From Geodermatophilus obscurus DSM 43160 (lineage in GTDB: Bacteria > Actinomycetota > Actinomycetes > Mycobacteriales > Geodermatophilaceae): a DNA stretch of 64,000 bases. Below the pieces are notes generated by a model that worked only from the letters and a program-made list of their open reading frames with translations, had not been told where the DNA came from and ran no database searches. Position numbers and translations under genes: made by a program. Positions 1 through 64,000 of this stretch are shown here, piece by piece; position 1 is the first letter of the stretch; each line of letters starts with the position of its first letter. The DNA is taken from the NCBI RefSeq assembly GCF_000025345.1, contig NC_013757.1, positions 5,084,001-5,148,000 on the forward strand, written 5' to 3'.

Positions 1-23
1 GACGGCCGGCTGCGGCGAGGAGC

Positions 24-2468
24 TCAGTCGTCGTCCGGCGGGCCGGAGTCCGACCGGCCCTGACCGTCGCCCCAGTCCTGGCCCTCGTCCTGGCCATCGC
101 CCTCGCCCGGGTCCTGTCCCTGGGCGGGCGCCTCCTGCGCCTGCTCGCGTTCGGGCTCGGGCGCCGGGGAGTCGGCCGGCGGCTCCGGGGCCTCCGGCTG
201 CCGCTGGCGCTCCCACGACGGCTCGGGGTCCGGTTGCGGCCGTGGCTGGACGTAGTCCTCGCCGTTGCTGACCAGGATGGAGACGACCTGGCCCGGCACC
301 GCCCGGCCGCCGCGCGGCGGGCTGGTGCCCAGGAAGGTGCCGGAGCGCCGGGCGCTGTCGGTCTCGACGGTCCGGTGCTCGAAGCCGGCCTCCTCGAGCG
401 CCGCCCGGCAGGCCCGCACCGAGGTGCAGCCCGGCACCGGGCGGGTGTTGCCGTTCATCACGACCTCGTCGGCCGGCAGAAACTCCCCGCTGCCCCGCGC
501 CTGCAGGATCGGTGCCATCGCGTCGCGCCAGACGGTGGCCGCCTTGCCGCCGCCGAACCCGCCGACGTTCTGCTTGCGCTTGGGGTTGAGCACCATGACG
601 CTCGCGGCGATCTCCGGGGTGTACCCGACGAAGGCGATCGAGTCGTTGTCCTGCGACGTCCCGGTCTTGCCGGCGATCTGGTGGCCCGGCACGTACGCGC
701 GGGTGCCGGTCGCGCCGGAGTTCCCCGGCTCGACGTCCTTGCGCAGCATCTGGTTGAGCGTGTTGGCCACGCCGGGCTTGATCGCCTCGGGGGTGCAGCG
801 GTCGGCGATCGCCAACGGCTCGCCGTCCGGCCCGAGCGCGGGGTCGCCGTGCTGGTCGAGCACCGCGGTCACCGGGACGACGTCGCACTGGGTGCCACCG
901 GCCGCCAGCGTCGAGTAGGCGCTGGCCAGGGCGAGCGGGCTGGTGGCCTCGGAGCCGAAGGTGAACGACCCCCGGTTCTCGTCGATGATCTGCTGCGGCA
1001 GCGCCGGGTCGCTGAACTGGAACAGCCCCATCCGCTCGGCCATCCGCACCGGCTCCTCGACGCTGCCGAGGGCGTCCTCGAGGGCCAGGAAGTAGGTGTT
1101 CGACGACTGGTAGAGCGCGGTGGTGAGGTCCAGCGTCGAGCGGAACGTGCCGGCGTTCTCGACGTCGTAGGGCCGGCTGCCGTCCCGGTAGACGCGGGAC
1201 ACGTAGGGGTCCGACGTCGTCAGCGTGTAGTAGCCGGAGTAGCCCCGGTCCAGGGCGGCCGCGGCGGTGAAGACCTTGTAGGTCGAGCCGGAGCCCTTGC
1301 TGGCGGCGAGGTTGAGGTTGAACGACTCCTGCGCGCGGTCGTTCCTGTCGTAGCCGAAGACCCGGTTGACGCTCATCGCCAGCAGGTGGCCGGTGCCCGG
1401 CTCGACGGCGGTGAACATGCCGGCCAGCGAGTTGCCCATGGCCAGCGTCTCCAGGACGGCGGCGTCCCCGGCGCGCTGCAGGTCGGCGTCCAGCGTGGTC
1501 TCTATGACGTAGCCGCCGTTGTCCAGCTCCTGCTGGGTCAGCCCCAGCTCCTGGATGAGGTAGCGCTGCACGAAGTCGCAGACGAAGGCTCCGACCGATG
1601 CCTGGGCGCAGCCGCGGGGCGGGGCCGGCGCGGGGGCGAGGCCCAGCGGTGCGGCCTGCGCCGCGGCGGCCTCCGCCTGACCGACCAGGCCCTGCTCGGC
1701 CATCCGGGAGAGGACCTCGTTGCGCCGCGTGGTGGCCGCCTCGGGGTCGGTGAACGGATCGTCCTCGGTCGGGCTCTGCGCCAGGCCGGCCAGCAGGGCG
1801 GCCTGCGGCAGGGTGAGGGCGGCGGCGTCGACGCCGAAGAAGGCCCGCGCGGCCGGCTGCACGCCGTAGGCGTTCTGCCCGAAGTAGACGATGTTGAGGT
1901 ACCGGGTGAGCAGCTCGTCCTTGGAGTAGGTGTCCTCGAGGGCCAGCGCCAGCCGGGCCTCCCGCAGCTTGCGGCCGAGCGTCTGCTCGGTGGCCGCGCT
2001 GCGCTCCTCGGGGGTGTCCGCGGTCTGCAGCAGGGTCTGCTTGACCAGCTGCTGGGTGAGCGTGGACCCGCCTTCCTGGACGCCCCCCGCGGCGATGTTG
2101 GTCACCAGCGCCCGGGCCGTGCCCTGCACGTCGAGGCCGTGGTGGTCGTAGAAGCGGGCGTCCTCGATGGCGATCATCGCCTGCTTCATGACCTCGGCGA
2201 TGCGGTCGCCGGTCACGGGGGCGCGGTTCTCCTCGTAGAAGGAGGTGATCACCTCGCCGTTGGCCGCCTTGAGCACCGTGTTCGCGGGCGGTGCGTCGAC
2301 GGTGAGCTCGGTGGGCAGGTCACCGAGCAGGCTGGTCGACTGCTGGGCGGCCACCGCCGGCCCGCCGACCCAGGGGAAGAGGAGGCCCGCGACGAGGGCT
2401 CCGGCCACCACGACCGTGGCAGCGAGCTTGAGCACCGTCCTGACCCGTGCGTCCGAGCGCAGGTCCAT
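24..2468 (-). CDS. Bifunctional class A penicillin-binding protein (transglycosylase/transpeptidase) with PASTA-like module
   Basis: Polymerises lipid II into glycan and cross-links stem peptides outside the cytoplasmic membrane. Numbered from the ATG at 2468: a short cytoplasmic N-terminus, one membrane segment (about 11-34), a GT51 transglycosylase with EDARFYDHHG (about 102) and GGSTLTQQ, then a transpeptidase with STYK (about 395, acylated serine), SSN (about 456) and KTGTS (about 602). One PASTA-like module follows, then a tail of roughly 70 residues rich in Pro, Glu, Gln and Asp. The ATG at 2468 is preferred because GGAAGGGGG lies just upstream; an in-frame ATG at 2519 has no such site and would bury the membrane anchor. 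The length of 814 residues is normal for actinobacterial PonA-type proteins. Confidence 0.95.
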   Translation of the reverse strand: MDLRSDARVRTVLKLAATVVVAGALVAGLLFPWVGGPAVAAQQSTSLLGDLPTELTVDAPPANTVLKAANGEVITSFYEENRAPVTGDRIAEVMKQAMIAIEDARFYDHHGLDVQGTARALVTNIAAGGVQEGGSTLTQQLVKQTLLQTADTPEERSAATEQTLGRKLREARLALALEDTYSKDELLTRYLNIVYFGQNAYGVQPAARAFFGVDAAALTLPQAALLAGLAQSPTEDDPFTDPEAATTRRNEVLSRMAEQGLVGQAEAAAAQAAPLGLAPAPAPPRGCAQASVGAFVCDFVQRYLIQELGLTQQELDNGGYVIETTLDADLQRAGDAAVLETLAMGNSLAGMFTAVEPGTGHLLAMSVNRVFGYDRNDRAQESFNLNLAASKGSGSTYKVFTAAAALDRGYSGYYTLTTSDPYVSRVYRDGSRPYDVENAGTFRSTLDLTTALYQSSNTYFLALEDALGSVEEPVRMAERMGLFQFSDPALPQQIIDENRGSFTFGSEATSPLALASAYSTLAAGGTQCDVVPVTAVLDQHGDPALGPDGEPLAIADRCTPEAIKPGVANTLNQMLRKDVEPGNSGATGTRAYVPGHQIAGKTGTSQDNDSIAFVGYTPEIAASVMVLNPKRKQNVGGFGGGKAATVWRDAMAPILQARGSGEFLPADEVVMNGNTRPVPGCTSVRACRAALEEAGFEHRTVETDSARRSGTFLGTSPPRGGRAVPGQVVSILVSNGEDYVQPRPQPDPEPSWERQRQPEAPEPPADSPAPEPEREQAQEAPAQGQDPGEGDGQDEGQDWGDGQGRSDSGPPDDD

Positions 2469-2568
2469 GGGCCCCCTTCCGTGGAGTGTCACTGGAACAG
2501 GAATCGGCGTCGGCCACAACCACCCGCGCCGAGGGCATGATCACCCCGCTGCGCGTGCGACACAGGCG

Positions 2569-4581
2569 TCACGCCACGAGCAGCTCCGGCAGGTCGCCGG
2601 TGTGCAGCACCACCAGTGTGCTCACCGCCCGGGTGAGGACGACGTAGAGCCGGTGCAGCCCGCGCGGCTCGGCGGCGGCGATCGCGGCGGGGTCCACCAC
2701 GACGACCGCGTCGAACTCCAGCCCCTTGGCCAGCGTGGCCGGGACGACGGCCAGCAGCCCCGCGTCGCCGTCCTCCCCGAGGACCGACGCGGGCAGCCCG
2801 GCGGCGAGCAGCGCACCGGTCACCTCGGCCACGGCGGCGTCGGCGCAGACCACCCCGATCGAGCCCGGCGTGGCCGCGAGCTCGCGCACCACGTCGGGCA
2901 GCGGGCCGTCCGGCCGGACGCGCAGCGACCCGGTCCCGCGGCGCACCGCCGTGGCGACCGGCAGCCCGGGCGCGATCGCCGGCAGCAGCCGGTTGGCGTA
3001 CTCGAGCACCTCGCCGGGCACCCGGTAGCCGCGGGTGAGCGGCCGCACGGCGGTCCCCGGCCGCCCCAGCCCCACGAGCGTGCGGCTCCAGTCGGCTGCC
3101 GACCACGGGCTGGTGGCCTGGGCGAGGTCGCCCAGCACGGTGAGCGACCCGGCGGCCAGGCGGCGTGCGATCGCGCGGCACTGCATGGGCGAGAGGTCCT
3201 GTGCCTCGTCGACGACCACGTGCCCGTAGCCGGCGGTGCGCTCCAGCAGCCCGGCGACCTCGTCGACCAGAACCGCGTCGGCCTCGGTCCAGGGAGCGCC
3301 GCGCAGCGGGCCGGCCGGGCGGAGGAGCAGCCCCTGCTCGCCGCCGTCGAGCACGCCGCGGGCCGCCCGCGCCAGGACGGCGGGGTTGGTCAGCAGGGCG
3401 TGCACCAGCTCCGCGGCGTCCCGGGCCGGCCAGACCGCGTCGCAGAACGCGCGCACCTCCGGGCTGCGGGCCGCGCGGCGGGTCTCGGCGTCGGTGGGGC
3501 TGCCGCCGGCGGCCTCGGCCTGCCGTCGGGCGTCCTCGGCCAGCAGCATCGCCAGCCGCTCCCGGCCGGCGGCGTGGTGCAGCACCTGCTGGTCGTCGCC
3601 GGCCCGGCCGCGGCGGCGCAGGTCGTCGACGTACCGCTTCAGCCGCTCCACCGGCACGCGGCGACGGCGCCCGGTCATCGGCACCTGCACGTCGTCCGCC
3701 GGCTTGGCGATCGAGCCCCACAGGGCGCGGTGCAGCACCTCGGCCATGCGGGCGTCGCCCTTGAGGACGGCGACCCCGGGGGCGTCCGTGCCGCGCACCG
3801 GCACCCGGGCGGTCAGCTCGGCCACGGTGGTCTGGTCGACGTCGACCTCGCCGAGGGTGGGCAGCACCTGCTCGATGTAGCGCAGGAACGCGCGGTTGGG
3901 CCCCACGACGAGGACGCCGGTGCGGGCCAGCTGACCGCCGTGGGTGTAGAGCAGGTAGGCCGCGCGGTGCAGGCCGACGGCGGTCTTGCCGGTGCCCGGA
4001 GCGCCCTGCACGCAGATCGACTCGGCCAGCGGCGCCCGCACGATGGCGTCCTGCTCGGGCTGGATGGTGGCCACGATGTCGCGCATCGGACCGGAGCGCG
4101 GGCGCTCGATCTCCTGCTCGAGCAGCCGGCTGGAGACGTCGTCCCCCACCCCCAGCAGCTCGTCCTCGTAGCTGGTGAGCTCCCCGCCGGCGAAGCCGAA
4201 ACGGCGGCGGCGCACCAGGCCCTGCGGATCGGCGGCGCTGGCCCGGTAGAACGGCCGGCTCATCGGCGCCCGCCAGTCGATGACGACCGGGGTGCCGTCG
4301 GTGTCGCGCACGTGCCGGCGACCGATGTGGAAGGTCTCGGTGCCGGTGTCGGTGCGGCCGAAGAACGGCGGGACGCCCGGGTCGGCGGCCAGCGCCCGCA
4401 GCCGATCGGCACGGGCGGCGCCGAGCCGCTCTGCGGCCCAGGCGTCGACGCCGGCGTCGACGACGGCGTAGGTGGCCGCGCGCATGGCGGTCAGGCAGTC
4501 GGCCGCGTGCGCCAGGTGGGCGCGCTCGGCGGTGAGCACGGGATCGGAGGCGGTGGTCGTCTCGCGCATCGCGGAGGACAC
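2569..4581 (-). CDS. HelD/HelR-like UvrD-family ATPase
   Basis: Superfamily 1 helicase-like ATPase of the HelD group, which pulls stalled RNA polymerase off DNA; some actinobacterial members (HelR) give rifampicin tolerance. Visible motifs are Walker A GAPGTGKT (193-200), Walker B DEAQDLSPMQ (about 458), the GDLAQATSPW motif III region, RGYRVPGEVLEYAN motif IV, and the C-terminal motif VI stretch LYVVLTRAVSTLVV. The N-terminal segment before Walker A (GRRHVRDTDGTPVVIDWRAP) is the HelD-type N-terminal arm rather than that of a UvrD helicase. At 670 residues it is somewhat short for the family but has all ATPase motifs. It is divergent from the alcohol dehydrogenase remnant. Rifampicin resistance as a role is inference from the family. 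Confidence 0.88.
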   Translation of the reverse strand: MSSAMRETTTASDPVLTAERAHLAHAADCLTAMRAATYAVVDAGVDAWAAERLGAARADRLRALAADPGVPPFFGRTDTGTETFHIGRRHVRDTDGTPVVIDWRAPMSRPFYRASAADPQGLVRRRRFGFAGGELTSYEDELLGVGDDVSSRLLEQEIERPRSGPMRDIVATIQPEQDAIVRAPLAESICVQGAPGTGKTAVGLHRAAYLLYTHGGQLARTGVLVVGPNRAFLRYIEQVLPTLGEVDVDQTTVAELTARVPVRGTDAPGVAVLKGDARMAEVLHRALWGSIAKPADDVQVPMTGRRRRVPVERLKRYVDDLRRRGRAGDDQQVLHHAAGRERLAMLLAEDARRQAEAAGGSPTDAETRRAARSPEVRAFCDAVWPARDAAELVHALLTNPAVLARAARGVLDGGEQGLLLRPAGPLRGAPWTEADAVLVDEVAGLLERTAGYGHVVVDEAQDLSPMQCRAIARRLAAGSLTVLGDLAQATSPWSAADWSRTLVGLGRPGTAVRPLTRGYRVPGEVLEYANRLLPAIAPGLPVATAVRRGTGSLRVRPDGPLPDVVRELAATPGSIGVVCADAAVAEVTGALLAAGLPASVLGEDGDAGLLAVVPATLAKGLEFDAVVVVDPAAIAAAEPRGLHRLYVVLTRAVSTLVVLHTGDLPELLVA

Positions 4582-4626
4582 GGTCGGAGGACGTTACTCG
4601 CGGCGGGGGGCGGGGAGGAAGGGGTC

Positions 4627-5634
4627 GTGCCCGAGGCGATGCTCTCCGGACGGTTGGACGTGCGCACCCGCGACCTCGCGGTCGAGGAGGTGCCCAAGCC
4701 CTCCCCGGGCCCCGGCGAGGTGCTGGTCCGGGTGGCCGCCGCCGGCATCTGCCTGTCCGACGTCCACCTGATCGAAGGGCAGCTCAGCCCGCTGTTCCTC
4801 GCCGGCGACGCGGTGACCCTCGGCCACGAGGTGGCCGGCACCGTCGCCGAGCTGGGGGACGGGATGACCGGTGCGACCGTGGGGCAGCGGGTGCTGCTGC
4901 AGGCCGGCGAGGAGAAGGACGGCTGGATGCACACCCGGGGTGTCGACTACGACGGGGGCTGGGCCGAGTACGCGCTGGCCACGGTCGGCACGCTCGTGCC
5001 GGTGCCGGACGGGATGCCGCTGGAGCAGGCCTGCATCGTGCCGGACGGGGTCTCCACGCCGTGGGCCTCGATCGTGCGGACCGCGGGCGTCCGGGCCGGT
5101 CAGCCGGTCGGCGTCTGGGGCATCGGCGGCCTCGGCGCGCACGCCGTGCAGCTGCTGCGGCTGGCCGGGGCGGCGCCGATCGTCGCCGTCGACCCGGTGC
5201 CGGCCGCGCGAGCGGGCGCTCGCCTTCGGCGCCGACCTCGCCCTCGACCCGGCGGACGACGTCGCCGCGCGGGTGCGGGAGCTGACCGGCGGTGCCGGGC
5301 TGGCGTACGCCTTCGACTTCGCCGGGGTGGTGCCGGTGCGCGAGCAGGCGGTGCGGACGCTGGAGCGCGACGGCGCCCTGGTCCTCGTCGGGCTCACCGA
5401 CCAGCCGCTGAGCATCCGCAACGGCACCCGGCTCAGCTACTTCGGCCAGCGGATCCTCGGCCACTACGGCTCCGAGCCCGCGCACGTGCAGGAGCTGGTG
5501 TCCCTGGTCCGGCACGGTCGGCGAACCTCTCCCGGTCGATCTCGGGCACCCTGCCGCTGAGCGAGCCCGCCCGCGGCGTGGAGGTGCTCGCGCACGAGGA
5601 GGGCGACCCGATCCGCCTCGTCCTCACGCCGTGA
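4627..5634 (+). pseudogene. Medium-chain alcohol dehydrogenase, interrupted by two frameshifts
   Basis: NAD(P)-dependent medium-chain alcohol dehydrogenase. The N-terminal part reads well from GTG 4627 (GGAGGAAGGGG upstream): AAAGICLSDVH, GHEVAG and the Rossmann GIGGLGAHAVQLL. Near 5208 homology jumps to the next frame (RERALAFGADLALDP, a 1-base gain or 2-base loss in a GC run), and near 5520 it jumps back (ANLSRSISGTLPLSEPARG, a missing G in ggtcgg/cgaac). Both joins restore a normal dehydrogenase, so the gene is either a young pseudogene or carries two sequencing errors. The four-cysteine structural zinc lobe is absent; the equivalent stretch reads QAGEEKDGWMHTRG. The gene converges on the acVLRF1-like gene. 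Confidence 0.85.
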
Positions 5635-5734
5635 CACCGTCCTCCTACCGGACGACACCGCGGCCAGGAGCCGTCCCCCGGCTGCGCTGAGCCCCACCCG
5701 GCCCTCCTCGGGGAGCCCTCCGGGCCCCCGCTCG

Positions 5735-6427
5735 TCAGGCCGATCGCTCGCCCGGCTCCACGATGTGGACCTCGACCGCGCGGAACTGCGACGGGGTCTC
5801 CAGCAGCACCGCCTTGGTGGGCTCACCGACCTCCAGCGCCGACCCGCGGCGCAACGCGGCCAGCCTCCGCAGCCGCGGGTCGCTGAGGACGTCGTCCACC
5901 AGGCCGCGGTCGCCACCGGTGAACAGCGCCTCGACCTCGCCGGCGTGCGGCAGCAGCACCCGGACGGCGGTCTCGACCGCGGCGCCCACCACCGCGTCGG
6001 TCTGGTGGGCCCGCCGCCGGGCGAAGCGCTGCTGCGACCAGCCGCCGGCCGCCGTCCGCCCCTGGACCTGGCGCGCGTCGACCTTGGAGACCACCAGGTC
6101 CCCGCCGTCGAACACCCCGACCGCCCACCGTCCGCGGCGGACCAGCAGGACGGCGGCTCGGTGCGGTACGCGGACGGCCGCGGTGAACGAGGAGAGCACC
6201 GGCGGGGTGGGTGGGGACGTCGCAGCCGGCCCCGGCCGCCAGTCGAAGGGCGCCCGCAGGGTGACCTCGGTGGTGTCCGCGCAGGTCACCCGGACGCCGC
6301 CGTCCACCGGTTCGACGGCGTCGAAGGTGCCGTGCCGGGCGGCGACGCCGTCCAGCCAGCGCCCGAGGCGCTCGGGCGGGACGCGCAGCTGCCGGCCGCC
6401 GCCGGCGGCGGGCCGGGACCGGGTCAG
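5735..6427 (-). CDS. acVLRF1-like (Vms1/ANKZF1-type) release factor, putative peptidyl-tRNA hydrolase
   Basis: Resembles the actinobacterial VLRF1 proteins, bacterial relatives of eukaryotic Vms1/ANKZF1, which hydrolyse peptidyl-tRNA on split or stalled 50S ribosomes. The sequence shows the catalytic-loop signature GGWSQQRFARRR (about 128-139), followed by the basic helix and a C-terminal eRF1-like domain (ALFTGGDRGLVDDVLSDPRL). No ATG or GTG lies at the expected N-terminus; the best start is CTG 6427, whose TG overlaps the TGA of the rhodanese gene upstream, giving 230 residues. The same-strand order MFS - rhodanese - VLRF1 with overlapping ends suggests one transcript. The family call is from the loop and length; the start is uncertain. 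Confidence 0.8.
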   Translation of the reverse strand: MTRSRPAAGGGRQLRVPPERLGRWLDGVAARHGTFDAVEPVDGGVRVTCADTTEVTLRAPFDWRPGPAATSPPTPPVLSSFTAAVRVPHRAAVLLVRRGRWAVGVFDGGDLVVSKVDARQVQGRTAAGGWSQQRFARRRAHQTDAVVGAAVETAVRVLLPHAGEVEALFTGGDRGLVDDVLSDPRLRRLAALRRGSALEVGEPTKAVLLETPSQFRAVEVHIVEPGERSA

Positions 6428-6828
6428 GCGCCGTCCCGGGTGGTGGGCAGCCCGGCCGCCGCCCAGGCCTGGTAGCCGCCGACGACGTCGGTGGCGCGGT
6501 GCAGGCCCAGGGCGCGCAGCGAGTCGGCGGCGAGGCTGGAGGCGTAGCCCTCGTTGCAGAGCACGATCACCTCGACGTCGTGCCCGGTGGCCTCGGGCAG
6601 CCGTGCGTCGCTGGCCGGGTCCAGGCGCCACTCGAGCACGTTGCGCTCGACGACCAGGGCGCCGGGGACCTCGCCGTCGGCCTCGCGCTGGGCGACCGGG
6701 CGGGTGTCGACGAGCAGGGCGCCGTCGGCCATCCGGGCCGCGGCCTCGGCCGGCTGGAGGCGGTGGAGGCGCCCACGCGTCTCCGCGAGCACCTCGTCGA
6801 TGGAGCGCGGAGCGGTCGGGGTGTCCAC
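6424..6828 (-). CDS. Rhodanese-like domain protein
   Basis: Single rhodanese domain of about 134 residues, likely cytoplasmic. Visible are the family beginning LQPAEAAARM, DTRP (substrate-side aspartate) and the active-site loop VLCNEGYASS with its catalytic cysteine, ending in GGYQAWAAAGLP. Such proteins move sulfane sulfur or act as phosphatase-like modules; the substrate cannot be read from sequence. GTG 6828 is chosen for the GAGG site upstream. A longer start, GTG 6852, overlaps the TGA of the MFS gene (GTGA) and would suggest direct translational coupling. The 3' end overlaps the acVLRF1-like gene. Confidence 0.88.
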   Translation of the reverse strand: MDTPTAPRSIDEVLAETRGRLHRLQPAEAAARMADGALLVDTRPVAQREADGEVPGALVVERNVLEWRLDPASDARLPEATGHDVEVIVLCNEGYASSLAADSLRALGLHRATDVVGGYQAWAAAGLPTTRDGA

Positions 6829-6848
6829 GGGGTCCGTCCTCGACCCGG

Positions 6849-8063
6849 TCACCGTGCCATCGCCGGCTCGGCGGCGTGTTCGGCCGGCACGTGCAGCAGC
6901 CGCTGGGTGACCGCGACGACCACCGTGGCGACGGCGGCGGCGACGGTGGCCACCCAGAACGCGGAGCTGGCCCCGGTCACGTCGACCAGCTTGCCGGCGG
7001 CCGAGGAGCCGAGGGCGACCCCGAGGCCCAGGGCGGTGCCGATCCAGGTGAACGCCTCCGTGGTCGCCGAGCGCGGGACCAGGACTTCGGCGAGGGTGAA
7101 CGAGCTGATCAGCGACGGGGAGACGGCGAGCCCCGCGAGCACCACGAACGGGATCATGAGCCAGACGCCGCGCACCAGCGCCAGCGGCAGGCTCAGCACG
7201 GTGAGCACGGCGAGGACGACGACCAGCCGGTGGCGCAGCGGGTACCGCCAGTGCACGCTCCCCCACCCGATGCCGCTGGCCATGGACCCGAGCGCCAGCG
7301 CCGCGATGAGCACGCCGGACAGCGGCATGGCACCCGCCTGGTCGGCGAAGGCGACCAGCGCGATCTCCAGGCTGCCGAGGATCGCGCCCACGGCGGCCCC
7401 GACGACGAACAGCACCCGGAGTCCGGGCGTGCGGATGGCCGACGGGCCGCTGCGGGCGGCGTGCCCGTGCGGCGGCGGCTCGGTGCGGCCCTGGGCGGCG
7501 AACAGCAGGCTGCCGACGACGGCGAGGACGAAGGCGGTGACCACACCGGAGGTGGCGTGCCCGGTCGTGGACAGGAAGGTGACCAGCACCGGGCCGACGA
7601 TGAAGACGAACTCGTCGACCACCGACTCCATCGCCAGCGCCGCCGGCAGCCGGTGCGTGCCGCGGAGCAGGTGGGTCCAGCGGACCCGGATCATCGAGGC
7701 CACCGGCGGGATGCAGGCGCCGGCCAGTCCCGCCGAGGCGAACAGGATCCAGCGCGGCCAGTCCTCCTTGACCGCCGGCAGGAACACGCACCCCGCGGCC
7801 ACGAACACGACCAGCACCGGCAGCAGCGTGCGGCGCTGGCCGTGGGTGTCCGCCCACCGCCCCAGCAGCGGACCGGAGATCGCCGTGGTGACGGCCCCGG
7901 TCGCGGCGACCGCCCCGCCCAGCCCGTAGCTGCCCGTCTCGGAGGCGATGAGCAGGACCGAGCCGAGCCCGACCATCGACAGCGGCAACCGCCCCACGAA
8001 GGCGGCCAGCACCATCGGCAGTGCGTGGGGCGTGCGGAGCACGTGCAGGTACGGGTTGGGCAC
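6849..8063 (-). CDS. MFS transporter
   Basis: Major facilitator superfamily membrane protein of about 404 residues with twelve predicted hydrophobic segments, no signal peptide, and the short charged loop GRWADTHGQRR (loop 2-3, motif A-like). The substrate is unknown; small single-component MFS proteins of this type usually export drugs or metabolites. GTG 8063 is preferred because it starts just before the conserved PYLHVLRTPH segment and has an AGG upstream; GTG 8114 would add 17 unlikely residues. The gene is followed without a gap by the rhodanese and acVLRF1-like genes. Confidence 0.85.
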   Translation of the reverse strand: MPNPYLHVLRTPHALPMVLAAFVGRLPLSMVGLGSVLLIASETGSYGLGGAVAATGAVTTAISGPLLGRWADTHGQRRTLLPVLVVFVAAGCVFLPAVKEDWPRWILFASAGLAGACIPPVASMIRVRWTHLLRGTHRLPAALAMESVVDEFVFIVGPVLVTFLSTTGHATSGVVTAFVLAVVGSLLFAAQGRTEPPPHGHAARSGPSAIRTPGLRVLFVVGAAVGAILGSLEIALVAFADQAGAMPLSGVLIAALALGSMASGIGWGSVHWRYPLRHRLVVVLAVLTVLSLPLALVRGVWLMIPFVVLAGLAVSPSLISSFTLAEVLVPRSATTEAFTWIGTALGLGVALGSSAAGKLVDVTGASSAFWVATVAAAVATVVVAVTQRLLHVPAEHAAEPAMAR

Positions 8064-8258
8064 GGGATGGCGACCTGTCGTCTCAGGTGAGGGGGCTCCG
8101 GTCCGACGACCCACGCTAACCGACCCCCCCAGTGGCGGCCCGGCGGCGCAGGGCCGGTCGCGCGCCCCGCCCCGGAACGGCGCAGGGCCCCGCGCCGGTC
8201 GCCGTTGACCGGTGCGGGGCCCTGCGGGGCCGGCTCGGAGGAGCCGGCGCGGCCGGCT

Positions 8259-10073
8259 CTAGGCGAGCCGGTGCTCCAGGATGGCGAGCTCGTCCCACAT
8301 GGTGCTGGGGAGCTTGTCGCCGAACTTCTCGAACCACTCGGTGATCTGCGGGAGCTCGGCGCGCCACTCGTCCTTGTCGACGGCGAGGGCCTTCTCCACA
8401 TGCTCGCGGGTCAGGTCGAGCCCGGAGATGTCCAGCGAGTCCGGCGTCGGCACGTGGCCGACCGCGGTCTCCTCGGCCGCCGCGGTGCCCTCGAGCCGCT
8501 CGACGACCCACTTGAGGACCCGGCTGTTCTCGCCGAAGCCCGGCCACAGGAAGCCGCCGTCCTCGTCGCGGCGGAACCAGTTCACGTAGAAGATCCGCGG
8601 CAGCTTGGAGGCGTCGTGGGCCTTGCCGGTCTCGACCCAGTGGCGGAAGTAGTCGCCGGCGTTGTAGCCGATGAACGGCAGCATGGCGAACGGGTCGCGG
8701 CGGACCACGCCGACCGCACCGGTGGCGGCGGCGGTGGTCTCCGAGGAGAGCGTCGCGCCCATGAAGACGCCGTGGTTCCAGTCCCGGGCCTCGCTGACCA
8801 GCGGGATCGTGGTCTTGCGGCGGCCGCCGAAGAGGATCGCCGAGATCGGCACGCCCTTCGGGTCGGTGTACTCCGGCGCCAGGATCGGGCACTGGGTGAT
8901 CGGCGTGCAGAACCGGCTGTTCGGGTGGCTGGAGGGCTCGTCGCTGTCCGGCGTCCAGTCCCGGCCCTTCCAGTCGGTGAGGTGGGCCGGCGGCTCGTCG
9001 GTCATGCCCTCCCACCAGATGTCGCCGTCGTCGGTGAGGGCGACGTTGGTGAAGACCGAGTTGCCCTTGTCGATCGTGCGCATCGCGTTGGGGTTGGTGT
9101 CCCAGCCGGTGCCGGGGGCGACCCCGAAGAGGCCGAACTCGGGGTTGAGCGCGTAGAGCCGGCCGTCCTCGCCGAAGCGCATCCAGGCGATGTCGTCGCC
9201 GAGGGTCTCGACCTTCCATCCCGGGATGGTCGGCTCGAGCATGGCCAGGTTGGTCTTGCCACAGGCGGAGGGGAAGGCCGCGGCGATGTAGTAGGTCTTC
9301 TGCTGCGGGCTGGTCAGCTTGAGGATCAGCATGTGCTCGGCGAGCCAGCCCTCGTCGCGCGCCATCACGGAGGCGATGCGCAGCGAGTAGCACTTCTTCC
9401 CCAGCAGGGCGTTGCCGCCGTAGCCCGAGCCGTAGGACCAGATGGCCCGTTCCTCGGGGAAGTGCACGATGTACTTGGTGTCGCTGCAGGGCCACGGCAC
9501 GTCCTGCTGGCCCTCGTCGAGCGGGGCGCCGAGGGAGTGCATCGCCGGCACGAACGGCCGGTCGGTGCCCAACGCCTCGAGGACGTAGCTGCCGATGCGG
9601 GCCATGACCCGCATCGAGACCACGACGTACTCGGAGTCGGTCAGCTCGACGCCGAACATCGGGTTCTCGGCCTCGACCGGGCCCATGCAGAACGGGATGA
9701 CGTACATCGTCCGGCCGCGCATGCACCCGCGGTACAGCTCGGTCATGATCGACTTCATCTCGGCCGGGTCCATCCAGTTGTTGGTGGGCCCGGCGTCGGC
9801 CTCGTCGACCGAGCAGATGAAGGTGCGGTCCTCGACGCGCGCGACGTCGCTGGGGTCCGAGGCGCACCAGAACGAGTTGGGCTTCGCGTCCAGACGGGTG
9901 AAGGTGCCGGCGTCGACCAACTGCTGGGTGAGCCGCTCCCACTCCTCGTCGCTGCCGTCGACCCACACGACCCGGTCCGGCGTCGTCAGCTCCGCCATCT
10001 CCCGCACCCAGGCGAGCAACCGGGCGTGCGTGGTGGGGGCGTTCTCGAGACCGGGGGTGGCCACTGAAGTCAC
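8259..10073 (-). CDS. pckG: Phosphoenolpyruvate carboxykinase (GTP)
   Basis: Converts oxaloacetate plus GTP to phosphoenolpyruvate, CO2 and GDP, the entry to gluconeogenesis in actinobacteria. The 604-residue length is normal. Visible signatures are the kinase loop [13 protein letters not shown] (about 270), [15 protein letters not shown], the GTP-type [25 protein letters not shown] and [24 protein letters not shown] 10073 is chosen because GGATGGAGAC precedes it with good spacing. It is a single gene with a long upstream region that should hold its promoter; growth on gluconeogenic carbon presumably depends on it. Confidence 0.97.
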
Positions 10074-10447
10074 GGCGTCTCCATCCTCTGGGCACACCGG
10101 GCGGGGACCCGCCGGCGCTGTACTCGTGCTGCTCAGCTGTCGTCCGGGCCGCCGGGCGCCACGGGCGCCGATGGGGTTCCGGGTCCGAACAGCCTAACGG
10201 TGCGGACGACCACTGTAACCGTGAGAGATGTTACGTATAAGACGTCTACCCCGCGGGTCAGAAGACCCTGGTGGGCTGCGCGTCGACCCGGCTGGGTGGA
10301 CGGTGCACCGGCCCCCGCCGACCGTGCGGCCGTCCCCGGCGGCCCGGCCGATCCGGTCGCAGGAGCCCACTAGACGGGGGCCACCCCCTCGTCACCGTCG
10401 CCCCGCTCGGGAGTCCGCAGCACGGGAACGCCTGCGAGGAGACCAGG
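10074..10447. other. 374-base intergenic region upstream of pckG
   Basis: No convincing gene is present on either strand. It must carry the pckG promoter and leader. The stretch around 10180-10250 is markedly less GC-rich than its surroundings and holds a GTAAC/GTTAC inverted repeat, the likeliest regulatory part. The rest, toward the AHSA1 gene, shows no clear feature. Confidence 0.5.
10215..10234. promoter_or_regulatory. Possible operator GTAAC-N10-GTTAC upstream of pckG
   Basis: Five-base inverted half-sites separated by ten bases lie about 140-160 bases upstream of the pckG GTG, in the most AT-rich part of the gap. The half-site is the same GTAAC/GTTAC as in the palindrome over the arsR start at 11307-11330, but the spacing differs. 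Short arms make a chance match possible. Confidence 0.3.
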
Positions 10448-10975
10448 TCAGGAGCCGGTCGACATCCCGTAGACCGGCCCGGCGACCTCGACGGCGAAGT
10501 CGCCCCAGTCCCGCGGGACCGGGCGCCCGCCGACCTCGGCGTCGAACTTGTCCAGGTACCAGTGCCAGCCGGCGGCGAAGTCGGCGACGTCCGCGTCGGC
10601 GGCGAACACCTGGCGGAAGCGCAGGACCGTCCGGCCCTCCTCGGCCGACAGGTCCAGCTCGACGGACCAGTCGTCCTGACCCACCCACTCGACGACCAGC
10701 CGGCGCGGCGGGTCGCACTCGGCGATGCGCACCGTCTCACCCGCCGGCTCGTCCTCGTGGGTCATCGTGAAGGTGCCGGTACCGCCGGGTGCACGCTCGC
10801 CGTCGTAGGTGCCGATCCAGCGGGACAGCCGGTCGGGCTCGGTGAGCGCCGACCACACGTCCTCGACCGGGTCCGGCCAGGAGCGCCGGAACTCCAGGCG
10901 CTGCCGGCCGTCGTCCTCGGTGGTGACGACACCGCGGCGGGCCATCGCGTCGGACAGGGCGTCCTGCTGGGTCAT
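10448..10975 (-). CDS. AHSA1/SRPBCC-domain protein
   Basis: A 175-residue START/SRPBCC-fold protein of the AHSA1 (Aha1 C-terminal-like) group. Visible are the N-terminal strand LEFRRSWPDPVEDVWSALTE, the RLSRWIGTYDG helix, and the C-terminal amphipathic helix FAAGWHWYLDKFDAEVGG. The fold binds hydrophobic ligands, but no substrate is known. ATG 10975 overlaps the stop of the upstream arsR gene as ATGA, so the two are translated from one message. ArsR-AHSA1 pairs are very common in actinobacteria, where the regulator is taken to control its partner. Confidence 0.9.
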   Translation of the reverse strand: MTQQDALSDAMARRGVVTTEDDGRQRLEFRRSWPDPVEDVWSALTEPDRLSRWIGTYDGERAPGGTGTFTMTHEDEPAGETVRIAECDPPRRLVVEWVGQDDWSVELDLSAEEGRTVLRFRQVFAADADVADFAAGWHWYLDKFDAEVGGRPVPRDWGDFAVEVAGPVYGMSTGS

Positions 10976-11301
10976 GGCGTCTCTCCACTCCTGCGGGCCC
11001 GTCGGCCGCGGGCCATCTCGGTGTCCAGTGCGTCGAACCGCCGGGCCCACAGGTCGCGGTAGGGCTCCAGCCAGTCGTCGAGCTCCCGCAGCGGGCGCGG
11101 GTCGAGCGCGTAGAGCCGCCGGCGCCCCTCGACCCGGCTGCGGACCAGCCCGGCCTCGCGCAGCACGCGCAGATGCCGGCTGATCGCCGGCCGGCTCACC
11201 GGGAACCGCTCGGCGAGCTCGCCGGCGGCCAGTTCGCCCCGCGCCAGCAGGGCGACCAGCTCGCGCCGGGTCGGGTCGGCGAGCGCCGCGAGCGCCTCCA
11301 C
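10972..11301 (-). CDS. ArsR-family winged-helix regulator
   Basis: Small DNA-binding repressor of about 109 residues. The winged helix is clear: ALADPTRRELVALLARGEL, then the recognition helix VSRPAISRHLRVLREAGLV and the wing RVEGRRRLYALDP. No cysteine-based metal site (such as CxC in the recognition helix) is visible, so metal sensing is unlikely. The start is ambiguous: GTG 11301 begins right at the conserved domain, while GTG 11319 adds six residues inside the palindromic operator. GTG 11301 leaves the operator free just upstream. It is cotranscribed with the AHSA1 gene and probably represses its own operon. Confidence 0.88.
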   Translation of the reverse strand: MEALAALADPTRRELVALLARGELAAGELAERFPVSRPAISRHLRVLREAGLVRSRVEGRRRLYALDPRPLRELDDWLEPYRDLWARRFDALDTEMARGRRARRSGETP

Positions 11302-11306
11302 CCGGC

Positions 11307-11330
11307 ATGCGTAACACACTGGTTACGCAT
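11307..11330. promoter_or_regulatory. Palindromic operator over the arsR start region
   Basis: A perfect 9-base inverted repeat, atgcgtaac and gttacgcat, separated by six bases. It lies directly before (or across) the arsR start codon, the usual place for an ArsR autorepression site. The symmetry is exact; the binding protein is inferred from position. Confidence 0.8.
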
Positions 11331-11374
11331 TCGGCCAGGGGTTGGCGCGCGACCCCGCCGGGAACCGGGGACGC

Positions 11375-11647
11375 ATGACGGTCACCGACCCCGACGTCCC
11401 GGACCCGCTCAACGACCCCCGCACCCTGCAGGCCGACCCCGGCGCGTACGGGCAGGGCGGGGACCTCGCCTCGACCGAGGACGACGCCGTGTCGACCGGC
11501 GAGGACGAACTGACCGAGGACGACGCCGTGTCGACCGGCGAGGACGAACTGACCGAGGACGACCTGACCGCCGGCCGGGACGCGGCCGACGACGCCGGCG
11601 GTGGCGACGTGACCGGCGGCGCCTTCTCCGACGCCCCGCGCGGCTGA
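11375..11647 (+). CDS. Small acidic repeat-containing protein, function unknown
   Basis: A 90-residue, strongly acidic, probably disordered protein with no cysteine and no hydrophobic segment. It begins MTVTDPDVPDPLNDPRTLQ and contains two identical copies of EDDAVSTGEDELT plus the start of a third (EDD). ATG 11375 follows ggggac; codon use matches its neighbours. Not recognised as a named family. It lies 77 bases before another small orphan gene on the same strand, possibly cotranscribed. The ArsR operator lies just upstream on the other side. Confidence 0.6.
   Translation: MTVTDPDVPDPLNDPRTLQADPGAYGQGGDLASTEDDAVSTGEDELTEDDAVSTGEDELTEDDLTAGRDAADDAGGGDVTGGAFSDAPRG
11477..11554 (+). repeat. 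Exact 39-bp tandem duplication inside the small acidic gene
   Basis: Two identical 39-bp units (11477-11515 and 11516-11554) followed by nine matching bases of a third. The unit is thirteen codons, so copy-number change keeps the frame and alters the length of the acidic segment. Absence of any difference between units points to a recent event. Confidence 0.95.
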
Positions 11648-11723
11648 GACCGGGCGGTCCGTTTCAGGACCCGCCGACCGGGCACCCATCGGGACCCCAC
11701 AGTTCCCAGCGAGGAGGACCGCG

Positions 11724-11966
11724 ATGGCCACCGGTGAGACCGGCTTCGAGGACGTGACCTACGACCTCATCTCCGTGCAGTACCACTCGCTCAAGGCCGG
11801 GCACGACTACGGCCAGTACGTCCGCGACGCGGAGAACGCCGGGCTGCAGGACATCGCGGCCTTCTTCCGCGAGGTCATGGAGCAGGACTCCGCGCGGGCG
11901 CGGCGCTGCCACGAGTTCCTGCGGCAGATCTCCGGCACCGAGCAGGGCGGACCCGCGACCCAGTAG
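11724..11966 (+). CDS. Small conserved-looking helical protein, function unknown
   Basis: An 80-residue protein starting at ATG 11724 behind a strong gcgaggaggacc ribosome site. It looks wholly helical, with a ferritin-like pattern: YDLISVQYHSLKAGHDYGQY, FFREVMEQDSARARRCHEF. The His, Glu and Tyr positions resemble a half ferritin-like bundle, but with one Cys and no second metal motif the activity is unknown. It ends seven bases before the nested palindromic element, which may act as its transcription terminator. Confidence 0.75.
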   Translation: MATGETGFEDVTYDLISVQYHSLKAGHDYGQYVRDAENAGLQDIAAFFREVMEQDSARARRCHEFLRQISGTEQGGPATQ

Positions 11967-11972
11967 TGGCAG

Positions 11973-12074
11973 GGCCCCCTGCCCCCGCCTCTCGTGGAAG
12001 GACCCCGTCCTCCCCATCCCTCGCAAGCTCGGGGCGGGACCCTGGACGCGGCCGGCGGGACCCTGCAGGGGGCC
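11973..12074. repeat. Nested palindromic repeat (copy A of the dispersed family inside a second copy)
   Basis: The inner element, 11998-12053, reads AAGGACCCCGTCC, a core TCGCAAGCTC, then GGACGCGGCC. It lies between the two halves of an outer element: left arm GGCCCCCTGC (11973-11982) and right arm GCAGGGGGCC (12065-12074) are exact reverse complements. The outer halves also carry family flanks (CCCCCGCCTCTCG and GGCGGGACCC). This is best explained by one element inserting into the loop of another. It lies between a small orphan gene and the nitronate monooxygenase gene. Confidence 0.8.
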
Positions 12075-12105
12075 GCTCGGGACCGTCAGCGGGCACGATG
12101 GCGGC

Positions 12106-13068
12106 GTGATCCGCACACCGCTGACCCGCACCTTCTCCCTGGCCGCACCGGTCGTCGGGGCACCGATGGCCGGTGTGGCCGGGGGTGCGCTGGCCCGGGC
12201 CGTCTCGCTCGGCGGCGGCCTCGGGATGATCGGCATCGGCAACGCCGCCACGACCGACTTCGTCGCCGAGCAGGCGGCCATCCCCGCGGCCGACGGCCTG
12301 CCGTTCGGCATCGGTCTCATGGCCTGGGCGCTGGCCGAGCGCCCCGACCTGCTCGACGCGGCGATCGCCGCGGGCCCGGCGCTGGTGTCGGTCTCCTTCG
12401 GCGACGCTGCACCCGCCGCCGCGCGGCTGCACGATGCGGGCATCGCCGTCGCCGCGCAGGTGAACACCGCCGACGACGTCCGGCGGGCGCAGGCGGCCGG
12501 GGTGGACCTGCTCGTCGCCCAGGGCACCGAGGCCGGCGGGCACACCGGGCACCGGGCCACCCTGCCGCTGCTGCAGGAGGTGCTGACCCTGGCCGACCGC
12601 CCGGTCCTCGCCGCCGGCGGCATCGCGACCGGGGCAGGCATGGCCGCGGCCCTGGCCGCCGGCGCCGCCGGGGTGTGGATCGGCACGCCGCTGCTCGCCT
12701 GCCCCGAGGGGCTCAACTCCCCCGCCGCCCGGGCCCGCGTCTGTGCGGCCACCGGCGAGGACACCGTGCTAACCCGGGCGTTCGACGTGGCGCAGCGGCT
12801 CGCCTGGCCCGAGCGCTGGCCGGGACGGGCGGTGGCCAACGCCTTCAGCCGTGAGTGGCACGGCCGGGAGGCCGAGCTCGCGGCGGACGCCGAGGCCGCC
12901 CGCAGGGTGCAGGAGGCGCGCCGGACCGGTGACCTCTCCGCGGCGCCGCTCTACGCCGGGGAGTCGGTCGGCCTGGTCACCGCGGAGCGCCCGGCGGCCG
13001 ACGTCGTCCGGGACATGGCGGCCGGTGCCGAGCGAGCGCTACGGGCGGCCTGCGACCTGCTGACCTGA
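12106..13068 (+). CDS. NAD(P)H-dependent flavin oxidoreductase / nitronate monooxygenase family
   Basis: FMN-binding TIM-barrel enzyme of 320 residues. Family marks are the N-terminal PVVGAPMAGVAGGALARAVS, GGLGMIGIG, the substrate-side histidine segment AQGTEAGGHTGHRA, and the FMN phosphate-binding ITTG/TGAGMA region (PVLAAGGIATGAGMAAALA) followed by GVWIGTPLLA. Family members oxidise alkyl nitronates (for example propionate-3-nitronate detoxification) or reduce quinones; which applies here is unclear. GTG 12106 is the only sensible start, with a weak ribosome site, and the nested palindromic element ends about 30 bases upstream. Its 3' end overlaps the convergent DsbA-family gene by 30 bases. 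Confidence 0.88.
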   Translation: MIRTPLTRTFSLAAPVVGAPMAGVAGGALARAVSLGGGLGMIGIGNAATTDFVAEQAAIPAADGLPFGIGLMAWALAERPDLLDAAIAAGPALVSVSFGDAAPAAARLHDAGIAVAAQVNTADDVRRAQAAGVDLLVAQGTEAGGHTGHRATLPLLQEVLTLADRPVLAAGGIATGAGMAAALAAGAAGVWIGTPLLACPEGLNSPAARARVCAATGEDTVLTRAFDVAQRLAWPERWPGRAVANAFSREWHGREAELAADAEAARRVQEARRTGDLSAAPLYAGESVGLVTAERPAADVVRDMAAGAERALRAACDLLT

Positions 13069-13740
13069 CCGCGCGGTGTCGGCCCACGCCCGCTCCAGGA
13101 CCTGCAGCAGCAGGTCGACGGGCTGGGCACCGGCGGCGCCGTACCTGCGGTCGACGACGAAGAAGGGGACGCCGGTCGCCCCGAGCTCCTGGGCGGTGCG
13201 GAGGTCGTCGAGGACCGCCGCGCGGTACCGGTGGTCGGTGAGCGCGGCGCGCACCTCGGCCTCGTCCAGGCCGACCTCCACCGCCAGCGCAGCGAGCGAG
13301 TCGACGTCGAAGACCGAGCGTCCTTCCTCGAAGTGCGCGTGCAGCAGCCGCTCCTTCACCGCGCCCTGGAGCCCGCGCTCCGCGGCGAGGTGGATGAGCT
13401 CGTGGGCCAGCAGCGTGTTGCCGCTGACGCCGCTCGCCAGGTCGTAGTGCAGGCCCTCGCCGGCGGCGGTCTCCTCGACGTGCCGCATCATCCCGCGCAC
13501 GTCCTCGACCGGGCGGCCGAACCTGGCGGCCAACGCGGGGAGGGTCCGGTGGGTCTCGCCCTCGGGGGTGCCGGGGTCGAGCTGGAAGGACCGCCAGACG
13601 ACCTCGACCTCGTCCCGGTGGGGGAACCGCTCCAGCGCGGCCTCCAGCCGGCGCTTGCCGATGTAGCACCACGGACAGACGACGTCGGACCAGACCTCGA
13701 TGCGCACGGACCGCACCAACCCCGTCACCCGCGGGCTCAT
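13039..13740 (-). CDS. DsbA-family oxidoreductase, FrnE-like
   Basis: Thioredoxin-fold protein of about 233 residues with no signal peptide, so cytoplasmic. It opens RIEVWSDVVCPWCYIGKRRLEAAL, with the CPWC redox site and the FrnE-type YIGKRR that follows it, has the inserted helical domain (HELIHLAAERGLQ), and ends with the cis-proline region GATGVPFFVVDRRYGAAGAQP. FrnE proteins are disulfide isomerases of the DsbA2 group; the partner is unknown. ATG 13740 is taken, but GTG 13716 or 13707 would start closer to the domain. The 3' end overlaps the nitronate monooxygenase gene tail to tail. Confidence 0.88.
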   Translation of the reverse strand: MSPRVTGLVRSVRIEVWSDVVCPWCYIGKRRLEAALERFPHRDEVEVVWRSFQLDPGTPEGETHRTLPALAARFGRPVEDVRGMMRHVEETAAGEGLHYDLASGVSGNTLLAHELIHLAAERGLQGAVKERLLHAHFEEGRSVFDVDSLAALAVEVGLDEAEVRAALTDHRYRAAVLDDLRTAQELGATGVPFFVVDRRYGAAGAQPVDLLLQVLERAWADTARSGQQVAGRP

Positions 13741-13926
13741 TCCGGTCGGTGCGCCCCCGACCGCGCCCGGCCGTCCCCAGGGCTGGGGTCGAGGAAGACG
13801 CACCGCACATCCGCGCCGCCGGGGCGTGCGGAGTGGGGACCAGAGGGTCCCCGACGAGCGGCCGGGTGGCTCAGCGCAGGCCGGGGACGCCACCTGGTCG
13901 TGGGGTCGGCCGGGAGGCCGACGGTG

Positions 13927-14304
13927 TCACCGCACGCCGACGAGGTCGACGACGAAGACCAGCGTCGCGCCGGGCTTGATGACCCCGCCGGCGCCACGGT
14001 CGCCGTAGGCCTTGTGCGGCGGGATGGTCAGCCGGCGCCGGCCGCCGACCCGCATCCCCTGCATGCCCTCGTCCCAGCCCTGGATCACCATGCCGACGCC
14101 GAGCCGGAACTCCAGCGGGTCGCCGCGGTCCCAGGAGGCGTCGAACTGCTCTCCGCCGTCGTGGGTGACGCCGACGTAGTGGGCGCTGACCAGGTCACCG
14201 GCCTTCGCCTCGGGACCGTCGCCGACGGTGATGTCCTCGATCACCAGGTCGTCGGGCGCGGGGCCGGTCGGCGGCTCGACGTCGGGGCGGGTGGGCTCGG
14301 CCAT
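13927..14304 (-). CDS. FKBP-type peptidyl-prolyl cis-trans isomerase
   Basis: Single FKBP domain of 125 residues without a signal sequence; it catalyses proline isomerisation in folding proteins. Visible are the characteristic AHYVGVTHDGGEQFDASWDR, MVIQGWDEGMQGM with the active-site tryptophan, RRLTIPPHKAYGDRGAGG and PGATLVFVVDLV. The first 18 residues are Pro-rich and acidic. ATG 14304 follows a GGAG site, which fixes the start. Monocistronic; the next upstream gene is divergent. Confidence 0.95.
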   Translation of the reverse strand: MAEPTRPDVEPPTGPAPDDLVIEDITVGDGPEAKAGDLVSAHYVGVTHDGGEQFDASWDRGDPLEFRLGVGMVIQGWDEGMQGMRVGGRRRLTIPPHKAYGDRGAGGVIKPGATLVFVVDLVGVR

Positions 14305-14402
14305 CGGTTCTCCAGGGGATCGGTGCCGGGTGGGTCCCGACGGTCGGCTCCCATCCAAACAGCGGTTCCCCCGGGTCGCCGGGCGGACTACGGTCCGGCG
14401 GC

Positions 14403-14792
14403 GTGATCGACCACCTGGGGCTGCAGTCCGCCGACGTCCCGGCCGCCGTGGCCTTCTACACCACGGTGTTCGCGCCGGCGGGCCTGCGGGAAGCGATGCG
14501 GTACGAGACGCCGGGTGGCCCCGTGGTGGGGATCTGCGGGCCTGACGGGTTCCCGCAGCTGTGGCTCAGCCCGCTGGCCGAGGGCACCGAGCGGCCGGTG
14601 CACCTGGCGCTGCGGGCGCCGTCGCGGGAGGCGGTGGACGAGGTGTTCGCGCTCGTCCGGGCTCAGGGCGCCGAGGTGCTGCACGAGCCGCGGGTCTGGC
14701 CGGAGTACCACCCCGGCTACTACGGCGTCTTCTTCCGGGACCCCGACGGCAACAACGTCGAGGCGGTCCACCACACGCCACCCGAGGAGTGA
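14403..14792 (+). CDS. VOC-family (glyoxalase-like) protein
   Basis: A 129-residue vicinal oxygen chelate fold protein: MIDHLGLQSADVPAAVAFY start, and the second metal-ligand region YYGVFFRDPDGNNVEAVHH. Histidine near the N-terminus, His in VHLALRAPSR and Glu in NNVEAV could bind a metal as in glyoxalase I or fosfomycin-resistance-like enzymes. The substrate is unknown. GTG 14403 starts right at the conserved strand. Its stop codon abuts that of the convergent SDR gene at 14793 with no bases between. Confidence 0.85.
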   Translation: MIDHLGLQSADVPAAVAFYTTVFAPAGLREAMRYETPGGPVVGICGPDGFPQLWLSPLAEGTERPVHLALRAPSREAVDEVFALVRAQGAEVLHEPRVWPEYHPGYYGVFFRDPDGNNVEAVHHTPPEE

Positions 14793-15542
14793 TCAGCGGC
14801 CGCCGGCGACGTCGAGCAGGCTGCCGGTGCAGTAGCCCGCACCGTCGCCGAGCAGCCACAGCACCGCATCGGCCACCTCCTCCGCGCGACCGGCCCGGCC
14901 CATCGGCACCGTCGGCCCCACCCGCGCGACCCGGTCGGGCTGGCCGCCGCTGGCGTGGATCTCCGTCTCGATGATCCCGGGCCGCACGACGTTGACCCGG
15001 ATCCCCTCCCCGGCCACCTCGCGGGCGAGGCCGACCCCGAGGGTGTCGACGGCGCCCTTGCTGGCCGCGTAGTCGACGTACTCGCCGGGCGATCCGAGCC
15101 TGCTGGCGGCCGAGGAGACCAGCACGATGGACCCGCCCGAGCCGCCGTGCCGGGTGGACATCCGCAGCACCGCCTCCCGGCAGCACAGGACGGTGCCGAG
15201 CACGTTCACGGCCAGCATCCGCTGCACCCGCTCCGCGGTCAGCTCGTCGACCCGCGCCCGCTGTCCCACGATCCCCGCGTTGGCCACCAGCCCGGTCACC
15301 GGACCGAGGCCCTCGGCGGCGGCGGCGAAGGCGGCCAGGACGTCGTCCTCGACCGAGACGTCGGCGCGCACGGCGCACGCGGTCCCGCCGGCGGCCTCGA
15401 TGCCGGTCACGACGGCGGCGGCCGCGGCCTCGTCGTCCCGGTACGTGAGAGCGACCGACCACCCGGCCGCCGCCGCGGCGCGCGCGGTCGCCGCGCCGAT
15501 GCCGCGGCTGCCGCCGGTCACGAGCACCACACCAGGAGGCAC
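14793..15542 (-). CDS. Short-chain dehydrogenase/reductase (SDR)
   Basis: Classical SDR of about 249 residues: nucleotide-binding TGGSRGIG near the start, NAG (LVANAGIV), catalytic Ser in LVSSAASRLGSPGEY, and YAASK with the catalytic Tyr and Lys. The following VVRPGIIETEIHASGG and C-terminal CTGSLLDVAGGR are typical. An arginine-rich stretch after the glycine motif is lacking, so the cofactor is unclear. GTG 15542 is chosen because the Rossmann fold starts five residues later; no strong ribosome site is seen. It is divergent from the alpha-glucosidase. Substrate unknown. Confidence 0.9.
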   Translation of the reverse strand: MPPGVVLVTGGSRGIGAATARAAAAAGWSVALTYRDDEAAAAAVVTGIEAAGGTACAVRADVSVEDDVLAAFAAAAEGLGPVTGLVANAGIVGQRARVDELTAERVQRMLAVNVLGTVLCCREAVLRMSTRHGGSGGSIVLVSSAASRLGSPGEYVDYAASKGAVDTLGVGLAREVAGEGIRVNVVRPGIIETEIHASGGQPDRVARVGPTVPMGRAGRAEEVADAVLWLLGDGAGYCTGSLLDVAGGR

Positions 15543-15600
15543 GGTCGAACCGTAGCGCGGAGCGGGTGCGGGACGCCGCACGCCGTGCTGGGCTGGGCGC

Positions 15601-17316
15601 ATGCCCGCCGATCCCCCGTGGTGGACCCGCGCCGTCGTCTACCAGGTCTACCCGCGCTCGTTCCAGGACTCCGACGGCGACGGGATCGGCGACCTCGGCG
15701 GGATCCTGCAGCGCGTCGACCACCTCGCCGACCTGGGCGTCGACGTCGTCTGGCTCTCACCGATCTACCCCTCGCCGCAGGCCGACAACGGCTACGACAT
15801 CAGCGACTACACCGACGTCGACCCGCTGTTCGGCTCGCTGGCGCAGCTCGACGAGCTGATCACCGCCCTGCACGAGCGTGGGATGAAGCTGGTGATGGAC
15901 CTGGTGGTCAACCACACCAGCGACCAGCACCCGTGGTTCGAGGAGAGCAGGGCGTCGCGGACGTCTCCGAGGCGCGACTGGTACTGGTGGCGGCCGCCGC
16001 GCGCGGGCAGAACGGCCGGGCAGCCCGGCGCCGAGCCGACCAACTGGCACTCGTACTTCTCCGGGCCCACCTGGGAGCTCGACGAGGCCGGCGGCGAGTA
16101 CTACCTGCACCTGTTCGCGCGCGAGCAGCCGGACCTGAACTGGGAGAACCCCGAGGTCCGCCAGGCGGTGTACGCGATGATGCGGAACTGGCTCGACCGC
16201 GGCGTCGACGGCTTCCGCATGGACGTCATCAACATGATCAGCAAGGACGTCGCCCCGGACGGCTCGCTGCGCGACGGGCCCCCGCTGCCTGGCCCGCCCT
16301 ACGGCGACGGGACGGCGTCCTTCCTCTGCGGGCCACGGATCCACGAGTTCCTGCAGGAGATGCACCGCGAGGTCTTCGCCGGGCGGTCCGACCGGCTGCT
16401 GACCGTGGGCGAGATGCCCGGCGTGACCGTGGAGCAGGCGCGGCTGTTCACCGACCCGGCGCGGGCCGAGGTGGACATGGTGTTCCAGTTCGAGCACGTC
16501 GGCCTGGACTTCGACGAGTCCAAGTGGCGCCCGCGGCCGCTGCGGATGCGCGACCTCAAGGCCTCCTTCGGCCGCTGGCAGACGGGGCTGGCCGACGTCG
16601 GCTGGAACTCCCTCTACTGGGACAACCACGACCAGCCGCGCGCCGTCTCGCGCTTCGGCGATGACTCGCCCCGGTACCGCCGCGACTCCGCGACCTGCCT
16701 GGCCACCCTGCTGCACCTGCACCGCGGGACGCCCTACGTCTACCAGGGCGAGGAGCTGGGGATGGCCAACGCCCCGTTCGACAGCATCGACGACTTCCGG
16801 GACGTCGAGTCGCTCAACCACTTCACGCAGGCGGTCGCGCACGGCGAGGACCCGGAGACGGTGCTGGTCGTGCTGCGCCGGATGAGCCGGGACAACGCGC
16901 GCACGCCGGTGCAGTGGGACGCCTCGCCGTCCGCCGGCTTCACCACCGGCACGCCGTGGATCCCGGTCAACCCCGACTCCACCGAGTGGAACGCCGAGGC
17001 CCAGCGCGCCGACCCCACCTCGGTGTTCGCCCACCACAAGCGGCTGATCGCGCTGCGGCACGACGACCCGGTGGTCGCGCTCGGTGACTTCACCATGCTG
17101 CTGCCCGAGCACGACGAGCTGTACGCCTTCACCCGCAGCCTGGACGGCGCGACGCTGCTCGTCGTCTGCAACCTCGGCGCCTCGACGCACCCGCTGGGCG
17201 AGCTGCTGCCCGAGGCCGCCGGGGCCGAGCTGATGCTCGGGAACCTGACCGACGAGGGTGACCCCGCCGTCCTGCGGCCGTGGGAGGCACGGGTGCTGCG
17301 CCCGCGGAGCGCCTGA
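15601..17316 (+). CDS. GH13 alpha-glucosidase (oligo-1,6-glucosidase-like)
   Basis: Cytoplasmic glycoside hydrolase family 13 enzyme of 571 residues that releases glucose from short alpha-glucans or isomalto-type sugars. Visible regions: the DGDGIGDLGGI calcium loop, DLVVNHTSDQHPWF (region I), GFRMDVINM with nucleophile Asp208, TVGEMPG with acid/base Glu271, and WDNHDQPR with Asp344. MSRDNARTPVQWD and the DFRDVES segment are characteristic of the oligo-1,6-glucosidase/alpha-glucosidase subfamily, not alpha-amylases. There is no signal peptide and no extra trehalose synthase domain. A strong hairpin 27 bases after the stop ends the transcript. Confidence 0.93.
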   Translation: MPADPPWWTRAVVYQVYPRSFQDSDGDGIGDLGGILQRVDHLADLGVDVVWLSPIYPSPQADNGYDISDYTDVDPLFGSLAQLDELITALHERGMKLVMDLVVNHTSDQHPWFEESRASRTSPRRDWYWWRPPRAGRTAGQPGAEPTNWHSYFSGPTWELDEAGGEYYLHLFAREQPDLNWENPEVRQAVYAMMRNWLDRGVDGFRMDVINMISKDVAPDGSLRDGPPLPGPPYGDGTASFLCGPRIHEFLQEMHREVFAGRSDRLLTVGEMPGVTVEQARLFTDPARAEVDMVFQFEHVGLDFDESKWRPRPLRMRDLKASFGRWQTGLADVGWNSLYWDNHDQPRAVSRFGDDSPRYRRDSATCLATLLHLHRGTPYVYQGEELGMANAPFDSIDDFRDVESLNHFTQAVAHGEDPETVLVVLRRMSRDNARTPVQWDASPSAGFTTGTPWIPVNPDSTEWNAEAQRADPTSVFAHHKRLIALRHDDPVVALGDFTMLLPEHDELYAFTRSLDGATLLVVCNLGASTHPLGELLPEAAGAELMLGNLTDEGDPAVLRPWEARVLRPRSA

Positions 17317-17342
17317 GGCGGTCGGCACTCCCCTCCCCACGC

Positions 17343-17382
17343 AGCTCCGGCGCTGAGTGCTCCTGCACTCAGCGCCGGAGCT
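17343..17382. terminator. Perfect 18-bp hairpin after the alpha-glucosidase
   Basis: Arms agctccggcgctgagtgc and its exact reverse complement enclose a four-base loop (tcct). No U-tract follows, as is usual for high-GC actinobacterial terminators. It ends the 15601-17316 transcript and may also stop reading from the opposite strand. Confidence 0.85.
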
Positions 17383-17582
17383 ACGGGAGAGACGACCGTG
17401 GTGAGCCTGCCGTGCAGTGCCAGGTGAGGTCCTCGCCCCGTCAGGGAGGCGGAACCGCCAGCGGCCACCTCCTCCCGGAACACGAGTCGGCCGCCCTCCA
17501 CGGCACCGGGCCGGACGACGCCCGGCGATGGGCCGCGACCGGGGCCCTGCCGGCGCTCGTCGACCCCCGCACCGACCTGCGC

Positions 17583-18857
17583 TCAGGCCGGGGCGGCGAC
17601 CGGCTCGGCTACCTCGGGCTCGTCCAGCGGGTGGGCGAGCTCGTCGGCGGGCAGCCGCCACGCCAGGACGGCGACGACGGCGAGCACCGGCGGCACCAGC
17701 CCGGCCAGCAGGAACGTGCCGGTCAGGCCGAGCGACTGGCTGACCGGACCGGCCAGCGCCATCGACAGCGGCATGAACGCCAGCGAGACGAAGAAGTCGA
17801 GGCTCGACACCCGCCCGAGCAGCGCCGGAGGCACCCGCCGCTGCAGCAGCGTCCCCCAGATGACGGTGCCGGCCTCGAACGCCGCCCCGAGCAGCCCGGC
17901 CGCCGCGATCATCACCCACAGCTGCGAGGTCGCGCCGAAGACGACCAGCGGCACGCAGCCGGCGCCCCACAGCAGGTTCATCACCGTGAGGTAGCGGCGC
18001 GGCAGCCGCAGCGAGGCGACGACGGCCGACCCCAGGGCGCCGCCGATGCCGAAGGCGGCCAGCACCCAGGCGTGCTCGGCGGGCCCACCGCCGGCCCGGT
18101 CCCGGACCGCGAAGGGCACCAGGACCTCGAACGGGCCCATGATCAGCAGCACCATCAGCGAGGCGAACAGCAGCGTGGCCAGCAGCCAGGGCGTGCCCAC
18201 CATGTAGGCCACGCCCTCGCGGACGTCGGTCAGCAGCCCCGGGTGCTCGCCCTCGCGGCGGACCGGCAGCGTCGGCAGCGCCGCCACGCACGCGGCCGCG
18301 GCAGCCGAGGTCAGCGCCGTCGCCAGCAGCGCCGCGCCCGGCGAGAGGAGCGCTACCAGCAGGCCGCCGACCGCGGGGCCGGCGGCCATCGCCAGCGCCG
18401 GGCGGACGACGCCCTCCAGGCCGTTGGCCGCGAGCAGCTCGCCGGGCGGGACGACGCCGGGCACCAGCGCCGAGTAGGCCGGGTAGTACAGCCCCGTCGC
18501 GACCCCGCCGGCCAGGGACGCCGCGGCCAGCGGCCCGAGCGCGAGGGCACCGGCCAGCGACAGCAGCGCCACCGACCCGACCGCTGCCGTCTGCAGCAGG
18601 GCGACGCCGAGCAGGATGCGCCGCTGCGGCACCCGGTCGGCCAGCGCGCCGCCGACCAGCGTGCTGGCCAGCATGCCGGCGGCCTGCAGCGAGGTGGCCA
18701 GGGAGAGCGCGCCGGGGCCGCCGCCGAGGTCCACGACCTGCCAGACCAGCGCCACGGTCCACAGGCCCTGCGCGAACAGCGACAGGCCCATGGACGAGGC
18801 CAGCAGGCGGTAGTCCCGGGAGCGCAGGGGCGCGAGCGCGCGCGGCAGGCCGGCCAT
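17583..18857 (-). CDS. MFS exporter (enterobactin/macrolide exporter-like, MFS_3 type)
   Basis: Twelve-segment major facilitator of about 424 residues. The first membrane helix follows a short basic N-terminus (LAPLRSRDYRLLASSMGLS), and motif A reads GGALADRVPQRRI. Layout and the RVPPALLGRVSSLDFFVSLAFMP loop match the EntS/MefA-type exporters, which pump siderophores or macrolides; the true substrate cannot be told. ATG 18857 is chosen because GGAGGGGGAG lies before it; a frame open to ATG 18920 lacks such a site. It stands alone downstream of the truncated acyl-CoA dehydrogenase. Confidence 0.87.
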   Translation of the reverse strand: MAGLPRALAPLRSRDYRLLASSMGLSLFAQGLWTVALVWQVVDLGGGPGALSLATSLQAAGMLASTLVGGALADRVPQRRILLGVALLQTAAVGSVALLSLAGALALGPLAAASLAGGVATGLYYPAYSALVPGVVPPGELLAANGLEGVVRPALAMAAGPAVGGLLVALLSPGAALLATALTSAAAAACVAALPTLPVRREGEHPGLLTDVREGVAYMVGTPWLLATLLFASLMVLLIMGPFEVLVPFAVRDRAGGGPAEHAWVLAAFGIGGALGSAVVASLRLPRRYLTVMNLLWGAGCVPLVVFGATSQLWVMIAAAGLLGAAFEAGTVIWGTLLQRRVPPALLGRVSSLDFFVSLAFMPLSMALAGPVSQSLGLTGTFLLAGLVPPVLAVVAVLAWRLPADELAHPLDEPEVAEPVAAPA

Positions 18858-18995
18858 CTCCCCCTCCGTCGTCGGCGGGCGCGCCGTCGGCGCCCGGACC
18901 CCCATGCTCGCGGAGGACACCGACAGCGGGCACGTGGTTATCGGGAGGAGAGCAAGGACGGTCGGGTGGCCGGCCCGATCCCGCCTCCCGCGGCG

Positions 18996-19307
18996 TCAGG
19001 CGAGGGGCGAGCGAGGGAGCAGGCGGTCGCTGACGGTGCAGTACTCGAAGGCGCCCAGGCCCAGCCCGCCGTGCTCGGCCGGGACGGTGATGCCGAAGTA
19101 CCCGAGCTCGGCCAGCCGGGCCAGCAGGGCCGCCGGGATCAGGCCCTTCTGCGGATCGAGCTCGTTGGCGACCGGCAGCACCTCGTCCATGGCGAAGCGA
19201 CGGGCCTGCAGCTGCAGCGCCTCGCGATCCGGCGTGTGCCAGGGCGGCAGCAGGGCGGGCGGCGGGAGCTCGAGCAGCTCGGTGGGGCGGTCCTGGGTCG
19301 ACGTCAT
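18996..19307 (-). pseudogene. Acyl-CoA dehydrogenase, N-terminal fragment
   Basis: About 103 residues that match only the helical N-terminal domain of acyl-CoA dehydrogenases: ARRFAMDEVLPVANELDPQKG and LAELGYFGITVPAEHGGLGLGAFEYC. A full enzyme has about 380 residues or more, with the flavin-binding middle domain and catalytic Glu. Here the reading frame runs into unrelated codons (SDRLLPRSPLA) and stops, and no continuation is found downstream before the MFS exporter. It is therefore a truncated remnant. Divergent from the DeoR regulator, so a deletion may have removed the rest and other neighbours. Confidence 0.8.
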
Positions 19308-19417
19308 TGTCGTGGGGCCTCTCCTGGGCGGCAGGCGATCTCGGTCCACCCTGCGGCTGGCCGCGGGACGCCGCACGGCACACCGGGGCAGGAGTGACGG
19401 GGCACTCAGCCAACCGA

Positions 19418-19440
19418 CTTCACAAGTACTTCACGTATCT
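19418..19440. promoter_or_regulatory. Direct CTTCAC repeats upstream of the deoR-like gene
   Basis: Two CTTCAC boxes (19418-19423 and 19429-19434) are spaced 11 bases apart, one helical turn, about 30-50 bases before the regulator start and on an AT-rich patch. This would suit an autoregulatory DeoR-type operator or part of a promoter. Short boxes; evidence is positional only. Confidence 0.4.
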
Positions 19441-19466
19441 CACATGTGCCTGGTAGAACTGTCGCC

Positions 19467-20261
19467 GTGACCGACCGCCTCGACGTGACGCTCCGCCTGG
19501 TCCGCAACGCCGGCCGGGCGTCGCTGACCGACCTCGCGTCCCGGCTGGGCGTCTCCGAGATGACCGTGCGCCGCGACCTCGACACCCTGCAGGCGCGCGG
19601 TCTGGTCGAGCGCGTGCGCGGCGGCGCGGTCGCCGTCGCCGAGCCGGAGAGCGCCGCCGGGTTCGCCGCCCGCGCCGGCTGGCAGGCGGGCCTCAAGGAC
19701 CGGATCGGCCGGGCCGCCGCCGCGCTGGTCGAGTCGGGCGCGACCGTCCTGCTCGATGCCGGGACGACGACCGTGCACGTCGCCCGGGCGCTGGCCGGCC
19801 GCGCCGCCGCCGGCGAGGGACCGTTCACCGTCGCCGTCCTCAGCCTGCCCGTGGCCGACGCCCTGGCCGACCGGCCCGGCGTCCGGCTGCTGGTCGTGGG
19901 CGGTGAGTCCCGGCCCGGCGAGCGCAGCCTGGCCGGGCCGCTCACCGCCACGGTGCTGCGGCAGCTCACCTTCGACCTGTTCGTCATGTCGATCGGGGCG
20001 GTCAGCGCCGAGGCCGGCTGGTCGGAGTTCACGCTCGAGGACGCCGCGGTCAAGCAGGTCGCCCTGCAGCAGGCCCGCAGCAGCCTCGTCGTGGCCGACG
20101 CCTCGAAGCTGGGCGTCCGCGCCTTCGCCTCGGTCGCCCCGCTGGACGCGGTCGGACGGCTGGTCACCGACCGCAGCGCCCGCGACCCCCAGCTCACCCC
20201 CGCGGCGCAGGACACCCTCGCCGCCCTCGAGAACGCCCACGTGGAGGTGCTGTGCGCATGA
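19467..20261 (+). CDS. DeoR-family transcriptional regulator
   Basis: Regulator of 264 residues with an N-terminal DeoR helix-turn-helix (LTDLASRLGVSEMTVRRDLDTLQARGLV matches the family signature in pieces such as VSEMTVRRDL) and the C-terminal sugar-phosphate-sensor domain: IGRAAAALVESGATVLLDAGTTT, VVGGESRP, and VADASKLGVRAF. The ligand is typically a phosphorylated sugar or nucleoside. GTG 19467 begins at the usual N-terminus; GTG 19446 is possible. Its stop overlaps the ATG of the next gene (ATGA), so it heads a three-gene operon with a deoxyribosyltransferase-like gene and a Nudix gene. Confidence 0.92.
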   Translation: MTDRLDVTLRLVRNAGRASLTDLASRLGVSEMTVRRDLDTLQARGLVERVRGGAVAVAEPESAAGFAARAGWQAGLKDRIGRAAAALVESGATVLLDAGTTTVHVARALAGRAAAGEGPFTVAVLSLPVADALADRPGVRLLVVGGESRPGERSLAGPLTATVLRQLTFDLFVMSIGAVSAEAGWSEFTLEDAAVKQVALQQARSSLVVADASKLGVRAFASVAPLDAVGRLVTDRSARDPQLTPAAQDTLAALENAHVEVLCA

Positions 20262-20635
20262 CCGTGCCGGACCCGTTGATGATCCTGGTGGCCGGCCCCT
20301 ACCGCGGGGGCACCGGCGACGACCCCGACCTCATCGCGGCCAACCACCGGGCCATCCAGCGCGCCTGCCTGGAGCTCTTCCGCGCCGGTCACCTCGCCGT
20401 CAACGGGGAGGACCTCGCGCTCCCGCTGGCCGCGCTGGCCGGGTCGGCGCGGGTGGGAGACGCCGCGTTCGACGAGGTGTTCCACCCGATGGGACGGCGG
20501 CTGGTGGCCCGGGTGGACGCCGTCCTCCGGTTGCCGGGCGCCTCGGCCGGGTCCGACGAGATGGTCGCCCTGGCCCGCGCCCGGGGCGCCGCGGTCTACA
20601 CCAGCGCCGACGAGGTGCCGGCGGTGGCGCGGTGA
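20258..20635 (+). CDS. DUF4406/nucleoside 2-deoxyribosyltransferase-like protein
   Basis: A 125-residue Rossmann-like protein beginning MILVAGPYRGGT, then DPDLIAANHRAIQRACLELFRAGHL and the C-terminal DAVLRLPGASAGSDEMVALARARGAAVY. The AGPYRG loop and the GASAGSDEM segment are marks of the nucleoside 2-deoxyribosyltransferase-like superfamily, whose members cut or move N-glycosidic bonds of nucleosides or nucleotides. The catalytic glutamate of true transferases would be the Glu in GSDEM. It overlaps the regulator by ATGA and the Nudix gene by GTGA. Exact substrate unknown. Confidence 0.8.
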   Translation: MTVPDPLMILVAGPYRGGTGDDPDLIAANHRAIQRACLELFRAGHLAVNGEDLALPLAALAGSARVGDAAFDEVFHPMGRRLVARVDAVLRLPGASAGSDEMVALARARGAAVYTSADEVPAVAR

Positions 20636-21299
20636 CCACCGTGGGCGTGCCGGGCGTCGACGTCCCCGACGCCCGGGGACGGACCGGGCTGGACCGCGTG
20701 GGCCGTGACCTCACCGGCAACCCGGACGTCGTCGTCCGCGACGTGGAGCTGCTCGCCAGCGGCTGGCACGTGCTCCGGCGGACGACGTTCGAGCAGCGCC
20801 GCCGCGACGGCCGGTGGACCACCGAGCGGCGGGAGACCTACGACCGCGGCAACGGCGCGACCCTGCTGCCCTACGACACCGCGCGGCGGACGGTGCTGCT
20901 CACCCGGCAGTTCCGCTTCCCCGCCTACGTCAACGGCTCCCCCGACGGGATGCTGGTCGAGGCCCCGCCGGGCTGCTCGACGACCAGGACCCCGCCTCCG
21001 CGATCCGCCGGGAGGCCGCCGAGGAGCTCGGTGTGGCGGTGGGCGCGCTGGAGCACGTGTTCGACGTCTTCATGAGCCCGGGGTCGGTGACCGAGCGGCT
21101 CTCCTTCTTCGCCGCGCCCTGCACCCCGGCCGACCGGGTGTCGGGCGGTGGCGGGCTCGCCGAGGATGGCGAGGACATCGAGGTGCTCGAGCTGGACGTC
21201 GACGAGGCGCTGGCCATGGTCGACGACGGCAGGATCGCCGACGCCAAGACGATCATGCTGCTGCAGTGGGCGGTGCTGCGCGGACCGTTCCGCTCCTGA
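20632..21299 (+). pseudogene. NudK-like Nudix hydrolase, frameshifted in the Nudix box
   Basis: The family hydrolyses GDP-mannose or ADP-ribose-type nucleoside diphosphate sugars. The N-terminal half from GTG 20632 reads DVVVRDVELLASGWHVLRRT, RRETYDRGNGATLLPYD and LTRQFRFPAYVNGS, all NudK-like. At about 20972 one base is missing from a G run (ccgccgggctgctc), and the match continues in another frame: LLDDQDPASAIRREAAEELG (the Nudix box itself), MSPGSVTERLSFF and [15 protein letters not shown]. The break falls at the start of the catalytic box, so the product as written is inactive. A sequencing error is possible. Third gene of the DeoR operon. Confidence 0.85.
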
Positions 21300-21353
21300 G
21301 CCGTCCCCTCAGCCCGGCCGGGCGGTGGGGCGCTTCGCCGGGACGTGCGCCGA

Positions 21354-21404
21354 GTGCGACGAACCCGTGCCCATCGAGCGCTGATCGCCACGGGTTCGTC
21401 GCAC
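21354..21404. terminator. Bidirectional hairpin between the Nudix and acetoacetyl-CoA synthetase genes
   Basis: Perfect 16-bp arms, gtgcgacgaacccgtg and its reverse complement, enclose a 19-base loop. It lies between two converging genes, 55 bases after one stop and 22 bases after the other, so it can end both transcripts. Confidence 0.8.
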
Positions 21405-21425
21405 CCAGCGGGGTGGGTGCGGACA

Positions 21426-23426
21426 TCAGCGCGCCCCGCGCTCCCGGGCCAGCCGGACGTAGTGGTCGACCGCGGCGGGGTCGTCGACCGCGCCGACGTT
21501 GAGGGCCCTGGCCGGGTCGACGCCCTGGAAGAGCCGCTTGAGCGGGACCTCCAGCCGCTTGCCGGTGCGGGTGTGCGGCACGGCGGGGACGACGAGCACC
21601 TCGTCGGGCACGTGCCGCGGGCTGGCCTGGCTGCGGATCGCGGCCTTGATGCGGCCGATGAGCTCGTCGGTCAGCTCCTCGCCGTCCGCCAGCTGGACGA
21701 ACAGCGGCATCCAGTAGCCGCCGTCGCGCTGCTCCACGCCGAGGACGACGCAGTCGAGGACCTCCGGGATCGACTCGACGGCGGCGTAGATGTCCGCCGT
21801 CCCCATGCGGACGCCGCCGCGGTTGAGCGTGGAGTCCGAGCGGCCGGTGATGATGCAGGTGCCGCGCTCGGTGATCTCCATCCAGTCGCCGTGCCGCCAG
21901 ACGCCGGGCCAGGGCTCGAAGTAGGCCTCGCGGTAGCGGGTGCCGTCGGGGTCGTTCCAGAAGTACAGCGGCATCGTGGGCATCGGCTCGGTGATCACCA
22001 GCTCGCCGAGCTCCTCGGTGACCGGCCGGCCCTCCTCGTCCCAGGCGGCCGCGGCGACGGCGAGCATCGGCCGCTGCAGCTCACCGGCGGTCACCGGCAG
22101 CAGCAGCGAGCTGCCGATGAAGCCGGTGGCCACGTCGGTGCCGCCGGACAGCGAGCCGAGGAAGACGTCGGGCCCCACGGCGTCGTAGACCCAGGAGAAG
22201 GCCGAGGCCGGCAGCGGTGAGCCGGTGGAGCCGATGGACCGCAGCGCCGCCAGGTCGTGGGTCTCCCCCGGCCGGATGCCGGCCTTCTCGCAGGCGGTGA
22301 GATAGCCGGCGCTGGTGCCCAGGTAGGTCATGCCGGTCCGCGCGGCGAGGGCGAACTGCGCGTCGACCGCGGGGTACGCGGGCGCCCCGTCGTACACGAC
22401 GACCGTGGCACCGCACAGCAGCGCCGACGTCGAGATGTTCCACATGATCCAGGCGGTGGAGGCGTACCAGAAGAAGCGGTCGCCGGGCCCGATGTCCATG
22501 TGCAGGCCGGCCTGCTTGCGCTGCTCGAGGACGACGCCGCCGTGGCCGTGCACGATCCCCTTGGGCAGCCCGGTCGTGCCCGAGGAGTAGACGATCCACA
22601 GCGGGGCGTCGAAGGGCAGCGGCTCGAAGACCGGTTCCTGGGTGTCGGCGACCGCGTCGGCCCAGCTCATCGCGCCGTCGGGCAGCTCGTCGGGGAACAG
22701 CCGGGGGACGGCGATCGTCGCGCGGACGCCGGGGAGCGCCGTCCGCAGCTCGGCGACGACGTCGCGGCGGTCGTACTCCTTGCCGTTGAACCGGTAGCCG
22801 TCGACGGCGACGAGCACGGTGGGCTCGATCTGGGCGAAGCGGTCCAGGACGCTGCGGGTGCCGAAGTCCGGCGCGCACGAGGACCACACCGCGCCCACGG
22901 CGGCGGCGCCGAGGAACGCGACGACCGCCTCGGGGACGTTGGGCAGGTAGCCGGCCACCCGGTCGCCGCGCTGCACGCCGAGCCGGCGCAGCGTAGCGGC
23001 GAAGGCCCCGACCTGTCCGCGGAGCTGCGCCCAGGTGGTCTCGACGGGCTCGGTGTCCTCGGCGACGGCGATCAGCGCGGGGCTGCCCGGGTCGACGGCG
23101 CCCTCGTCCGCGTGCCGGAGCGCCTGCTCGGCGTAGTTGACCGTCGTCCCGGGGAACCACTCGGCGCCGGGCATCTGACGGCGGGTGAGCACCCGGTCGT
23201 CGGGGACGCCGGGCAGCACGCCGGACCAGTCGGCCACCTCGGCCCAGAACTGGTCGAGGTGCTCGACCGACCACCGCCAGATCGCGTCGTAGTCCGGCGG
23301 GTCGCCGAAGTCGATCCCGCGCCGGGTGGCCACCCGGTCGGCGAACTGGGCGAGGCGGGTGGCCCGGATCGACTCGGGCGTGGGCCGCCAGAGGACCTCC
23401 GGTTCGACAGACGTGTCAGCGCTCAC
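21426..23426 (-). CDS. Acetoacetate-CoA ligase
   Basis: ATP-dependent acyl-activating enzyme of 666 residues that makes acetoacetyl-CoA from acetoacetate, feeding ketone-body and polyhydroxybutyrate use. Visible: the N-terminal acetoacetyl-CoA synthetase cap ([21 protein letters not shown]), [14 protein letters not shown], the ATP loop [37 protein letters not shown], and the adenylate motif [17 protein letters not shown]. The C-terminal [17 protein letters not shown] carries the catalytic lysine. GTG 23426 starts with [17 protein letters not shown], the normal N-terminus, after an AAGGTG site. Length is normal for the family. Standalone gene. Confidence 0.95.
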
Positions 23427-23576
23427 AGCAGCACCTTGCCACCCCCGCGGCGGCCTGTCGTAGAGCACCGGTGGTGCACGTACCGCGAATCTCGGCCGGT
23501 GGGTCCACGAGGCGTGCACGAACCGCGCCGGGGGCCGGAGAGCGCGCACGGGCTGCCCGCAGCAAGATGGACTCCC

Positions 23577-23984
23577 ATGAGCGAGCCGGAGGCGGACGTC
23601 GAGCGCAACGTGCTCGGCGGTCTGCTGCAGCCTTGCAGCACGGACCCGCTCACCGGCTACTACCGCACCGGCGTCTGCAGCAGCGGCCCCGAGGACGTCG
23701 GCAGCCACACCGTGTGCGCCGTCGTTTCGGCGGAGTTCCTGGACCTGCAGCGCCGGCTGGGCAACGACCTGTCCACCCCGCGGCCGGAGTACGGCTTCCC
23801 CGGCCTGCGCCCCGGGGACCGCTGGTGCGTGGTGGCCGTGCGGTGGATGCAGGCCTACCAGGCCGGCGCCGCATCGGGCGTCGTCCTGGCCGCCACCAAC
23901 GCCCGGGCGCTGGAGGTCGTGCCGCTCGAGGCGCTGCGGCAGCACGCGGTCGACGTCCCCGACGACCTGAGCGGCCTGGATTGA
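23577..23984 (+). CDS. DUF2237-family protein
   Basis: A 135-residue protein of the DUF2237 family: NVLGGLLQPCSTDPLTGYYRTGVCSSGPEDVGSHTVCAVVS, then YGFPGLRPGDRWCVVAVRW and the AHosts-like C-terminus (QAGAASGVVLAATNARALE). The three or four conserved cysteines and the GDRWC motif are typical. The biochemical role of the family is unknown; it is often adjacent to stress genes. ATG 23577 begins at the usual N-terminus. It is followed 14 bases later by glutathione peroxidase and the Rv2466c-like gene on the same strand, suggesting a small redox operon. Confidence 0.88.
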   Translation: MSEPEADVERNVLGGLLQPCSTDPLTGYYRTGVCSSGPEDVGSHTVCAVVSAEFLDLQRRLGNDLSTPRPEYGFPGLRPGDRWCVVAVRWMQAYQAGAASGVVLAATNARALEVVPLEALRQHAVDVPDDLSGLD

Positions 23985-23998
23985 GCCGAGGAGACGAC

Positions 23999-24493
23999 GT
24001 GAGCGGCCTGCTGGACACCCCCTTGACCACCCTCCAGGGCGAGCCGACCACCCTCCGGGCCCTGACCCGTGGCGGCGCCGCCCTCGTGGTGAACGTCGCC
24101 AGCCGGTGCGGCCTCACCCCGCAGTACACCCGGCTGGAGGCGCTGCAGCGGGAGTACGGCGCCCGGGGCCTCACGGTCGTCGGGGTGCCGTGCAACCAGT
24201 TCGCCGGCCAGGAGCCGGGCACGGCCGAGGAGATCGCCGGGTTCTGCTCGGCGACCTACGGCGTCACCTTCCCCATGACGGAGAAGCTCGACGTCAACGG
24301 CCCGGGTGCGCACCCGCTGTTCCAGCGGCTCAGCGAGGCGCCGGACGCCTCCGGTGAGGCCGGCGACGTGCAGTGGAACTTCGAGAAGTTCCTGCTGGAC
24401 ACCGACGGCGAGGTCGTGGCCCGGTTCCGCCCGATGACCCAGCCGGACGCCCCCGAGGTCCGGCACGCGATCGAGGAGGCCCTGCACCGGTGA
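23999..24493 (+). CDS. Glutathione peroxidase family (thioredoxin-dependent thiol peroxidase)
   Basis: A 164-residue thioredoxin-fold peroxidase. The active-site cysteine lies in NVASRCGLTPQYTRLE; the Gln is in PCNQFAGQEPG and the Trp in VQWNFEKFLLD, which completes the Cys-Gln-Trp catalytic set. Actinobacteria lack glutathione, so thioredoxin or mycothiol/mycoredoxin is the likely reductant (family knowledge). GTG 23999 follows gaggag. Its stop overlaps the start of the next gene as GTGA, so the two are translationally coupled. Confidence 0.95.
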   Translation: MSGLLDTPLTTLQGEPTTLRALTRGGAALVVNVASRCGLTPQYTRLEALQREYGARGLTVVGVPCNQFAGQEPGTAEEIAGFCSATYGVTFPMTEKLDVNGPGAHPLFQRLSEAPDASGEAGDVQWNFEKFLLDTDGEVVARFRPMTQPDAPEVRHAIEEALHR

Positions 24494-25221
24494 GCAGCCC
24501 GACCCCGCACGCCGACCTGCTGTTCTGGTTCGACCCGGTCTGCCCCTTCGCCTGGATGACCAGCAAGTGGGTGCGGATGGTCGCCGAGCAGCGCGAGTAC
24601 CGCGTCGAGTGGCGGCTGATCTCGCTGCGGCTGCTCAACCGGCACGTGGACTACGACGCGCAGTTCCCGCCCGAGTACGAGGCCGGGCACACCTCCGGGC
24701 TGCACCTGCTCCGGGTCGCCGCCCGCGCCCGCGCCGAGCACGGCCCGCAGGCGCTCGACCCGCTCTACGCGACCCTGGGCCGGCACGTCTTCGAGGACCC
24801 GGCGGGCCAGCCACCGCCCGAGCGGGCCACCAGCCGGGCGTTCCTCGAGCAGGTCCTCGCCGAGGCCGGGCTGCCGGCCGACCTCGCGGCCGCCGTCGAC
24901 GACGGGTCGTGGGACGCCGAGATCCAGGCGCAGACCGACGCCGCGCTGCAGCTCACCGGCAAGGACGTCGGGACGCCGATCCTGCAGTTCCGCCCGCCGG
25001 AGGGGGCCTCGTTCTTCGGCCCGGTCATCAGCCGGCTGCCGAGCCCGGAGGACGCCGTCGTGCTGTGGGACCACATCGTCGCCCTCGCCGGCTTCCCGGG
25101 CTTCACCGAGCTCAAGCGCAGCCTGCGGGAGCGACCGCAGCTGCCGGCCTTCGGCGTGCGCCCGGGCGAGGCCGGACTGCAGGAGGACTGGCACGGGGGG
25201 AGCCGCCGCCAGCACCGCTGA
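24490..25221 (+). CDS. Rv2466c-like mycothiol-linked thioredoxin-fold protein
   Basis: Belongs to the DsbA-like family of Mycobacterium tuberculosis Rv2466c, a mycothiol-dependent reductase that also activates nitro prodrugs. The 243-residue protein opens LLFWFDPVCPFAWMTSKWV, contains EWRLISLRLLN and the helical insert SRAFLEQVLAEAGLPADLA, and ends with the cis-proline loop KDVGTPILQFRP. The redox site is CPFA: the resolving second cysteine of CPWC is replaced by alanine, which would favour a one-cysteine mechanism using mycothiol. GTG 24490 overlaps the peroxidase stop (GTGA). Coupling to the peroxidase suggests a shared role in peroxide or electrophile defence. Confidence 0.9.
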   Translation: MSSPTPHADLLFWFDPVCPFAWMTSKWVRMVAEQREYRVEWRLISLRLLNRHVDYDAQFPPEYEAGHTSGLHLLRVAARARAEHGPQALDPLYATLGRHVFEDPAGQPPPERATSRAFLEQVLAEAGLPADLAAAVDDGSWDAEIQAQTDAALQLTGKDVGTPILQFRPPEGASFFGPVISRLPSPEDAVVLWDHIVALAGFPGFTELKRSLRERPQLPAFGVRPGEAGLQEDWHGGSRRQHR

Positions 25222-25322
25222 GCGGGCGCTCGGCGGCCCCGACCGGCGCGACCGAGGTGAGCTGCGAGAGCTCAGGGCGAGACCCGGGACGGACCCGGGC
25301 CCGATCTCACCGGGGTCCTCTC

Positions 25323-26273
25323 TCAGGCGGGCGCGGGAGCCGGCTCGGGCACGGGCGCGGGACGGCGCGCCGTCCGGGCGGTCTGCGCCAGCCCGATCCC
25401 GGTGAGGACGACGACGCCGCCGAGCACCTGCCACCCCGACAGCACCTGCTCCACCCACAGCCAGGCGACGCCCGAGGCCAGCACCGGCTCCACCGTGGCG
25501 ACCAGCCCGGCCGTCGTCGGCGGCAGGTGCCGCAGCGCCGCGAGCGACAGCCAGAACGGCAGCACCGCCCCGAGGACGGCGATCCAGCAGACCAGCACCC
25601 ACAGCGGTACCTCGAGGGAGCCGAGGGAGACCGGCACGGAGGTACCCAGCACCACGGGGTCGAACGGCCAGAACGGGGCGGCGACCGCCCAGAACAGCGC
25701 GGCCGCGACGAAGGTCCAGCAGGTGAGCGCCACCGGGTCGCGGGTGCTCGTGCCCCGCTCCCCCATCAGGTAGTAGGTGGCCAGGCACACCGCCGCCCCG
25801 AGGGCCGCGGCCACGCCGCCCGCGTCGAGCGAGCCGCCGCCGCCGCGCCAGACCTCGGCCACCAGGGCCAGCCCGGAGAGCGACAGCCCCAGCGCGGCCC
25901 ACAGCCGGCGGCGGACCCGCTCCCCGCGCACCAGCCACACGTAGAGCGCGATGAGGACCGGCGCGGTCATCTCGAAGACCAGCGCGATGCCGACCGGCAG
26001 CCGGCCGATCGCGACGTAGTACAGGTACTGGGTCAGCGCGACGCCCACCACGCCGAACGCCGCCAGGAAGGGCACGTCCCGCCAGGACACCCGCAGCCGC
26101 CCCGGCGCGACGACGGCCAGGACGGCGAGCAGGACGACCGCGGCCCCGCCGCAGCGCAGCGCGGTCAGCCACGGCGCCGGGACGCCGGCCTGCAGGGCCA
26201 GGGTGGAGACCGTGCCGTTGACGGCGAACAGGCCCGCCGCCGCGATGGTCAGGGTGTAACCGAGGCGGGGCAC
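25323..26273 (-). CDS. EamA/DMT-family transporter
   Basis: Ten-segment drug/metabolite transporter of 316 residues made of two EamA repeats (roughly 8-140 and 150-295). Clear are ALTQYLYYVAIGRLPVGIAL with the following PVLIALY helix of repeat one, and LRHLPPTTAGLVATVEPVLAS of repeat two, the usual helix-loop signature. Such proteins export amino acids, nucleosides or other metabolites; the substrate is not visible. GTG 26273 starts two residues before the first helix region. The C-terminus is a short Pro/Ala repeat tail. Standalone. Confidence 0.9.
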   Translation of the reverse strand: MPRLGYTLTIAAAGLFAVNGTVSTLALQAGVPAPWLTALRCGGAAVVLLAVLAVVAPGRLRVSWRDVPFLAAFGVVGVALTQYLYYVAIGRLPVGIALVFEMTAPVLIALYVWLVRGERVRRRLWAALGLSLSGLALVAEVWRGGGGSLDAGGVAAALGAAVCLATYYLMGERGTSTRDPVALTCWTFVAAALFWAVAAPFWPFDPVVLGTSVPVSLGSLEVPLWVLVCWIAVLGAVLPFWLSLAALRHLPPTTAGLVATVEPVLASGVAWLWVEQVLSGWQVLGGVVVLTGIGLAQTARTARRPAPVPEPAPAPA

Positions 26274-26350
26274 ACGGCCGACGGTAGCGACCGTCGTCCC
26301 CCGAGCCCCCTACCGGGGGGTGGGATCACCCGCTGCCGGACGAGATCGGC

Positions 26351-26378
26351 GCTCCCGCACGGTCCCCATCGCGGGAGC
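26351..26378. terminator. Hairpin downstream of the VOC-family gene
   Basis: gctcccgc and gcgggagc form an 8-bp stem around a 12-base loop, within the 137-base gap after the minus-strand VOC gene. It fits as a terminator for that gene but is modest in length. Confidence 0.45.
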
Positions 26379-26410
26379 GTGCGGGATCGGCGATGTCGCC
26401 ACGAGCGGGG

Positions 26411-26815
26411 TCACCGCACGGCGGCGGGGTCCATCCAGACGACCTCCCAGACGTGGCCGTCGGGGTCGGTGAAGCTGACCCCGTACATGAACCCGTGGTC
26501 CTGCGCCGGCTGCCACGGCCGCCCGCCGGAGGCCAGCGCCCGCGCCAGCAGGTCGTCGGCCTCCTGGCGGCTCTCGGCCGACAGCGCGTTGAGCACGGTG
26601 GTCGCCTTCGCGGGGTCCCCGATCCCCGCGCCGTCCGGGACGAAGTCGGCGAACCGGTCGCGGGTCAGCAACATCACCACGATGTTGTCCGCGACGACGA
26701 CCGCCGCCGTCCGCTCGTCGGAGAACTGCTCGTCGAAGCCGAAGCCCAGGCCGCCGTAGAAGACCTTGGCCGCGGCCAGGTCGCTCACGGGCAGGTTGAC
26801 GAAGATCCAGCGCAC
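26411..26815 (-). CDS. VOC-family protein (lactoylglutathione-lyase-like)
   Basis: A 134-residue VOC fold protein: MRWIFVNLPVSDLAAAKVFY at the start and FTDPDGHVWEVVWMDP at the end, with a central MLLTRDRFADFV. This resembles the COG3607 lactoylglutathione-lyase-like group, whose physiological substrates are unknown. GTG 26815 follows GGGAGGC, which supports the start. Standalone, downstream of the BCCT transporter on the opposite side of a short gap but on the same strand; spacing of about 70 bases leaves cotranscription possible. Confidence 0.87.
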   Translation of the reverse strand: MRWIFVNLPVSDLAAAKVFYGGLGFGFDEQFSDERTAAVVVADNIVVMLLTRDRFADFVPDGAGIGDPAKATTVLNALSAESRQEADDLLARALASGGRPWQPAQDHGFMYGVSFTDPDGHVWEVVWMDPAAVR

Positions 26816-26885
26816 GGCGTGCCTCCCGGCGTCGCGGGGGCCCGGTCGGCCCCGTCGCGGGTAGGACGGGGTCGGCCGGCCGAAC

Positions 26886-28646
26886 TCATCGGCCGCCGTC
26901 GGGGACCCGCGCGCCCGCGTCGGGGATCGGCGAGCCGACGTCGCGCACCGTCCGGTCGCCGCCGGAGCCGCGGTGCTCCGCGGCCGGCCGCGGGGTGGTG
27001 CCGATGGCGGTGTCCGGGATGCCGTCGCGGTCGGCGTCCGGCGCCGGCTCGACCACCAGCACGAAGTCCTCGCCGTGCCTGGTGATGCCGTCGACGACGG
27101 CCTGCTCGACCGCCTCCGCGGCGGCCGTGCGCCGCAGCACCACCGGATCGGAGCGCACGTCCCTGGCCAGCGCCACCGCCAGTCCCGCCATCACCAGGGC
27201 GAACGGCAGCGCCGCGATGATCGTCAGGTTCTGCAGGCCGGTGAGCGCCTCGTCCCCGCCGACGAGCAGCATCACCAGCACGGTCATCACCGTGGCGAGC
27301 GGGAACGTCTCCAGCACGCCGAACAGCTGCCCCTCGGCCGTCGCCTGACCGGCGACGTCGGCCCCGCTGCGCTGCGCGGCGATCCCGGCCCCACCGAAGA
27401 CGGCGAACCAGACCAGGCTCACGACGCTGGGCACCAGCAGCACGCCGGTGACGAACTGGCGGATGGTGCGGCCGCGGCTGATCCGGGCGATGAACAGCCC
27501 GACGAACGGTGTCCAGCTGATCCACCAGGCCCAGTAGAAGACCGTCCAGCCGCGCAGCCACTCGGCCGTGGCGTCGCCGCCGCTTGCCTCGGTGCGCGCG
27601 GCCATCTCGCCCAGGTCCGCGAAGTAGTTGCCGATGGCGGCCGGCAGCAGGTTGAGGATGAAGATTGTCGGGCCGACGACGAAGACGAACACGGCCAGGA
27701 CGACGGCCAGCACCATGTTGGTGTTGGCCAGCCACTGGATGCCCTTGGCGATGCCCGACACCGCCGAGGCGACGAAGGCCGCGGTGAGCACCGCGATGAT
27801 GAGCACGAACAGCCCGTTGCCGAGGTCCCCGGCCCAGCCCAGGATCTCCATGCCGCTGCCGATCTGCAGCGCCCCCAGCCCCAGCGACGCCGCCGAGCCG
27901 AACAGCGTGGCGAAGATCGCCAGGACGTCGATGACCTTGCCGGCCGGCCCCTCGGTGCGCTGCCGGCCGAACAGCGGGGCGAACGCGGCGCTGAACAGCT
28001 GACGCCGGCCGCGCCGGAAGGTGCCGTAGGCGATGGCCAGGCCGACGACGGCGTAGATCGCCCACGGGTGCAGCGACCAGTGGAACAGCGTGGTCGCCAG
28101 CGCCGTCTGCAGGGCCTCGGGCGTCTCGGCGGCCACGGTGCCCGGCGGCGGGGAGACGTAGTGCGACAGCGGCTCGCTGACGCCGAAGAACATCAGCCCG
28201 ATGCCCATGCCGGCGCTGAACATCATCGCCACCCAGGACACCGTGCGGAACTCCGGCGCCTCGTCGTCCCGGCCGAGCGGGATGCGGCCGTACTTCCCCG
28301 CCGCGAGCCAGATCACGTAGACGACGAAGGCGGAGGCCAGCAGCACGAACAGCCAGCCGAGGTTGGTCTCCACCCACTCCAGTGCGGTGCCGCTGACCGA
28401 GCCCAGGCCCTGCGGGCTGGCGAAGCCCCAGGCGACGAAGGCCAGGGCGACGACGGCGGCGACCCCGAAGACGACCCGGTCCAGGGAGCCGCCCCGGTCG
28501 GCCGGCGACGGCGGCGGTGGGGCGACGGCGGGGTGGGCCTGCGCGGCCCCGGACGTGCTCGCGTGTGCAGGTGGAGTGGTCAGGATGGTGCGCGCCGGTA
28601 CCGGCGCTCCTCCCTCTCCTCGCTCGACGACAGGCCCCTTCGGCAC
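26886..28646 (-). CDS. BCCT-family betaine/choline/carnitine transporter
   Basis: Sodium-coupled importer of a quaternary ammonium osmolyte, 586 residues with twelve membrane segments. Visible: MMFSAGMGIGLMFFGVSEPLSHY (glycine-rich sodium-binding stretch of helix 3, here cited in parts GMGIGLMFFGVSEP), TLFHWSLHPWAIYA, and the substrate-site helix WTVFYWAWWISWTPFVG followed by FIARISRGRTIRQF. The N-terminus is a 50-residue Pro/Ala-rich cytoplasmic part; the C-terminal tail of about 80 residues includes the aspartate-rich PDADRDGIPD. GTG 28646 is the first start and has no strong ribosome site, so a later start is possible. Divergent from a small membrane protein gene. Confidence 0.93.
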   Translation of the reverse strand: MPKGPVVERGEGGAPVPARTILTTPPAHASTSGAAQAHPAVAPPPPSPADRGGSLDRVVFGVAAVVALAFVAWGFASPQGLGSVSGTALEWVETNLGWLFVLLASAFVVYVIWLAAGKYGRIPLGRDDEAPEFRTVSWVAMMFSAGMGIGLMFFGVSEPLSHYVSPPPGTVAAETPEALQTALATTLFHWSLHPWAIYAVVGLAIAYGTFRRGRRQLFSAAFAPLFGRQRTEGPAGKVIDVLAIFATLFGSAASLGLGALQIGSGMEILGWAGDLGNGLFVLIIAVLTAAFVASAVSGIAKGIQWLANTNMVLAVVLAVFVFVVGPTIFILNLLPAAIGNYFADLGEMAARTEASGGDATAEWLRGWTVFYWAWWISWTPFVGLFIARISRGRTIRQFVTGVLLVPSVVSLVWFAVFGGAGIAAQRSGADVAGQATAEGQLFGVLETFPLATVMTVLVMLLVGGDEALTGLQNLTIIAALPFALVMAGLAVALARDVRSDPVVLRRTAAAEAVEQAVVDGITRHGEDFVLVVEPAPDADRDGIPDTAIGTTPRPAAEHRGSGGDRTVRDVGSPIPDAGARVPDGGR

Positions 28647-28840
28647 CTGGGGTGCCGGACGGCAACCCGTCCACCGTCCGGATGCCGCGGGACGGACGCA
28701 AGCTCGCCGTGACCTGGGCGAGACCGCCCGCGGGGACGGCCGGGTGCAGTGTGCCCGCCGCCGGAGCCGGGCACACAGGGCGGACGGGGTGCCCGCCCGG
28801 ACGGGACGGCGGCACCGCGACGGAGGAGGGGCACCGAACC

Positions 28841-29218
28841 GTGAGCGAGCCGCGTCCGCCCTGGTCAGCGCGCCGGCGGAGGCTCCTGCTGTGGTTGGCG
28901 GTGGGCGCCGTCCTCGGTGGGCTGGGCGCTGTCGGCCTGCCCGGCGAGTGGGGGGTGACGGCGGCGTTCCTCGGCGCGTTGTGCGCCTTCCTCCTGGTGG
29001 TCGCCCTGGTGGTGTTCATCACCGTCCCGGGGCCGGACACCCTGGGCACGCTGTTGCGCACCGCACCGCTGGCCGGCGCGGTGCTCGTGGTCGCCGTCCT
29101 GCTGGTGCTGTCCAACCCGACCGGGTCGTCACTGCGCTGGTTGTGGGTGGTCGCCGCGGTCGCCGCCGCGGCGTGGACGGCGTTCGCCGTCTGGGAGACC
29201 CGCCGCTCCGGCGGCTGA
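28841..29218 (+). CDS. Small four-segment membrane protein, function unknown
   Basis: A 125-residue protein with four hydrophobic segments (about 14-32, 38-60, 70-88, 98-116), a basic N-terminus (SARRRRLLLW) and no recognised domain. GTG 28841 lies behind a strong cggaggagggg site with good spacing. It is divergent from the BCCT transporter and 22 bases upstream of the thioesterase gene, with which it may be cotranscribed. The function is not known. Confidence 0.75.
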   Translation: MSEPRPPWSARRRRLLLWLAVGAVLGGLGAVGLPGEWGVTAAFLGALCAFLLVVALVVFITVPGPDTLGTLLRTAPLAGAVLVVAVLLVLSNPTGSSLRWLWVVAAVAAAAWTAFAVWETRRSGG

Positions 29219-29240
29219 CCGCGGCGGCAGACTGCCCGAC

Positions 29241-30044
29241 GTGACCGCCGGCCTGCCCACCGCCCTCTACGTGCCCGACGGCGACGGCTTCGCCGCCACC
29301 GACCTGACCATCGGGCCGTGGGACCCGGGGCTGCAGCACGCCGGGCCGGTCGCGGCGCTGCTGGCCCGGGAGGCCGAACGGGTCACCGAGATCCCCGACG
29401 GGCAGACCGTGCGGCTGGCCTTCGACATCCTCGCGCCGGTGCCGGTGGGTCCGGTGCAGGTCACCGCCCGGCTGCTGCGGCCGGGACGGCGGATCGAACT
29501 GGTGGAGGCGGTGCTGACCGCGGAGCCCTCCCCCGCCCACCCCGCGCGGCCGCTGGTGCGGCTGACCGCCTGGCGGATGCGGACCTCCCCCGTCGAGGGG
29601 ACGCCGGAGGCCGGCGTCCCGCTGCCCGCGCCGGAGGAGAGCCGCCCGGAGACGGCGGCCTTCTTCACCACCGACGTCGCCTACCACCGGGCGCTGGACT
29701 GGCGCTTCGCGCACGGCTCGTTCAACGCCCCCGGGTCGGCCGCCGCGTGGACCCGGCCGCTGTGCACCCTGGTCGAGGGCGAGCCGATCAGCCCGCTGCA
29801 GCACCTGCTGGTGATGACCGACGCGGCCAGCGGCATCTCCGCCGTCCTGGACTGGCAGCGGGCCACCTTCGCCAACGTCGACCTCACCGTCGCCCTGGTG
29901 CGGCCCCCGGCCGGGGAGTGGCTCGCCGCGGACGCCGTCACCACGGTCGGCCCCTCCGGCGCCGGGCAGTGCTTCGCCGACCTCTACGACGCCACCGGCC
30001 GCATCGGCCGCTCCGCGCAGGCGCTGTTCGTCGCGCCGCGCTGA
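29241..30044 (+). CDS. Acyl-CoA thioesterase family protein (double hotdog)
   Basis: A 267-residue protein with two hotdog domains of the TesB-like type seen in actinobacterial thioesterase-family proteins. First domain: WDPGLQHAGPVAALLAREAER and VRLAFDILAPVPVGPVQVTARLLRPGR. Second: SPLQHLLVMTDAASGISAVLDW, TFANVDLTVAL and GQCFADLYDATGRIGRSAQALF. It probably hydrolyses acyl-CoA esters, though no catalytic set can be assigned with certainty. GTG 29241 begins the conserved domain. It precedes the MscS gene by 75 bases. Confidence 0.85.
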   Translation: MTAGLPTALYVPDGDGFAATDLTIGPWDPGLQHAGPVAALLAREAERVTEIPDGQTVRLAFDILAPVPVGPVQVTARLLRPGRRIELVEAVLTAEPSPAHPARPLVRLTAWRMRTSPVEGTPEAGVPLPAPEESRPETAAFFTTDVAYHRALDWRFAHGSFNAPGSAAAWTRPLCTLVEGEPISPLQHLLVMTDAASGISAVLDWQRATFANVDLTVALVRPPAGEWLAADAVTTVGPSGAGQCFADLYDATGRIGRSAQALFVAPR

Positions 30045-30119
30045 CCGAGCCGGCACCGGGTCGGCACGGGCCGGGACCGGGTTGGCGCCGCCGACGTCCG
30101 CCGTGGAGGCTGGGGACCG

Positions 30120-31025
30120 ATGGAACCGCTGGACACGCTGCTGACCTGGCTCGCCGGGCGCGGGCTGGAGATCGTCCTGCTCATCCTGGGGTCGGTTCTG
30201 CTGGCCCGGTTCGTCGCCTGGGTCGGCGAGAAGATCACCGACCGCATCGACGCCCGTGCCACCGGCGGCGACGCCTTGGTGCGCTCGGAGGCCGCCAAGC
30301 ACCGGCACTCGCTGACCCAGGTGATCACCTGGACGCTCATCGTGCTGATCTACGCGGTCGCGGTCTTCGCCGTGCTGGACCGGGCCGGCATCCCGATCGG
30401 CGGGCTGGTCGCGCCGGCGACCGTGCTCGGTGTCGGGCTCGGCTTCGGCGCCCAGCGGATCGTCGGCGACGTGCTGGCCGGCTTCTTCATCATCACCGAG
30501 CGGCAGTACGGCTTCGGGGACGTCGTGTCGATCCAGGTGGTCGGCGGGGTCGAGCCCGCCGAGGGCACGATCGAGGACGTCACGCTGCGGGTCACCCGGC
30601 TGCGGTCGGCCAACGGCGAGGTCGTCACGCTACCGAACGGGCAGATCGTCAAGGTCACCAACCTCTCCCGCGACTGGGCCCGCGCCGTCGTCGACGTCCC
30701 GGTCCCGACGACCGTGGACGTCAACCGGGTCAACGAGATCCTCAAGGAGGTCGGCGCGGAGGCCTTCCACGACCAGCGGCTGCGCCCGCTGCTGCTCGAC
30801 CCGCCCAGCGTGATGGGGGTGGAGACGATCGACCTCGAGCAGGTCAACGTCCGCATGGTGGCCCGCACGCTGCCCGGCAAGCAGTTCGAGGTCGGCCGCG
30901 ACCTGCGCGCCCGCGTCGTCCTGGCGTTCCGGCGGGAGGGCCTCAACGTCCCGTCCCCGACGGCGGCCCCGCCGGCCGGTGAGCTGACCGCCTCCGCCCC
31001 GCCCGCCGGGGACGGTGTGCGGTGA
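30120..31025 (+). CDS. MscS-family mechanosensitive ion channel
   Basis: Small-conductance mechanosensitive channel of 301 residues that opens under membrane tension and releases solutes. Three membrane helices lie near residues 10-35, 65-90 and 95-125; the pore-lining helix with GLGFGAQRIVGDVLAGFFII is the classic MscS signature. The beta domain follows, with FGDVVSIQ and TLPNGQIVKVTNLSRDW. ATG 30120 sits at the end of a purine-rich stretch (ctggggaccg). The stop overlaps the next start (GTGA). Confidence 0.94.
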   Translation: MEPLDTLLTWLAGRGLEIVLLILGSVLLARFVAWVGEKITDRIDARATGGDALVRSEAAKHRHSLTQVITWTLIVLIYAVAVFAVLDRAGIPIGGLVAPATVLGVGLGFGAQRIVGDVLAGFFIITERQYGFGDVVSIQVVGGVEPAEGTIEDVTLRVTRLRSANGEVVTLPNGQIVKVTNLSRDWARAVVDVPVPTTVDVNRVNEILKEVGAEAFHDQRLRPLLLDPPSVMGVETIDLEQVNVRMVARTLPGKQFEVGRDLRARVVLAFRREGLNVPSPTAAPPAGELTASAPPAGDGVR

Positions 31026-31507
31026 CCGCCCCGGAGACCAACGGCCCCGGCGAGCCGACCCGCCAGGTGTCGGTGAGCACCGCGCCGCCCCCTGCCCCCC
31101 GCCGCTGGTGGTCGGCGGTGCCCCACCACCTCGGCCGCGCCCGCACCTCGACCGTCGTCCTGGCCCTGCTGTTCGTCGGCGTCTACACCCTCTACCTGCA
31201 CGTCCGCCCGCCGGACCCGGTCGTCGCGCCGGCGCAGGAGTCGACGGTGCAGACGCCGGTGACTCCTGCCCCGGCGGAGCCGGCGGAGACCGCCGAGCCG
31301 ACCCCGCCGGCCGCCACGTCGGCGCCGACCACGACGGCCGACCCCGGCTCCGCGCCGCCTGCGGGGACGACCGGCGAGGAGGCCCCGGCGGAGTCCGCTG
31401 AGCCGGCACCGACCACGGCCGGGGACGGGACGAGGACGCCGGCGCCCCCGACCGCCGCGCCGACCGCGACCGCGGCGCCGACGGCGACCGCCGCGCCCGG
31501 GACCTGA
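31022..31507 (+). CDS. Single-pass Pro/Ala/Thr-rich protein coupled to MscS
   Basis: A 161-residue protein with about 48 cytoplasmic residues, one membrane helix (TVVLALLFVGVYTLYLHVRP, about 46-65), and an extracytoplasmic tail of nearly 100 residues made almost only of Pro, Ala, Thr, Glu and Ser. The tail looks disordered and could be glycosylated or wall-spanning; that is inference. GTG 31022 overlaps the MscS stop as GTGA, so translation is coupled. No recognised domain. It may modulate or anchor the channel. Confidence 0.75.
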   Translation: MTAPETNGPGEPTRQVSVSTAPPPAPRRWWSAVPHHLGRARTSTVVLALLFVGVYTLYLHVRPPDPVVAPAQESTVQTPVTPAPAEPAETAEPTPPAATSAPTTTADPGSAPPAGTTGEEAPAESAEPAPTTAGDGTRTPAPPTAAPTATAAPTATAAPGT

Positions 31508-31511
31508 CCGG

Positions 31512-32528
31512 TCAGAAGCGGGTGACGACCGCGATCCCCGGGTCGCGGCCCACCGCAGCGATGGCGGCGCCGGCCTCGTCGAGGGCGAGCTGCCGCGTGA
31601 CCAGCGCCTGCGGCCGCAGCCGGCCGGCGGCGATCAGCCCGAGCAGGGCGGGATAGGTGTGGGCGGCCATGCCGTGGCTGCCCAGCACCTGCAGCTCCCG
31701 GGCGACGACGAGGTCCATGGGGACCGCCGGGCGGCCCTGGGCAGGCGGCAGCAGCCCGACCTGCACGTGCCGGCCCCGCGGCCGCAGGCACCGGATGGAG
31801 TTCTCGCAGGTGACGGCCGCACCCAGGGCGTCGAGGGAGACGTGCGCGCCGCCGGCGGTCAGCTCGGGGATCACGGCCGGTTCCGCCACGGTGTGCTCGG
31901 CGCCGAGGTCGGCGGCCAGCCGCAGGGCCGCCGGTGAGACGTCGACGGCGACCACCCGGGCGCCGGCGGCCACCGCGACCTGCACCGCCGAGAGCCCGAC
32001 CCCGCCGCAGCCGTGCACGGCCACCCACTCGCCGGGCTGCACCCTCGCCACCTGGACGACCGCGCGGAAGGCGGTGGCGAAACGGCAGCCGAGGGCGGCG
32101 GCGGTGGCGGCGTCGAGCCCGTCGGGGAGGGCGACGAGGTTGACGTCGGCGGCGTCGAGCGCCACGTACTCGGCCATCGAGCCCCAGTGCGTGAAGCCGG
32201 GCTGGGTCTGCCGGGTGCAGACCTGGTGCTCGCCGGCGGCGCACTGGGCGCAGCGGCCGCAGGCGTTGACGAACGGGACGGTCACGCGGTCGCCTCCCCG
32301 CCAGCGCCGGACGTCCGCCCCGACGGCGGCCACGGTGCCGGCCAGCTCGTGCCCGGGCACGTGCGGCAGGACGACGTCCGGGTCGTGGCCCTGCCAGGCG
32401 TGCCAGTCGCTGCGGCAGACGCCGCTGGCGCCCACCCGGACGACGACGCCGCCGGGTGCCGGGTCGGGCGCGGGGACCTCCCGCACGGTCAGCGGGCCGC
32501 CGTAGGTGTCGAACAGCAGTGCGCGCAC
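31512..32528 (-). CDS. Zinc-dependent alcohol dehydrogenase
   Basis: Medium-chain, zinc-dependent, NAD-type dehydrogenase of 338 residues. Catalytic zinc ligands are in SGVCRSDWHAW and PHVPGHELAG; the structural zinc lobe is complete (CGRCAQCAAGEHQVC), unlike the gene at 4627. The Rossmann motif is VHGCGGVGLSAVQVA and the acidic cofactor residue is in VAVDVS. FTHWGSMAEYVAL matches the family's typical substrate-domain loop. GTG 32528 follows GAGAGG. It converges on the Pro-rich gene with a gap of only four bases and is divergent from the metY riboswitch. Confidence 0.95.
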   Translation of the reverse strand: MRALLFDTYGGPLTVREVPAPDPAPGGVVVRVGASGVCRSDWHAWQGHDPDVVLPHVPGHELAGTVAAVGADVRRWRGGDRVTVPFVNACGRCAQCAAGEHQVCTRQTQPGFTHWGSMAEYVALDAADVNLVALPDGLDAATAAALGCRFATAFRAVVQVARVQPGEWVAVHGCGGVGLSAVQVAVAAGARVVAVDVSPAALRLAADLGAEHTVAEPAVIPELTAGGAHVSLDALGAAVTCENSIRCLRPRGRHVQVGLLPPAQGRPAVPMDLVVARELQVLGSHGMAAHTYPALLGLIAAGRLRPQALVTRQLALDEAGAAIAAVGRDPGIAVVTRF

Positions 32529-32693
32529 CCCGGCAGCCTCTCCCAGGCCGCTCCCCGCCCTGCAGGCGTGTCCGCGCCGACCGTCCTCGCCCCTGACGCC
32601 CGGGCTCCTGCCGTCCGGCGGGGAGGCCTGGCGGCGTCCACTGCACGAGACGCGCTGTTCCGCGGAGGACGGCGGCCTGCCTAGGATCACGCT

Positions 32694-32808
32694 GGCTCAC
32701 GAGAGGCAGTGACAAGCACCTGGCTGGCTGCCCGGCAACCTCTACTCCGTCTGAGGTGCTCCCAGGGGAAGAGCCGGCCGGACGGCGCCCGCCGCCCGGC
32801 AAGGACGG
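32694..32808 (+). ncRNA. SAM-IV riboswitch upstream of metY-metX
   Basis: The leader matches the SAM-IV class of S-adenosylmethionine riboswitches. P1 is ggctc (32694-32698) pairing with gagcc (32771-32775); the conserved core contains CACGAGAGGCAGTGACAAGC, CCCGGCAACCTCT, and ggtgctcccaggggaa, and the characteristic extra 3' pseudoknot strand cggcaaggacgg lies downstream. SAM-IV elements occur in actinobacteria ahead of methionine genes and switch them off when SAM is plentiful. The gap before it, 32529-32693, should hold the promoter; no further gene was seen there. Confidence 0.9.
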
Positions 32809-32854
32809 AGCTCTCGCGCGCCGCGGGTCCTCCGCGAGGAAGAGGAGACGGCGC

Positions 32855-34147
32855 ATGAGCGACCCGCAGAGCTGGAGCTTCGAGACCCGGCAGATCCACG
32901 CCGGCACCAGCCCCGATCCCACGACCGGCGCCCGCGCCCTGCCGATCTACGCGACGACGGCCTACCAGTTCCGCGACAGCCAGCACGCCGCGGACCTGTT
33001 CGCGCTGGCCGAGATGGGCAACATCTACACGCGCATCATGAACCCGACGCAGGACGCGCTCGAGCAGCGCGTGGCCTCCCTGGAGGGCGGGGTCGCGGCG
33101 CTCGCGGTGGCCAGCGGGCAGTCCGCCACGACGCTGGCGATGCTCAACGTCGCCGAGGCAGGCGACCACGTCGTGGCCTCCGCCTCCCTCTACGGCGGCA
33201 CCTACAACCTGCTGCACCACTCGCTGCCCAAGCTCGGCGTCACCGTCTCCTTCGTCGAGGACCCCGACGACCCGGAGAACTGGCAGTCGCTGGTGCGGGA
33301 CGACACCCGGGCGTTCTTCGGCGAGTCGATCGGCAACCCGAAGGGCGACGTCCTCGACATCGAGACCGTCGCCGGGGTGGCCCACCGCAACGGCGTGCCG
33401 CTGATCGTGGACAACACCATCGCCACGCCGTACCTGATCCGGCCGCTGGAGTCCGGCGCGGACGTCGTCGTCCACTCCGCCACCAAGTACCTCGGCGGGC
33501 ACGGCACGGTCATCGCGGGGGTGATCGTCGACGGCGGGACGTTCGACTGGACCCGCGGCAGGCACCCCATGTTCACCACGGCCGACCCGACGTACCACGG
33601 CGTGGTGTACGCCGACCTGGGTGCGCCGGCGTACGCGCTCAAGGCCCGGGTGCAGCTGCTGCGCGACCTCGGACCGGCCGTCTCGCCGTTCAACGCGTTC
33701 CTCGTCGTGCAGGGCATCGAGACGTTGTCGCTGCGGATGGAGCGGCACGTGCAGAACGCCCAGCGGGTGGCCGAGTTCCTCGAGGCCCGCGACGAGGTGG
33801 ACCGGGTCAACTACCCGGGCCTGCCCTCCTCGCCCTGGCACGCGGCGAAGCAGAAGTACGCGCCCCGCGGCGCCGGCGCGGTGCTCACCTTCGAGCTGCA
33901 CGGCGGTCGCGAGGCCGGCCAGCGGTTCGTCGAGGCCCTGGAGCTGCACAGCCACGTGGCCAACATCGGCGACGTGCGCAGCCTGGTCATCCACCCGGCC
34001 TCGACGACGCACTCGCAGCTGACCCCCGAGGAACAGCTGACCACCGGTGTCACGCCGGGCCTGGTGCGGCTGGCCGTCGGCCTCGAGGGCATCGAGGACA
34101 TCCTCGCCGACCTGGAGTCCGGCTTCCGCGCCGCGAAGGGGGCCTGA
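32855..34147 (+). CDS. metY: O-acetylhomoserine aminocarboxypropyltransferase
   Basis: PLP enzyme of 430 residues that joins O-acetylhomoserine with sulfide to give homocysteine, the direct sulfhydrylation route to methionine. Evidence: [57 protein letters not shown], and the PLP lysine K211 in [11 protein letters not shown]. The C-terminal [15 protein letters not shown] and [10 protein letters not shown]-type ending (here [14 protein letters not shown]) fit the family. ATG 32855 follows gaagaggagacg. It lies directly after a SAM-IV riboswitch and one base before metX. Confidence 0.97.
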
Positions 34148-34148
34148 G

Positions 34149-35264
34149 GTGGGCGGGGCCCGGGTCTCCTCCTGGGCCCCGCCACGGCTCGGGGGCTGGC
34201 GCGAGGGGGACCCGGTCGGCGACCGGCGCTTCCTCGACCTGCCCGGGCCGTTGCGGCTGGAGCGCGGCGGCGAGCTGCCGGCGGTGCGGGTGGCCTACGA
34301 GACGTGGGGGACGCTCGCGCCCGGCGGCGGCAACGCCGTCCTCGTCGAGCACGCGCTGACCGGCGACAGCCACGTCGCCGGCCCTGCGGGCCCCGGGCAC
34401 CCGACGCCGGGCTGGTGGGACGAGCTGGTCGGCCGCGGGGCGCCGCTGGACACCGACCGGCTGTTCGTCGTCTGCGCCAACGTCCTGGGCGGCTGCCAGG
34501 GGACGACGGGGCCCTCCTCGGCCGCGCCCGACGGGCGCCCGTACGGCTCGCGGTTCCCCGCCGTCACGGTCGCCGACCAGGTGCGGGTCGAGGCCGCGCT
34601 CGCCGACGCGCTGGGCATCCCCCGGTGGACGGCGGTCCTCGGCGGGTCGATGGGCGGCATGCGGGCGCTGGAGTGGGCGGTGGCGCTGCCCGACCGGGTG
34701 GAGCGGCTGCTCTTCCTCGCCTCCGGCGCCGCCGCGACCGCCGACCAGGTGGGCACCCAGACCACCCAGCAGGCCGCGATCCGCGCCGACCCCGCGTGGG
34801 CCGGCGGGGACCACCTGCCCGGCGACGGGCCGGTCGCCGGGCTGGGCATCGCCCGCCGGATCGCGCACCTCACCTACCGCAGCGGTCAGGAACTCGATGC
34901 CCGCTTCGGCACCGCGGTGCAGGACGACGGCCGCTACGCCGTCGCCTCCTACCTCGACCACCACGCCGACAAGCTGGCCCGCCGGTTCGACGCCGGCAGC
35001 TACGTGGCGCTCACCGAGGTCATGAACTCCTGGGACGTCGGCCGCGGCCGCGGCGGGGTCCGGGCGGCGCTGGACCGGGTCACCGCGCGCACCGTCGTCG
35101 CCGGTGTCGACACCGACCGGCTGTACCCGCTCGCACTGCAGCAGCAGGTGGCCGACGCCCTCGGCGTCCCGCTGCAGGTGATCAGCTCCCCGTACGGGCA
35201 CGACGGCTTCCTGATCGAGGCCGACGCCGTGGGTGCCCTGGTCCGGGACCTGCTGACGACGTGA
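34149..35264 (+). CDS. metX: Homoserine O-acetyltransferase
   Basis: Alpha/beta-hydrolase fold enzyme of 371 residues that acetylates homoserine for the MetY reaction. The nucleophile elbow is GGSMGG with Ser167; other marks are [27 protein letters not shown], the catalytic Asp in [10 protein letters not shown] and His in [13 protein letters not shown] 34149 begins one base after the metY stop, so both enzymes are made from the SAM-IV-controlled message. Whether it is an acetyl- or succinyltransferase cannot be settled by eye, but the pairing with metY favours acetyl. Confidence 0.95.
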
Positions 35265-35310
35265 CCGGCCGGGCTTGCGCAACCCGTCGCCCGGTCGCTC
35301 GCCTGGCGTG

Positions 35311-35335
35311 CCCCGAGTTCGCGAAGGGCTCGGGG
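35311..35335. terminator. Hairpin between metX and the gamma-carbonic-anhydrase-like gene
   Basis: ccccgag (35311-35317) and ctcgggg (35329-35335) form a GC stem in the 84-base gap between two converging genes. The loop ttcgcgaaggg and neighbouring ctcgcc/ggcgag arms resemble the core of the dispersed palindromic family, so it is probably a divergent or partial copy acting as a bidirectional terminator. Confidence 0.7.
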
Positions 35336-35348
35336 CGAGGGTCCGCCC

Positions 35349-35927
35349 TCAGCCCGTCGCGTCGCCGGGCGTCTGTCCCGCCGGCGGCAGCGGGGTGCGG
35401 ACCACCGGGCGCACCTGGCGCGCCTCGGGGAGCCGGTCGGTGTAGCTGGCCGCGTTGCCGCGGATGTGCAGCGCGTCGTCCTCGGTCGCCTGCCGGAGGA
35501 CCTTCGCGGGGACGCCGGCCACCAGCGAGCCCGGGGGCACCTGCGTGCCCTGGGTGACGACGGCGCCCGCGGCGACGATGGAGCCCGAGCCGATGTGGGC
35601 GCCGTTCAGGACGACGCTGCCCATGCCGACCAGGACGTCGTCGTCGATGCGGGCCCCGTGCAGGACCACGCGGTGCCCGACGGTCACGCCGCGGCCGACG
35701 ACGAGCGGGAAGCCGGGGTCGGAGTGCAGGGTGCTGCCGTCCTGGATGTTGGAGCCCTCGCCGATCTCGATCACCTCGGCGTCGGCCCGCGCGACAGCGC
35801 CGTACCAGATGCTCGACCGCGGGCCCATCGTCACGGCGCCGACCACGACGGCCGTCGGCGCGACGAACGCCTCCTCGTGGATCTGCGGGGACCCGAAGGG
35901 CAACTCGGCGATGTAGTTCTCGGACAC
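35349..35927 (-). CDS. Gamma-carbonic-anhydrase-like hexapeptide-repeat protein
   Basis: Left-handed beta-helix protein of about 192 residues built of hexapeptide repeats: VAPTAVVVGAVTMGPRSSIWYGAVARAD, then QDGSTLHSD and TVGHRVVLHGARIDDDVLVGMGSVVLNGAHIGSGSIVAAGAVVTQG. The three zinc-ligand histidines expected in gamma carbonic anhydrases are visible as TLHSD, VGHRV and VLHGA. Members are trimeric zinc enzymes or acetyltransferase relatives; activity needs testing. The start is GTG 35927 (SENYIAELPFG); GTG 35939 would add four residues. It converges on metX. Confidence 0.88.
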   Translation of the reverse strand: MSENYIAELPFGSPQIHEEAFVAPTAVVVGAVTMGPRSSIWYGAVARADAEVIEIGEGSNIQDGSTLHSDPGFPLVVGRGVTVGHRVVLHGARIDDDVLVGMGSVVLNGAHIGSGSIVAAGAVVTQGTQVPPGSLVAGVPAKVLRQATEDDALHIRGNAASYTDRLPEARQVRPVVRTPLPPAGQTPGDATG

Positions 35928-36019
35928 GGGCGACAGCACAGCACAGGCGCGTCAGCGCCGCACCGCCGGAGGGGATCCCGCGCCGGCGACCGTGGACCGC
36001 GACGTGCACCGCCGCCAGG

Positions 36020-36583
36020 ATGGCCGCCGTGACGCTGCCGACCGACCTGCCGGTGCTGGCCTTCGCCGACCAGGCGGCGCTGGAGGAGTGGCTCGAGGCC
36101 GAGCACGCGACCGCCCCCGGGCTGTACGTGCGGCTGGCGAAGAAGGGGTCCGGCGTCCCCTCGGTGACCCACGCAGAGCTGGTCGAGTCCGCGCTCTGCT
36201 CCGGCTGGATCGACGGGAGGTCGCAGCGGCTGGACGAGACCTCCTACCTGCAGCGGATCACGCCGCGCCGGCCGCGCAGCGTCTGGTCGCAGGAGAACGT
36301 CGCCGCGGTCGAGGCGCTCACCGCCGCCGGCCGGATGCGCCCGGCCGGGTCGGCGCAGGTCGAGGCGGCGCGGGCCGACGGTCGCCGGGAGCGCGCCTAC
36401 GCCGGCCCGGCCACGATGACCGTCCCCGACGACCTCGCCGCCGCGCTGGCCGCCGTCCCTGTCGCGCAGCAGGCCTTCGACGGCCTCGACGGCCGCAACC
36501 GCTACGCCCAGAAGGACCCTCCTGCCCCCCTCCGCTCGCAGGCTCGCGACGGGACCCTGCAGGAGGGCCGCAGACCGTACTGA
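36020..36583 (+). CDS. YdeI/OmpD-associated family protein, C-terminus replaced by a repeat
   Basis: A 187-residue YdeI-like protein: LPVLAFADQAALEEWLEAEH, GLYVRLAKKGSGVPSVTHAELVE, LCSGWIDGRSQRLDETSYLQRITPRRPRSVWSQENVA. The family is small and soluble, with an unknown role, sometimes linked to antimicrobial peptide resistance. After AFDGLDGRNRYA the usual end (a TAKRPETRA-like segment) is missing. The last 22 residues are read entirely from palindromic repeat D (KDPPAPLRSQARDGTLQEG). The gene has thus lost roughly 25 native residues. GTG/ATG start: ATG 36020. Whether the product is functional is uncertain. Confidence 0.8.
   Translation: MAAVTLPTDLPVLAFADQAALEEWLEAEHATAPGLYVRLAKKGSGVPSVTHAELVESALCSGWIDGRSQRLDETSYLQRITPRRPRSVWSQENVAAVEALTAAGRMRPAGSAQVEAARADGRRERAYAGPATMTVPDDLAAALAAVPVAQQAFDGLDGRNRYAQKDPPAPLRSQARDGTLQEGRRPY
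36512..36569. repeat. Dispersed palindromic repeat, copy D (inside the ydeI-like 3' end)
   Basis: A 58-base copy reading aaggaccctcctgc at the left and gcaggagggcc at the right, which pair with each other, around the conserved core tcgcaggctc. Compared with copies B, C and E the arm bases differ on both sides in a matching way. It lies wholly inside the reading frame at 36020-36583. Confidence 0.85.
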
Positions 36584-36608
36584 GCGCTCAGGCCGCCGTC
36601 CGTACCGG

Positions 36609-38063
36609 TCACCCGACCTGCGGTCGCTCGTCCCAGAACCGCGCGTCGCGCCGTCGCCACACCAGCATGAGGACGACGCCCGCGGCCATGATCGCCACGC
36701 CGATGACCAGCGGTGGCCCGAGACCGAGCCAGGCCTGGCCGGTGTAGCTGTTGGCCGGGTCGGCGAGGTCGCGGACCGAGAGCACGAGCAGCCAGAGCAG
36801 CATCCCCGCACCTGCCAGCGGCCCGACGCCGAGCAGCAGCAGGTCGCGCAGGCTGCGGGTCAGTCGCCGGCGGAAGTACACGGCGCAGGCGATGCCGGTC
36901 ATCGCGTAGTACAGCGCGATGAGCAGCGAGAGCGCGGTGATCGAGTCGAACAGCGCGTTCTCCGACACCGCGCCGACGCCGAGGTACCAGACCACGGCGA
37001 TGCCGGCGACCCACCAGGTCGAGACGTCCGGGGTCCGGTGGCGCGGCGAGATCGACCCGAACCGGGCCGGCAGCGCCGCCCGCCGGGCCATCGACAGGCC
37101 GGTCCGGGAGGCCGGGATGATCGTCGTCTGCGTGGAGGCGATCGCCGAGGTGGCGACGGCGAGCAGCACCACCCAGTCCCAGCCGCCGAGCACCTGCTCG
37201 GACAGCAGCGCGAGGACCGCCTCCTCCTCGTCGGCGTTCTCCGCCAGGTACTCGGTGCCGGCGAAGCAGACGACGGCGACCGCGGCGCCGAGGTAGGTCA
37301 GCAGCAGGACGACGGTCGACAGCACACCGGCCCGTCCGGAGACGGCGGTGCTCCCGCGCGTCTCCTCGGTCAGGTTGACCGCCGACTCCCACCCCCAGTA
37401 CGCGAAGACGCCGAGCAGCAGCCCGCCGGTCAGCGCCGCGCCGCCCGCTCCGAACGGGTCCAGCCAGGACCACTGGGGGGTCAGCGCGCCGAACGGGCTG
37501 TCCCCGCGGACGCCGCGCACCAGCGCGACGGCGGCGAAGACCGCCAGCGCCGCGGTCTGCGCGATGATCAACGCGTCCTGCACCCGCACGGACAGCTCCG
37601 TGCCCAGCACGCACAGCGCCGCCATGGCCAGGACCAGCAGCACGCTGAGCCCGAGGACGACGGGCGTCGAGGACTCCCAGCCGTCGAGCCCGGCCGCGAG
37701 CAGGGTGAACCGGACGCCGACCTCGGCCAGCGAGCCCACCACCAGGACGCCGGTCATCGCGATCGCCCAGCCGCCGATCCAGCCGGCCCACGGGCCCATC
37801 GCGCGGGTGACCCAGGAGAACGTCGTCCCGCAGTCGGGGTCGGCGCGGTCCAACGCGGCGAACGCGACCGCGATGAGCAGCATCGGCACGAAGGAGGCGA
37901 GCAGCACGCCGGGCGCGTGCACGCCGACCAGCGCGACGACCGGCCCGATCACCGCGGCCAGCGAGTAGACGGGCGAGGTCGAGGCGAGGCCGACGACGAG
38001 GGCGCCCCCGAAGCCGATGGCGTCGGGACGCAGGGTGGGCGGGGACTCCGCAGCCGCGGTCAC
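36609..38063 (-). CDS. APC-family amino acid/polyamine permease
   Basis: Membrane permease of 484 residues with about twelve hydrophobic segments. It begins LRPDAIGFGGALVVGLASTSPVYSLAAVIG, the substrate-binding first helix, and has GTTFSWVTRAMGPWAGWIGGW and TQTTIIPASRTGLSMARRAALP, typical of the actinobacterial APC superfamily. The substrate is not known; glutamate/ethanolamine-type transport is common in this branch. GTG 38063 starts 17 residues before helix one. A palindromic repeat (copy B) lies immediately upstream, between this gene and the NlpC gene. Standalone. Confidence 0.9.
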   Translation of the reverse strand: MTAAAESPPTLRPDAIGFGGALVVGLASTSPVYSLAAVIGPVVALVGVHAPGVLLASFVPMLLIAVAFAALDRADPDCGTTFSWVTRAMGPWAGWIGGWAIAMTGVLVVGSLAEVGVRFTLLAAGLDGWESSTPVVLGLSVLLVLAMAALCVLGTELSVRVQDALIIAQTAALAVFAAVALVRGVRGDSPFGALTPQWSWLDPFGAGGAALTGGLLLGVFAYWGWESAVNLTEETRGSTAVSGRAGVLSTVVLLLTYLGAAVAVVCFAGTEYLAENADEEEAVLALLSEQVLGGWDWVVLLAVATSAIASTQTTIIPASRTGLSMARRAALPARFGSISPRHRTPDVSTWWVAGIAVVWYLGVGAVSENALFDSITALSLLIALYYAMTGIACAVYFRRRLTRSLRDLLLLGVGPLAGAGMLLWLLVLSVRDLADPANSYTGQAWLGLGPPLVIGVAIMAAGVVLMLVWRRRDARFWDERPQVG

Positions 38064-38117
38064 GGGCCGCGACGCTACGGGCGCCGCCGCCCGCGCTGCC
38101 GTCGGCCCCTGCAGCAG

Positions 38118-38173
38118 GAGGACCCCGTCCTCCTCACCCCTCGCGAGCTCGGGGCGAGCCTCGGGACGGGGCC
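38118..38173. repeat. Dispersed palindromic repeat, copy B
   Basis: A 56-base copy: aggaccccgtcc, a core tcgcgagctc flanked by cccc and gggg, then ggacggggcc. Outer arms pair for about ten bases. It begins five bases after the stop codon of the minus-strand NlpC/P60 gene and so would fold at the very 3' end of that message, like a terminator. Confidence 0.85.
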
Positions 38174-38177
38174 GCCT

Positions 38178-39185
38178 TCACAGGATGCGGCGGGCCCCGG
38201 CGTAGTCGCCGATGTCCACGGTGGTCACCGCGACCGGCATGTGGAAGTCGCGGGCGTGCACCATCTTGCCGCCGCCGACGTAGATGCCCACGTGGTAGAC
38301 GGGCGAGCCGAAGAAGACGAGGTCACCGGGCTGCAGGTCGCCGCGCGAGACCGCCGTGCCCATCCGCGACTGCGCCCGGCTGGAGTGCGGCAGGGAGACG
38401 CCGACGGCGGCGTAGGCGTAGCTGGTCAGCCCCGAGCAGTCGAAGCCGTTGGGCCCGGAGCCACCCCAGACGTAGGGGTCGCCGACCTGGGCGAGGGCGG
38501 CCGCGAGGACGCCGCCGACGTCGCCGCTCGGAGCGGCGGCCACGACCGCGTCGACGTCGGCGGTCAGCGCAGGTCCGGCGGTCGTGGTGCGGACGGTGGC
38601 CTGCTCGGCGGCCGAGAGGCTCGCGTAGTCGCGCTCGTACTGCTCCCGCCGCGTCTGCACCTCGGCCCGCTGGCGCTCGAGCTCGGCCAGGGTGGCGGTG
38701 GCGGCAGCGGCAGCCGCGTCGGCGTCGGCGCGGGTCTGCTCGGCCGCACGCTGGGCCACCGACACCTCGGCGAGCAGACCCTCGGTGTGGGCGGCGATGA
38801 GGTCCAGCGTGGTCATCTGCTGGACGACGTCCGCCGCGGAGTCGGAGGTGAGGAGGGCAGCCATCCGGGACTGCGTCGTGCCGGCGCTCTGCGCGATGGC
38901 CGCCAGCTGCGGGCCGTAGCCGGCGAGCACGGCCTCGGCCTGGGACGCCCGCCCCGCGGCGTCGGCCGCGGTCTGCTGCTGCGCGGCGACGGTCAGCTGG
39001 GCCTCGTGGACCTGCTCGTCGAGGGTGGCCACCTGCTTGCTCGCCTCGGCGACCAGCCGCGAGGCGTCGTCCGCGGACGAGGGGGCCGCGCCCGCGGTGG
39101 CCGGGGTCAGCAGCACGGCGACAGCGGCGGCGGCAGCCAGCGTGGCGCGCGACCATCGTCGGCTCGTCGTCCGGTTGCGGCCCAT
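38178..39185 (-). CDS. Secreted NlpC/P60 peptidoglycan endopeptidase with coiled-coil domain
   Basis: RipA/RpfB-type cell-wall hydrolase of 335 residues that cuts stem peptides. Signal peptide about 1-34 (WSRATLAAAAAVAVLLTPATAGA), a long coiled coil of about 37-200 (heptads such as LVAEASKQVATLDEQVHEA), and a C-terminal NlpC/P60 domain with the catalytic cysteine Cys250 in GFDCSGLTSYAY and histidine in VYHVGIYVGGGKMVHA. The coiled coil probably blocks or positions the active site. ATG 39185 follows GAGAGGGGG. Copy B of the palindromic repeat lies right after the stop. Confidence 0.95.
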   Translation of the reverse strand: MGRNRTTSRRWSRATLAAAAAVAVLLTPATAGAAPSSADDASRLVAEASKQVATLDEQVHEAQLTVAAQQQTAADAAGRASQAEAVLAGYGPQLAAIAQSAGTTQSRMAALLTSDSAADVVQQMTTLDLIAAHTEGLLAEVSVAQRAAEQTRADADAAAAAATATLAELERQRAEVQTRREQYERDYASLSAAEQATVRTTTAGPALTADVDAVVAAAPSGDVGGVLAAALAQVGDPYVWGGSGPNGFDCSGLTSYAYAAVGVSLPHSSRAQSRMGTAVSRGDLQPGDLVFFGSPVYHVGIYVGGGKMVHARDFHMPVAVTTVDIGDYAGARRIL

Positions 39186-39322
39186 GACCGGCCCCCTCTC
39201 GCCGCGCCCCGCCCCGGGGAGGAGGCGGTGTTCCGAGCGCGTGAGCACGCACGGTAAGTATGACGCGACATGCGGTAGGGGACGGCGCGCGGGCTGGAGC
39301 GCAGGGCGGTCGACTCAGTCGT

Positions 39323-39377
39323 CACACGGACCCCGACGGTCCCGTGTGCCGCAGCAGGACCCCGTCCTGTCGGGGGT
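39323..39377. terminator. Hairpins and partial repeat after the 39383 gene
   Basis: cacacgg (39323-39329) pairs with ccgtgtg (39342-39348). Next to it, 39351-39377 contains aggaccccgtcct, a partial copy of the dispersed palindromic family that can fold on itself. Both lie just downstream of the minus-strand gene ending at 39383, so they probably end its transcript. Confidence 0.6.
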
Positions 39378-39382
39378 GTGGG

Positions 39383-39871
39383 CTACCGCCGGCGCGGCGG
39401 GGCGGAGCCCGAGGGCGTGCGGTCGGGTGCGAGGGGGACCAGCCGGTCGGCGACCGCACCGGTCACGAAGGAGTAGACGGCCTTGCCCCCGATGTCGACG
39501 ACCTGGTCCTGGCGCGACCACGTCCACGGCGGCGCGCCCACGCCGGTGGCGTTCTCCAGGGTCTGGTCGGTGGCCAGCCGCACCGACGTGTGCCAGGCCG
39601 AGGCGCGCCAGCCGCGCAGCCCGCTGGCCGACCACACGCCCCGCAGGGCGCCGACGAGCGCACCGGTGCCCCAGTGCATGAGGTGGTTGCGCACGGGCGG
39701 GCGCACGGACCCCGGCAACCGACGACGCGTGGTCAGCGCCGTGAGGGTGCGCCCGGGCACGTAGGAGTTCGGTCGGTGCGTCACCGACTGCTCGACCTTC
39801 TCGGCGAGCGTCATGGCCGCGGTGCCGGCGAGACCGGCGAGGGCGCCTCGGAGGGCAGCTCGTCCCAGCAT
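39383..39871 (-). CDS. Conserved-looking hypothetical protein with N-terminal membrane helix
   Basis: A 162-residue protein of unknown function. It opens MLGRAALRGALAGLAGTAAMTLAEKVEQ, one amphipathic to membrane helix, and later has HWGTGALVGALRGVWSA, a second weak helix. The pattern ALAGLAGTAAMT is reminiscent of DUF1440-like (YagU-type) membrane proteins, but the match is too short to assign. The C-terminus is basic (SGSAPPRRR). ATG 39871 is the first start; ribosome site weak. Standalone. Confidence 0.65.
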   Translation of the reverse strand: MLGRAALRGALAGLAGTAAMTLAEKVEQSVTHRPNSYVPGRTLTALTTRRRLPGSVRPPVRNHLMHWGTGALVGALRGVWSASGLRGWRASAWHTSVRLATDQTLENATGVGAPPWTWSRQDQVVDIGGKAVYSFVTGAVADRLVPLAPDRTPSGSAPPRRR

Positions 39872-39990
39872 GGACCGGCCCTACCCGGGCAGAGGTGCGG
39901 CAGAACCGCGGCCCGGCCCCGCGAGTGCGGAGCCGGGCCTGGTGACGTACGGGAACGGCCACCTCTCAGGGTTCCGCGCCGAGCCCCGAC

Positions 39991-40048
39991 GGCCCCCGTG
40001 CAGGGTCCCGCCGCGAGCCTGCGAGTGGCGGGGGGCACGGGGGTCCTT
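39991..40048. repeat. Dispersed palindromic repeat, copy E
   Basis: A 58-base copy in the reverse direction: ggcccccgtgc at the left and gcacgggggtcctt at the right pair with each other, around the core gagcctgcga. Arms differ from those of copies B-D but remain complementary. It lies 25 bases downstream of the minus-strand cysteine-rich gene. Confidence 0.85.
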
Positions 40049-40072
40049 CAAGGGGGGAGAGGTGGTCCTGCT

Positions 40073-40375
40073 TCAGCCGGCGAGGGGCTCCGGGGCGTCG
40101 AGGCCGGCGACCACCTGCAGGTCGCGGACGACGGCGCTGAGCTCGTCGGCGGTCCACGGCTCGCAGCAATCGCAGCCGCCCTCGCGGTGGCTGACCAGGC
40201 CGATCAGTCCCTGGGCCTGGTCCTCGGCGATGGCCAGGTTCCCGGCCGACGGATGGCGGTGGCAGGCGCACGCCGAGACGCACAGGCCCAGGCCCCAGCC
40301 GGACACCACGACGGCGTTCCCGTCGTCCCACACCCTGCCGACCTGGAAGACCGACGGCTTCTGAGTCCTCGTCAC
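40073..40375 (-). CDS. Small cysteine/histidine-rich protein, function unknown
   Basis: A 100-residue protein from GTG 40375, fixed by a strong gaggggaggggtccc ribosome site. It has two Cys-rich stretches, LCVSACACHRHPS and EGGCDCCEPW, which together could bind a metal ion or cluster (five cysteines plus two histidines, inference). The flanks are VFQVGRVWDDGNAVVVSGWG and WTADELSAVVRDLQVVAG, which look folded. Not recognised as a named family. It is followed by palindromic repeat E at its 3' end. Standalone. Confidence 0.65.
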   Translation of the reverse strand: MTRTQKPSVFQVGRVWDDGNAVVVSGWGLGLCVSACACHRHPSAGNLAIAEDQAQGLIGLVSHREGGCDCCEPWTADELSAVVRDLQVVAGLDAPEPLAG

Positions 40376-40692
40376 GGGACCCCTCCCCTCACCGGTCCGG
40401 CTGCGCCGGAGCCCATCTGCGGTCGGGCGGGGAAGTCCCCACCCGGTGCACGCTTCGGCGTGCGAGCGAGGTGTGGAGCTGGAGGTCCCCACCGCGCATG
40501 ACAGAGGGTAGGTGGACAGACGCGCACGGTCATGACGCCATGCGGAACCCCTGTGACGGACCGGTCACCCCGCCCCACGGGACCCACACGTCCCACCCGT
40601 GCGGTCGCGCGGGACCGCCGGACGCCCGAGTGGCGAGTTGCCGTGATCTCCGGTCACCGACACCACGGCATCCCGCCACTCGACGGGAGTGC
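40376..40692. other. 317-base intergenic region between the cysteine-rich gene and tldE
   Basis: It holds the ribosome site and presumed promoter of the minus-strand cysteine-rich gene (near 40376-40420) and, at 40627-40682, the hairpin that follows tldE. The open frame 40372-40596 inside it has no coding support. No other gene or RNA was recognised. Confidence 0.5.
40627..40682. terminator. 19-bp hairpin downstream of the tldD-tldE operon
   Basis: cgagtggcgagttgccgtg (40627-40645) pairs with 40664-40682 with two mismatches, around an 18-base loop. It begins 11 bases after the tldE stop on the minus strand, so it most likely ends that operon. Confidence 0.75.
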
Positions 40693-42084
40693 CTAGCTGG
40701 CGGGCGACACCGAGCTCATGTTGAAGTCCGGCACCCGCACGGCCGGCATCGCGGCGCGGGTGAACCAGTCGCTCCACTCGCGGGGCAGGGTGCGCTCGGT
40801 GCGGCCGGCCTGGGTGATCCGGCCGAGCAGGTCCACCGGCGACTCGTTGAACCGGAAGTTGTTCACCGCGCCGCTCACCTCCCCGCCCTCGACGAGGAAG
40901 ACGCCGTCGCGGGTGAGGCCGGTGAGCAGCAGCGTCTGCGGGTCGACCTCGCGGATGTACCAGAGGGTGGTCAGCAGCAGGCCGCGGTCGGTGGCCGCGA
41001 CCATCTCCTCCAGCGACTCCGTGGCGCCCGGCTGCTCGAGGACGAGGTTGTCGACGGTCGCGGTGGCCGGTGCGGTCGTCTTCAGCGCCCAGGCCCGCGG
41101 CCGGATCAGGTTGGCCAGCACGCCGCCGGAGATCCACTCGACCGCCGGCGTCGCCATCCCGTTGTCGAACACCGAGGCCGCGCCGGACGAGCCGCTGACC
41201 ACCTGGAACGGGCACGCCTCCAGGCCCGGCTCGAACGGGTCGCTGCGCAGCGTCAGCGGCAGCGCGGACAGCCGCTCGCCGATGCGGTTGCCGCCGCCCG
41301 GCCGGGCGTAGACGTTGCGGCCCTCGTCGGCGTCGCGGGCCTCCATCGTCCAGTGGGCGTAGATCATCAGGTCGCTGACCGCCGAGGGCGGCAGCAGGGT
41401 CTCGTAGCGCCCGGCGGGCAGGTCGATGCGGCGCTGCGACCAGCCGAGCCTGCGCTGCACGTCGCCGACCAGGTCGGCCACCGACACGTCGGCGAAGTCG
41501 CGGGTGCCGACGCCGGCCCACACCGAGCGGCTCATGTCGCCGCTCTTGCCGTTGAGCTCCACGCGGCCGCTGGGCTGGTCGTGCCGCAGCCGCAGCCCGG
41601 TCGACGTCCCGAGGTAGGTGGTGGCCATGCCGTGCTCGGCGAAGCCGAACAGCAGCTCGCCGTGGTCGCGGGCGCCGCCGAAGGCCTCCCCCAGCGCCGG
41701 CGCGAAGTCGCGGAAGACGCCGATCGAGGTCCCGGCGGGATCGGCGTCCCAGTCGCCGGCGCCAGGCGGGGTCTCGGTGACCAGCGGGACGGCGTCCTCG
41801 GCCGGGCCGGCGTCGCGCGCGGCCTGCTCGCTGGCGGCCACCAGCTCCCCGACGTCCGGGCTGCCCGTGCGGGCCACCGTGCCGGCCGCCATCCCGGCGC
41901 CGCCGTCGACGAAGGACACGACGACGACCTGCCGGGAGCGCATCGAGCCGTTGGTGGTCAGGCTGTTGCTCGCCCAGCGGAGGTTGGCCGCCGAGCTCTC
42001 CACGACGAAGGCGACCTGCCCGTCGGCGGTGGAGGCGGCCAGCGCCTTCTCGACGACGTCCTGCGGACGGTCCCACGAGCTCAT
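40693..42084 (-). CDS. tldE: TldE/PmbA-family protein, partner of TldD
   Basis: A 463-residue protein that with TldD forms a heterodimeric metalloprotease which trims unfolded or modified peptides (microcin and antitoxin maturation in Escherichia coli). It lacks the HExxxH metal motif of TldD, as is normal for TldE. Visible are ELNGKSGDMSRSVWAGVGTR, WISGGVLANL, and the GLTRDGVFLVEGGEVSGAVNNFRFNESP end, which is typical (cited in parts). ATG 42084 overlaps the tldD stop as ATGA. The call as tldE rests on pairing and the missing metal site. Confidence 0.92.
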   Translation of the reverse strand: MSSWDRPQDVVEKALAASTADGQVAFVVESSAANLRWASNSLTTNGSMRSRQVVVVSFVDGGAGMAAGTVARTGSPDVGELVAASEQAARDAGPAEDAVPLVTETPPGAGDWDADPAGTSIGVFRDFAPALGEAFGGARDHGELLFGFAEHGMATTYLGTSTGLRLRHDQPSGRVELNGKSGDMSRSVWAGVGTRDFADVSVADLVGDVQRRLGWSQRRIDLPAGRYETLLPPSAVSDLMIYAHWTMEARDADEGRNVYARPGGGNRIGERLSALPLTLRSDPFEPGLEACPFQVVSGSSGAASVFDNGMATPAVEWISGGVLANLIRPRAWALKTTAPATATVDNLVLEQPGATESLEEMVAATDRGLLLTTLWYIREVDPQTLLLTGLTRDGVFLVEGGEVSGAVNNFRFNESPVDLLGRITQAGRTERTLPREWSDWFTRAAMPAVRVPDFNMSSVSPAS

Positions 42085-43595
42085 CGTCCCGCCTCCTGCG
42101 CCGTGTTCAGGATGTTCACGTTCTCGAAGAGCGCCACCGGGCAGCCGTGGCTGACCGGGGCGACCTGCCCGGGCTGACCCTTGCCGCAGTTGAAGGCGCC
42201 GCCGAGCCGGTACGTCCGGGGGCCGCCGACGACGCGCATCGAGCCCCAGAAGTCCGTCGTCGTCGCCTGGTAGGCCACGTCGCGGAGCTGGCCGGCCAGC
42301 TTGCCGCCCTCGATGCGGTAGAAGCGCTGGCCGGTGAACTGGAAGTTGTAGCGCTGCATGTCGATCGACCAGCTCTTGTCGCCGACGACGTAGATGCCGC
42401 GTTCGACGCCGGCGACGAGCTCGTCGGTGGTGGGGCCGTCGGGCGCCGGCTGCAGCGAGACGTTGGCCATCCGCTGCACCGGCGTGTGCTGCGGCGAGTC
42501 GGCGAAGGCGCAGCCGTTGGAGCGCGCCATGCCGCCCATGCGCGCCGTGTTGCGGTCGACCTGGTAGCCGACCAGCACGCCGTCCCTGACGATGTCCCAC
42601 TGCTGACCGGCGACGCCCTCGTCGTCCCAGCCGATCGTCGACAGCCCGTGCGGGGCGGTGCGGTCGCCGGTGACGTTCATGATCTGGGAGCCGTAGCGGA
42701 GGGTGCCCAGCTTGTCGACGGTGGCGAACGAGGTGCCGGCGTAGGCCGCCTCGTAGCCGAGCGCCCGGTCCAGCTCGGTGGCGTGGCCGATGGACTCGTG
42801 GATGGTCAGCCACAGGTTCGACGGGTCGACGACGAGGTCGTAGCGGCCGGCCGGGACCGAGGGCGCCTTGGTCTTCTCGCGCAGCAGCTCGGGGATCTCG
42901 GCGATCTCGCCGCGCCAGTCCCAGCCGGTGCCGGTCAGGTACTCCCAGCCGCGGCCGGCCGGCGGGGCGATGGTTCGCATGCTCTCGAACGCGCCGGTGG
43001 TGCGGTCGACGGTGAGCGCGGTGAGGGCGGGGTGGATGCGCACCCGCTGCTGGCGGGCACGGGTGCCGGCGGTGTCGGCGTAGTACTTCTGCTCCTTGAC
43101 CGCCTGGCAGACCGTCTCCACGTGCTCGACGCCGTCGGCGGCCAGCAGCTGCTCCGACAGCTCGGTGAGCAGCCCGGTCTTCTCGGCGTCGGGGACCTCG
43201 AACGGGTCGACGTCGTAGTCGGACACCCAGGTCGCGTCGGAGTACACCGGCTCGGGCGCCAGCTCGACGCGGTCGCTGTTGACCGCCGCCGACACCTGCG
43301 CGACGGCGATCGCCTCCTCGGCCAGCCGGACGGCCTCCGCGGCGGTGAGGACGACGCCCGCGGCGAACCCCCAGGTGCCCTCGTGGACCACGCGCACGGC
43401 CAGGCCGAGGTCCTCGCCGTCGGCCAGGGACTCCAGCCGGGCGTCGCGCAGGCTGATCGACTGCGTGCGGATCCGCTCCACCCGGATGTCGGCGTGCTCG
43501 CAGCCCAGGTCGAGGGCCCGGGTGAGCGCGGCGTCGGTCAGCGCGGAGAGCGGGAGGGCGAGGAAGGACGCGTCCACGTCGCGGGAGGCAGCCAC
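42081..43595 (-). CDS. tldD: TldD-family zinc metalloprotease
   Basis: A 504-residue protein that carries the catalytic zinc motif HESIGH (His266 to His271, HExxxH). Other marks: NAARMGGMARSNGCAF-like segment, GQQWDIVRDGVLVGYQVDR, and FWGSMRVVGGPRTYRLGGAFNCGKGQP. Both TldD and TldE are cytoplasmic and act together; the substrate in actinobacteria is unknown. GTG 43595 is used; the ribosome site is weak (acaggggcg). The two genes overlap by ATGA, with a terminator hairpin after tldE. Confidence 0.95.
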   Translation of the reverse strand: MAASRDVDASFLALPLSALTDAALTRALDLGCEHADIRVERIRTQSISLRDARLESLADGEDLGLAVRVVHEGTWGFAAGVVLTAAEAVRLAEEAIAVAQVSAAVNSDRVELAPEPVYSDATWVSDYDVDPFEVPDAEKTGLLTELSEQLLAADGVEHVETVCQAVKEQKYYADTAGTRARQQRVRIHPALTALTVDRTTGAFESMRTIAPPAGRGWEYLTGTGWDWRGEIAEIPELLREKTKAPSVPAGRYDLVVDPSNLWLTIHESIGHATELDRALGYEAAYAGTSFATVDKLGTLRYGSQIMNVTGDRTAPHGLSTIGWDDEGVAGQQWDIVRDGVLVGYQVDRNTARMGGMARSNGCAFADSPQHTPVQRMANVSLQPAPDGPTTDELVAGVERGIYVVGDKSWSIDMQRYNFQFTGQRFYRIEGGKLAGQLRDVAYQATTTDFWGSMRVVGGPRTYRLGGAFNCGKGQPGQVAPVSHGCPVALFENVNILNTAQEAGR

Positions 43596-43685
43596 CGCCC
43601 CTGTCTACCAGCGTGGGCGACACGGTCCGCGCCGGGCCCGAGGGTCCGCCGCCTGGTGCGGCAGCGGCGCCACTAGCCTCGCGGG

Positions 43686-44012
43686 GTGCTCCGATGCCGC
43701 GTGTGGGCCGTCCCGGCGGCGGTGCTCACGCTCGCCGCCTGCGCGGGCGGTGGACTGGACCGGCCGTCGACCGAGGCGTGCGACGCCGTGACCGCCTGGA
43801 TCGACGCGGGGGGCCCGGCCGACCAGCGGGCCGAGGTCACCCAGCGGGTCGGCGACCTGCTCGGGCAGTCGGACTCGACACCGCTGACCGACCCCTACGA
43901 GCGGTTCCGGGACACCCGGGAGGAGGACCTCGACCACGCCGCGGTCGTCGAGGCGGGCGCCAACTTCCTCCGGGCCTGCATCGACCACGGCTGGGAGCCC
44001 GCCGAGGGCTGA
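43686..44012 (+). CDS. Small putative lipoprotein
   Basis: A 108-residue exported protein with a lipobox: VPAAVLTLAACAGG, so cleavage before Cys19 and lipid attachment outside the membrane are likely. The mature part is acidic and contains two more cysteines (EACDAV and LRACIDHGW), which could form a disulfide. Otherwise no recognised domain. GTG 43686. It precedes the MBL-fold gene by 47 bases on the same strand. Confidence 0.8.
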   Translation: MLRCRVWAVPAAVLTLAACAGGGLDRPSTEACDAVTAWIDAGGPADQRAEVTQRVGDLLGQSDSTPLTDPYERFRDTREEDLDHAAVVEAGANFLRACIDHGWEPAEG

Positions 44013-44059
44013 CCCGCGGCACCGCGTGGCCGCGGAGCAACCGGGGTAGACGCCAGCGC

Positions 44060-44878
44060 ATGGCCGCCCCCACCCCGCCGTCCCCTGCCGGCGACGTCAC
44101 GCTGACCTTCGGCGGGAACGCCACCACGCTGCTGCGGCTCGGCCCGTTCACCCTGCTCACCGACCCGAACTTCCTGCACCGCGGCCAGCGCGCCTACCTC
44201 GGCAAGGGGCTGTGGACCAAGCGGCTCACCGAGCCCGCGCTGCAGCCCACCCAGCTGCCGGCGCTGGACTCGATCCTGCTGTCGCACCTGCACGCCGACC
44301 ACTGGGACCGGATCGCCACCCGCACCCTCGACCGCGACACCCCCGTGATCACCACCCAGGCGGCTGCCCGCGCGCTGGGCCGCCGTGGGTTCCGGGAGAC
44401 CGTCGACCTCACGCCCTGGCAGCGGCACGAGCTCAGCCGGGACGGCGCGACGCTGCGGATCACCTCGGTCCCCGGCGCCCACGGCCCCGGCCCGGTCGCG
44501 AAGCTGCTGCCGCCGGTGATGGGCAGCGTGCTGGAGCTGCTGCGCGACGGCGAGGTCGGCTGGCGCGGCTACATCAGCGGCGACACGGTCTTCCGGCCGG
44601 AGCTCGGCGAGGTGCTGGAGCGCTGCGGGCCGCTGGACGTCGTCATCCCGCACCTCGGCGGCACCAGGGCGCTCGGGTTCACCGTCACCATGGACGGCCG
44701 GCAGGGCGCCGACCTGGTCGAGCTGCTGAAGCCGCCGGTCACCGTGCCGGTGCACTACGACGACTACGACCGGTTCGCCTCGCCGCTGGGCGACTTCGTC
44801 CGCGAGGTGGCCGCCCGCCGCGCACCCGGGGAGATCCGCGCGGTGCAGCGCGGCGAGACGATCTCACTGCGGTCCTGA
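44060..44878 (+). CDS. MBL-fold metallo-hydrolase (UlaG/lactonase-like)
   Basis: Metallo-beta-lactamase fold hydrolase of 272 residues. The dinuclear metal motif is SHLHADHWD, followed by ligands in VPGAHGPG, GYISGDTVF and VPVHYDDYDRF. It belongs to the broad COG2220 (L-ascorbate lactonase-like) group; substrates vary widely and none is shown here. The beginning TLTFGGNATTLLRLGPFTLLTDPNF is typical. ATG 44060 is the first good start. Separated by 32 bases from the converging TetR gene. Confidence 0.9.
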   Translation: MAAPTPPSPAGDVTLTFGGNATTLLRLGPFTLLTDPNFLHRGQRAYLGKGLWTKRLTEPALQPTQLPALDSILLSHLHADHWDRIATRTLDRDTPVITTQAAARALGRRGFRETVDLTPWQRHELSRDGATLRITSVPGAHGPGPVAKLLPPVMGSVLELLRDGEVGWRGYISGDTVFRPELGEVLERCGPLDVVIPHLGGTRALGFTVTMDGRQGADLVELLKPPVTVPVHYDDYDRFASPLGDFVREVAARRAPGEIRAVQRGETISLRS

Positions 44879-44910
44879 CCGGACGGGCAGGACGCGGGAA
44901 CACACCCGGG

Positions 44911-45534
44911 TCATGCCGTCGCTGCGGGCAGCGACCAGCCCGCGGCCACCGAGCGGGCGGCCCGCTGCTCGTCGTCGCCGGCCGCGACGAACAGTGCGGC
45001 CGCGACCGCCGGGGCGTGCGCGTCGAGGGCCTCGGCGGGGAGCACCCCGGTGATCACCAGCAGGATCAGGCCGTGGCCGGTGGCCCAGTAGCGCGTCGCG
45101 ACCACCTCGGGGTCGCTGTCCGGCGCGAACCGCCCGGCTTCCCGGGCGCGGGCCGCGGCGTCGACCAACGTGTCGAAGGGCGCCGCCGCGGCGTCGGGGT
45201 CCTCCAGCTCGGCCGCAGCGTCGAACATGGCCCGGTAGAGGGCCGGTGTGGCCAGCGCGTTGGCCACGTAGGCCGCTCCGAGGGCGGCGAGGTCGCGGAC
45301 CGGGTCGTCGCTCGCAGGGACCGTTCCCAGCCGCGCGGCCAGCCGGGTGAAGCCCTCCTGCCGGACGGCCCGCCACAGCCCTGGCATCCCGCCGAAGTGC
45401 GTGTACACGGCCATCGTCGAGGCCCCGGTGCCCTCGACCAGCGCGCGCAGCGTCACCGGCTCCCGGCGCGCCAGCATCTCGGCCGCCCGTTCGAGGAGGG
45501 CGGCGCGGAGGGCGGGCGAGGCGGTGCGGGGCAC
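44911..45534 (-). CDS. TetR-family repressor
   Basis: A 207-residue regulator with an N-terminal TetR helix-turn-helix (EMLARREPVTLRALVEGTG and ASTMAVYTHFGGMPGLWRAV) and a variable C-terminal ligand domain of the TetR_C_13 kind (PALYRAMFDAAAELEDPDA). The ligand is unknown. GTG 45534 begins VPRTASPALRAALLERA, the normal N-terminus. Divergent from the RidA gene with a 64-base gap that holds a perfect inverted repeat, so it presumably represses itself and ridA. Confidence 0.9.
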   Translation of the reverse strand: MPRTASPALRAALLERAAEMLARREPVTLRALVEGTGASTMAVYTHFGGMPGLWRAVRQEGFTRLAARLGTVPASDDPVRDLAALGAAYVANALATPALYRAMFDAAAELEDPDAAAAPFDTLVDAAARAREAGRFAPDSDPEVVATRYWATGHGLILLVITGVLPAEALDAHAPAVAAALFVAAGDDEQRAARSVAAGWSLPAATA

Positions 45535-45542
45535 TTGCCCAT

Positions 45543-45582
45543 CGTTCCATGACACCGCTATACATAACACCGTCATGGAACG
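45543..45582. promoter_or_regulatory. TetR-type operator and promoter region between tetR-like and ridA-like genes
   Basis: A perfect 11-base inverted repeat, cgttccatgac and gtcatggaacg, spaced 18 bases, centred between the two divergent starts. The spacer holds tatacat, a fair -10 element. The exact symmetry, length and position fit a TetR dimer-pair site controlling both directions. Confidence 0.82.
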
Positions 45583-45598
45583 AGCGGAGGAGGACGAC

Positions 45599-46006
45599 AT
45601 GAGCGTGGACCTGGTCGACCCGGCGGGCCTGCTGGCCCCGCAGATGTACCGGCACATGGCCGTCACCTCGGGCAGCCGGACGGTGTACCTGTCGGGCCAG
45701 GTCGCCCGGGACGCGGAGGGGCGGCCGGTCGGCGCCGGCGACCTCGCCGCGCAGGTCGAGCAGGCCTACCGCAACGTGGCCACCGCACTCGCGGCCGTCG
45801 GCGGCACCTTCGACGACGTGGCCAAGCTGACCGTCTACGTCGTCGACTGGTCGCCGGAGAAGCTCGCCGACCTCGGCGCCGGCGTGTCCCGCGCCGCCGA
45901 CGCGATCCAGGGCGATCCGGTCCGGCCGACCACCCTGCTGGGCGTGACCGCCCTGGGTGAGCCCGACCTGCTGGTGGAGGTCGAGGCGGTGGCCGTCCTC
46001 GACTGA
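45599..46006 (+). CDS. RidA/YjgF-family deaminase
   Basis: A 135-residue RidA-family protein: YRHMAVTSGSRTVYLSGQVARDAEGRPVG, then QAYRNVATALAAVGGTFDDVAKLTVYVVDW and RPTTLLGVTALGEPDLLVEVEAVAVLD. RidA hydrolyses reactive enamine/imine intermediates from PLP enzymes; this branch has the shape of the wider family, and the canonical catalytic arginine would be in the PVRPTTLLGV segment. ATG 45599 follows ggaggagg. Under probable control of the divergent TetR repressor. Confidence 0.9.
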   Translation: MSVDLVDPAGLLAPQMYRHMAVTSGSRTVYLSGQVARDAEGRPVGAGDLAAQVEQAYRNVATALAAVGGTFDDVAKLTVYVVDWSPEKLADLGAGVSRAADAIQGDPVRPTTLLGVTALGEPDLLVEVEAVAVLD

Positions 46007-46046
46007 GCGGTGCCGGGCCGGGGAACACGGCGTCCCCGCGCCGGGG

Positions 46047-46091
46047 GCGCTCCGCTCGGACGCGCTCCGCTCAGGCGCGCTCCGCTCAGGC
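46047..46091. repeat. 15-bp tandem repeat x3 at the amidohydrolase 3' end
   Basis: Three units of gcgctccgctcaggc (46047-46061 with two differences, then two identical copies 46062-46076 and 46077-46091). They span the end of the amidohydrolase gene and the gap to ridA. The last copy covers the stop codon at 46086, so a copy-number change could alter the end of that gene. Confidence 0.9.
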
Positions 46092-47384
46092 GCCGGCGAG
46101 GCGACGGGCGCGGCCGGCGACGTCGGCGCGCAGTGCCTCGGCGTCCACCGTCGTGCAGGCGCCGTCGCGCACCACCCGCCGCCCGCCGACCCAGGTGTCG
46201 CGCACCAGCCGCGAGGTGCCCGACCAGACCAGGTGGGTGAGCAGGTCGACCGGGTCGAGCACCGGCTCGAAGCCGAGGTCGCGGGTGTCGACGTGCACCA
46301 GGTCCGCGCGCCGCCCGACGGCGACCTGGCCGAGGTCCGGGCGCCCGATCGCGTCCGCGGCTGCACCGGTGGCCAGCCAGAACGCCTCGGCGGCGGTCAG
46401 CGCGGTGGCCGAGCCCTCGCGCAGCCGGGCCAGCCCCGCGGCCAGCCGGACGTCGGCGAGCAGGTCAAGCCCGTCGTTGGAGGCCGGCCCGTCGGTGCCC
46501 AGCCCCACCCGGACGCCGCGGTCGAGCATCGCCCGCACCGGCGCGATCCCGCTGGCGAGCTTGGCGTTGCTCGCCGGGCAGTGGGCCACCGCGACGTCGT
46601 ACTCCCGCCACAGCTCCAGGTCACCGTCGTCGACGTGCACGCTGTGCGCGGCCAGCACCCGGCCGCCCAGGACGTCGTGCGCGGCCAGCAGCGCGGGCAC
46701 CGACAGCCCGTGGGTGGCCAGCAGATCCGCGCCTTCGCCGGCGGTCTCGGCGACGTGCAGGTGCAGCAGCAGGCCGTGCTCCCGGGCGGCGGTCGCAGCG
46801 TCGCGCAGCACCGGCAGCGGCAGCGTGTAGGCCGCGTGCGGGCCGATGCCGTACTCGACGGCGCCGTCGGCGGGCGTGGACGTCGCCAGCGTCACCGCGT
46901 CGGCCAGCTGCTCGGCCAGCGGCGGCATCCCGGGCAGCGGCAGCAGCGGGGTGGCGACGACCGCGCGGGCGCCGGTGCGGCCGACGGCGGCGGCGATCCG
47001 CTCGGGCGAGAAGTACATCTCGACGCTGGTGGTGACCCCGCCGCGGAGCATCTCCGCCGACGCCGCGGTCATCGCCACCTCGACGTCCTCGGGGGTGAGC
47101 CGCGCCTCCCGCGGCCAGATCACCTCACGCAGCCAGCGCGCGAGCGACAGCCCCTCGGCCTGCCCGCGGAACAGCACCATCGGCGCGTGCGAGTGGGTGT
47201 TGACCAGCCCCGGCAGCAGCACCCCGGGGACGGCGACGAGCTCGGCGTCCCCGGCGTCCGGCGCGTCGGCAGCCGGGCCGACCCAGGTGAGCGTGCCGTC
47301 CTCGACGTCGACGGCGGCGTCGGGCACGACCGTGCCGGCGCGGTCCCCGACGACGACGGCCCGGGCGGTGAAGCGCTGCCGCAT
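46086..47384 (-). CDS. Amidohydrolase (8-oxoguanine deaminase / SAH deaminase-like)
   Basis: TIM-barrel amidohydrolase of 432 residues. Metal-ligand HxH is in NTHSHAPMV; other ligands are the His in LHLHVAETA, the HSVHVDDGDL histidine and the terminal Asp in GLGTDGPASNDGLDLL. The overall order and the CPASNAKLASG segment place it in the SsnA/AtzA/MtaD deaminase group (COG0402), which deaminates guanine-type or thio-adenosine substrates. Exact substrate unknown. ATG 47384 is the first start. It lies between the TetR/RidA pair and the DedA operon, opposite strand. Confidence 0.9.
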   Translation of the reverse strand: MRQRFTARAVVVGDRAGTVVPDAAVDVEDGTLTWVGPAADAPDAGDAELVAVPGVLLPGLVNTHSHAPMVLFRGQAEGLSLARWLREVIWPREARLTPEDVEVAMTAASAEMLRGGVTTSVEMYFSPERIAAAVGRTGARAVVATPLLPLPGMPPLAEQLADAVTLATSTPADGAVEYGIGPHAAYTLPLPVLRDAATAAREHGLLLHLHVAETAGEGADLLATHGLSVPALLAAHDVLGGRVLAAHSVHVDDGDLELWREYDVAVAHCPASNAKLASGIAPVRAMLDRGVRVGLGTDGPASNDGLDLLADVRLAAGLARLREGSATALTAAEAFWLATGAAADAIGRPDLGQVAVGRRADLVHVDTRDLGFEPVLDPVDLLTHLVWSGTSRLVRDTWVGGRRVVRDGACTTVDAEALRADVAGRARRLAGA

Positions 47385-47447
47385 GGGTGGCGAACCTACC
47401 CCCGCCACCACCCGGCCCCCTCCAGGCGACGCCGTTACCGTGGGCGC

Positions 47448-48122
47448 ATGTCTGTGCTCGCCGCCGCCGCGTCCTCCGACGGAGGCGGCATCACCGGCTT
47501 CCTCCTCGACATGGTCGAGCGGCTCGGCGCCGTGGGGGTGGGCCTGTCGATCCTGCTGGAGACGGTCATCCCGCCCATTCCCAGCGAGGCGGTGCTCGGC
47601 CTGGCCGGAGTGCTCATCAACGACGGCCGGCTGGCCGTCGTGCCGGTGGTCCTCTTCGCCACCCTGGGCTCGATCCTGGGCGCGGTCTTCTTCTACTACG
47701 TCGGCCGGGCGCTCGGCCCGCGCCGCTCGCACGCGTTCCTCGACCGGCTGCCGCTGGTGGAGACCGCGGACGTCGACAAGACCTTCGCCTGGTTCGAGCG
47801 GCACGGGCGCTCGGCGGTCTTCTTCGGCCGCATGGTGCCGATCGTGCGCAGCTTCATCTCCGTCCCCGCCGGGGTCGTGCGCATGCCGTTCGGGCAGTTC
47901 CTGCTCTTCTCCGCCGCCGGCAGCCTGATCTGGAACAGCGTGCTGATCGGCCTCGGCGTGGCGGCCGGTGACTTCGTGCAGGCCAACCTCAAGTACCTCG
48001 ACTACGCCGTCGTCGCCGCCTTCGCCCTGGGCATCGGTTACCTGGTCTACAAGAGGGCCAAGGACGTCCGCCACCACCGCCAGGCCCACCGCGCCGGCAC
48101 CGACGAGAGCCGGTCGACGTGA
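47448..48122 (+). CDS. DedA-family membrane protein
   Basis: A 224-residue polytopic membrane protein. Family marks: VIPPIPSEAVLGLAGVLI, ILGAVFFYYVGRALGP, and FFGRMVPIVRSFISVPAGVVRM, the conserved re-entrant loop with GR and SxPAG. DedA proteins help keep the membrane potential and move undecaprenyl-phosphate or phospholipids. ATG 47448 starts just before the first helix. Stop overlaps the next gene (GTGA). Confidence 0.94.
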   Translation: MSVLAAAASSDGGGITGFLLDMVERLGAVGVGLSILLETVIPPIPSEAVLGLAGVLINDGRLAVVPVVLFATLGSILGAVFFYYVGRALGPRRSHAFLDRLPLVETADVDKTFAWFERHGRSAVFFGRMVPIVRSFISVPAGVVRMPFGQFLLFSAAGSLIWNSVLIGLGVAAGDFVQANLKYLDYAVVAAFALGIGYLVYKRAKDVRHHRQAHRAGTDESRST

Positions 48123-48790
48123 GCGCGCGACGCCCGCAGGTCGTCGCCTTCGACGTCAACGAGACACTGCTCGACCTCGGCCCGGTGCGGGCCGCGCTGG
48201 TCGAGCTCGGGCAGCCGGCCGATCTGCTGCCGGCGGTCTTCGCCCGCACGCTGCTCACCGGCTTCGCCGCCGCCGCGACCGGCACCTGGTGCCGCTTCCG
48301 CGACGCGTTCGACGCCGCACTGGCACAGGCCACCGACCTCGGCGAGGACGAGCGGTCGGAGGTCGCCGGCGCCTTCTTCGAGCTCGCGCCGCACCCGGAC
48401 GTCGAGCCCGCGCTCCGCCGGCTGGTCGAGGCCGGCGTCCGGGTGGTGACGCTGACCCACGGCTCCCCCGGCGTCGCCGAGGCGGGACTGGAGCGCGGCG
48501 GCGTGGCCCCGCTGGTGGAGCGGTCGCTGTCCAGCGAGGTCATCCGGGCCTGGAAGCCCACCCGCGAGGTCTACCTGTGGGCGGCCGGGGTCTGCGACGT
48601 CGAACCGTCCCGCCTGGCGCTGGTCGCGTCGCACGGCTGGGACGTGCACGGCGCGCTGCGGGCGGGTCTGACGGCCGCCTGGTTCCCGCGCGCCGAGCGC
48701 GTCTACCCGGCCGTGTACGACCCCGCGGCGATCGTCGCCGGCGACCTGGCCGGCGCGGTCGACGCGCTGCTCGCGCTACCGGCCGAGTGA
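48119..48790 (+). CDS. HAD-family hydrolase (haloacid dehalogenase type II-like)
   Basis: A 223-residue HAD hydrolase. Motif I VVAFDVNETLLDLG carries the nucleophile Asp; motif II is VVTLTHGSPG, motif III is in IRAWKPTREVY, and motif IV is VASHGWDVHGALRAG. The arrangement, with a helical cap and HGWDVHGA, fits L-2-haloacid dehalogenases, but the true substrate may differ. GTG 48119 overlaps the DedA stop (GTGA), and its stop overlaps the alpha/beta-hydrolase start (GTGA), so all three genes are coupled. Confidence 0.92.
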   Translation: MSARRPQVVAFDVNETLLDLGPVRAALVELGQPADLLPAVFARTLLTGFAAAATGTWCRFRDAFDAALAQATDLGEDERSEVAGAFFELAPHPDVEPALRRLVEAGVRVVTLTHGSPGVAEAGLERGGVAPLVERSLSSEVIRAWKPTREVYLWAAGVCDVEPSRLALVASHGWDVHGALRAGLTAAWFPRAERVYPAVYDPAAIVAGDLAGAVDALLALPAE

Positions 48791-49461
48791 GGGAGGTCCA
48801 CACCCCGCTCGGTCCCGCCCGGGTCACCGCCACCGAGCCCGCGGGCACCGTCGTCGGGACGCTGGTCCTCGGCCACGGGGCGGGCGGGGGCACCGGGTCG
48901 GCCGACCTGGTCGCCGTCACCGCCGGCGCCGCCGCCGCGGGCTGGCGGGTGCTCGGCGTCGAGCAGCCCTGGCGGGTGGCCGGGAAGCGCATCGCGCCGG
49001 CGCCGCCCCGGCTGGACGAGGGCTGGACGGCCGTGCTCACCGCGCTGCGGGACGACGGCCGGCTGACCGGCCCGCTGGTGTTCGGCGGCCGCAGCGCGGG
49101 GGCGCGGGTGGCCTGCCGGACGGCGGCCGAACTCGGGGCGGACGGCGTGCTGTGCCTGGCCTTCCCGCTGCACCCACCGAGCCGTCCCGAGCGCAGCCGC
49201 GCCGACGAGCTGACCGCCGTGGCGGTGCCGCTGGGCGTCGTGCAGGGCGAGCGGGACGCGTTCGGCCGCCCGGAGGAGCTCGCCGCGGTGCTGAGCGGGC
49301 AGCACCGCGCCTCGCTCCACGCCGTCCCCGGCGACCACGCGCTGACCCGCAGTCCGGACGTCGTGGCCCTGGCCGCGGTCGACTGGCTGGCCGGGGTCGC
49401 CGGGGCGCGCCCCGGCGACCCCGCGGAGGTCAGCGGCGCCGGCGCCGGACGACCAGCGTGA
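48787..49461 (+). CDS. Alpha/beta hydrolase (KANL3/Tex30 type)
   Basis: A 224-residue alpha/beta hydrolase of the small dienelactone-hydrolase-like group: TLVLGHGAGGGTGSADL (oxyanion loop), the nucleophile elbow FGGRSAGARVACR with Ser, VQGERDAFGRP with Asp, and VPGDHALTRSP with His. The natural substrate is unknown. GTG 48787 overlaps the HAD gene. Its last 32 bases overlap the end of the converging coxG gene. Confidence 0.88.
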   Translation: MREVHTPLGPARVTATEPAGTVVGTLVLGHGAGGGTGSADLVAVTAGAAAAGWRVLGVEQPWRVAGKRIAPAPPRLDEGWTAVLTALRDDGRLTGPLVFGGRSAGARVACRTAAELGADGVLCLAFPLHPPSRPERSRADELTAVAVPLGVVQGERDAFGRPEELAAVLSGQHRASLHAVPGDHALTRSPDVVALAAVDWLAGVAGARPGDPAEVSGAGAGRPA

Positions 49462-50317
49462 CGACCAGCAGCAGCGCCGCGGCACCGGCCAGCGGGGCGG
49501 CGTAGCGGGTCAGCGCGGCCCCGCCGGCGACCTCGAGCAGGTCGATCGGCTCGGGCTCGGCGTGCTTGGGACCTGACGTCCGGGCCGCCGGGGCCGCCGT
49601 CGTGGCCGGCGGCGGCGGGATGACGGCGGCCGGCGTGGTGTCGGCGGCCGCCGAGGCGGCGGCGGTGTCGCCGCCCGACACCCCGTCGGTGGCCGCGGCT
49701 GCGGTCTTCTTCGCCGCCGCCGCGGTCTGGCGGGTCTTCTCCGCGACCGCGTTGTCCCCCGGCACCTGCTCCACGGAGGCCGCGACCTCCTCGACGGCAC
49801 CCGCTGCCTTGGCCGCGGCCTCCTTCGCCGGCGTCGCCGGTGCGGGGGTCGCCGTCGCGGTCGCGCCCGCATCGCCGGCACCCAGCTGGGCGGCGAGCTT
49901 GTCGGCGAACTGGCCGAGCAGCTTGTTGCCGACGTCGGTCATCACACCGCGGCCGAACTGGGCCGGCCGGCCGGTGATGTTCAGGTCGGTCAGGACGTCC
50001 ACCCGCGTGGTGTCGCCCTCGGCCTTGAGCTGGGCGGTGATGAGCGCGGCCGCGGTGCCGTTGCCGCGCTGGTCCTTGCCGCGGCCGTCTATGACCGCCT
50101 TGTGGGCCGCCTCGTCCTTCTCGACGAAGCTGGCCTTGCCCTGGTAGGTCAGGTTGATCGGGCCGAGCTTGACCTTGACCCGGCCGGTGAAGTCGTCACC
50201 GGTGACCGAGTCCAGGGCGGCGCCCGGCATGCACGGCGCGATCCGCTCGATGTCCAGCAGCACCCGCCAGGCTTCGTCGATCGGCACGGGGACGGTGAAC
50301 GAGTTCTCCAACTGCAC
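49430..50317 (-). CDS. coxG: CoxG-like SRPBCC protein with membrane anchor
   Basis: Helper of molybdenum hydroxylases that recruits them to the membrane and may carry electrons or quinone. N-terminal SRPBCC domain, about 1-150: MQLENSFTVPVPIDEAWRVL, DIERIAPCMPGAALD, GRVKVKLGPINLTYQG. Then a disordered Ala/Pro/Thr linker of about 110 residues, and a C-terminal membrane helix (LAGAAALLLVVTLVVRRRRR). GTG 50317 follows aggaggtagc. Downstream of coxM by 98 bases on the same strand, the fourth gene of the cluster; overlaps an opposite-strand gene at the 3' end. Confidence 0.9.
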   Translation of the reverse strand: MQLENSFTVPVPIDEAWRVLLDIERIAPCMPGAALDSVTGDDFTGRVKVKLGPINLTYQGKASFVEKDEAAHKAVIDGRGKDQRGNGTAAALITAQLKAEGDTTRVDVLTDLNITGRPAQFGRGVMTDVGNKLLGQFADKLAAQLGAGDAGATATATPAPATPAKEAAAKAAGAVEEVAASVEQVPGDNAVAEKTRQTAAAAKKTAAAATDGVSGGDTAAASAAADTTPAAVIPPPPATTAAPAARTSGPKHAEPEPIDLLEVAGGAALTRYAAPLAGAAALLLVVTLVVRRRRR

Positions 50318-50415
50318 GGTGCTACCTCCTGGGTTACGGAGCTCGGCCGGTCCGCCCCCGGGTGAGGGCGGGCCGGCCGAGTCGGGTCGAGCGAGTTCCG
50401 AGGGGTGGACCGACG

Positions 50416-51269
50416 CTACAGCCCCGCCGCCGCGGTGACCGCACGACGAGTGAGCACCTGCGCCAGGTGCTCCCGGTAGTCCGCCTGGGCGTTGAGGTCG
50501 CTGGTCGGGGAGGTCCCCTCGGCGGCCGAGCGCGCCGCCGCGGCGATCGTCTCCGGGCTGGCCTCGGCACCGGCCAGCGCGGCCTCGACCGCGCTGGCCC
50601 GCAGCGGCGTGGTGCCCATGTTGGTCAGCCCGATCCGCGCCTCGGCGATGTGCCCGTTCTCCCGGCGGACGACCGCGGCCACCGCCACGATCGACCACGC
50701 CTGCGCCACGCGGTTGAACTTCTCGTAGCGCATCCCCCACTCGCCGGCCAGCTTGGGGACGCGGATCTCGACGAGCAGCTCCCCCTCCTCCAGCGCGGTG
50801 GTGAGGTAATCGAGGAAGAACTCCGCGGCGGGCACCGTCCGCCGCCCCTCGAGGCCGGCGATGACGAACTCCGCGTCCAGGGCCAGCGCCACCGCCGGCA
50901 GGTCGCCGGCGGGGTCGGCGTGGACCAGGGCCCCGCCGAAGGTCCCCCGTGCACGGACCTGCCGGTCGGCCACCGTCTCGGTCGCCTCGGCGATGAGCGG
51001 TGCGTGCTGCAGCACCAGCGGGTCGGTCATGACGTCGTGGTGGGTCGTCATGGCCCCGATGACGAGGGCGTCGCCGTCGTCCCGGACGCCGCGCAGCTCG
51101 GCGACCCGGCTCAGGTCGACCACCGTCTCCGGCGCGGCCAGCCGCAGCCGCATGACCGGGATCAGCGACTGGCCGCCGGCGAGGACCTTGACGTCGTCCC
51201 CACCCTCGGCGATGGCCTGCAGGGCCTCGTCGACGCTGGTGGGGCGGGCGTACTCGAACGCAGCGGGGA

Positions 51270-51273
<4 letters not shown>
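50416..51273 (-). CDS. coxM: FAD-binding subunit of a molybdenum hydroxylase (CoxM-like)
   Basis: A 285-residue medium subunit that passes electrons from the iron-sulfur subunit to the acceptor. FAD-binding marks: FEYARPTSVDEALQAIAEGG, VLAGGQSLIPVMRLRLAAP and the TRGTFGGALVHADPAGDLPAVALALDAEF-type stretch (here RARGTFGGALVHADPAGD). The C-terminal CO_deh_flav_C domain contains YEKFNRVAQAWSIVAVAAVV. GTG 51273 overlaps the coxL stop (GTGA). Confidence 0.94.
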
Positions 51274-53761
<2,488 letters not shown>

Positions 53762-53765
<4 letters not shown>

Positions 53766-54298
53766 TGCTGGGCCGCCACGTGCGGAGCGGCCGCGGTGTC
53801 GACCTCGGCCGGGGAGACGTGCCCGTCACCACTGCCGCGCATCTCGCCGGCGGCCTGCTGCACCGCGCGGACGATGTTCTGGTAGCCGGTGCAGCGACAG
53901 AGGTTGCCCTCGATGCCCTCGCGGACCTCGGTGTCGCTCGGGTCCGGGTTCTCCTTGAGCAGGTCGACCGAGGCCATGATCATCCCCGGCGTGCAGTACC
54001 CGCACTGCAGGCCGTGCATCTCATGGAACGCCTTCTGCATCGGGTGCAGGCCGCCGTTCGGCGCCAGCCCCTCGATGGTCGTCACCTCGCCGCCGTCGGC
54101 CTGGACGGCCAGCACGGTGCAGGACTTCACGGCCGCGCCGTCCAGGTGGACGGTGCACGCGCCGCAGTTGCTGGTGTCGCAGCCGATGACGGTGCCGACC
54201 TTCCCCAGCTGCTCCCTCAGGTAGTGCACCAGCAGCGTCCGGGGTTCGACGTCGTCGGTGTACGTCACCCCGTCGACCCGCACGTTGATCTGGGTCAC
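53762..54298 (-). CDS. coxS: Two-iron two-sulfur subunit of a molybdenum hydroxylase (CoxS-like)
   Basis: A 178-residue small subunit with two [2Fe-2S] clusters. The plant-type site is [14 protein letters not shown] with a later Cys (KSCTVLA); the second site is QCGYCTPGM and [13 protein letters not shown]. First gene of coxS-coxL-coxM-coxG, all coupled or closely spaced. GTG 54298 follows ggaggaaacg. The C-terminal extension of about 15 residues is rich in Ala and His. The 277-base gap upstream holds twin operator-like sites. Confidence 0.95.
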
Positions 54299-54419
54299 CG
54301 TTTCCTCCGCTCCTCTGCAGGGGTCGCGTGTGGCTCCGGACACAGCCGCACCTGCGGCGAGTCTGTCGAGCGGCGCGTGACTTAGGCCACGCTTACCTGG
54401 GGACGGCGCCCCGGCACAG

Positions 54420-54468
54420 TTCCCGCAGCTGCGGACCCTGAGGCCCCTTGTTCCCGCAAGTGCGGACC
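54420..54468. promoter_or_regulatory. Twin palindromic sites upstream of coxS
   Basis: Two near-identical 17-base sites, 54421-54437 (tcccgcagctgcggacc) and 54452-54468 (tcccgcaagtgcggacc). Each has inverted CCGCA/TGCGG halves, and they are 31 bases apart, three helical turns. They lie about 125-170 bases before the coxS start, with an additional AT-rich stretch (tttgacggtttatgc) next to the second site. They look like activator or repressor sites for the cox operon. Confidence 0.75.
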
Positions 54469-54575
54469 TTTGACGGTTTATGCTCCGCGACTACGGCAGC
54501 AGAGCAACGTTGCAATGCTGTTGCAGCGACTCCGGGGACGACCACCACGGGAGAACAGAGGGACCGCCCCGAGCG

Positions 54576-55805
54576 TCACCTGGCCGGCGCAGGGGCCGCC
54601 CGCACCGGGCCGGTCCGCTGCTCGCGGCGGCGCAGCGTCGCCGAGGCGGTGAGCGCGGCGAGTCCGACCGCGGCCAGCGCGGCCCCGACGGTGGCCGGGG
54701 CGGTCCAGCCCAGGCCCGCCGCGATGACCACGCCGCCGAGCCAGGCACCCAGGGCGTTGGCCGCGTTGAGCGCCGAGTGGTTGAGCGCGGCGCCCAGCAT
54801 CTGCGCCTCGCCGGCCACCTCCATCAGCCGCAGCTGCAGGGTCACCACCAGCACCGAGGCGGTCGCCGAGAGCAGGAAGAGGCCGGCCAGCAGCCCCGGC
54901 GCCCAGGAGGCGAGGAGCGACACCAGCGCGAGCAGCACGCCCATCGAGACCATGGCCCCGACCAGCGAGCGGAACAGCGCGAGGTCGGCGAGCCGGCCGC
55001 CGAGCGCCGTCCCCAGGACGCCGCCGACGCCGAAGACCAGCAGCACCCACGGCACGGCACCCCGTGGCAGGCCGGCCTCCTCCGTGGTGAGCGGCGAGAC
55101 ATAGCTGTAGACGGCGAACATGCCGCCGAAGCCGACCGTGCCCACCAGCAGCGTCAGCAGCACCTGCGGACGGCGCAGCGCGGTGAGCTCGGTGGCGATC
55201 GTGACCTCCTGCCGTCCGGGCGACGAGGGCACGAACGCCAGCACCGCTGCCACGGTGGCCACGGCGAGGACGACGACCGCCCAGTAGGCCGCCCGCCAGC
55301 CCAGCGACTGGCCCAGCCAGGTGGCCGCCGGGACACCGGCCAGGTTCGCCACCGCCAGGCCGAGCATCACCGAGCTGACCGCCCGCCCGCGCAGCTCGGC
55401 CCGCACCAGGGACGCCGCCACGAGCGAGGCCACCCCGAAGTAGGCACCGTGCGGGAGGCCGCTGACGAAGCGGGCGAGCAGCAGCGCGGAGTGCCCCGGC
55501 GCCAGCGCGCTGCCCAGGTTGCCGACGAGGAACGCGGCCACCAGGCCGATCAGCAGCCCGCGCCGGGGCAGCCGGGCGCCGAGCGCGGCGAGGACCGGCG
55601 CGCCCACCACCACGCCCAGCGCGTAGGCGGAGATGACGTGCCCGGCAGTGGGGATGTCGACGCCCACGCCCTCGGCGATCTCGGGCAGCACGCCCATCGT
55701 GACGAACTCGGTGGTGCCGATGGCGAAGCCGCCGAGCGCCAGGGCGACGACCGCGGCGACGACCCGCCGGGTGCTGAGCAGGGGGACGTCGAGCGCTGCG
55801 GTCAC
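54576..55805 (-). CDS. MFS exporter (arabinose/chloramphenicol efflux type)
   Basis: Twelve-segment MFS protein of 409 residues resembling the DHA1 group (AraJ, Cmx). Visible: FAIGTTEFVTMGVLPEIAEG, the characteristic start, then GHVISAYALGVVVGAPVLAALGARLPRR and SGLPHGAYFGVASLVAASLV. Substrate unknown. GTG 55805 begins just before helix one. Located on the same strand between the GAF regulator and the cox operon, 97 bases after the regulator gene. Confidence 0.9.
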   Translation of the reverse strand: MTAALDVPLLSTRRVVAAVVALALGGFAIGTTEFVTMGVLPEIAEGVGVDIPTAGHVISAYALGVVVGAPVLAALGARLPRRGLLIGLVAAFLVGNLGSALAPGHSALLLARFVSGLPHGAYFGVASLVAASLVRAELRGRAVSSVMLGLAVANLAGVPAATWLGQSLGWRAAYWAVVVLAVATVAAVLAFVPSSPGRQEVTIATELTALRRPQVLLTLLVGTVGFGGMFAVYSYVSPLTTEEAGLPRGAVPWVLLVFGVGGVLGTALGGRLADLALFRSLVGAMVSMGVLLALVSLLASWAPGLLAGLFLLSATASVLVVTLQLRLMEVAGEAQMLGAALNHSALNAANALGAWLGGVVIAAGLGWTAPATVGAALAAVGLAALTASATLRRREQRTGPVRAAPAPAR

Positions 55806-55865
55806 GTGGTGATGGCAAGGCCGGTGGTCCCGGCCACATTCCCCGCGTCAGGAACGTGCCGGAGC

Positions 55866-55964
55866 GGCCCCGTCCAGAGGCTCGCCGCGAGCCTGCGAGC
55901 GGTCAGACGGCCCCGTCCAGGGCACCGCCCTGAGCCTGCGAAGGGTGGGGAGGACGGGGTCCTT
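55866..55964. repeat. Dispersed palindromic repeats, copies C1 (complete) and C2 (partial)
   Basis: C1, 55909-55964, reads ggccccgtcc at the left and ggacggggtcctt at the right; core gagcctgcga. C2, 55866-55908, is a shorter, similarly directed copy (ggccccgtcc, gagcctgcga) that breaks off where C1 begins. C1 lies inside the last codons of the GAF regulator gene; the stop codon at 55903-55905 is in C2. Confidence 0.85.
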
Positions 55965-57306
55965 GTGGGGGCCCTTGCTGCACGGGCGCCCGGGCAGCGC
56001 GGCGCAGGCGGTGCAGGTGTGCGGCGACGGCCGGCCGGCTCGGGGCACCGGGCGGCAGGGTCTCCAGGCAGGCCTGCCACACCGCGGCGTCGCCCTGGGC
56101 CTCGGGCAGCCGGGTGTAGCGCAGCAGCAGCTCGGGACGGCGGGCGGCGAGCACGGCCTGCCGCAGCGAGGCGGTGAGCCGGTCTCGGGCGGCGACCACG
56201 CCGGGCGCCGACGAGCGCGGCAGCACGGCGCCGGGATAGCGCTCCAGCGCCTGGCCGACGGCGCCGCGGGCCAGCAGCCGGCGCACCTGGTCCAGGTCCG
56301 TCTCCAGCGGGCCGGTCAGCCGGTAGGGGCGTGAGCCCAGCAGGGAGGCGCCGACCAGCCGCCGCAGCCGGGACAGCTCGGCCCGGACGGTGACCGCTGC
56401 CGCGTCCCCGGCGTGGCACTCCGCGGCCAGCTGCTCGGCCGTGCGCCCACCGCTCCCGGCCGCCGCCTCGGCGAGCAGCACCAGCAGCTCGGAGTGGCGC
56501 AGCGAGAGCTCCGCCGGGCCGGAGGCGGAGGGCAGGACCAGCCGGGCGCGATCCCGGCCGAGCACCTCCAGCCGCGGGACGGGGCGGGCGGGCGGCCGCG
56601 GTGCCGGGGTCACCCGCCGGGCGGCGTCCTCCCGGTGCAGCCAGCGCAGCTCGGCCTCCACGGCGGCCACCGTGGCCCGCACGAGGGTGAGCACCTGGGG
56701 ACTGGCCACGTGGTCGCCGCCGGTGACGTCGATGGCGCCGAGCAGCACGCCGGTGACCGGGTGGTGCACCGGCGCGGCCGAGCAGCTCCAGGGCTGCACC
56801 GGGCGCCGGTAGTGCTCGCTGCCGTAGATCTGGACGGCGTGGTCGAGGGCCAGCGCGGTGCCCGGGGCGTTGGTGCCGGCGACCTCCTCGGCCCACCGTG
56901 CGCCCTCGACGAAGTGCATCGCCTCGGCCCGCGCGCGCAGCTGCCGGTCGCCCTCGACCCAGAGCATCCGGCCGTCGGCGTCGGTGATCGCGACGATCAT
57001 CCGGTCGGCCTCGGCGTCCTCGACCAGCAGCCGGCGGATCACCGGGAGCACCGGGGCCAGCGGGTGCGCAGCGCGGTAGGCCAGCAGCTCGTCGTCGAGC
57101 AGGTCGACCGGCGGGGCCTTGCCGTCGGGGTCGACACCGCTGCCGAGGCTGCGCCGCCAGGAGTCCCAGACGACGGCGCGGACCTGGTCCGGGACCGTGG
57201 GACCGGAGCGGGTGACGAGCGCCTCGTGGGCCGCGCGCAGCCTCCGGGTGTGCGAGGGGTCGGGCAGGCCGTCGGGCAGCGCGACCCACGGGTTCACCGT
57301 CGTCAC
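55903..57306 (-). CDS. GAF-domain transcriptional regulator with C-terminal winged helix
   Basis: A 467-residue regulator. An N-terminal GAF sensor of about 80-230 (ADRMIVAITDADGRMLWVEGD, GTNAPGTALALDHAVQIYGSEH, PWSCSAAPVHHPVTGVLLGAIDVTGG) is followed by an OmpR/BTAD-type winged helix (SLRHSELLVLLAEAA, TVRAELSRLRRLVG). There is no sigma-54 AAA domain, so it is AcoR-like only in its sensor. The last about 25 residues (PPQGPRPPHPSQAQGG) are read from palindromic repeat C. GTG 57306 starts 11 bases after mftF. Related proteins regulate alcohol or aldehyde metabolism; the link here is inference. Confidence 0.85.
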   Translation of the reverse strand: MTTVNPWVALPDGLPDPSHTRRLRAAHEALVTRSGPTVPDQVRAVVWDSWRRSLGSGVDPDGKAPPVDLLDDELLAYRAAHPLAPVLPVIRRLLVEDAEADRMIVAITDADGRMLWVEGDRQLRARAEAMHFVEGARWAEEVAGTNAPGTALALDHAVQIYGSEHYRRPVQPWSCSAAPVHHPVTGVLLGAIDVTGGDHVASPQVLTLVRATVAAVEAELRWLHREDAARRVTPAPRPPARPVPRLEVLGRDRARLVLPSASGPAELSLRHSELLVLLAEAAAGSGGRTAEQLAAECHAGDAAAVTVRAELSRLRRLVGASLLGSRPYRLTGPLETDLDQVRRLLARGAVGQALERYPGAVLPRSSAPGVVAARDRLTASLRQAVLAARRPELLLRYTRLPEAQGDAAVWQACLETLPPGAPSRPAVAAHLHRLRRAARAPVQQGPPQGPRPPHPSQAQGGALDGAV

Positions 57307-57316
57307 GGCTCAGCCG

Positions 57317-58858
57317 TCATGTGGTCGTCCGCGGGCTCGGGTCCATCGTCCGCCCATCGTGACCGCTCTTCCGCGATTCCACCAGGGAGCCGGTGGTGGG
57401 CAACCGGTTCGGGGACGGCGGCATCGGTGCAGGCCGGGCGGGGAGGAGCGCCCGGGGGTCGCGGGCCCGCAGCGCCCCCGCCCACAGGCCCGCGCCGTAG
57501 GCGAGGTCCTCCAGTCGCCGGGCGGCGGCGAAGCGCAGCGGCCCGACCCGTCCGCGGTGCGGCCACCAGGCGAGGACGGCGTCGGCGACGGCGGCCGCGG
57601 CGACCCCGCGCCGGGCGCGCCGGGAGACCGCGGCGGCGGCCAGCGCGAGCGGCCAGTGGTGCCGGGTGACGCTGCGCGCCAGCGTCCTCCCCGCCGCGGC
57701 GCCGCCCCGCACCACGAGGACCGCGGCCAGGCCGACCGGCGCGCGCTGTCCGGGCCGGGCCAGCCGGGACGCCAGGCGGGCGGTGGCGACGGCGAGCACC
57801 CCGGCGCCGGCCAGCGCGCCGGACCGGCGTCCGGTCAGCGCCAGCGCCCAGGCCCCCGCCGACCACGACGAGACCACCAGCGGCGCCACCGCGGCGCCGT
57901 GCCGGGCGGCCAGCAGCGCGGCGCCGGTGCCGTAGAAGGCGCGGCGGCGCAACCACTCGCCGGGCGCCGACCGGTGCTCGTGCGCCACCGCCGCCGACGG
58001 CTCGTAGCGCACCCGCCAGCCGGCCGCGACCAGCCGCCACACCAGGTCGACGTCCTCGGCGACCCGCATCGACTCGTCGAACCCGTCACCGAGGGCGTGC
58101 CGGCGGGCCACCACCGCCGCGCTGGGCAGGTAGGGGACCGCCGTCCCCGGGGCGACCGGTGCGGGGTGCGGGCCCATGTCCAGCGCGCTGACCGCGGCCT
58201 CGTACGGCTCGACCCAGCCGCCGCCGTCCGCGGGCAGCGCGGTGATCCGCGGGGCGACGAGCGCCAGCCGCGGGTCGGCGGTGTGCCGAGCCAGGGCCGA
58301 CGACCAGCCCGGCAGGGGCACGCAGTCGGAGTCGAGGAAGGCGACCAGGTCCGTGGTCGCTGCACGCATGCCGGCGTTGCGGGCGGCGGCCGGGCCACGG
58401 GCGGTGGCGTGCCGCAGCATCCGGGCACGGTGCCGGCCGGCGATCGCGGTCACCGCGGCCGGGTCGGTGGAGCCGTCGTCCACCACGAGCACCGGGACGG
58501 CGGCGGTGTCGGGGTCGGCACGGAGCGCGGTGAGCAGCCGGTCGAGCTCGGCCGGGCGGTCCTTCACCGGGACGACGACGGTCAACTCCCCCGCCGGGGC
58601 GCCGTCCGGCTCGGGGTGGGCGAGGCCGGCGTCCAGCAGGCGGGCGGCCAGCGTGGCCGTGGTGGCGTCCCGGACGACGAGCCGGTCCCCGCGCAGCAGG
58701 TCGCGGGCCCGGGGCTGCAGGCGGACCAGTCGCAGCGGCGACCCGCCGAGCAGCGTCGTCCCGCCGTCGCGGCGGCGGACCCGGGGATCCAGCCGGACGG
58801 CGGTGCCGTCGGGGAGCCGGTCGGGCGGGGGGACGGCGACCGCTGGCCCCCCGCTCAT
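57317..58858 (-). CDS. mftF: Mycofactocin glycosyltransferase MftF
   Basis: Family 2 glycosyltransferase of 513 residues that adds cellobiose-type glucose chains to the mycofactocin core. It matches Mycobacterium MftF along its length: LPDGTAVRLDPRVRRRDGG, TLLGGSPLRLVRL, the GT-A domain TVVVPVKDRPAELDRLL, VVDDGST, FLDSDCVPLPGW, the GEDVDL-like VAEDVDLVWRLVAAGW, YEPSAAVAHEHR, and the C-terminal RHHWPLALAAAAVSRRARR plus RLEDLAYGAGLWAGAL. ATG 58858 overlaps the stop of the hydrolase gene (ATGA). The Pro/Ser-rich tail of about 35 residues is not usual for the family. Confidence 0.92.
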   Translation of the reverse strand: MSGGPAVAVPPPDRLPDGTAVRLDPRVRRRDGGTTLLGGSPLRLVRLQPRARDLLRGDRLVVRDATTATLAARLLDAGLAHPEPDGAPAGELTVVVPVKDRPAELDRLLTALRADPDTAAVPVLVVDDGSTDPAAVTAIAGRHRARMLRHATARGPAAARNAGMRAATTDLVAFLDSDCVPLPGWSSALARHTADPRLALVAPRITALPADGGGWVEPYEAAVSALDMGPHPAPVAPGTAVPYLPSAAVVARRHALGDGFDESMRVAEDVDLVWRLVAAGWRVRYEPSAAVAHEHRSAPGEWLRRRAFYGTGAALLAARHGAAVAPLVVSSWSAGAWALALTGRRSGALAGAGVLAVATARLASRLARPGQRAPVGLAAVLVVRGGAAAGRTLARSVTRHHWPLALAAAAVSRRARRGVAAAAVADAVLAWWPHRGRVGPLRFAAARRLEDLAYGAGLWAGALRARDPRALLPARPAPMPPSPNRLPTTGSLVESRKSGHDGRTMDPSPRTTT

Positions 58859-59397
58859 GCCTCGGCCAGGACCTCGGCGGTCGTGGTGACCTCGACCAGC
58901 GGCGCGTAGCAGCCGAGGATCCGCATGGTGTCGTCGTGGGCCTCGTCGCTCGCGCCGGCGCAGGCGTCGGAGACCACCCGCACGAGCACGCCGGCGTCCG
59001 CGGCGGGCAGCACGGTGGAGAGCACGCAGCAGTCGGTGGCCACCCCGGCGACGGTGACCGGACCGGCGCCGACCAGCTCCGCGACCTCGGGCACCCACTT
59101 GCCGAAGGTCGGCGCGTCGACGACGGGGTGGTCGCGCGGGTCCTCGGAGAGCTGGAACAGCGGGAGGGCGTGCGCCTGCCTGAAGTAGTCGTACTTGGCG
59201 TAGTAGTCGGCCCAGGCGCCGGTCGGCTCGTCGGGGACGACGAAGCGGGTGAAGACGACGCGCTCGCCGAAGGCCTCCACCAGCGAGCGGATGCGCGGGC
59301 GGACCTCGTCGAAGCGGGGCGTCGTCCACGGTGATCCCGTGTCGCGGAAGACCTCCTGGTAGTCGACGACGACCAGCCAGCCGGACGGGGACCCCAT
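58855..59397 (-). CDS. Isochorismatase-like cysteine hydrolase in the mycofactocin gene set
   Basis: A 180-residue cysteine hydrolase of the isochorismatase/nicotinamidase superfamily. The catalytic triad is visible: Asp12 in LVVVDYQEVF, Lys in FGKWVPE and Cys in GVATDCCVLST. ATG 59397 has CGGGG ahead. It is coupled to mftF by an ATGA overlap and lies 38 bases after mftE. It is not one of the standard mft genes, so its role (for example hydrolysing an amide or carbamoyl group on a precursor) is open. Confidence 0.87.
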   Translation of the reverse strand: MGSPSGWLVVVDYQEVFRDTGSPWTTPRFDEVRPRIRSLVEAFGERVVFTRFVVPDEPTGAWADYYAKYDYFRQAHALPLFQLSEDPRDHPVVDAPTFGKWVPEVAELVGAGPVTVAGVATDCCVLSTVLPAADAGVLVRVVSDACAGASDEAHDDTMRILGCYAPLVEVTTTAEVLAEA

Positions 59398-59435
59398 GCC
59401 CCGGACGATAACCTCGGGCGGCCGGGGCGGTTCCG

Positions 59436-60149
59436 TCAGCCGCGGAGCCGGCCGGTAGGGTCGACGTCCCACGCCCGGACGGCGGCGGCCAGCCGCCCGG
59501 CCATCCCGGCGAGCAGCTCCGCGCCCTCCTCGGCCGAGGCGCCGGCCGGGTCGCCGAGCACGCCGGTCGGACTGACCGCGCGCACGCCCTCGGCGCGCAG
59601 CCGGGGCAGCAGCTCGGCGATCGGCGTGGGATCCCCGGCGACGGCCCGGTCCGCGCGGACGGCGTCCGGTTCCACGTGCAACATCGCCGAGGTCTCGGTG
59701 CGCCCGGCGTGCGCGTCGGCTCCGGCGACGCCGCAGGGGAACCAGGCCACCTCGCGCGCCTCGGCGCGCAGCTGCGTGCCGGCCGTGCGCAGCGCGTCGA
59801 GGTTGCCGCCGTGGCCGTTCACCAGCACCAGCCGCCCGGCCCAGCGGCAGGCCGACCGGCCGTACTCGACGAGCAGCCCGGTCAGCGCCTCGGTGCCGAT
59901 CGAGACGGTGCCGGGGAAGTCCTCGTGCTCCCCGCTGGCGCCGTAGGCCAGCGCGGGGGCCAGCAGGACGCCGTCCAGGTCGTCGACGGCGGCCTCGGCG
60001 ACCGCGCAGGCCACGGAGGTGTCGGTGCCCAGCGGCAGGTGGTGGCCGTGCTGCTCGACGGCGCCGAGCGGCACCAGCAGCAGCGGGCGCTCGGGCAGGT
60101 CGGGCCAGGTGGCGCCGGCGAGCCTCGTTCTCGGGACGGCGTCGGTCAC
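59436..60149 (-). CDS. mftE: Mycofactocin peptidase MftE (creatininase family)
   Basis: Cleaves the modified MftA peptide to release the C-terminal Val-Tyr-derived unit (AHDP) during mycofactocin synthesis. The 237-residue protein has the creatininase-family metal site: LGAVEQHGHHLPLGTDT, GASGEHEDFPGTVSIG, VNGHGGNLDALR, and the His in GADAHAGRTETS. TGVLGDPAGASAEEG closes the family. GTG 60149 or GTG 60158. It lies 14 bases downstream of the FadH-like gene and before the cysteine hydrolase. Confidence 0.93.
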   Translation of the reverse strand: MTDAVPRTRLAGATWPDLPERPLLLVPLGAVEQHGHHLPLGTDTSVACAVAEAAVDDLDGVLLAPALAYGASGEHEDFPGTVSIGTEALTGLLVEYGRSACRWAGRLVLVNGHGGNLDALRTAGTQLRAEAREVAWFPCGVAGADAHAGRTETSAMLHVEPDAVRADRAVAGDPTPIAELLPRLRAEGVRAVSPTGVLGDPAGASAEEGAELLAGMAGRLAAAVRAWDVDPTGRLRG

Positions 60150-60163
60150 CCGCGCCACGGTAG

Positions 60164-62089
60164 TCAGACCGCCAGGCCGACCCGGTCGCCGTCGAGGGTG
60201 GCCGCGCCGGCCCTGCGCGGAGCGAGGCAGTCGCCGACCCGGTGCACCTCCAGGCCGCTGTCGCGCAGCGCCGACCACAACTCGTCGTCGGCGCGCGGAG
60301 CGGTGGCGGCCACCACCCAGTCGGCGGTGCGCTCCTCGGCCGCGCCGGTCGGGTGGTGCAGCAGCCGCACCGTGCAACCGTCGACGGCGGTGACCAGCCG
60401 CTCCGTCGTCCGCCGGATGCCGAGCTCGGCGGCCCGCCGCTCCCAGCCGGGCCGGTCGAGGGTGAGGCCGAGGTCCTGGCCGACGACCAGTGCGGCGGTC
60501 ACCACCTCGACCGTGCAGCCGCGGGCGGCGAGCAGCACGGCCACCGAGGTGGCCGCCGCGGCGCCCAGGTCGTCGACGACGAGCACGTCGCCGGTGGGCT
60601 CGACCGCGCCGGTGAGCACGTCGCGGACGTCGACCACCCGATCCCCCTCCCCTGCCCAATCCGGCCGCACCGCGCGGGCGCCGGTGGCGAGGACGACGAC
60701 GTCCGGGGCCTCGGCCCGCACGCGCGCCGCGGTGGCGCGCACGCCGGTGCGGAGCGCCACCCCTGCCCGGGCGCACTCGGCCGCGAGGTCGTCGACCAGC
60801 GGGCGCAGCCCCTCCCGGCCGGGGGCGGACGCCGCGACCCGGATCGCGCCACCGGTGCGGTCGGCCTGCTCCCACACGGTGACCGCGTGCCCGCGGGCGG
60901 CGGCCGTCGCGGCGGCGCGGAGCCCCGCCGGCCCGCCGCCGACGACGAGCACCCGCCGCCGGCGCCGCGGTACCGGCAGCGGCGCCTCGCGCCCGGCCCG
61001 CGGGTTGGTCACGCAGCCGAGCGGCCGGTTCAGGCCCACCCGACCGACGCACTCCTGGTTGCAGCCCAGGCAGCGGCGCACCTCGCCGTCCCGCCCGGTC
61101 AGCGCCTTGGCGGCGAACCCGGGGTCGGCGATCTGCGCCCGGACCGCGCCGACCAGGTCGCAGTCGCCGTCGGCCAGCGCGCGCTCGGCCTGGGCGGGGG
61201 TGAGGAAGCGGCCGACGCCGATCACCGGCACGCCGACCGCGCTCCGGATCGCCGCCGAGAGGTAGCGCGCGTAGCCGGGCGGGGTGGTCATCGGCGGGAC
61301 GACGCGGTCGAGGGTCGCCGTCGCGACGCCGACGGTGGTGCTGACGTGGTCGACCAGGCCGCGGTCGGCGAGCAGCCGCGCAGTGGCCACCGCCTCGGCG
61401 AGCGCCGTCCCGCCGTGCAGGCCCTCCTCGTCGGCCAGCCGGACGCCGAGGGCGCGGCCGGGGCCGAGCGCCTCGCGGACGGCGGTGAGCACCTCGACCA
61501 GGAAGCGGGCGCGGGACTCGAGCGGGCCGCCGTAGCGGTCGGCGCGCCGGTTGGTGGCGCGGGACAGGAACTGGCGGACCAGCGAGGACTGCGAGGCCTG
61601 GACCTCCACGCCGTCGAAGCCGGCCGCGGCACAGCGGGCGGCGACGTCGGCGTACCCGGCGACCAGGCGGGCGAGGTCGGCGGTGGTGGCCTCGCGCGGG
61701 ACCTCACGGAACAAGGGGTCGGGCACCGGTGACGGCGCGAGCACCGGCATCCGGCTGTGCAGCGAGTCCGACTGCCCGCCGTTGTGGTTGACCTGGGCGA
61801 ACACCGGCACGCCGTGCGCGTGGACGGCCTCGGCGACCCGCCGCATCCCGGGCAGGACAGCGGGGTCGTGCCCGCGGACGAGCTTCTCGTAGGACCGGTC
61901 GGCGGGGTCGGTCGAGCACTCCTCGGTGACCACCAGCCCGGCGCCGCCGGCCGCGCGGGCCGCGTAGTAGGCGGCGTGCCGCTCGGTGAACCCGCCGTCG
62001 ACGGCGAAGTTCGTCAGGTGGGCGGGGAAGACGATGCGGTTGGGCAGCGTGACCGGCCCGACCCGCAGCGGCACGGACAGGTGTCGCAC
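60164..62089 (-). CDS. FadH/OYE-type flavin oxidoreductase of the mycofactocin system
   Basis: A 641-residue enzyme: an N-terminal Old Yellow Enzyme barrel (FMN; VPLRVGPVTLPNRIVFPAHLTNFAVDGG, FAQVNHNGGQSDS), a cysteine-rich iron-sulfur region (CLGCNQECVGRVGLNRPLGCVTNP), and a C-terminal FAD/NAD(P) domain (RVLVVGGGPAGLRAAATAAARGH). This is the layout of 2,4-dienoyl-CoA reductase-like proteins that co-occur with mycofactocin genes. Its substrate is unknown; a role in electron flow through mycofactocin is inferred. GTG 62089 follows ggagggag. First gene of the apparent operon. Confidence 0.92.
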   Translation of the reverse strand: MRHLSVPLRVGPVTLPNRIVFPAHLTNFAVDGGFTERHAAYYAARAAGGAGLVVTEECSTDPADRSYEKLVRGHDPAVLPGMRRVAEAVHAHGVPVFAQVNHNGGQSDSLHSRMPVLAPSPVPDPLFREVPREATTADLARLVAGYADVAARCAAAGFDGVEVQASQSSLVRQFLSRATNRRADRYGGPLESRARFLVEVLTAVREALGPGRALGVRLADEEGLHGGTALAEAVATARLLADRGLVDHVSTTVGVATATLDRVVPPMTTPPGYARYLSAAIRSAVGVPVIGVGRFLTPAQAERALADGDCDLVGAVRAQIADPGFAAKALTGRDGEVRRCLGCNQECVGRVGLNRPLGCVTNPRAGREAPLPVPRRRRRVLVVGGGPAGLRAAATAAARGHAVTVWEQADRTGGAIRVAASAPGREGLRPLVDDLAAECARAGVALRTGVRATAARVRAEAPDVVVLATGARAVRPDWAGEGDRVVDVRDVLTGAVEPTGDVLVVDDLGAAAATSVAVLLAARGCTVEVVTAALVVGQDLGLTLDRPGWERRAAELGIRRTTERLVTAVDGCTVRLLHHPTGAAEERTADWVVAATAPRADDELWSALRDSGLEVHRVGDCLAPRRAGAATLDGDRVGLAV

Positions 62090-62141
62090 GTGTTCTCCCT
62101 CCGCGGTCGGCCGGCTCCCGGGACGGTAGAGACTCCCAGGC

Positions 62142-62519
62142 ATGGCCCCTCGACGCTGCCCCTGCGGGACCGGGCTGCCCTACGCCGAGTGCTGCGGCCG
62201 GCTGCACGACGGCGCCGCGACGGCGGGGACGGCCGAGCAGCTGATGCGCTCGCGGTTCAGCGCCTTCGCCGTGGGCGACCCGGCGTACCTGCTCGCCACC
62301 TGGCACCCCTCGACCCGCCCGCCGTCGCTGGAACTCGACCCGACCGTGCGCTGGGCCGGCCTGGACGTGCTCGCCACGACCGACGGCGGGCTGCTCGCGG
62401 CGGAGGGCACGGTCGAGTTCCGGGCCTGGTACCGGCACGAGGCCGAGACCGGCAGCCAGCACGAGACGAGCCGGTTCGTCCGCGAGGACGGCGCCTGGCG
62501 GTACCTCGACGGCCGGTGA
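62142..62519 (+). CDS. YchJ-family protein with SEC-C-like zinc motif
   Basis: A 125-residue protein that begins RRCPCGTGLPYAECCGRLH, the SEC-C-like CPCGxG...CC zinc-binding motif of YchJ (UPF0225), followed by the YchJ helical part LMRSRFSAFAVGDPAYLLATWHPSTRP and a beta sheet ending in FVREDGAWRYLDG. The family may act in RNA or protein quality control; function not settled. ATG 62142 is 52 bases from the divergent fadH-like gene, so that gap holds both promoters. It converges on the HNH gene, with a hairpin between. Confidence 0.9.
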   Translation: MAPRRCPCGTGLPYAECCGRLHDGAATAGTAEQLMRSRFSAFAVGDPAYLLATWHPSTRPPSLELDPTVRWAGLDVLATTDGGLLAAEGTVEFRAWYRHEAETGSQHETSRFVREDGAWRYLDGR

Positions 62520-62537
62520 TCCCCGACCCCGCTGCGC

Positions 62538-62592
62538 GCCGGCAGTCGGCAGCTGACCGGCGCCCGTCGTGGGGCGTCGGCCAGCTGCCGGC
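62538..62592. terminator. Bulged hairpin between YchJ-like and HNH genes
   Basis: gccggcag and ctgaccggcgccc on the left pair with gggcgtcggccagctgccggc on the right apart from a seven-base bulge (tcggcag, itself a small duplication) and two mismatches. It lies between converging genes and can terminate both. Confidence 0.65.
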
Positions 62593-62607
62593 ATCAGGTG
62601 TATCTGC

Positions 62608-63831
62608 TCAGGCGGCGGTGCGCAGCGGCTCGGTGAGGTGCGGTCCGGTGCGGATCTCGGTGCCGTCGGGGCGCCAGGTGCGCCATCGGCCGTCGGGTTG
62701 TCGCTCGACCCGGAAGCCGTGGTGGACCTTCGTGTGGTGCCGTTCGCACAGCAGCGCGGAGTTGGCCAGGCTGGTCTCGCCGCCGTCGATCCAGGCGAGC
62801 AGGTGGTGGACGTCGCACCAGAAGGTCGGCGTCCCGCAGCCGGTGAACACGCAGCCGCCGTCGCGAACCTCCGCGGCCCGGCGGACGTGCGGTGGCACCA
62901 GGCGCAGGCTGCGGCCGTGCTCCAGCGGCAGCCCGTCGGGGCCCAGCACGATCCGGGTGACGGCCCCGTCGCAGGCGATCCAGCGGGCCCGGGCCGCGGA
63001 GATCGTCGCGCCGAAGCCCGTCTCGGCGGCACCGCGCCCGACCGCGGGGTCGACCAGGTCCTCGATGCCGATCTTCACGATGACCTGCGGCTTGTGGCCG
63101 CGCAGCGTCGGCAGACCACCGGCGGCCAGGGCGGTGTCGCACAGCTGCACCAGCCCATCGGCCAGCTGCTGGGCGCGGGTCCGCTCATCGGCGGCGCACC
63201 GCCCGGCCTGCACCACGGCTTCCAGCGCCGTCTGCAGCTTCTCCCCGCCTACGGCGTCCAGGTCGAACCGGCCGGAGATCGACCCGTCGGCGTGCCGGGC
63301 GATCACCAGCCGCCGGCCCTCGGTGGGGTCGGGCTCCGGGCCGTCGGCGTCGAGCCGGTCCAGGTAGTGGTGCACCGCCGTGGCGGTGTCGGCGTAAGGG
63401 CGGGTCACGGCCACCTCGGTCAGTACCGCGTCCACCTCGGCCACATCGACGTGCTGGTCTGCGGCAGCCGCCAGGTGTTCGGGCTCGGCGACCCGGCCGA
63501 TCACCGCGGCCTGCTCGCCGGTGAGCTGCCCGGCGGCGCACGCCGCGGCCATCACCGGCAGCTGCGCCAGCGCCCGCCCGGTACGCACCACCCGCGCGGC
63601 CTCGGACGCCGACAGGTGCCCGTGGCTGCGCAGCCAGGAGGCCATCGTCTTCAGCCCGTCGACCTCCGCGGCACCGGACACCTCGGCCTCGCGCACGGTG
63701 CGGGCCACCTCGGCGGCCAGCCGGTTCTGCGCCACCAGCAGCGGACGCAGCCGGTCGAGCAGGGCCGGGCCGAACAGCGGGGTGAGGTCCTCGGCGGCCA
63801 GGGCGTCGAGGGAGGCCAGCAGCTGCTCCAC
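62608..63831 (-). CDS. DUF222-HNH endonuclease-signature protein (13E12 repeat family type)
   Basis: A 407-residue protein of a multi-copy actinobacterial family: an N-terminal DUF222 region (LRSHGHLSASEAARVVRTGRAL, LTGEQAAVIGRVAEP) and a C-terminal HNH motif CVFTGCGTPTFWCDVHHLLAWIDGG followed by NSALLCERHHTKVHHG, with zinc cysteines and histidines intact (cited in parts). It is widely repeated in Mycobacterium (13E12) and in many actinobacteria; the activity is uncertain. GTG 63831. A good promoter lies upstream at 63863-63891. Confidence 0.9.
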   Translation of the reverse strand: MEQLLASLDALAAEDLTPLFGPALLDRLRPLLVAQNRLAAEVARTVREAEVSGAAEVDGLKTMASWLRSHGHLSASEAARVVRTGRALAQLPVMAAACAAGQLTGEQAAVIGRVAEPEHLAAAADQHVDVAEVDAVLTEVAVTRPYADTATAVHHYLDRLDADGPEPDPTEGRRLVIARHADGSISGRFDLDAVGGEKLQTALEAVVQAGRCAADERTRAQQLADGLVQLCDTALAAGGLPTLRGHKPQVIVKIGIEDLVDPAVGRGAAETGFGATISAARARWIACDGAVTRIVLGPDGLPLEHGRSLRLVPPHVRRAAEVRDGGCVFTGCGTPTFWCDVHHLLAWIDGGETSLANSALLCERHHTKVHHGFRVERQPDGRWRTWRPDGTEIRTGPHLTEPLRTAA

Positions 63832-63862
63832 GACACCCCCACCGGTTCGATCAGGTGTTCGA

Positions 63863-63891
63863 AGTCTAGCTCAACCGAGACAACTGATCAA
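63863..63891 (-). promoter_or_regulatory. Sigma-70-type promoter of the HNH gene
   Basis: On the minus strand, -35 TTGATC (63891-63886) and -10 TAGACT (63868-63863) are separated by exactly 17 bases. The -10 box ends 31 bases before the GTG at 63831. The surroundings are the least GC-rich part of the window. Confidence 0.6.
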
Positions 63892-64000
63892 CGCGAATTG
63901 CCAGCTCAGAGGCTTGTCCACAGATCCACGGAGAGCATTGACGACCTGGCAACGGCGACTCCGCAACGGCGACCACACCGCTGAGCGTGTGTCAGTACCG

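Follow-up and report, generated by a model that had tools for sequence, protein, structure and literature searches.

The MIRU of mycobacteria insert at overlaps of TGA stop and start codons, and are longer repeats with a reading frame rather than nested hairpins. The palindrome described here from Geodermatophilus obscurus DSM 43160 resembles them in its association with TGA and, going by that description, is set apart from them by its nested short hairpins. Closer in form are the GTAG REPs with RAYT which, in the available parts of PMC2817692 and PMC3733652, are likewise short, many-copy, mainly intergenic palindromes with a short unpaired 5′ tag, lie near gene 3′ ends with few copies in divergent spaces (REPs are scarce between divergent genes; PMC3733652), are occasionally intragenic and may supply a stop codon from the tag; they measure 20-40 bp, compared with 56-58 nt for the Geodermatophilus element. 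The latter further differs from GTAG REPs in that its tag is only loosely GTRG, its loop is conserved, its copies are nested in loops and no Y1 transposase was found in 108 genomes. CGTC REPs, according to the available part of PMC3733652, are also palindromes without a known dedicated transposase and mostly end in a CCA-like tail, whereas some Geodermatophilus copies end in GTTCCAGnnCnTCACC; the CGTC tag is absent from the base tallies 5′ and 3′ of our copies. The actinobacterial terms looked for were not found in the accessible portion of this 2013 REP survey (PMC3733652). In Escherichia coli, 446 of 4072 predicted REPs have a stop codon no more than 15 nt away (PMC12306157, available part), a hairpin placement echoed here by 47 of 138 full own copies, which sit at exactly +2 from the stop.

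The analysed window is a stretch of 64,000 nt, in which the preliminary description had listed five copies; all were confirmed at their positions (Table 1). The outer arms are fully paired in four of them; at 11998, a single mismatch interrupts the pairing (GGACCCCGTCC with GGACGCGGCC). The element is an imperfect palindrome, with most copies 54-59 nt long and 56 and 58 nt the commonest lengths. One unit consists of a short 5′ tag (about G-W-R-G) and a 56-58-nt imperfect hairpin, followed in some copies by the 16-nt tail GTTCCAGnnCnTCACC; the arms are free but self-complementary, and the core is fixed (TCGCnnGCTC loop, GGGnCCCT). RNA fold z-scores are -2.96 (36512), -2.14 (39991), -1.23 (38118), -0.77 (55909) and -0.10 (11998), the high GC content of the DNA (75%) making the folding of single copies less striking. 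Across the window, Rfam at gathering thresholds returned a SAM-IV riboswitch only and left the palindrome unmatched, and a literature search found no description of such a stop-codon palindrome family, in agreement with the earlier remark that it is not named in common repeat catalogues.

Table 1. Copies of the palindromic element in the window
Feature	Position	Strand
Nested pair; outer arms GGGCCCCCTGC (11972-11982) and matching 3′ arm to 12074, around copy 11998-12053	11972-12074	+
Inner member of nested pair; CCCCGTCC arms, one mismatch	11998-12053	+
Palindromic copy; arms CCCTCCTGC/GCAGGAGGG	36512-36569	+
Palindromic copy; CCCCGTCC arms	38118-38173	+
Nested pair around copy 39991-40048	39957-40070	-
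Inner member of nested pair; arms CCCCCGTGC/GCACGGGGG	39991-40048	-
Half copy, consisting of loop and 3′ arm, just downstream of copy 55909-55964	55868-55909	-
Palindromic copy; CCCCGTCC arms	55909-55964	-

Genes around these copies were predicted with a custom codon-usage script rather than a standard gene finder. The first nested pair starts after a TAG stop (11964-11966) with +3 spacing; its surroundings (11960-12090) have 42 matches in the genome, 30 of which (self included) cover at least query positions 18-111, and in the relative G050 the site holds an inner-like copy only. The copy at 36512 lies in the reading frame of an OmdA/YdeI-like gene (36020-36583), close to its 3′ end, replacing C-terminal codons that this gene has in relatives. 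Immediately past the stop of an NlpC/P60 gene (38178-39116, minus strand) lies the copy at 38118, in reverse orientation, which is found likewise in L051 and G050. The outer arms of the second nested pair begin 2 nt past the TGA of the minus-strand gene 40073-40375, and relatives have another inner copy, a simple copy or no copy at this site. The copy at 55909 overlaps the 3′ end of a predicted GAF-domain gene (55903-57306, minus strand); the adjoining half copy may be what loss of an outer 5′ arm would leave.

The palindrome is mainly intergenic, short and present in high copy, with 161 matches in the sampled 1.264 Mb of the genome, nine of them inside predicted genes and six at stretch edges. 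At E ≤ 0.001, a covariance model from 15 copies matched the same 1.264 Mb in 152 places. Searches of the own genome gave 90 occurrences of the exact pattern CTGANNRAGGACCCNNNNNNCCCC and 151 of the core TCGCNNGCTCGNNNCGGGNCCCT, compared with 0 when either is read backwards; the abundance of the family is far beyond chance. The comparison with related species proposed earlier showed the model matching 101 of the 112 Geodermatophilaceae genomes, where counts in other genera may be too low because the model R1 was built almost wholly from own copies (14, plus one from L052). The complete genomes of the relatives G001 and G029 gave neither a model match nor a hit to the 90-fold pattern. Copies are few in G007, G017 and G075.

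As determined from 1104 sampled stop codons, the left arm begins at exactly +2 after 80 of them, all of which are TGA and 74 CTGA. Copies are found at 56 of 311 CTGA stops but at only 1 of 306 control CTGA that are not stops. The spacing varies with the stop type (86 copies at TGA +2, 5 at TAG 0 and 7 at TAG +3) and, because TGA and TAG take different spacings, appears to be set by a G in the DNA and not by the codon. In the tag of 70 stop+2 copies, positions -4 to -1 are G, A, G and G in 100, 100, 49 and 61 percent; in the 96 copies lying farther than 5 nt from any stop, the commonest bases are G, T, G and G (68, 45, 43 and 78 percent). An overlap T-GAGGACC at offset -2 was seen in 11 cases, roughly the base-composition expectation, and was left uncounted. 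A hairpin following UGA also suggested recoding of the SECIS-like kind, which is unlikely for hundreds of genes.

Inspection by eye, uncounted, showed copies nested in the loops of other copies in both orientations, and whole copies often exchanged at orthologous sites with their junctions fixed. Orthologous sites are filled, empty or occupied by different copies. At site 159, the own genome, G056 and G040 have a TGA followed by a native hairpin, and in G050 and G048 a copy separates the two; this insertion is clean. One orthologous outer copy holds different inner copies in the own genome and in L051, and in own-region 115492 a copy within a coding sequence takes the place of about 60 nt of target. 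No target duplication, a trait by which a MITE of a DDE transposon would be recognised along with terminal repeats in common with an autonomous element, was noticed at the filled/empty sites compared, and the polarity of insertion is clear at few sites only because some empty alleles probably are deletions.

The earlier claim that arms differ between copies yet pair within each was borne out in a 150-row alignment, which contains 326 two-sided changed cells as against 97 in shuffles and 31 one-sided ones, the rows being fitted to a hand-written structure from a gap-free alignment, which favours that structure. Because arms of unequal length are combined in the mixed alignment A1, RNAalifold returned a structure of 9 pairs from it. 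Between nearest copies at a distance of up to 3, 17 changes are one-sided and 1 is two-sided, and at distances of 4-6 the counts are 42 and 22. On the gene strand, one-sided changes between nearest copies give G.T 31 times versus A.C 63 times; the outer arms contribute 10 versus 18 (p 0.19) and the inner helix minus its A.C position 20 versus 58, both among copies that are related and not independent. As the closest copies mostly differ by one-sided, pair-breaking changes without G.U preference, pairing seems to be kept during spread and not as RNA in place: self-complementarity appears to matter for spreading copies, which afterwards decay where they are. Among close copies, divergence is lower in paired than in unpaired columns, and this may reflect a degree of constraint in place. 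Of the alternatives raised in the preliminary description, selected pairing or arms copied as a unit, these counts, together with the whole-copy exchanges seen by eye, lean to the second, qualified by the seeming decay of copies in place after spreading; its large dispersed family with covarying arms stands, and the stop-codon position, nesting and filled/empty polymorphism had escaped it.

In the search for a mover, the Y1 transposase domain PF01797 (RAYT) was found in none of 108 family genomes nor in the own genome, the control being positive in 5 of 14; RAYT/IS200 was rejected on this absence. The IS91-type (Y2) domain PF04986 gave 0 of 61, with the control likewise silent. Among nine genomes, the IS110 domain PF02371 occurs in five, the own one included, and is absent from G050, G061, G017 and G075; IS110 is not required in G050 and G061, which lack it though both are element-rich. 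The copy at 36512 as query had no match among phages or plasmids, and carriage by either was discarded; one viral contig matched the core pattern, with no hairpin arms visible.

The observed family, with its copy number, pairing, position, nesting and filled and empty alleles, is probably a REP-like, non-autonomous mobile palindrome, mainly in Geodermatophilaceae. This reading is supported by copies that are abundant and widespread while G001 and G029 have none, by nesting in both orientations, by the clean insertion at site 159, the differing inner copies within one outer copy and the copy replacing coding sequence in own-region 115492, and by divergent spaces poor in copies and closest copies mostly pair-broken; it is weakened in that no Y1 transposase was found and no target duplication identified. 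The element would insert as DNA beside gene ends, most often 2 nt past a CTGA stop, with the loops of earlier copies as further targets; the occupant would later change, at a constant junction, through deletion between repeated 5′ arms and exchange of copies. A putative enzyme might transpose it via a single-stranded hairpin, and pairing would be retained because spreading needs it. Simple insertion leaves the choice of CTGA stops over other CTGA unexplained. We raise, as a somewhat unlikely reading, a palindrome directed to gene 3′ ends, for which CTGA or TAG would be recognised as a working stop codon and not as the same letters elsewhere, the choice of target being tied to where transcription or translation ends, the enzyme unlike known REP transposases, and the element's own loops a second target.

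RNA elements kept in place, as transcription terminators or 3′-end stabilisers just past the mRNA stop codon, would fit the gene orientation and +2 spacing, the folding of copies as hairpins and their enrichment in convergent spaces (48 matches in 36.9 kb) over divergent ones (13 of the 161 matches, though these make up 50.9 of 190.4 kb intergenic). We consider them unlikely: no T-run follows the hairpin, T being the commonest base at 0 of 45 positions 3′ of 70 stop+2 copies, the native hairpin at site 159 directly follows in filled and empty alleles alike, one-sided changes have no G.T excess, and perfect 9-bp hairpins of other kinds are not clearly rarer downstream of stops with a +2 copy (3 of 40) than of stops without any copy (43 of 275). 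By analogy with what is described for E. coli REPs, a hairpin placed 15 nt or less from the stop might stall the terminating ribosome, with selection fixing the +2 spacing. The +2 position falls in the window given in the available part of PMC12306157, and the peak is shared by three genomes belonging to the own genus and, on a small number of copies, by one from another genus, yet the unlike spacings at TGA and TAG and a presence that is patchy between close species make this distinctly improbable.

Fold-back copying, in which template switching during replication within or between hairpins would match the arms and move copies between existing sites without a transposase, agrees with the excess of two-sided over one-sided cells and, as judged by eye, with whole-copy swaps at unchanged junctions and half copies explicable by recombination between 5′ arms. 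It leaves copies at seemingly ancestrally empty sites or in coding sequence unaccounted for, and mismatches persist uncorrected in the closest copies, so that we regard it as somewhat unlikely. Copies distant from stops have a tag similar to GTAG/GTGG in the REP list of PMC2817692, as far as that source is available, which would suit a true GTAG REP family mobilised by a RAYT since lost or too diverged for detection; the absence of PF01797 from the 108 family genomes searched, set against its positive control, renders this unlikely as well.

The mobile-palindrome reading adds an apparently undescribed, high-copy REP-like family for Actinobacteria. Its specificity for CTGA stops over control CTGA poses a testable question, namely how a short repeat locates gene ends, and comparison of the match-free G001 and G029 with relatives in which the search saturated is a route to a candidate enzyme. 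With 77 of 635 CTGA stops in the sampled quarter of the genome carrying a copy, the element may have a widespread influence on 3′ ends.

The five palindromic copies named in the preliminary description were all found at their coordinates (table), and they belong to a real, large and covarying family that is apparently mobile. By iterative nhmmer, 74 matches were recovered in 464 kb of G. obscurus (the window and 20 evenly spread 20-kb stretches) and 161, partial copies counted, in 1.264 Mb (the window and 60 stretches, 24% of the genome). This density of 127 per Mb extrapolates to roughly 680 copies genome-wide. A covariance model (R1) built from 14 G. obscurus copies and one copy of locus L052 gave 152 matches in this larger sample. 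The genome search proposed earlier, in which R1 scored the best 150 of 16,186 first-look candidates, yields at least 150 matches. At Rfam gathering thresholds, the window showed no match other than a SAM-IV riboswitch.

Palindrome copies and other features of the window
Coordinates	Strand	Feature	Remark
11998-12053		palindrome copy	
32695-32811	+	SAM-IV riboswitch aptamer	precedes gene 32855-34147
35265-35348		degenerate-looking copy	flanked by convergent genes
36512-36569		palindrome copy	replaces last codons of OmdA/YdeI-like gene in G. obscurus
38118-38173		palindrome copy	
39991-40048		palindrome copy	
55909-55964		palindrome copy	

Read in the direction of the upstream gene, a full copy runs from [AG]AGG[AG]CC through an outer arm, a C-rich stretch and an inner arm to the loop TCGCnnGCTC, and then through the returning inner arm, GGGnCCCT and the returning outer arm to GGCC. 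There are about 38 distinct arm strings, and outer-arm subfamilies include CCCCGTCC, CCCTCCTGC, CCACCCTTC and CCTCCCTGC. A loose pattern for a tail, GTTCCAGnnCnTCACC, picks out 26 full copies among the 193 collected in four genomes; 12 of the 26 lie 2 nt after a stop codon, and two seem to match by chance. The arms had been said to covary between copies, and they do: 150 aligned copies (148 distinct) contain 326 two-sided changed cells versus 97.3 after shuffling and no more than 38 in a partner-sliding control, with 94.8% of cells paired in an alignment that had been fitted to the tested structure. A gap-free alignment of 15 copies had the same outcome (31 versus 7.5).

The surprising feature of the family is its choice of stop codons. 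Among 1,104 sampled stops of called genes in G. obscurus, the left arm starts exactly 2 nt after the stop (+2) in 80, and each remaining offset from 0 to 23 holds at most 8 copies; a second, broad rise at 24-31 accompanies inner copies of nested pairs. TGA is the stop in all 80 cases at +2 (background 87%, p 3e-5), and C precedes it in 74 of them (background 59%, p 2.6e-11). The +2 peak recurs in the family genomes G061 (15/356 stops) and G050 (10/187) and weakly in G087, from another genus (6/364); in these three, the TGA and C preferences taken alone are mostly not significant.

With a slightly wider pattern, 86 TGA stops carry the arm at +2, and TAG stops carry it at 0 (5) or +3 (7); since G stands 4 nt before the arm in both the +2 TGA and the +3 TAG classes, the spacing rule seems to follow DNA letters. 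The letters CTGA by themselves are insufficient: the motif occurs at 77 of 635 CTGA stops versus 3 of 1,096 other intergenic CTGA. In spaces of at least 90 nt, with CTGA counted on the same strand, the figures are 56/311 versus 1/306, made up of a tandem part (36/191 versus 0/168) and a convergent part (20/120 versus 1/138). The 138 full copies in G. obscurus divide into 47 at +2, 16 that are no more than 4 nt from a stop but at a different offset, 34 at a distance of 5-60 nt, and 41 for which the nearest 60 nt contain no stop on the same strand; a large share of copies is therefore not at a stop.

Whether pairing is selected as RNA was judged from the changes that separate nearest copies. At distances up to 3, 17 changes are one-sided (2 to G.T, 7 to A.C, 8 other) and 1 is two-sided; at distances 4-6, one-sided changes number 42 and two-sided changes 22, the latter with Watson-Crick pairs in both copies. 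One-sided changes at all distances include 63 A.C and 31 G.T. Across 165 distinct copies drawn from four genomes, the outer arms hold 18 A.C and 10 G.T (p 0.19); a single inner-helix position is A.C in 101 of the 165, the other positions having 58 A.C and 20 G.T. In all these tallies the copies are related and the events not independent, but nothing in them suggests a preference for G.U pairs on the mRNA strand; A.C, equivalent to G.T on the opposite strand, is in excess. Against this reading stands that close copies differ less in paired than in unpaired columns, which could reflect some constraint but is not decisive, since gaps and loop bases that vary are among the unpaired columns.

As judged by eye, many copies sit within the loop of a second copy, in either orientation. 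At orthologous sites of G. obscurus and G050 (94.8% identity over 181 kb), copies are swapped, nested, partly deleted or absent. The comparison with related species suggested earlier was extended to G. obscurus, G050 and three further relatives: of 176 stops with at least one ortholog, 33 bear the motif in one or more genomes. By search pattern it is also absent from some genome at 20 of the 33, although a few of these 20, such as sites 130 and 166, are chance motifs. At site 159, a copy lies between TGA and a native hairpin in G050 and G048, with none in G. obscurus, G056 or G040. At sites 149 and 176, the empty state looks like loss, with TAG where TGA had been. Gene 40073 ends at the same codon whether a relative is filled or empty, and its stop is thus native. 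Elsewhere in G. obscurus, a copy at regional position 115492 replaces about 60 nt of a gene. The place of the degenerate-looking window copy is occupied in relatives by a nested copy (L071) or a short remnant (L051).

Palindrome matches occur in 101 of 112 Geodermatophilaceae genomes and 9 of 12 genera. Eight of 80 named TldD loci have them, in Geodermatophilus (L051-L053, L056, L071), Blastococcus (L054, L068) and an unplaced member of the family (L060); six Klenkia, one Modestobacter, four further Blastococcus and the G. tzadiensis loci showed no match in pieces of up to 21.5 kb. A class-level R1 search of 296 genomes found matches only in G. obscurus and two genomes of one other genus, and the core pattern is present in 4 of 394 genomes (G. 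obscurus, G023, G113 and G392). G392, from a genus of another family, combines this core with arms that are unrelated; among six pieces examined, L253 and L255 have an arm that starts 2 nt past a putative stop, TAG or TAA. Part of one G392 piece matches an Arthrobacter plasmid; at a guess, its genus may lie near Arthrobacter.

In behaviour the family is REP-like, yet it differs from REPs with RAYT transposases (PMC3733652, PMC2817692) in both RAYT and length. Y1_Tnp was found in 0 of 108 family genomes, and an IS110 domain, considered as mobiliser, is absent from two element-rich genomes; these two domain searches revealed no mobilising enzyme. No paper describing the family was found in a literature search that left subscription papers mostly outside its reach, nor did passages of PMC9686282 hold anything on it.

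Other palindromes also follow gene ends. Downstream of the gene 49430 ortholog, the Klenkia loci L057, L065 and L069 have a long palindrome of another kind, GTTGATCAGGG...CCCTGATC-like, and the main element was not seen there. A second palindrome, GTGATCATCGGC...CCGATGATCAC-like, follows gene ends in G. obscurus (site 103) and G040 (site 92); in G056 and G050, the main element takes its place at site 103.
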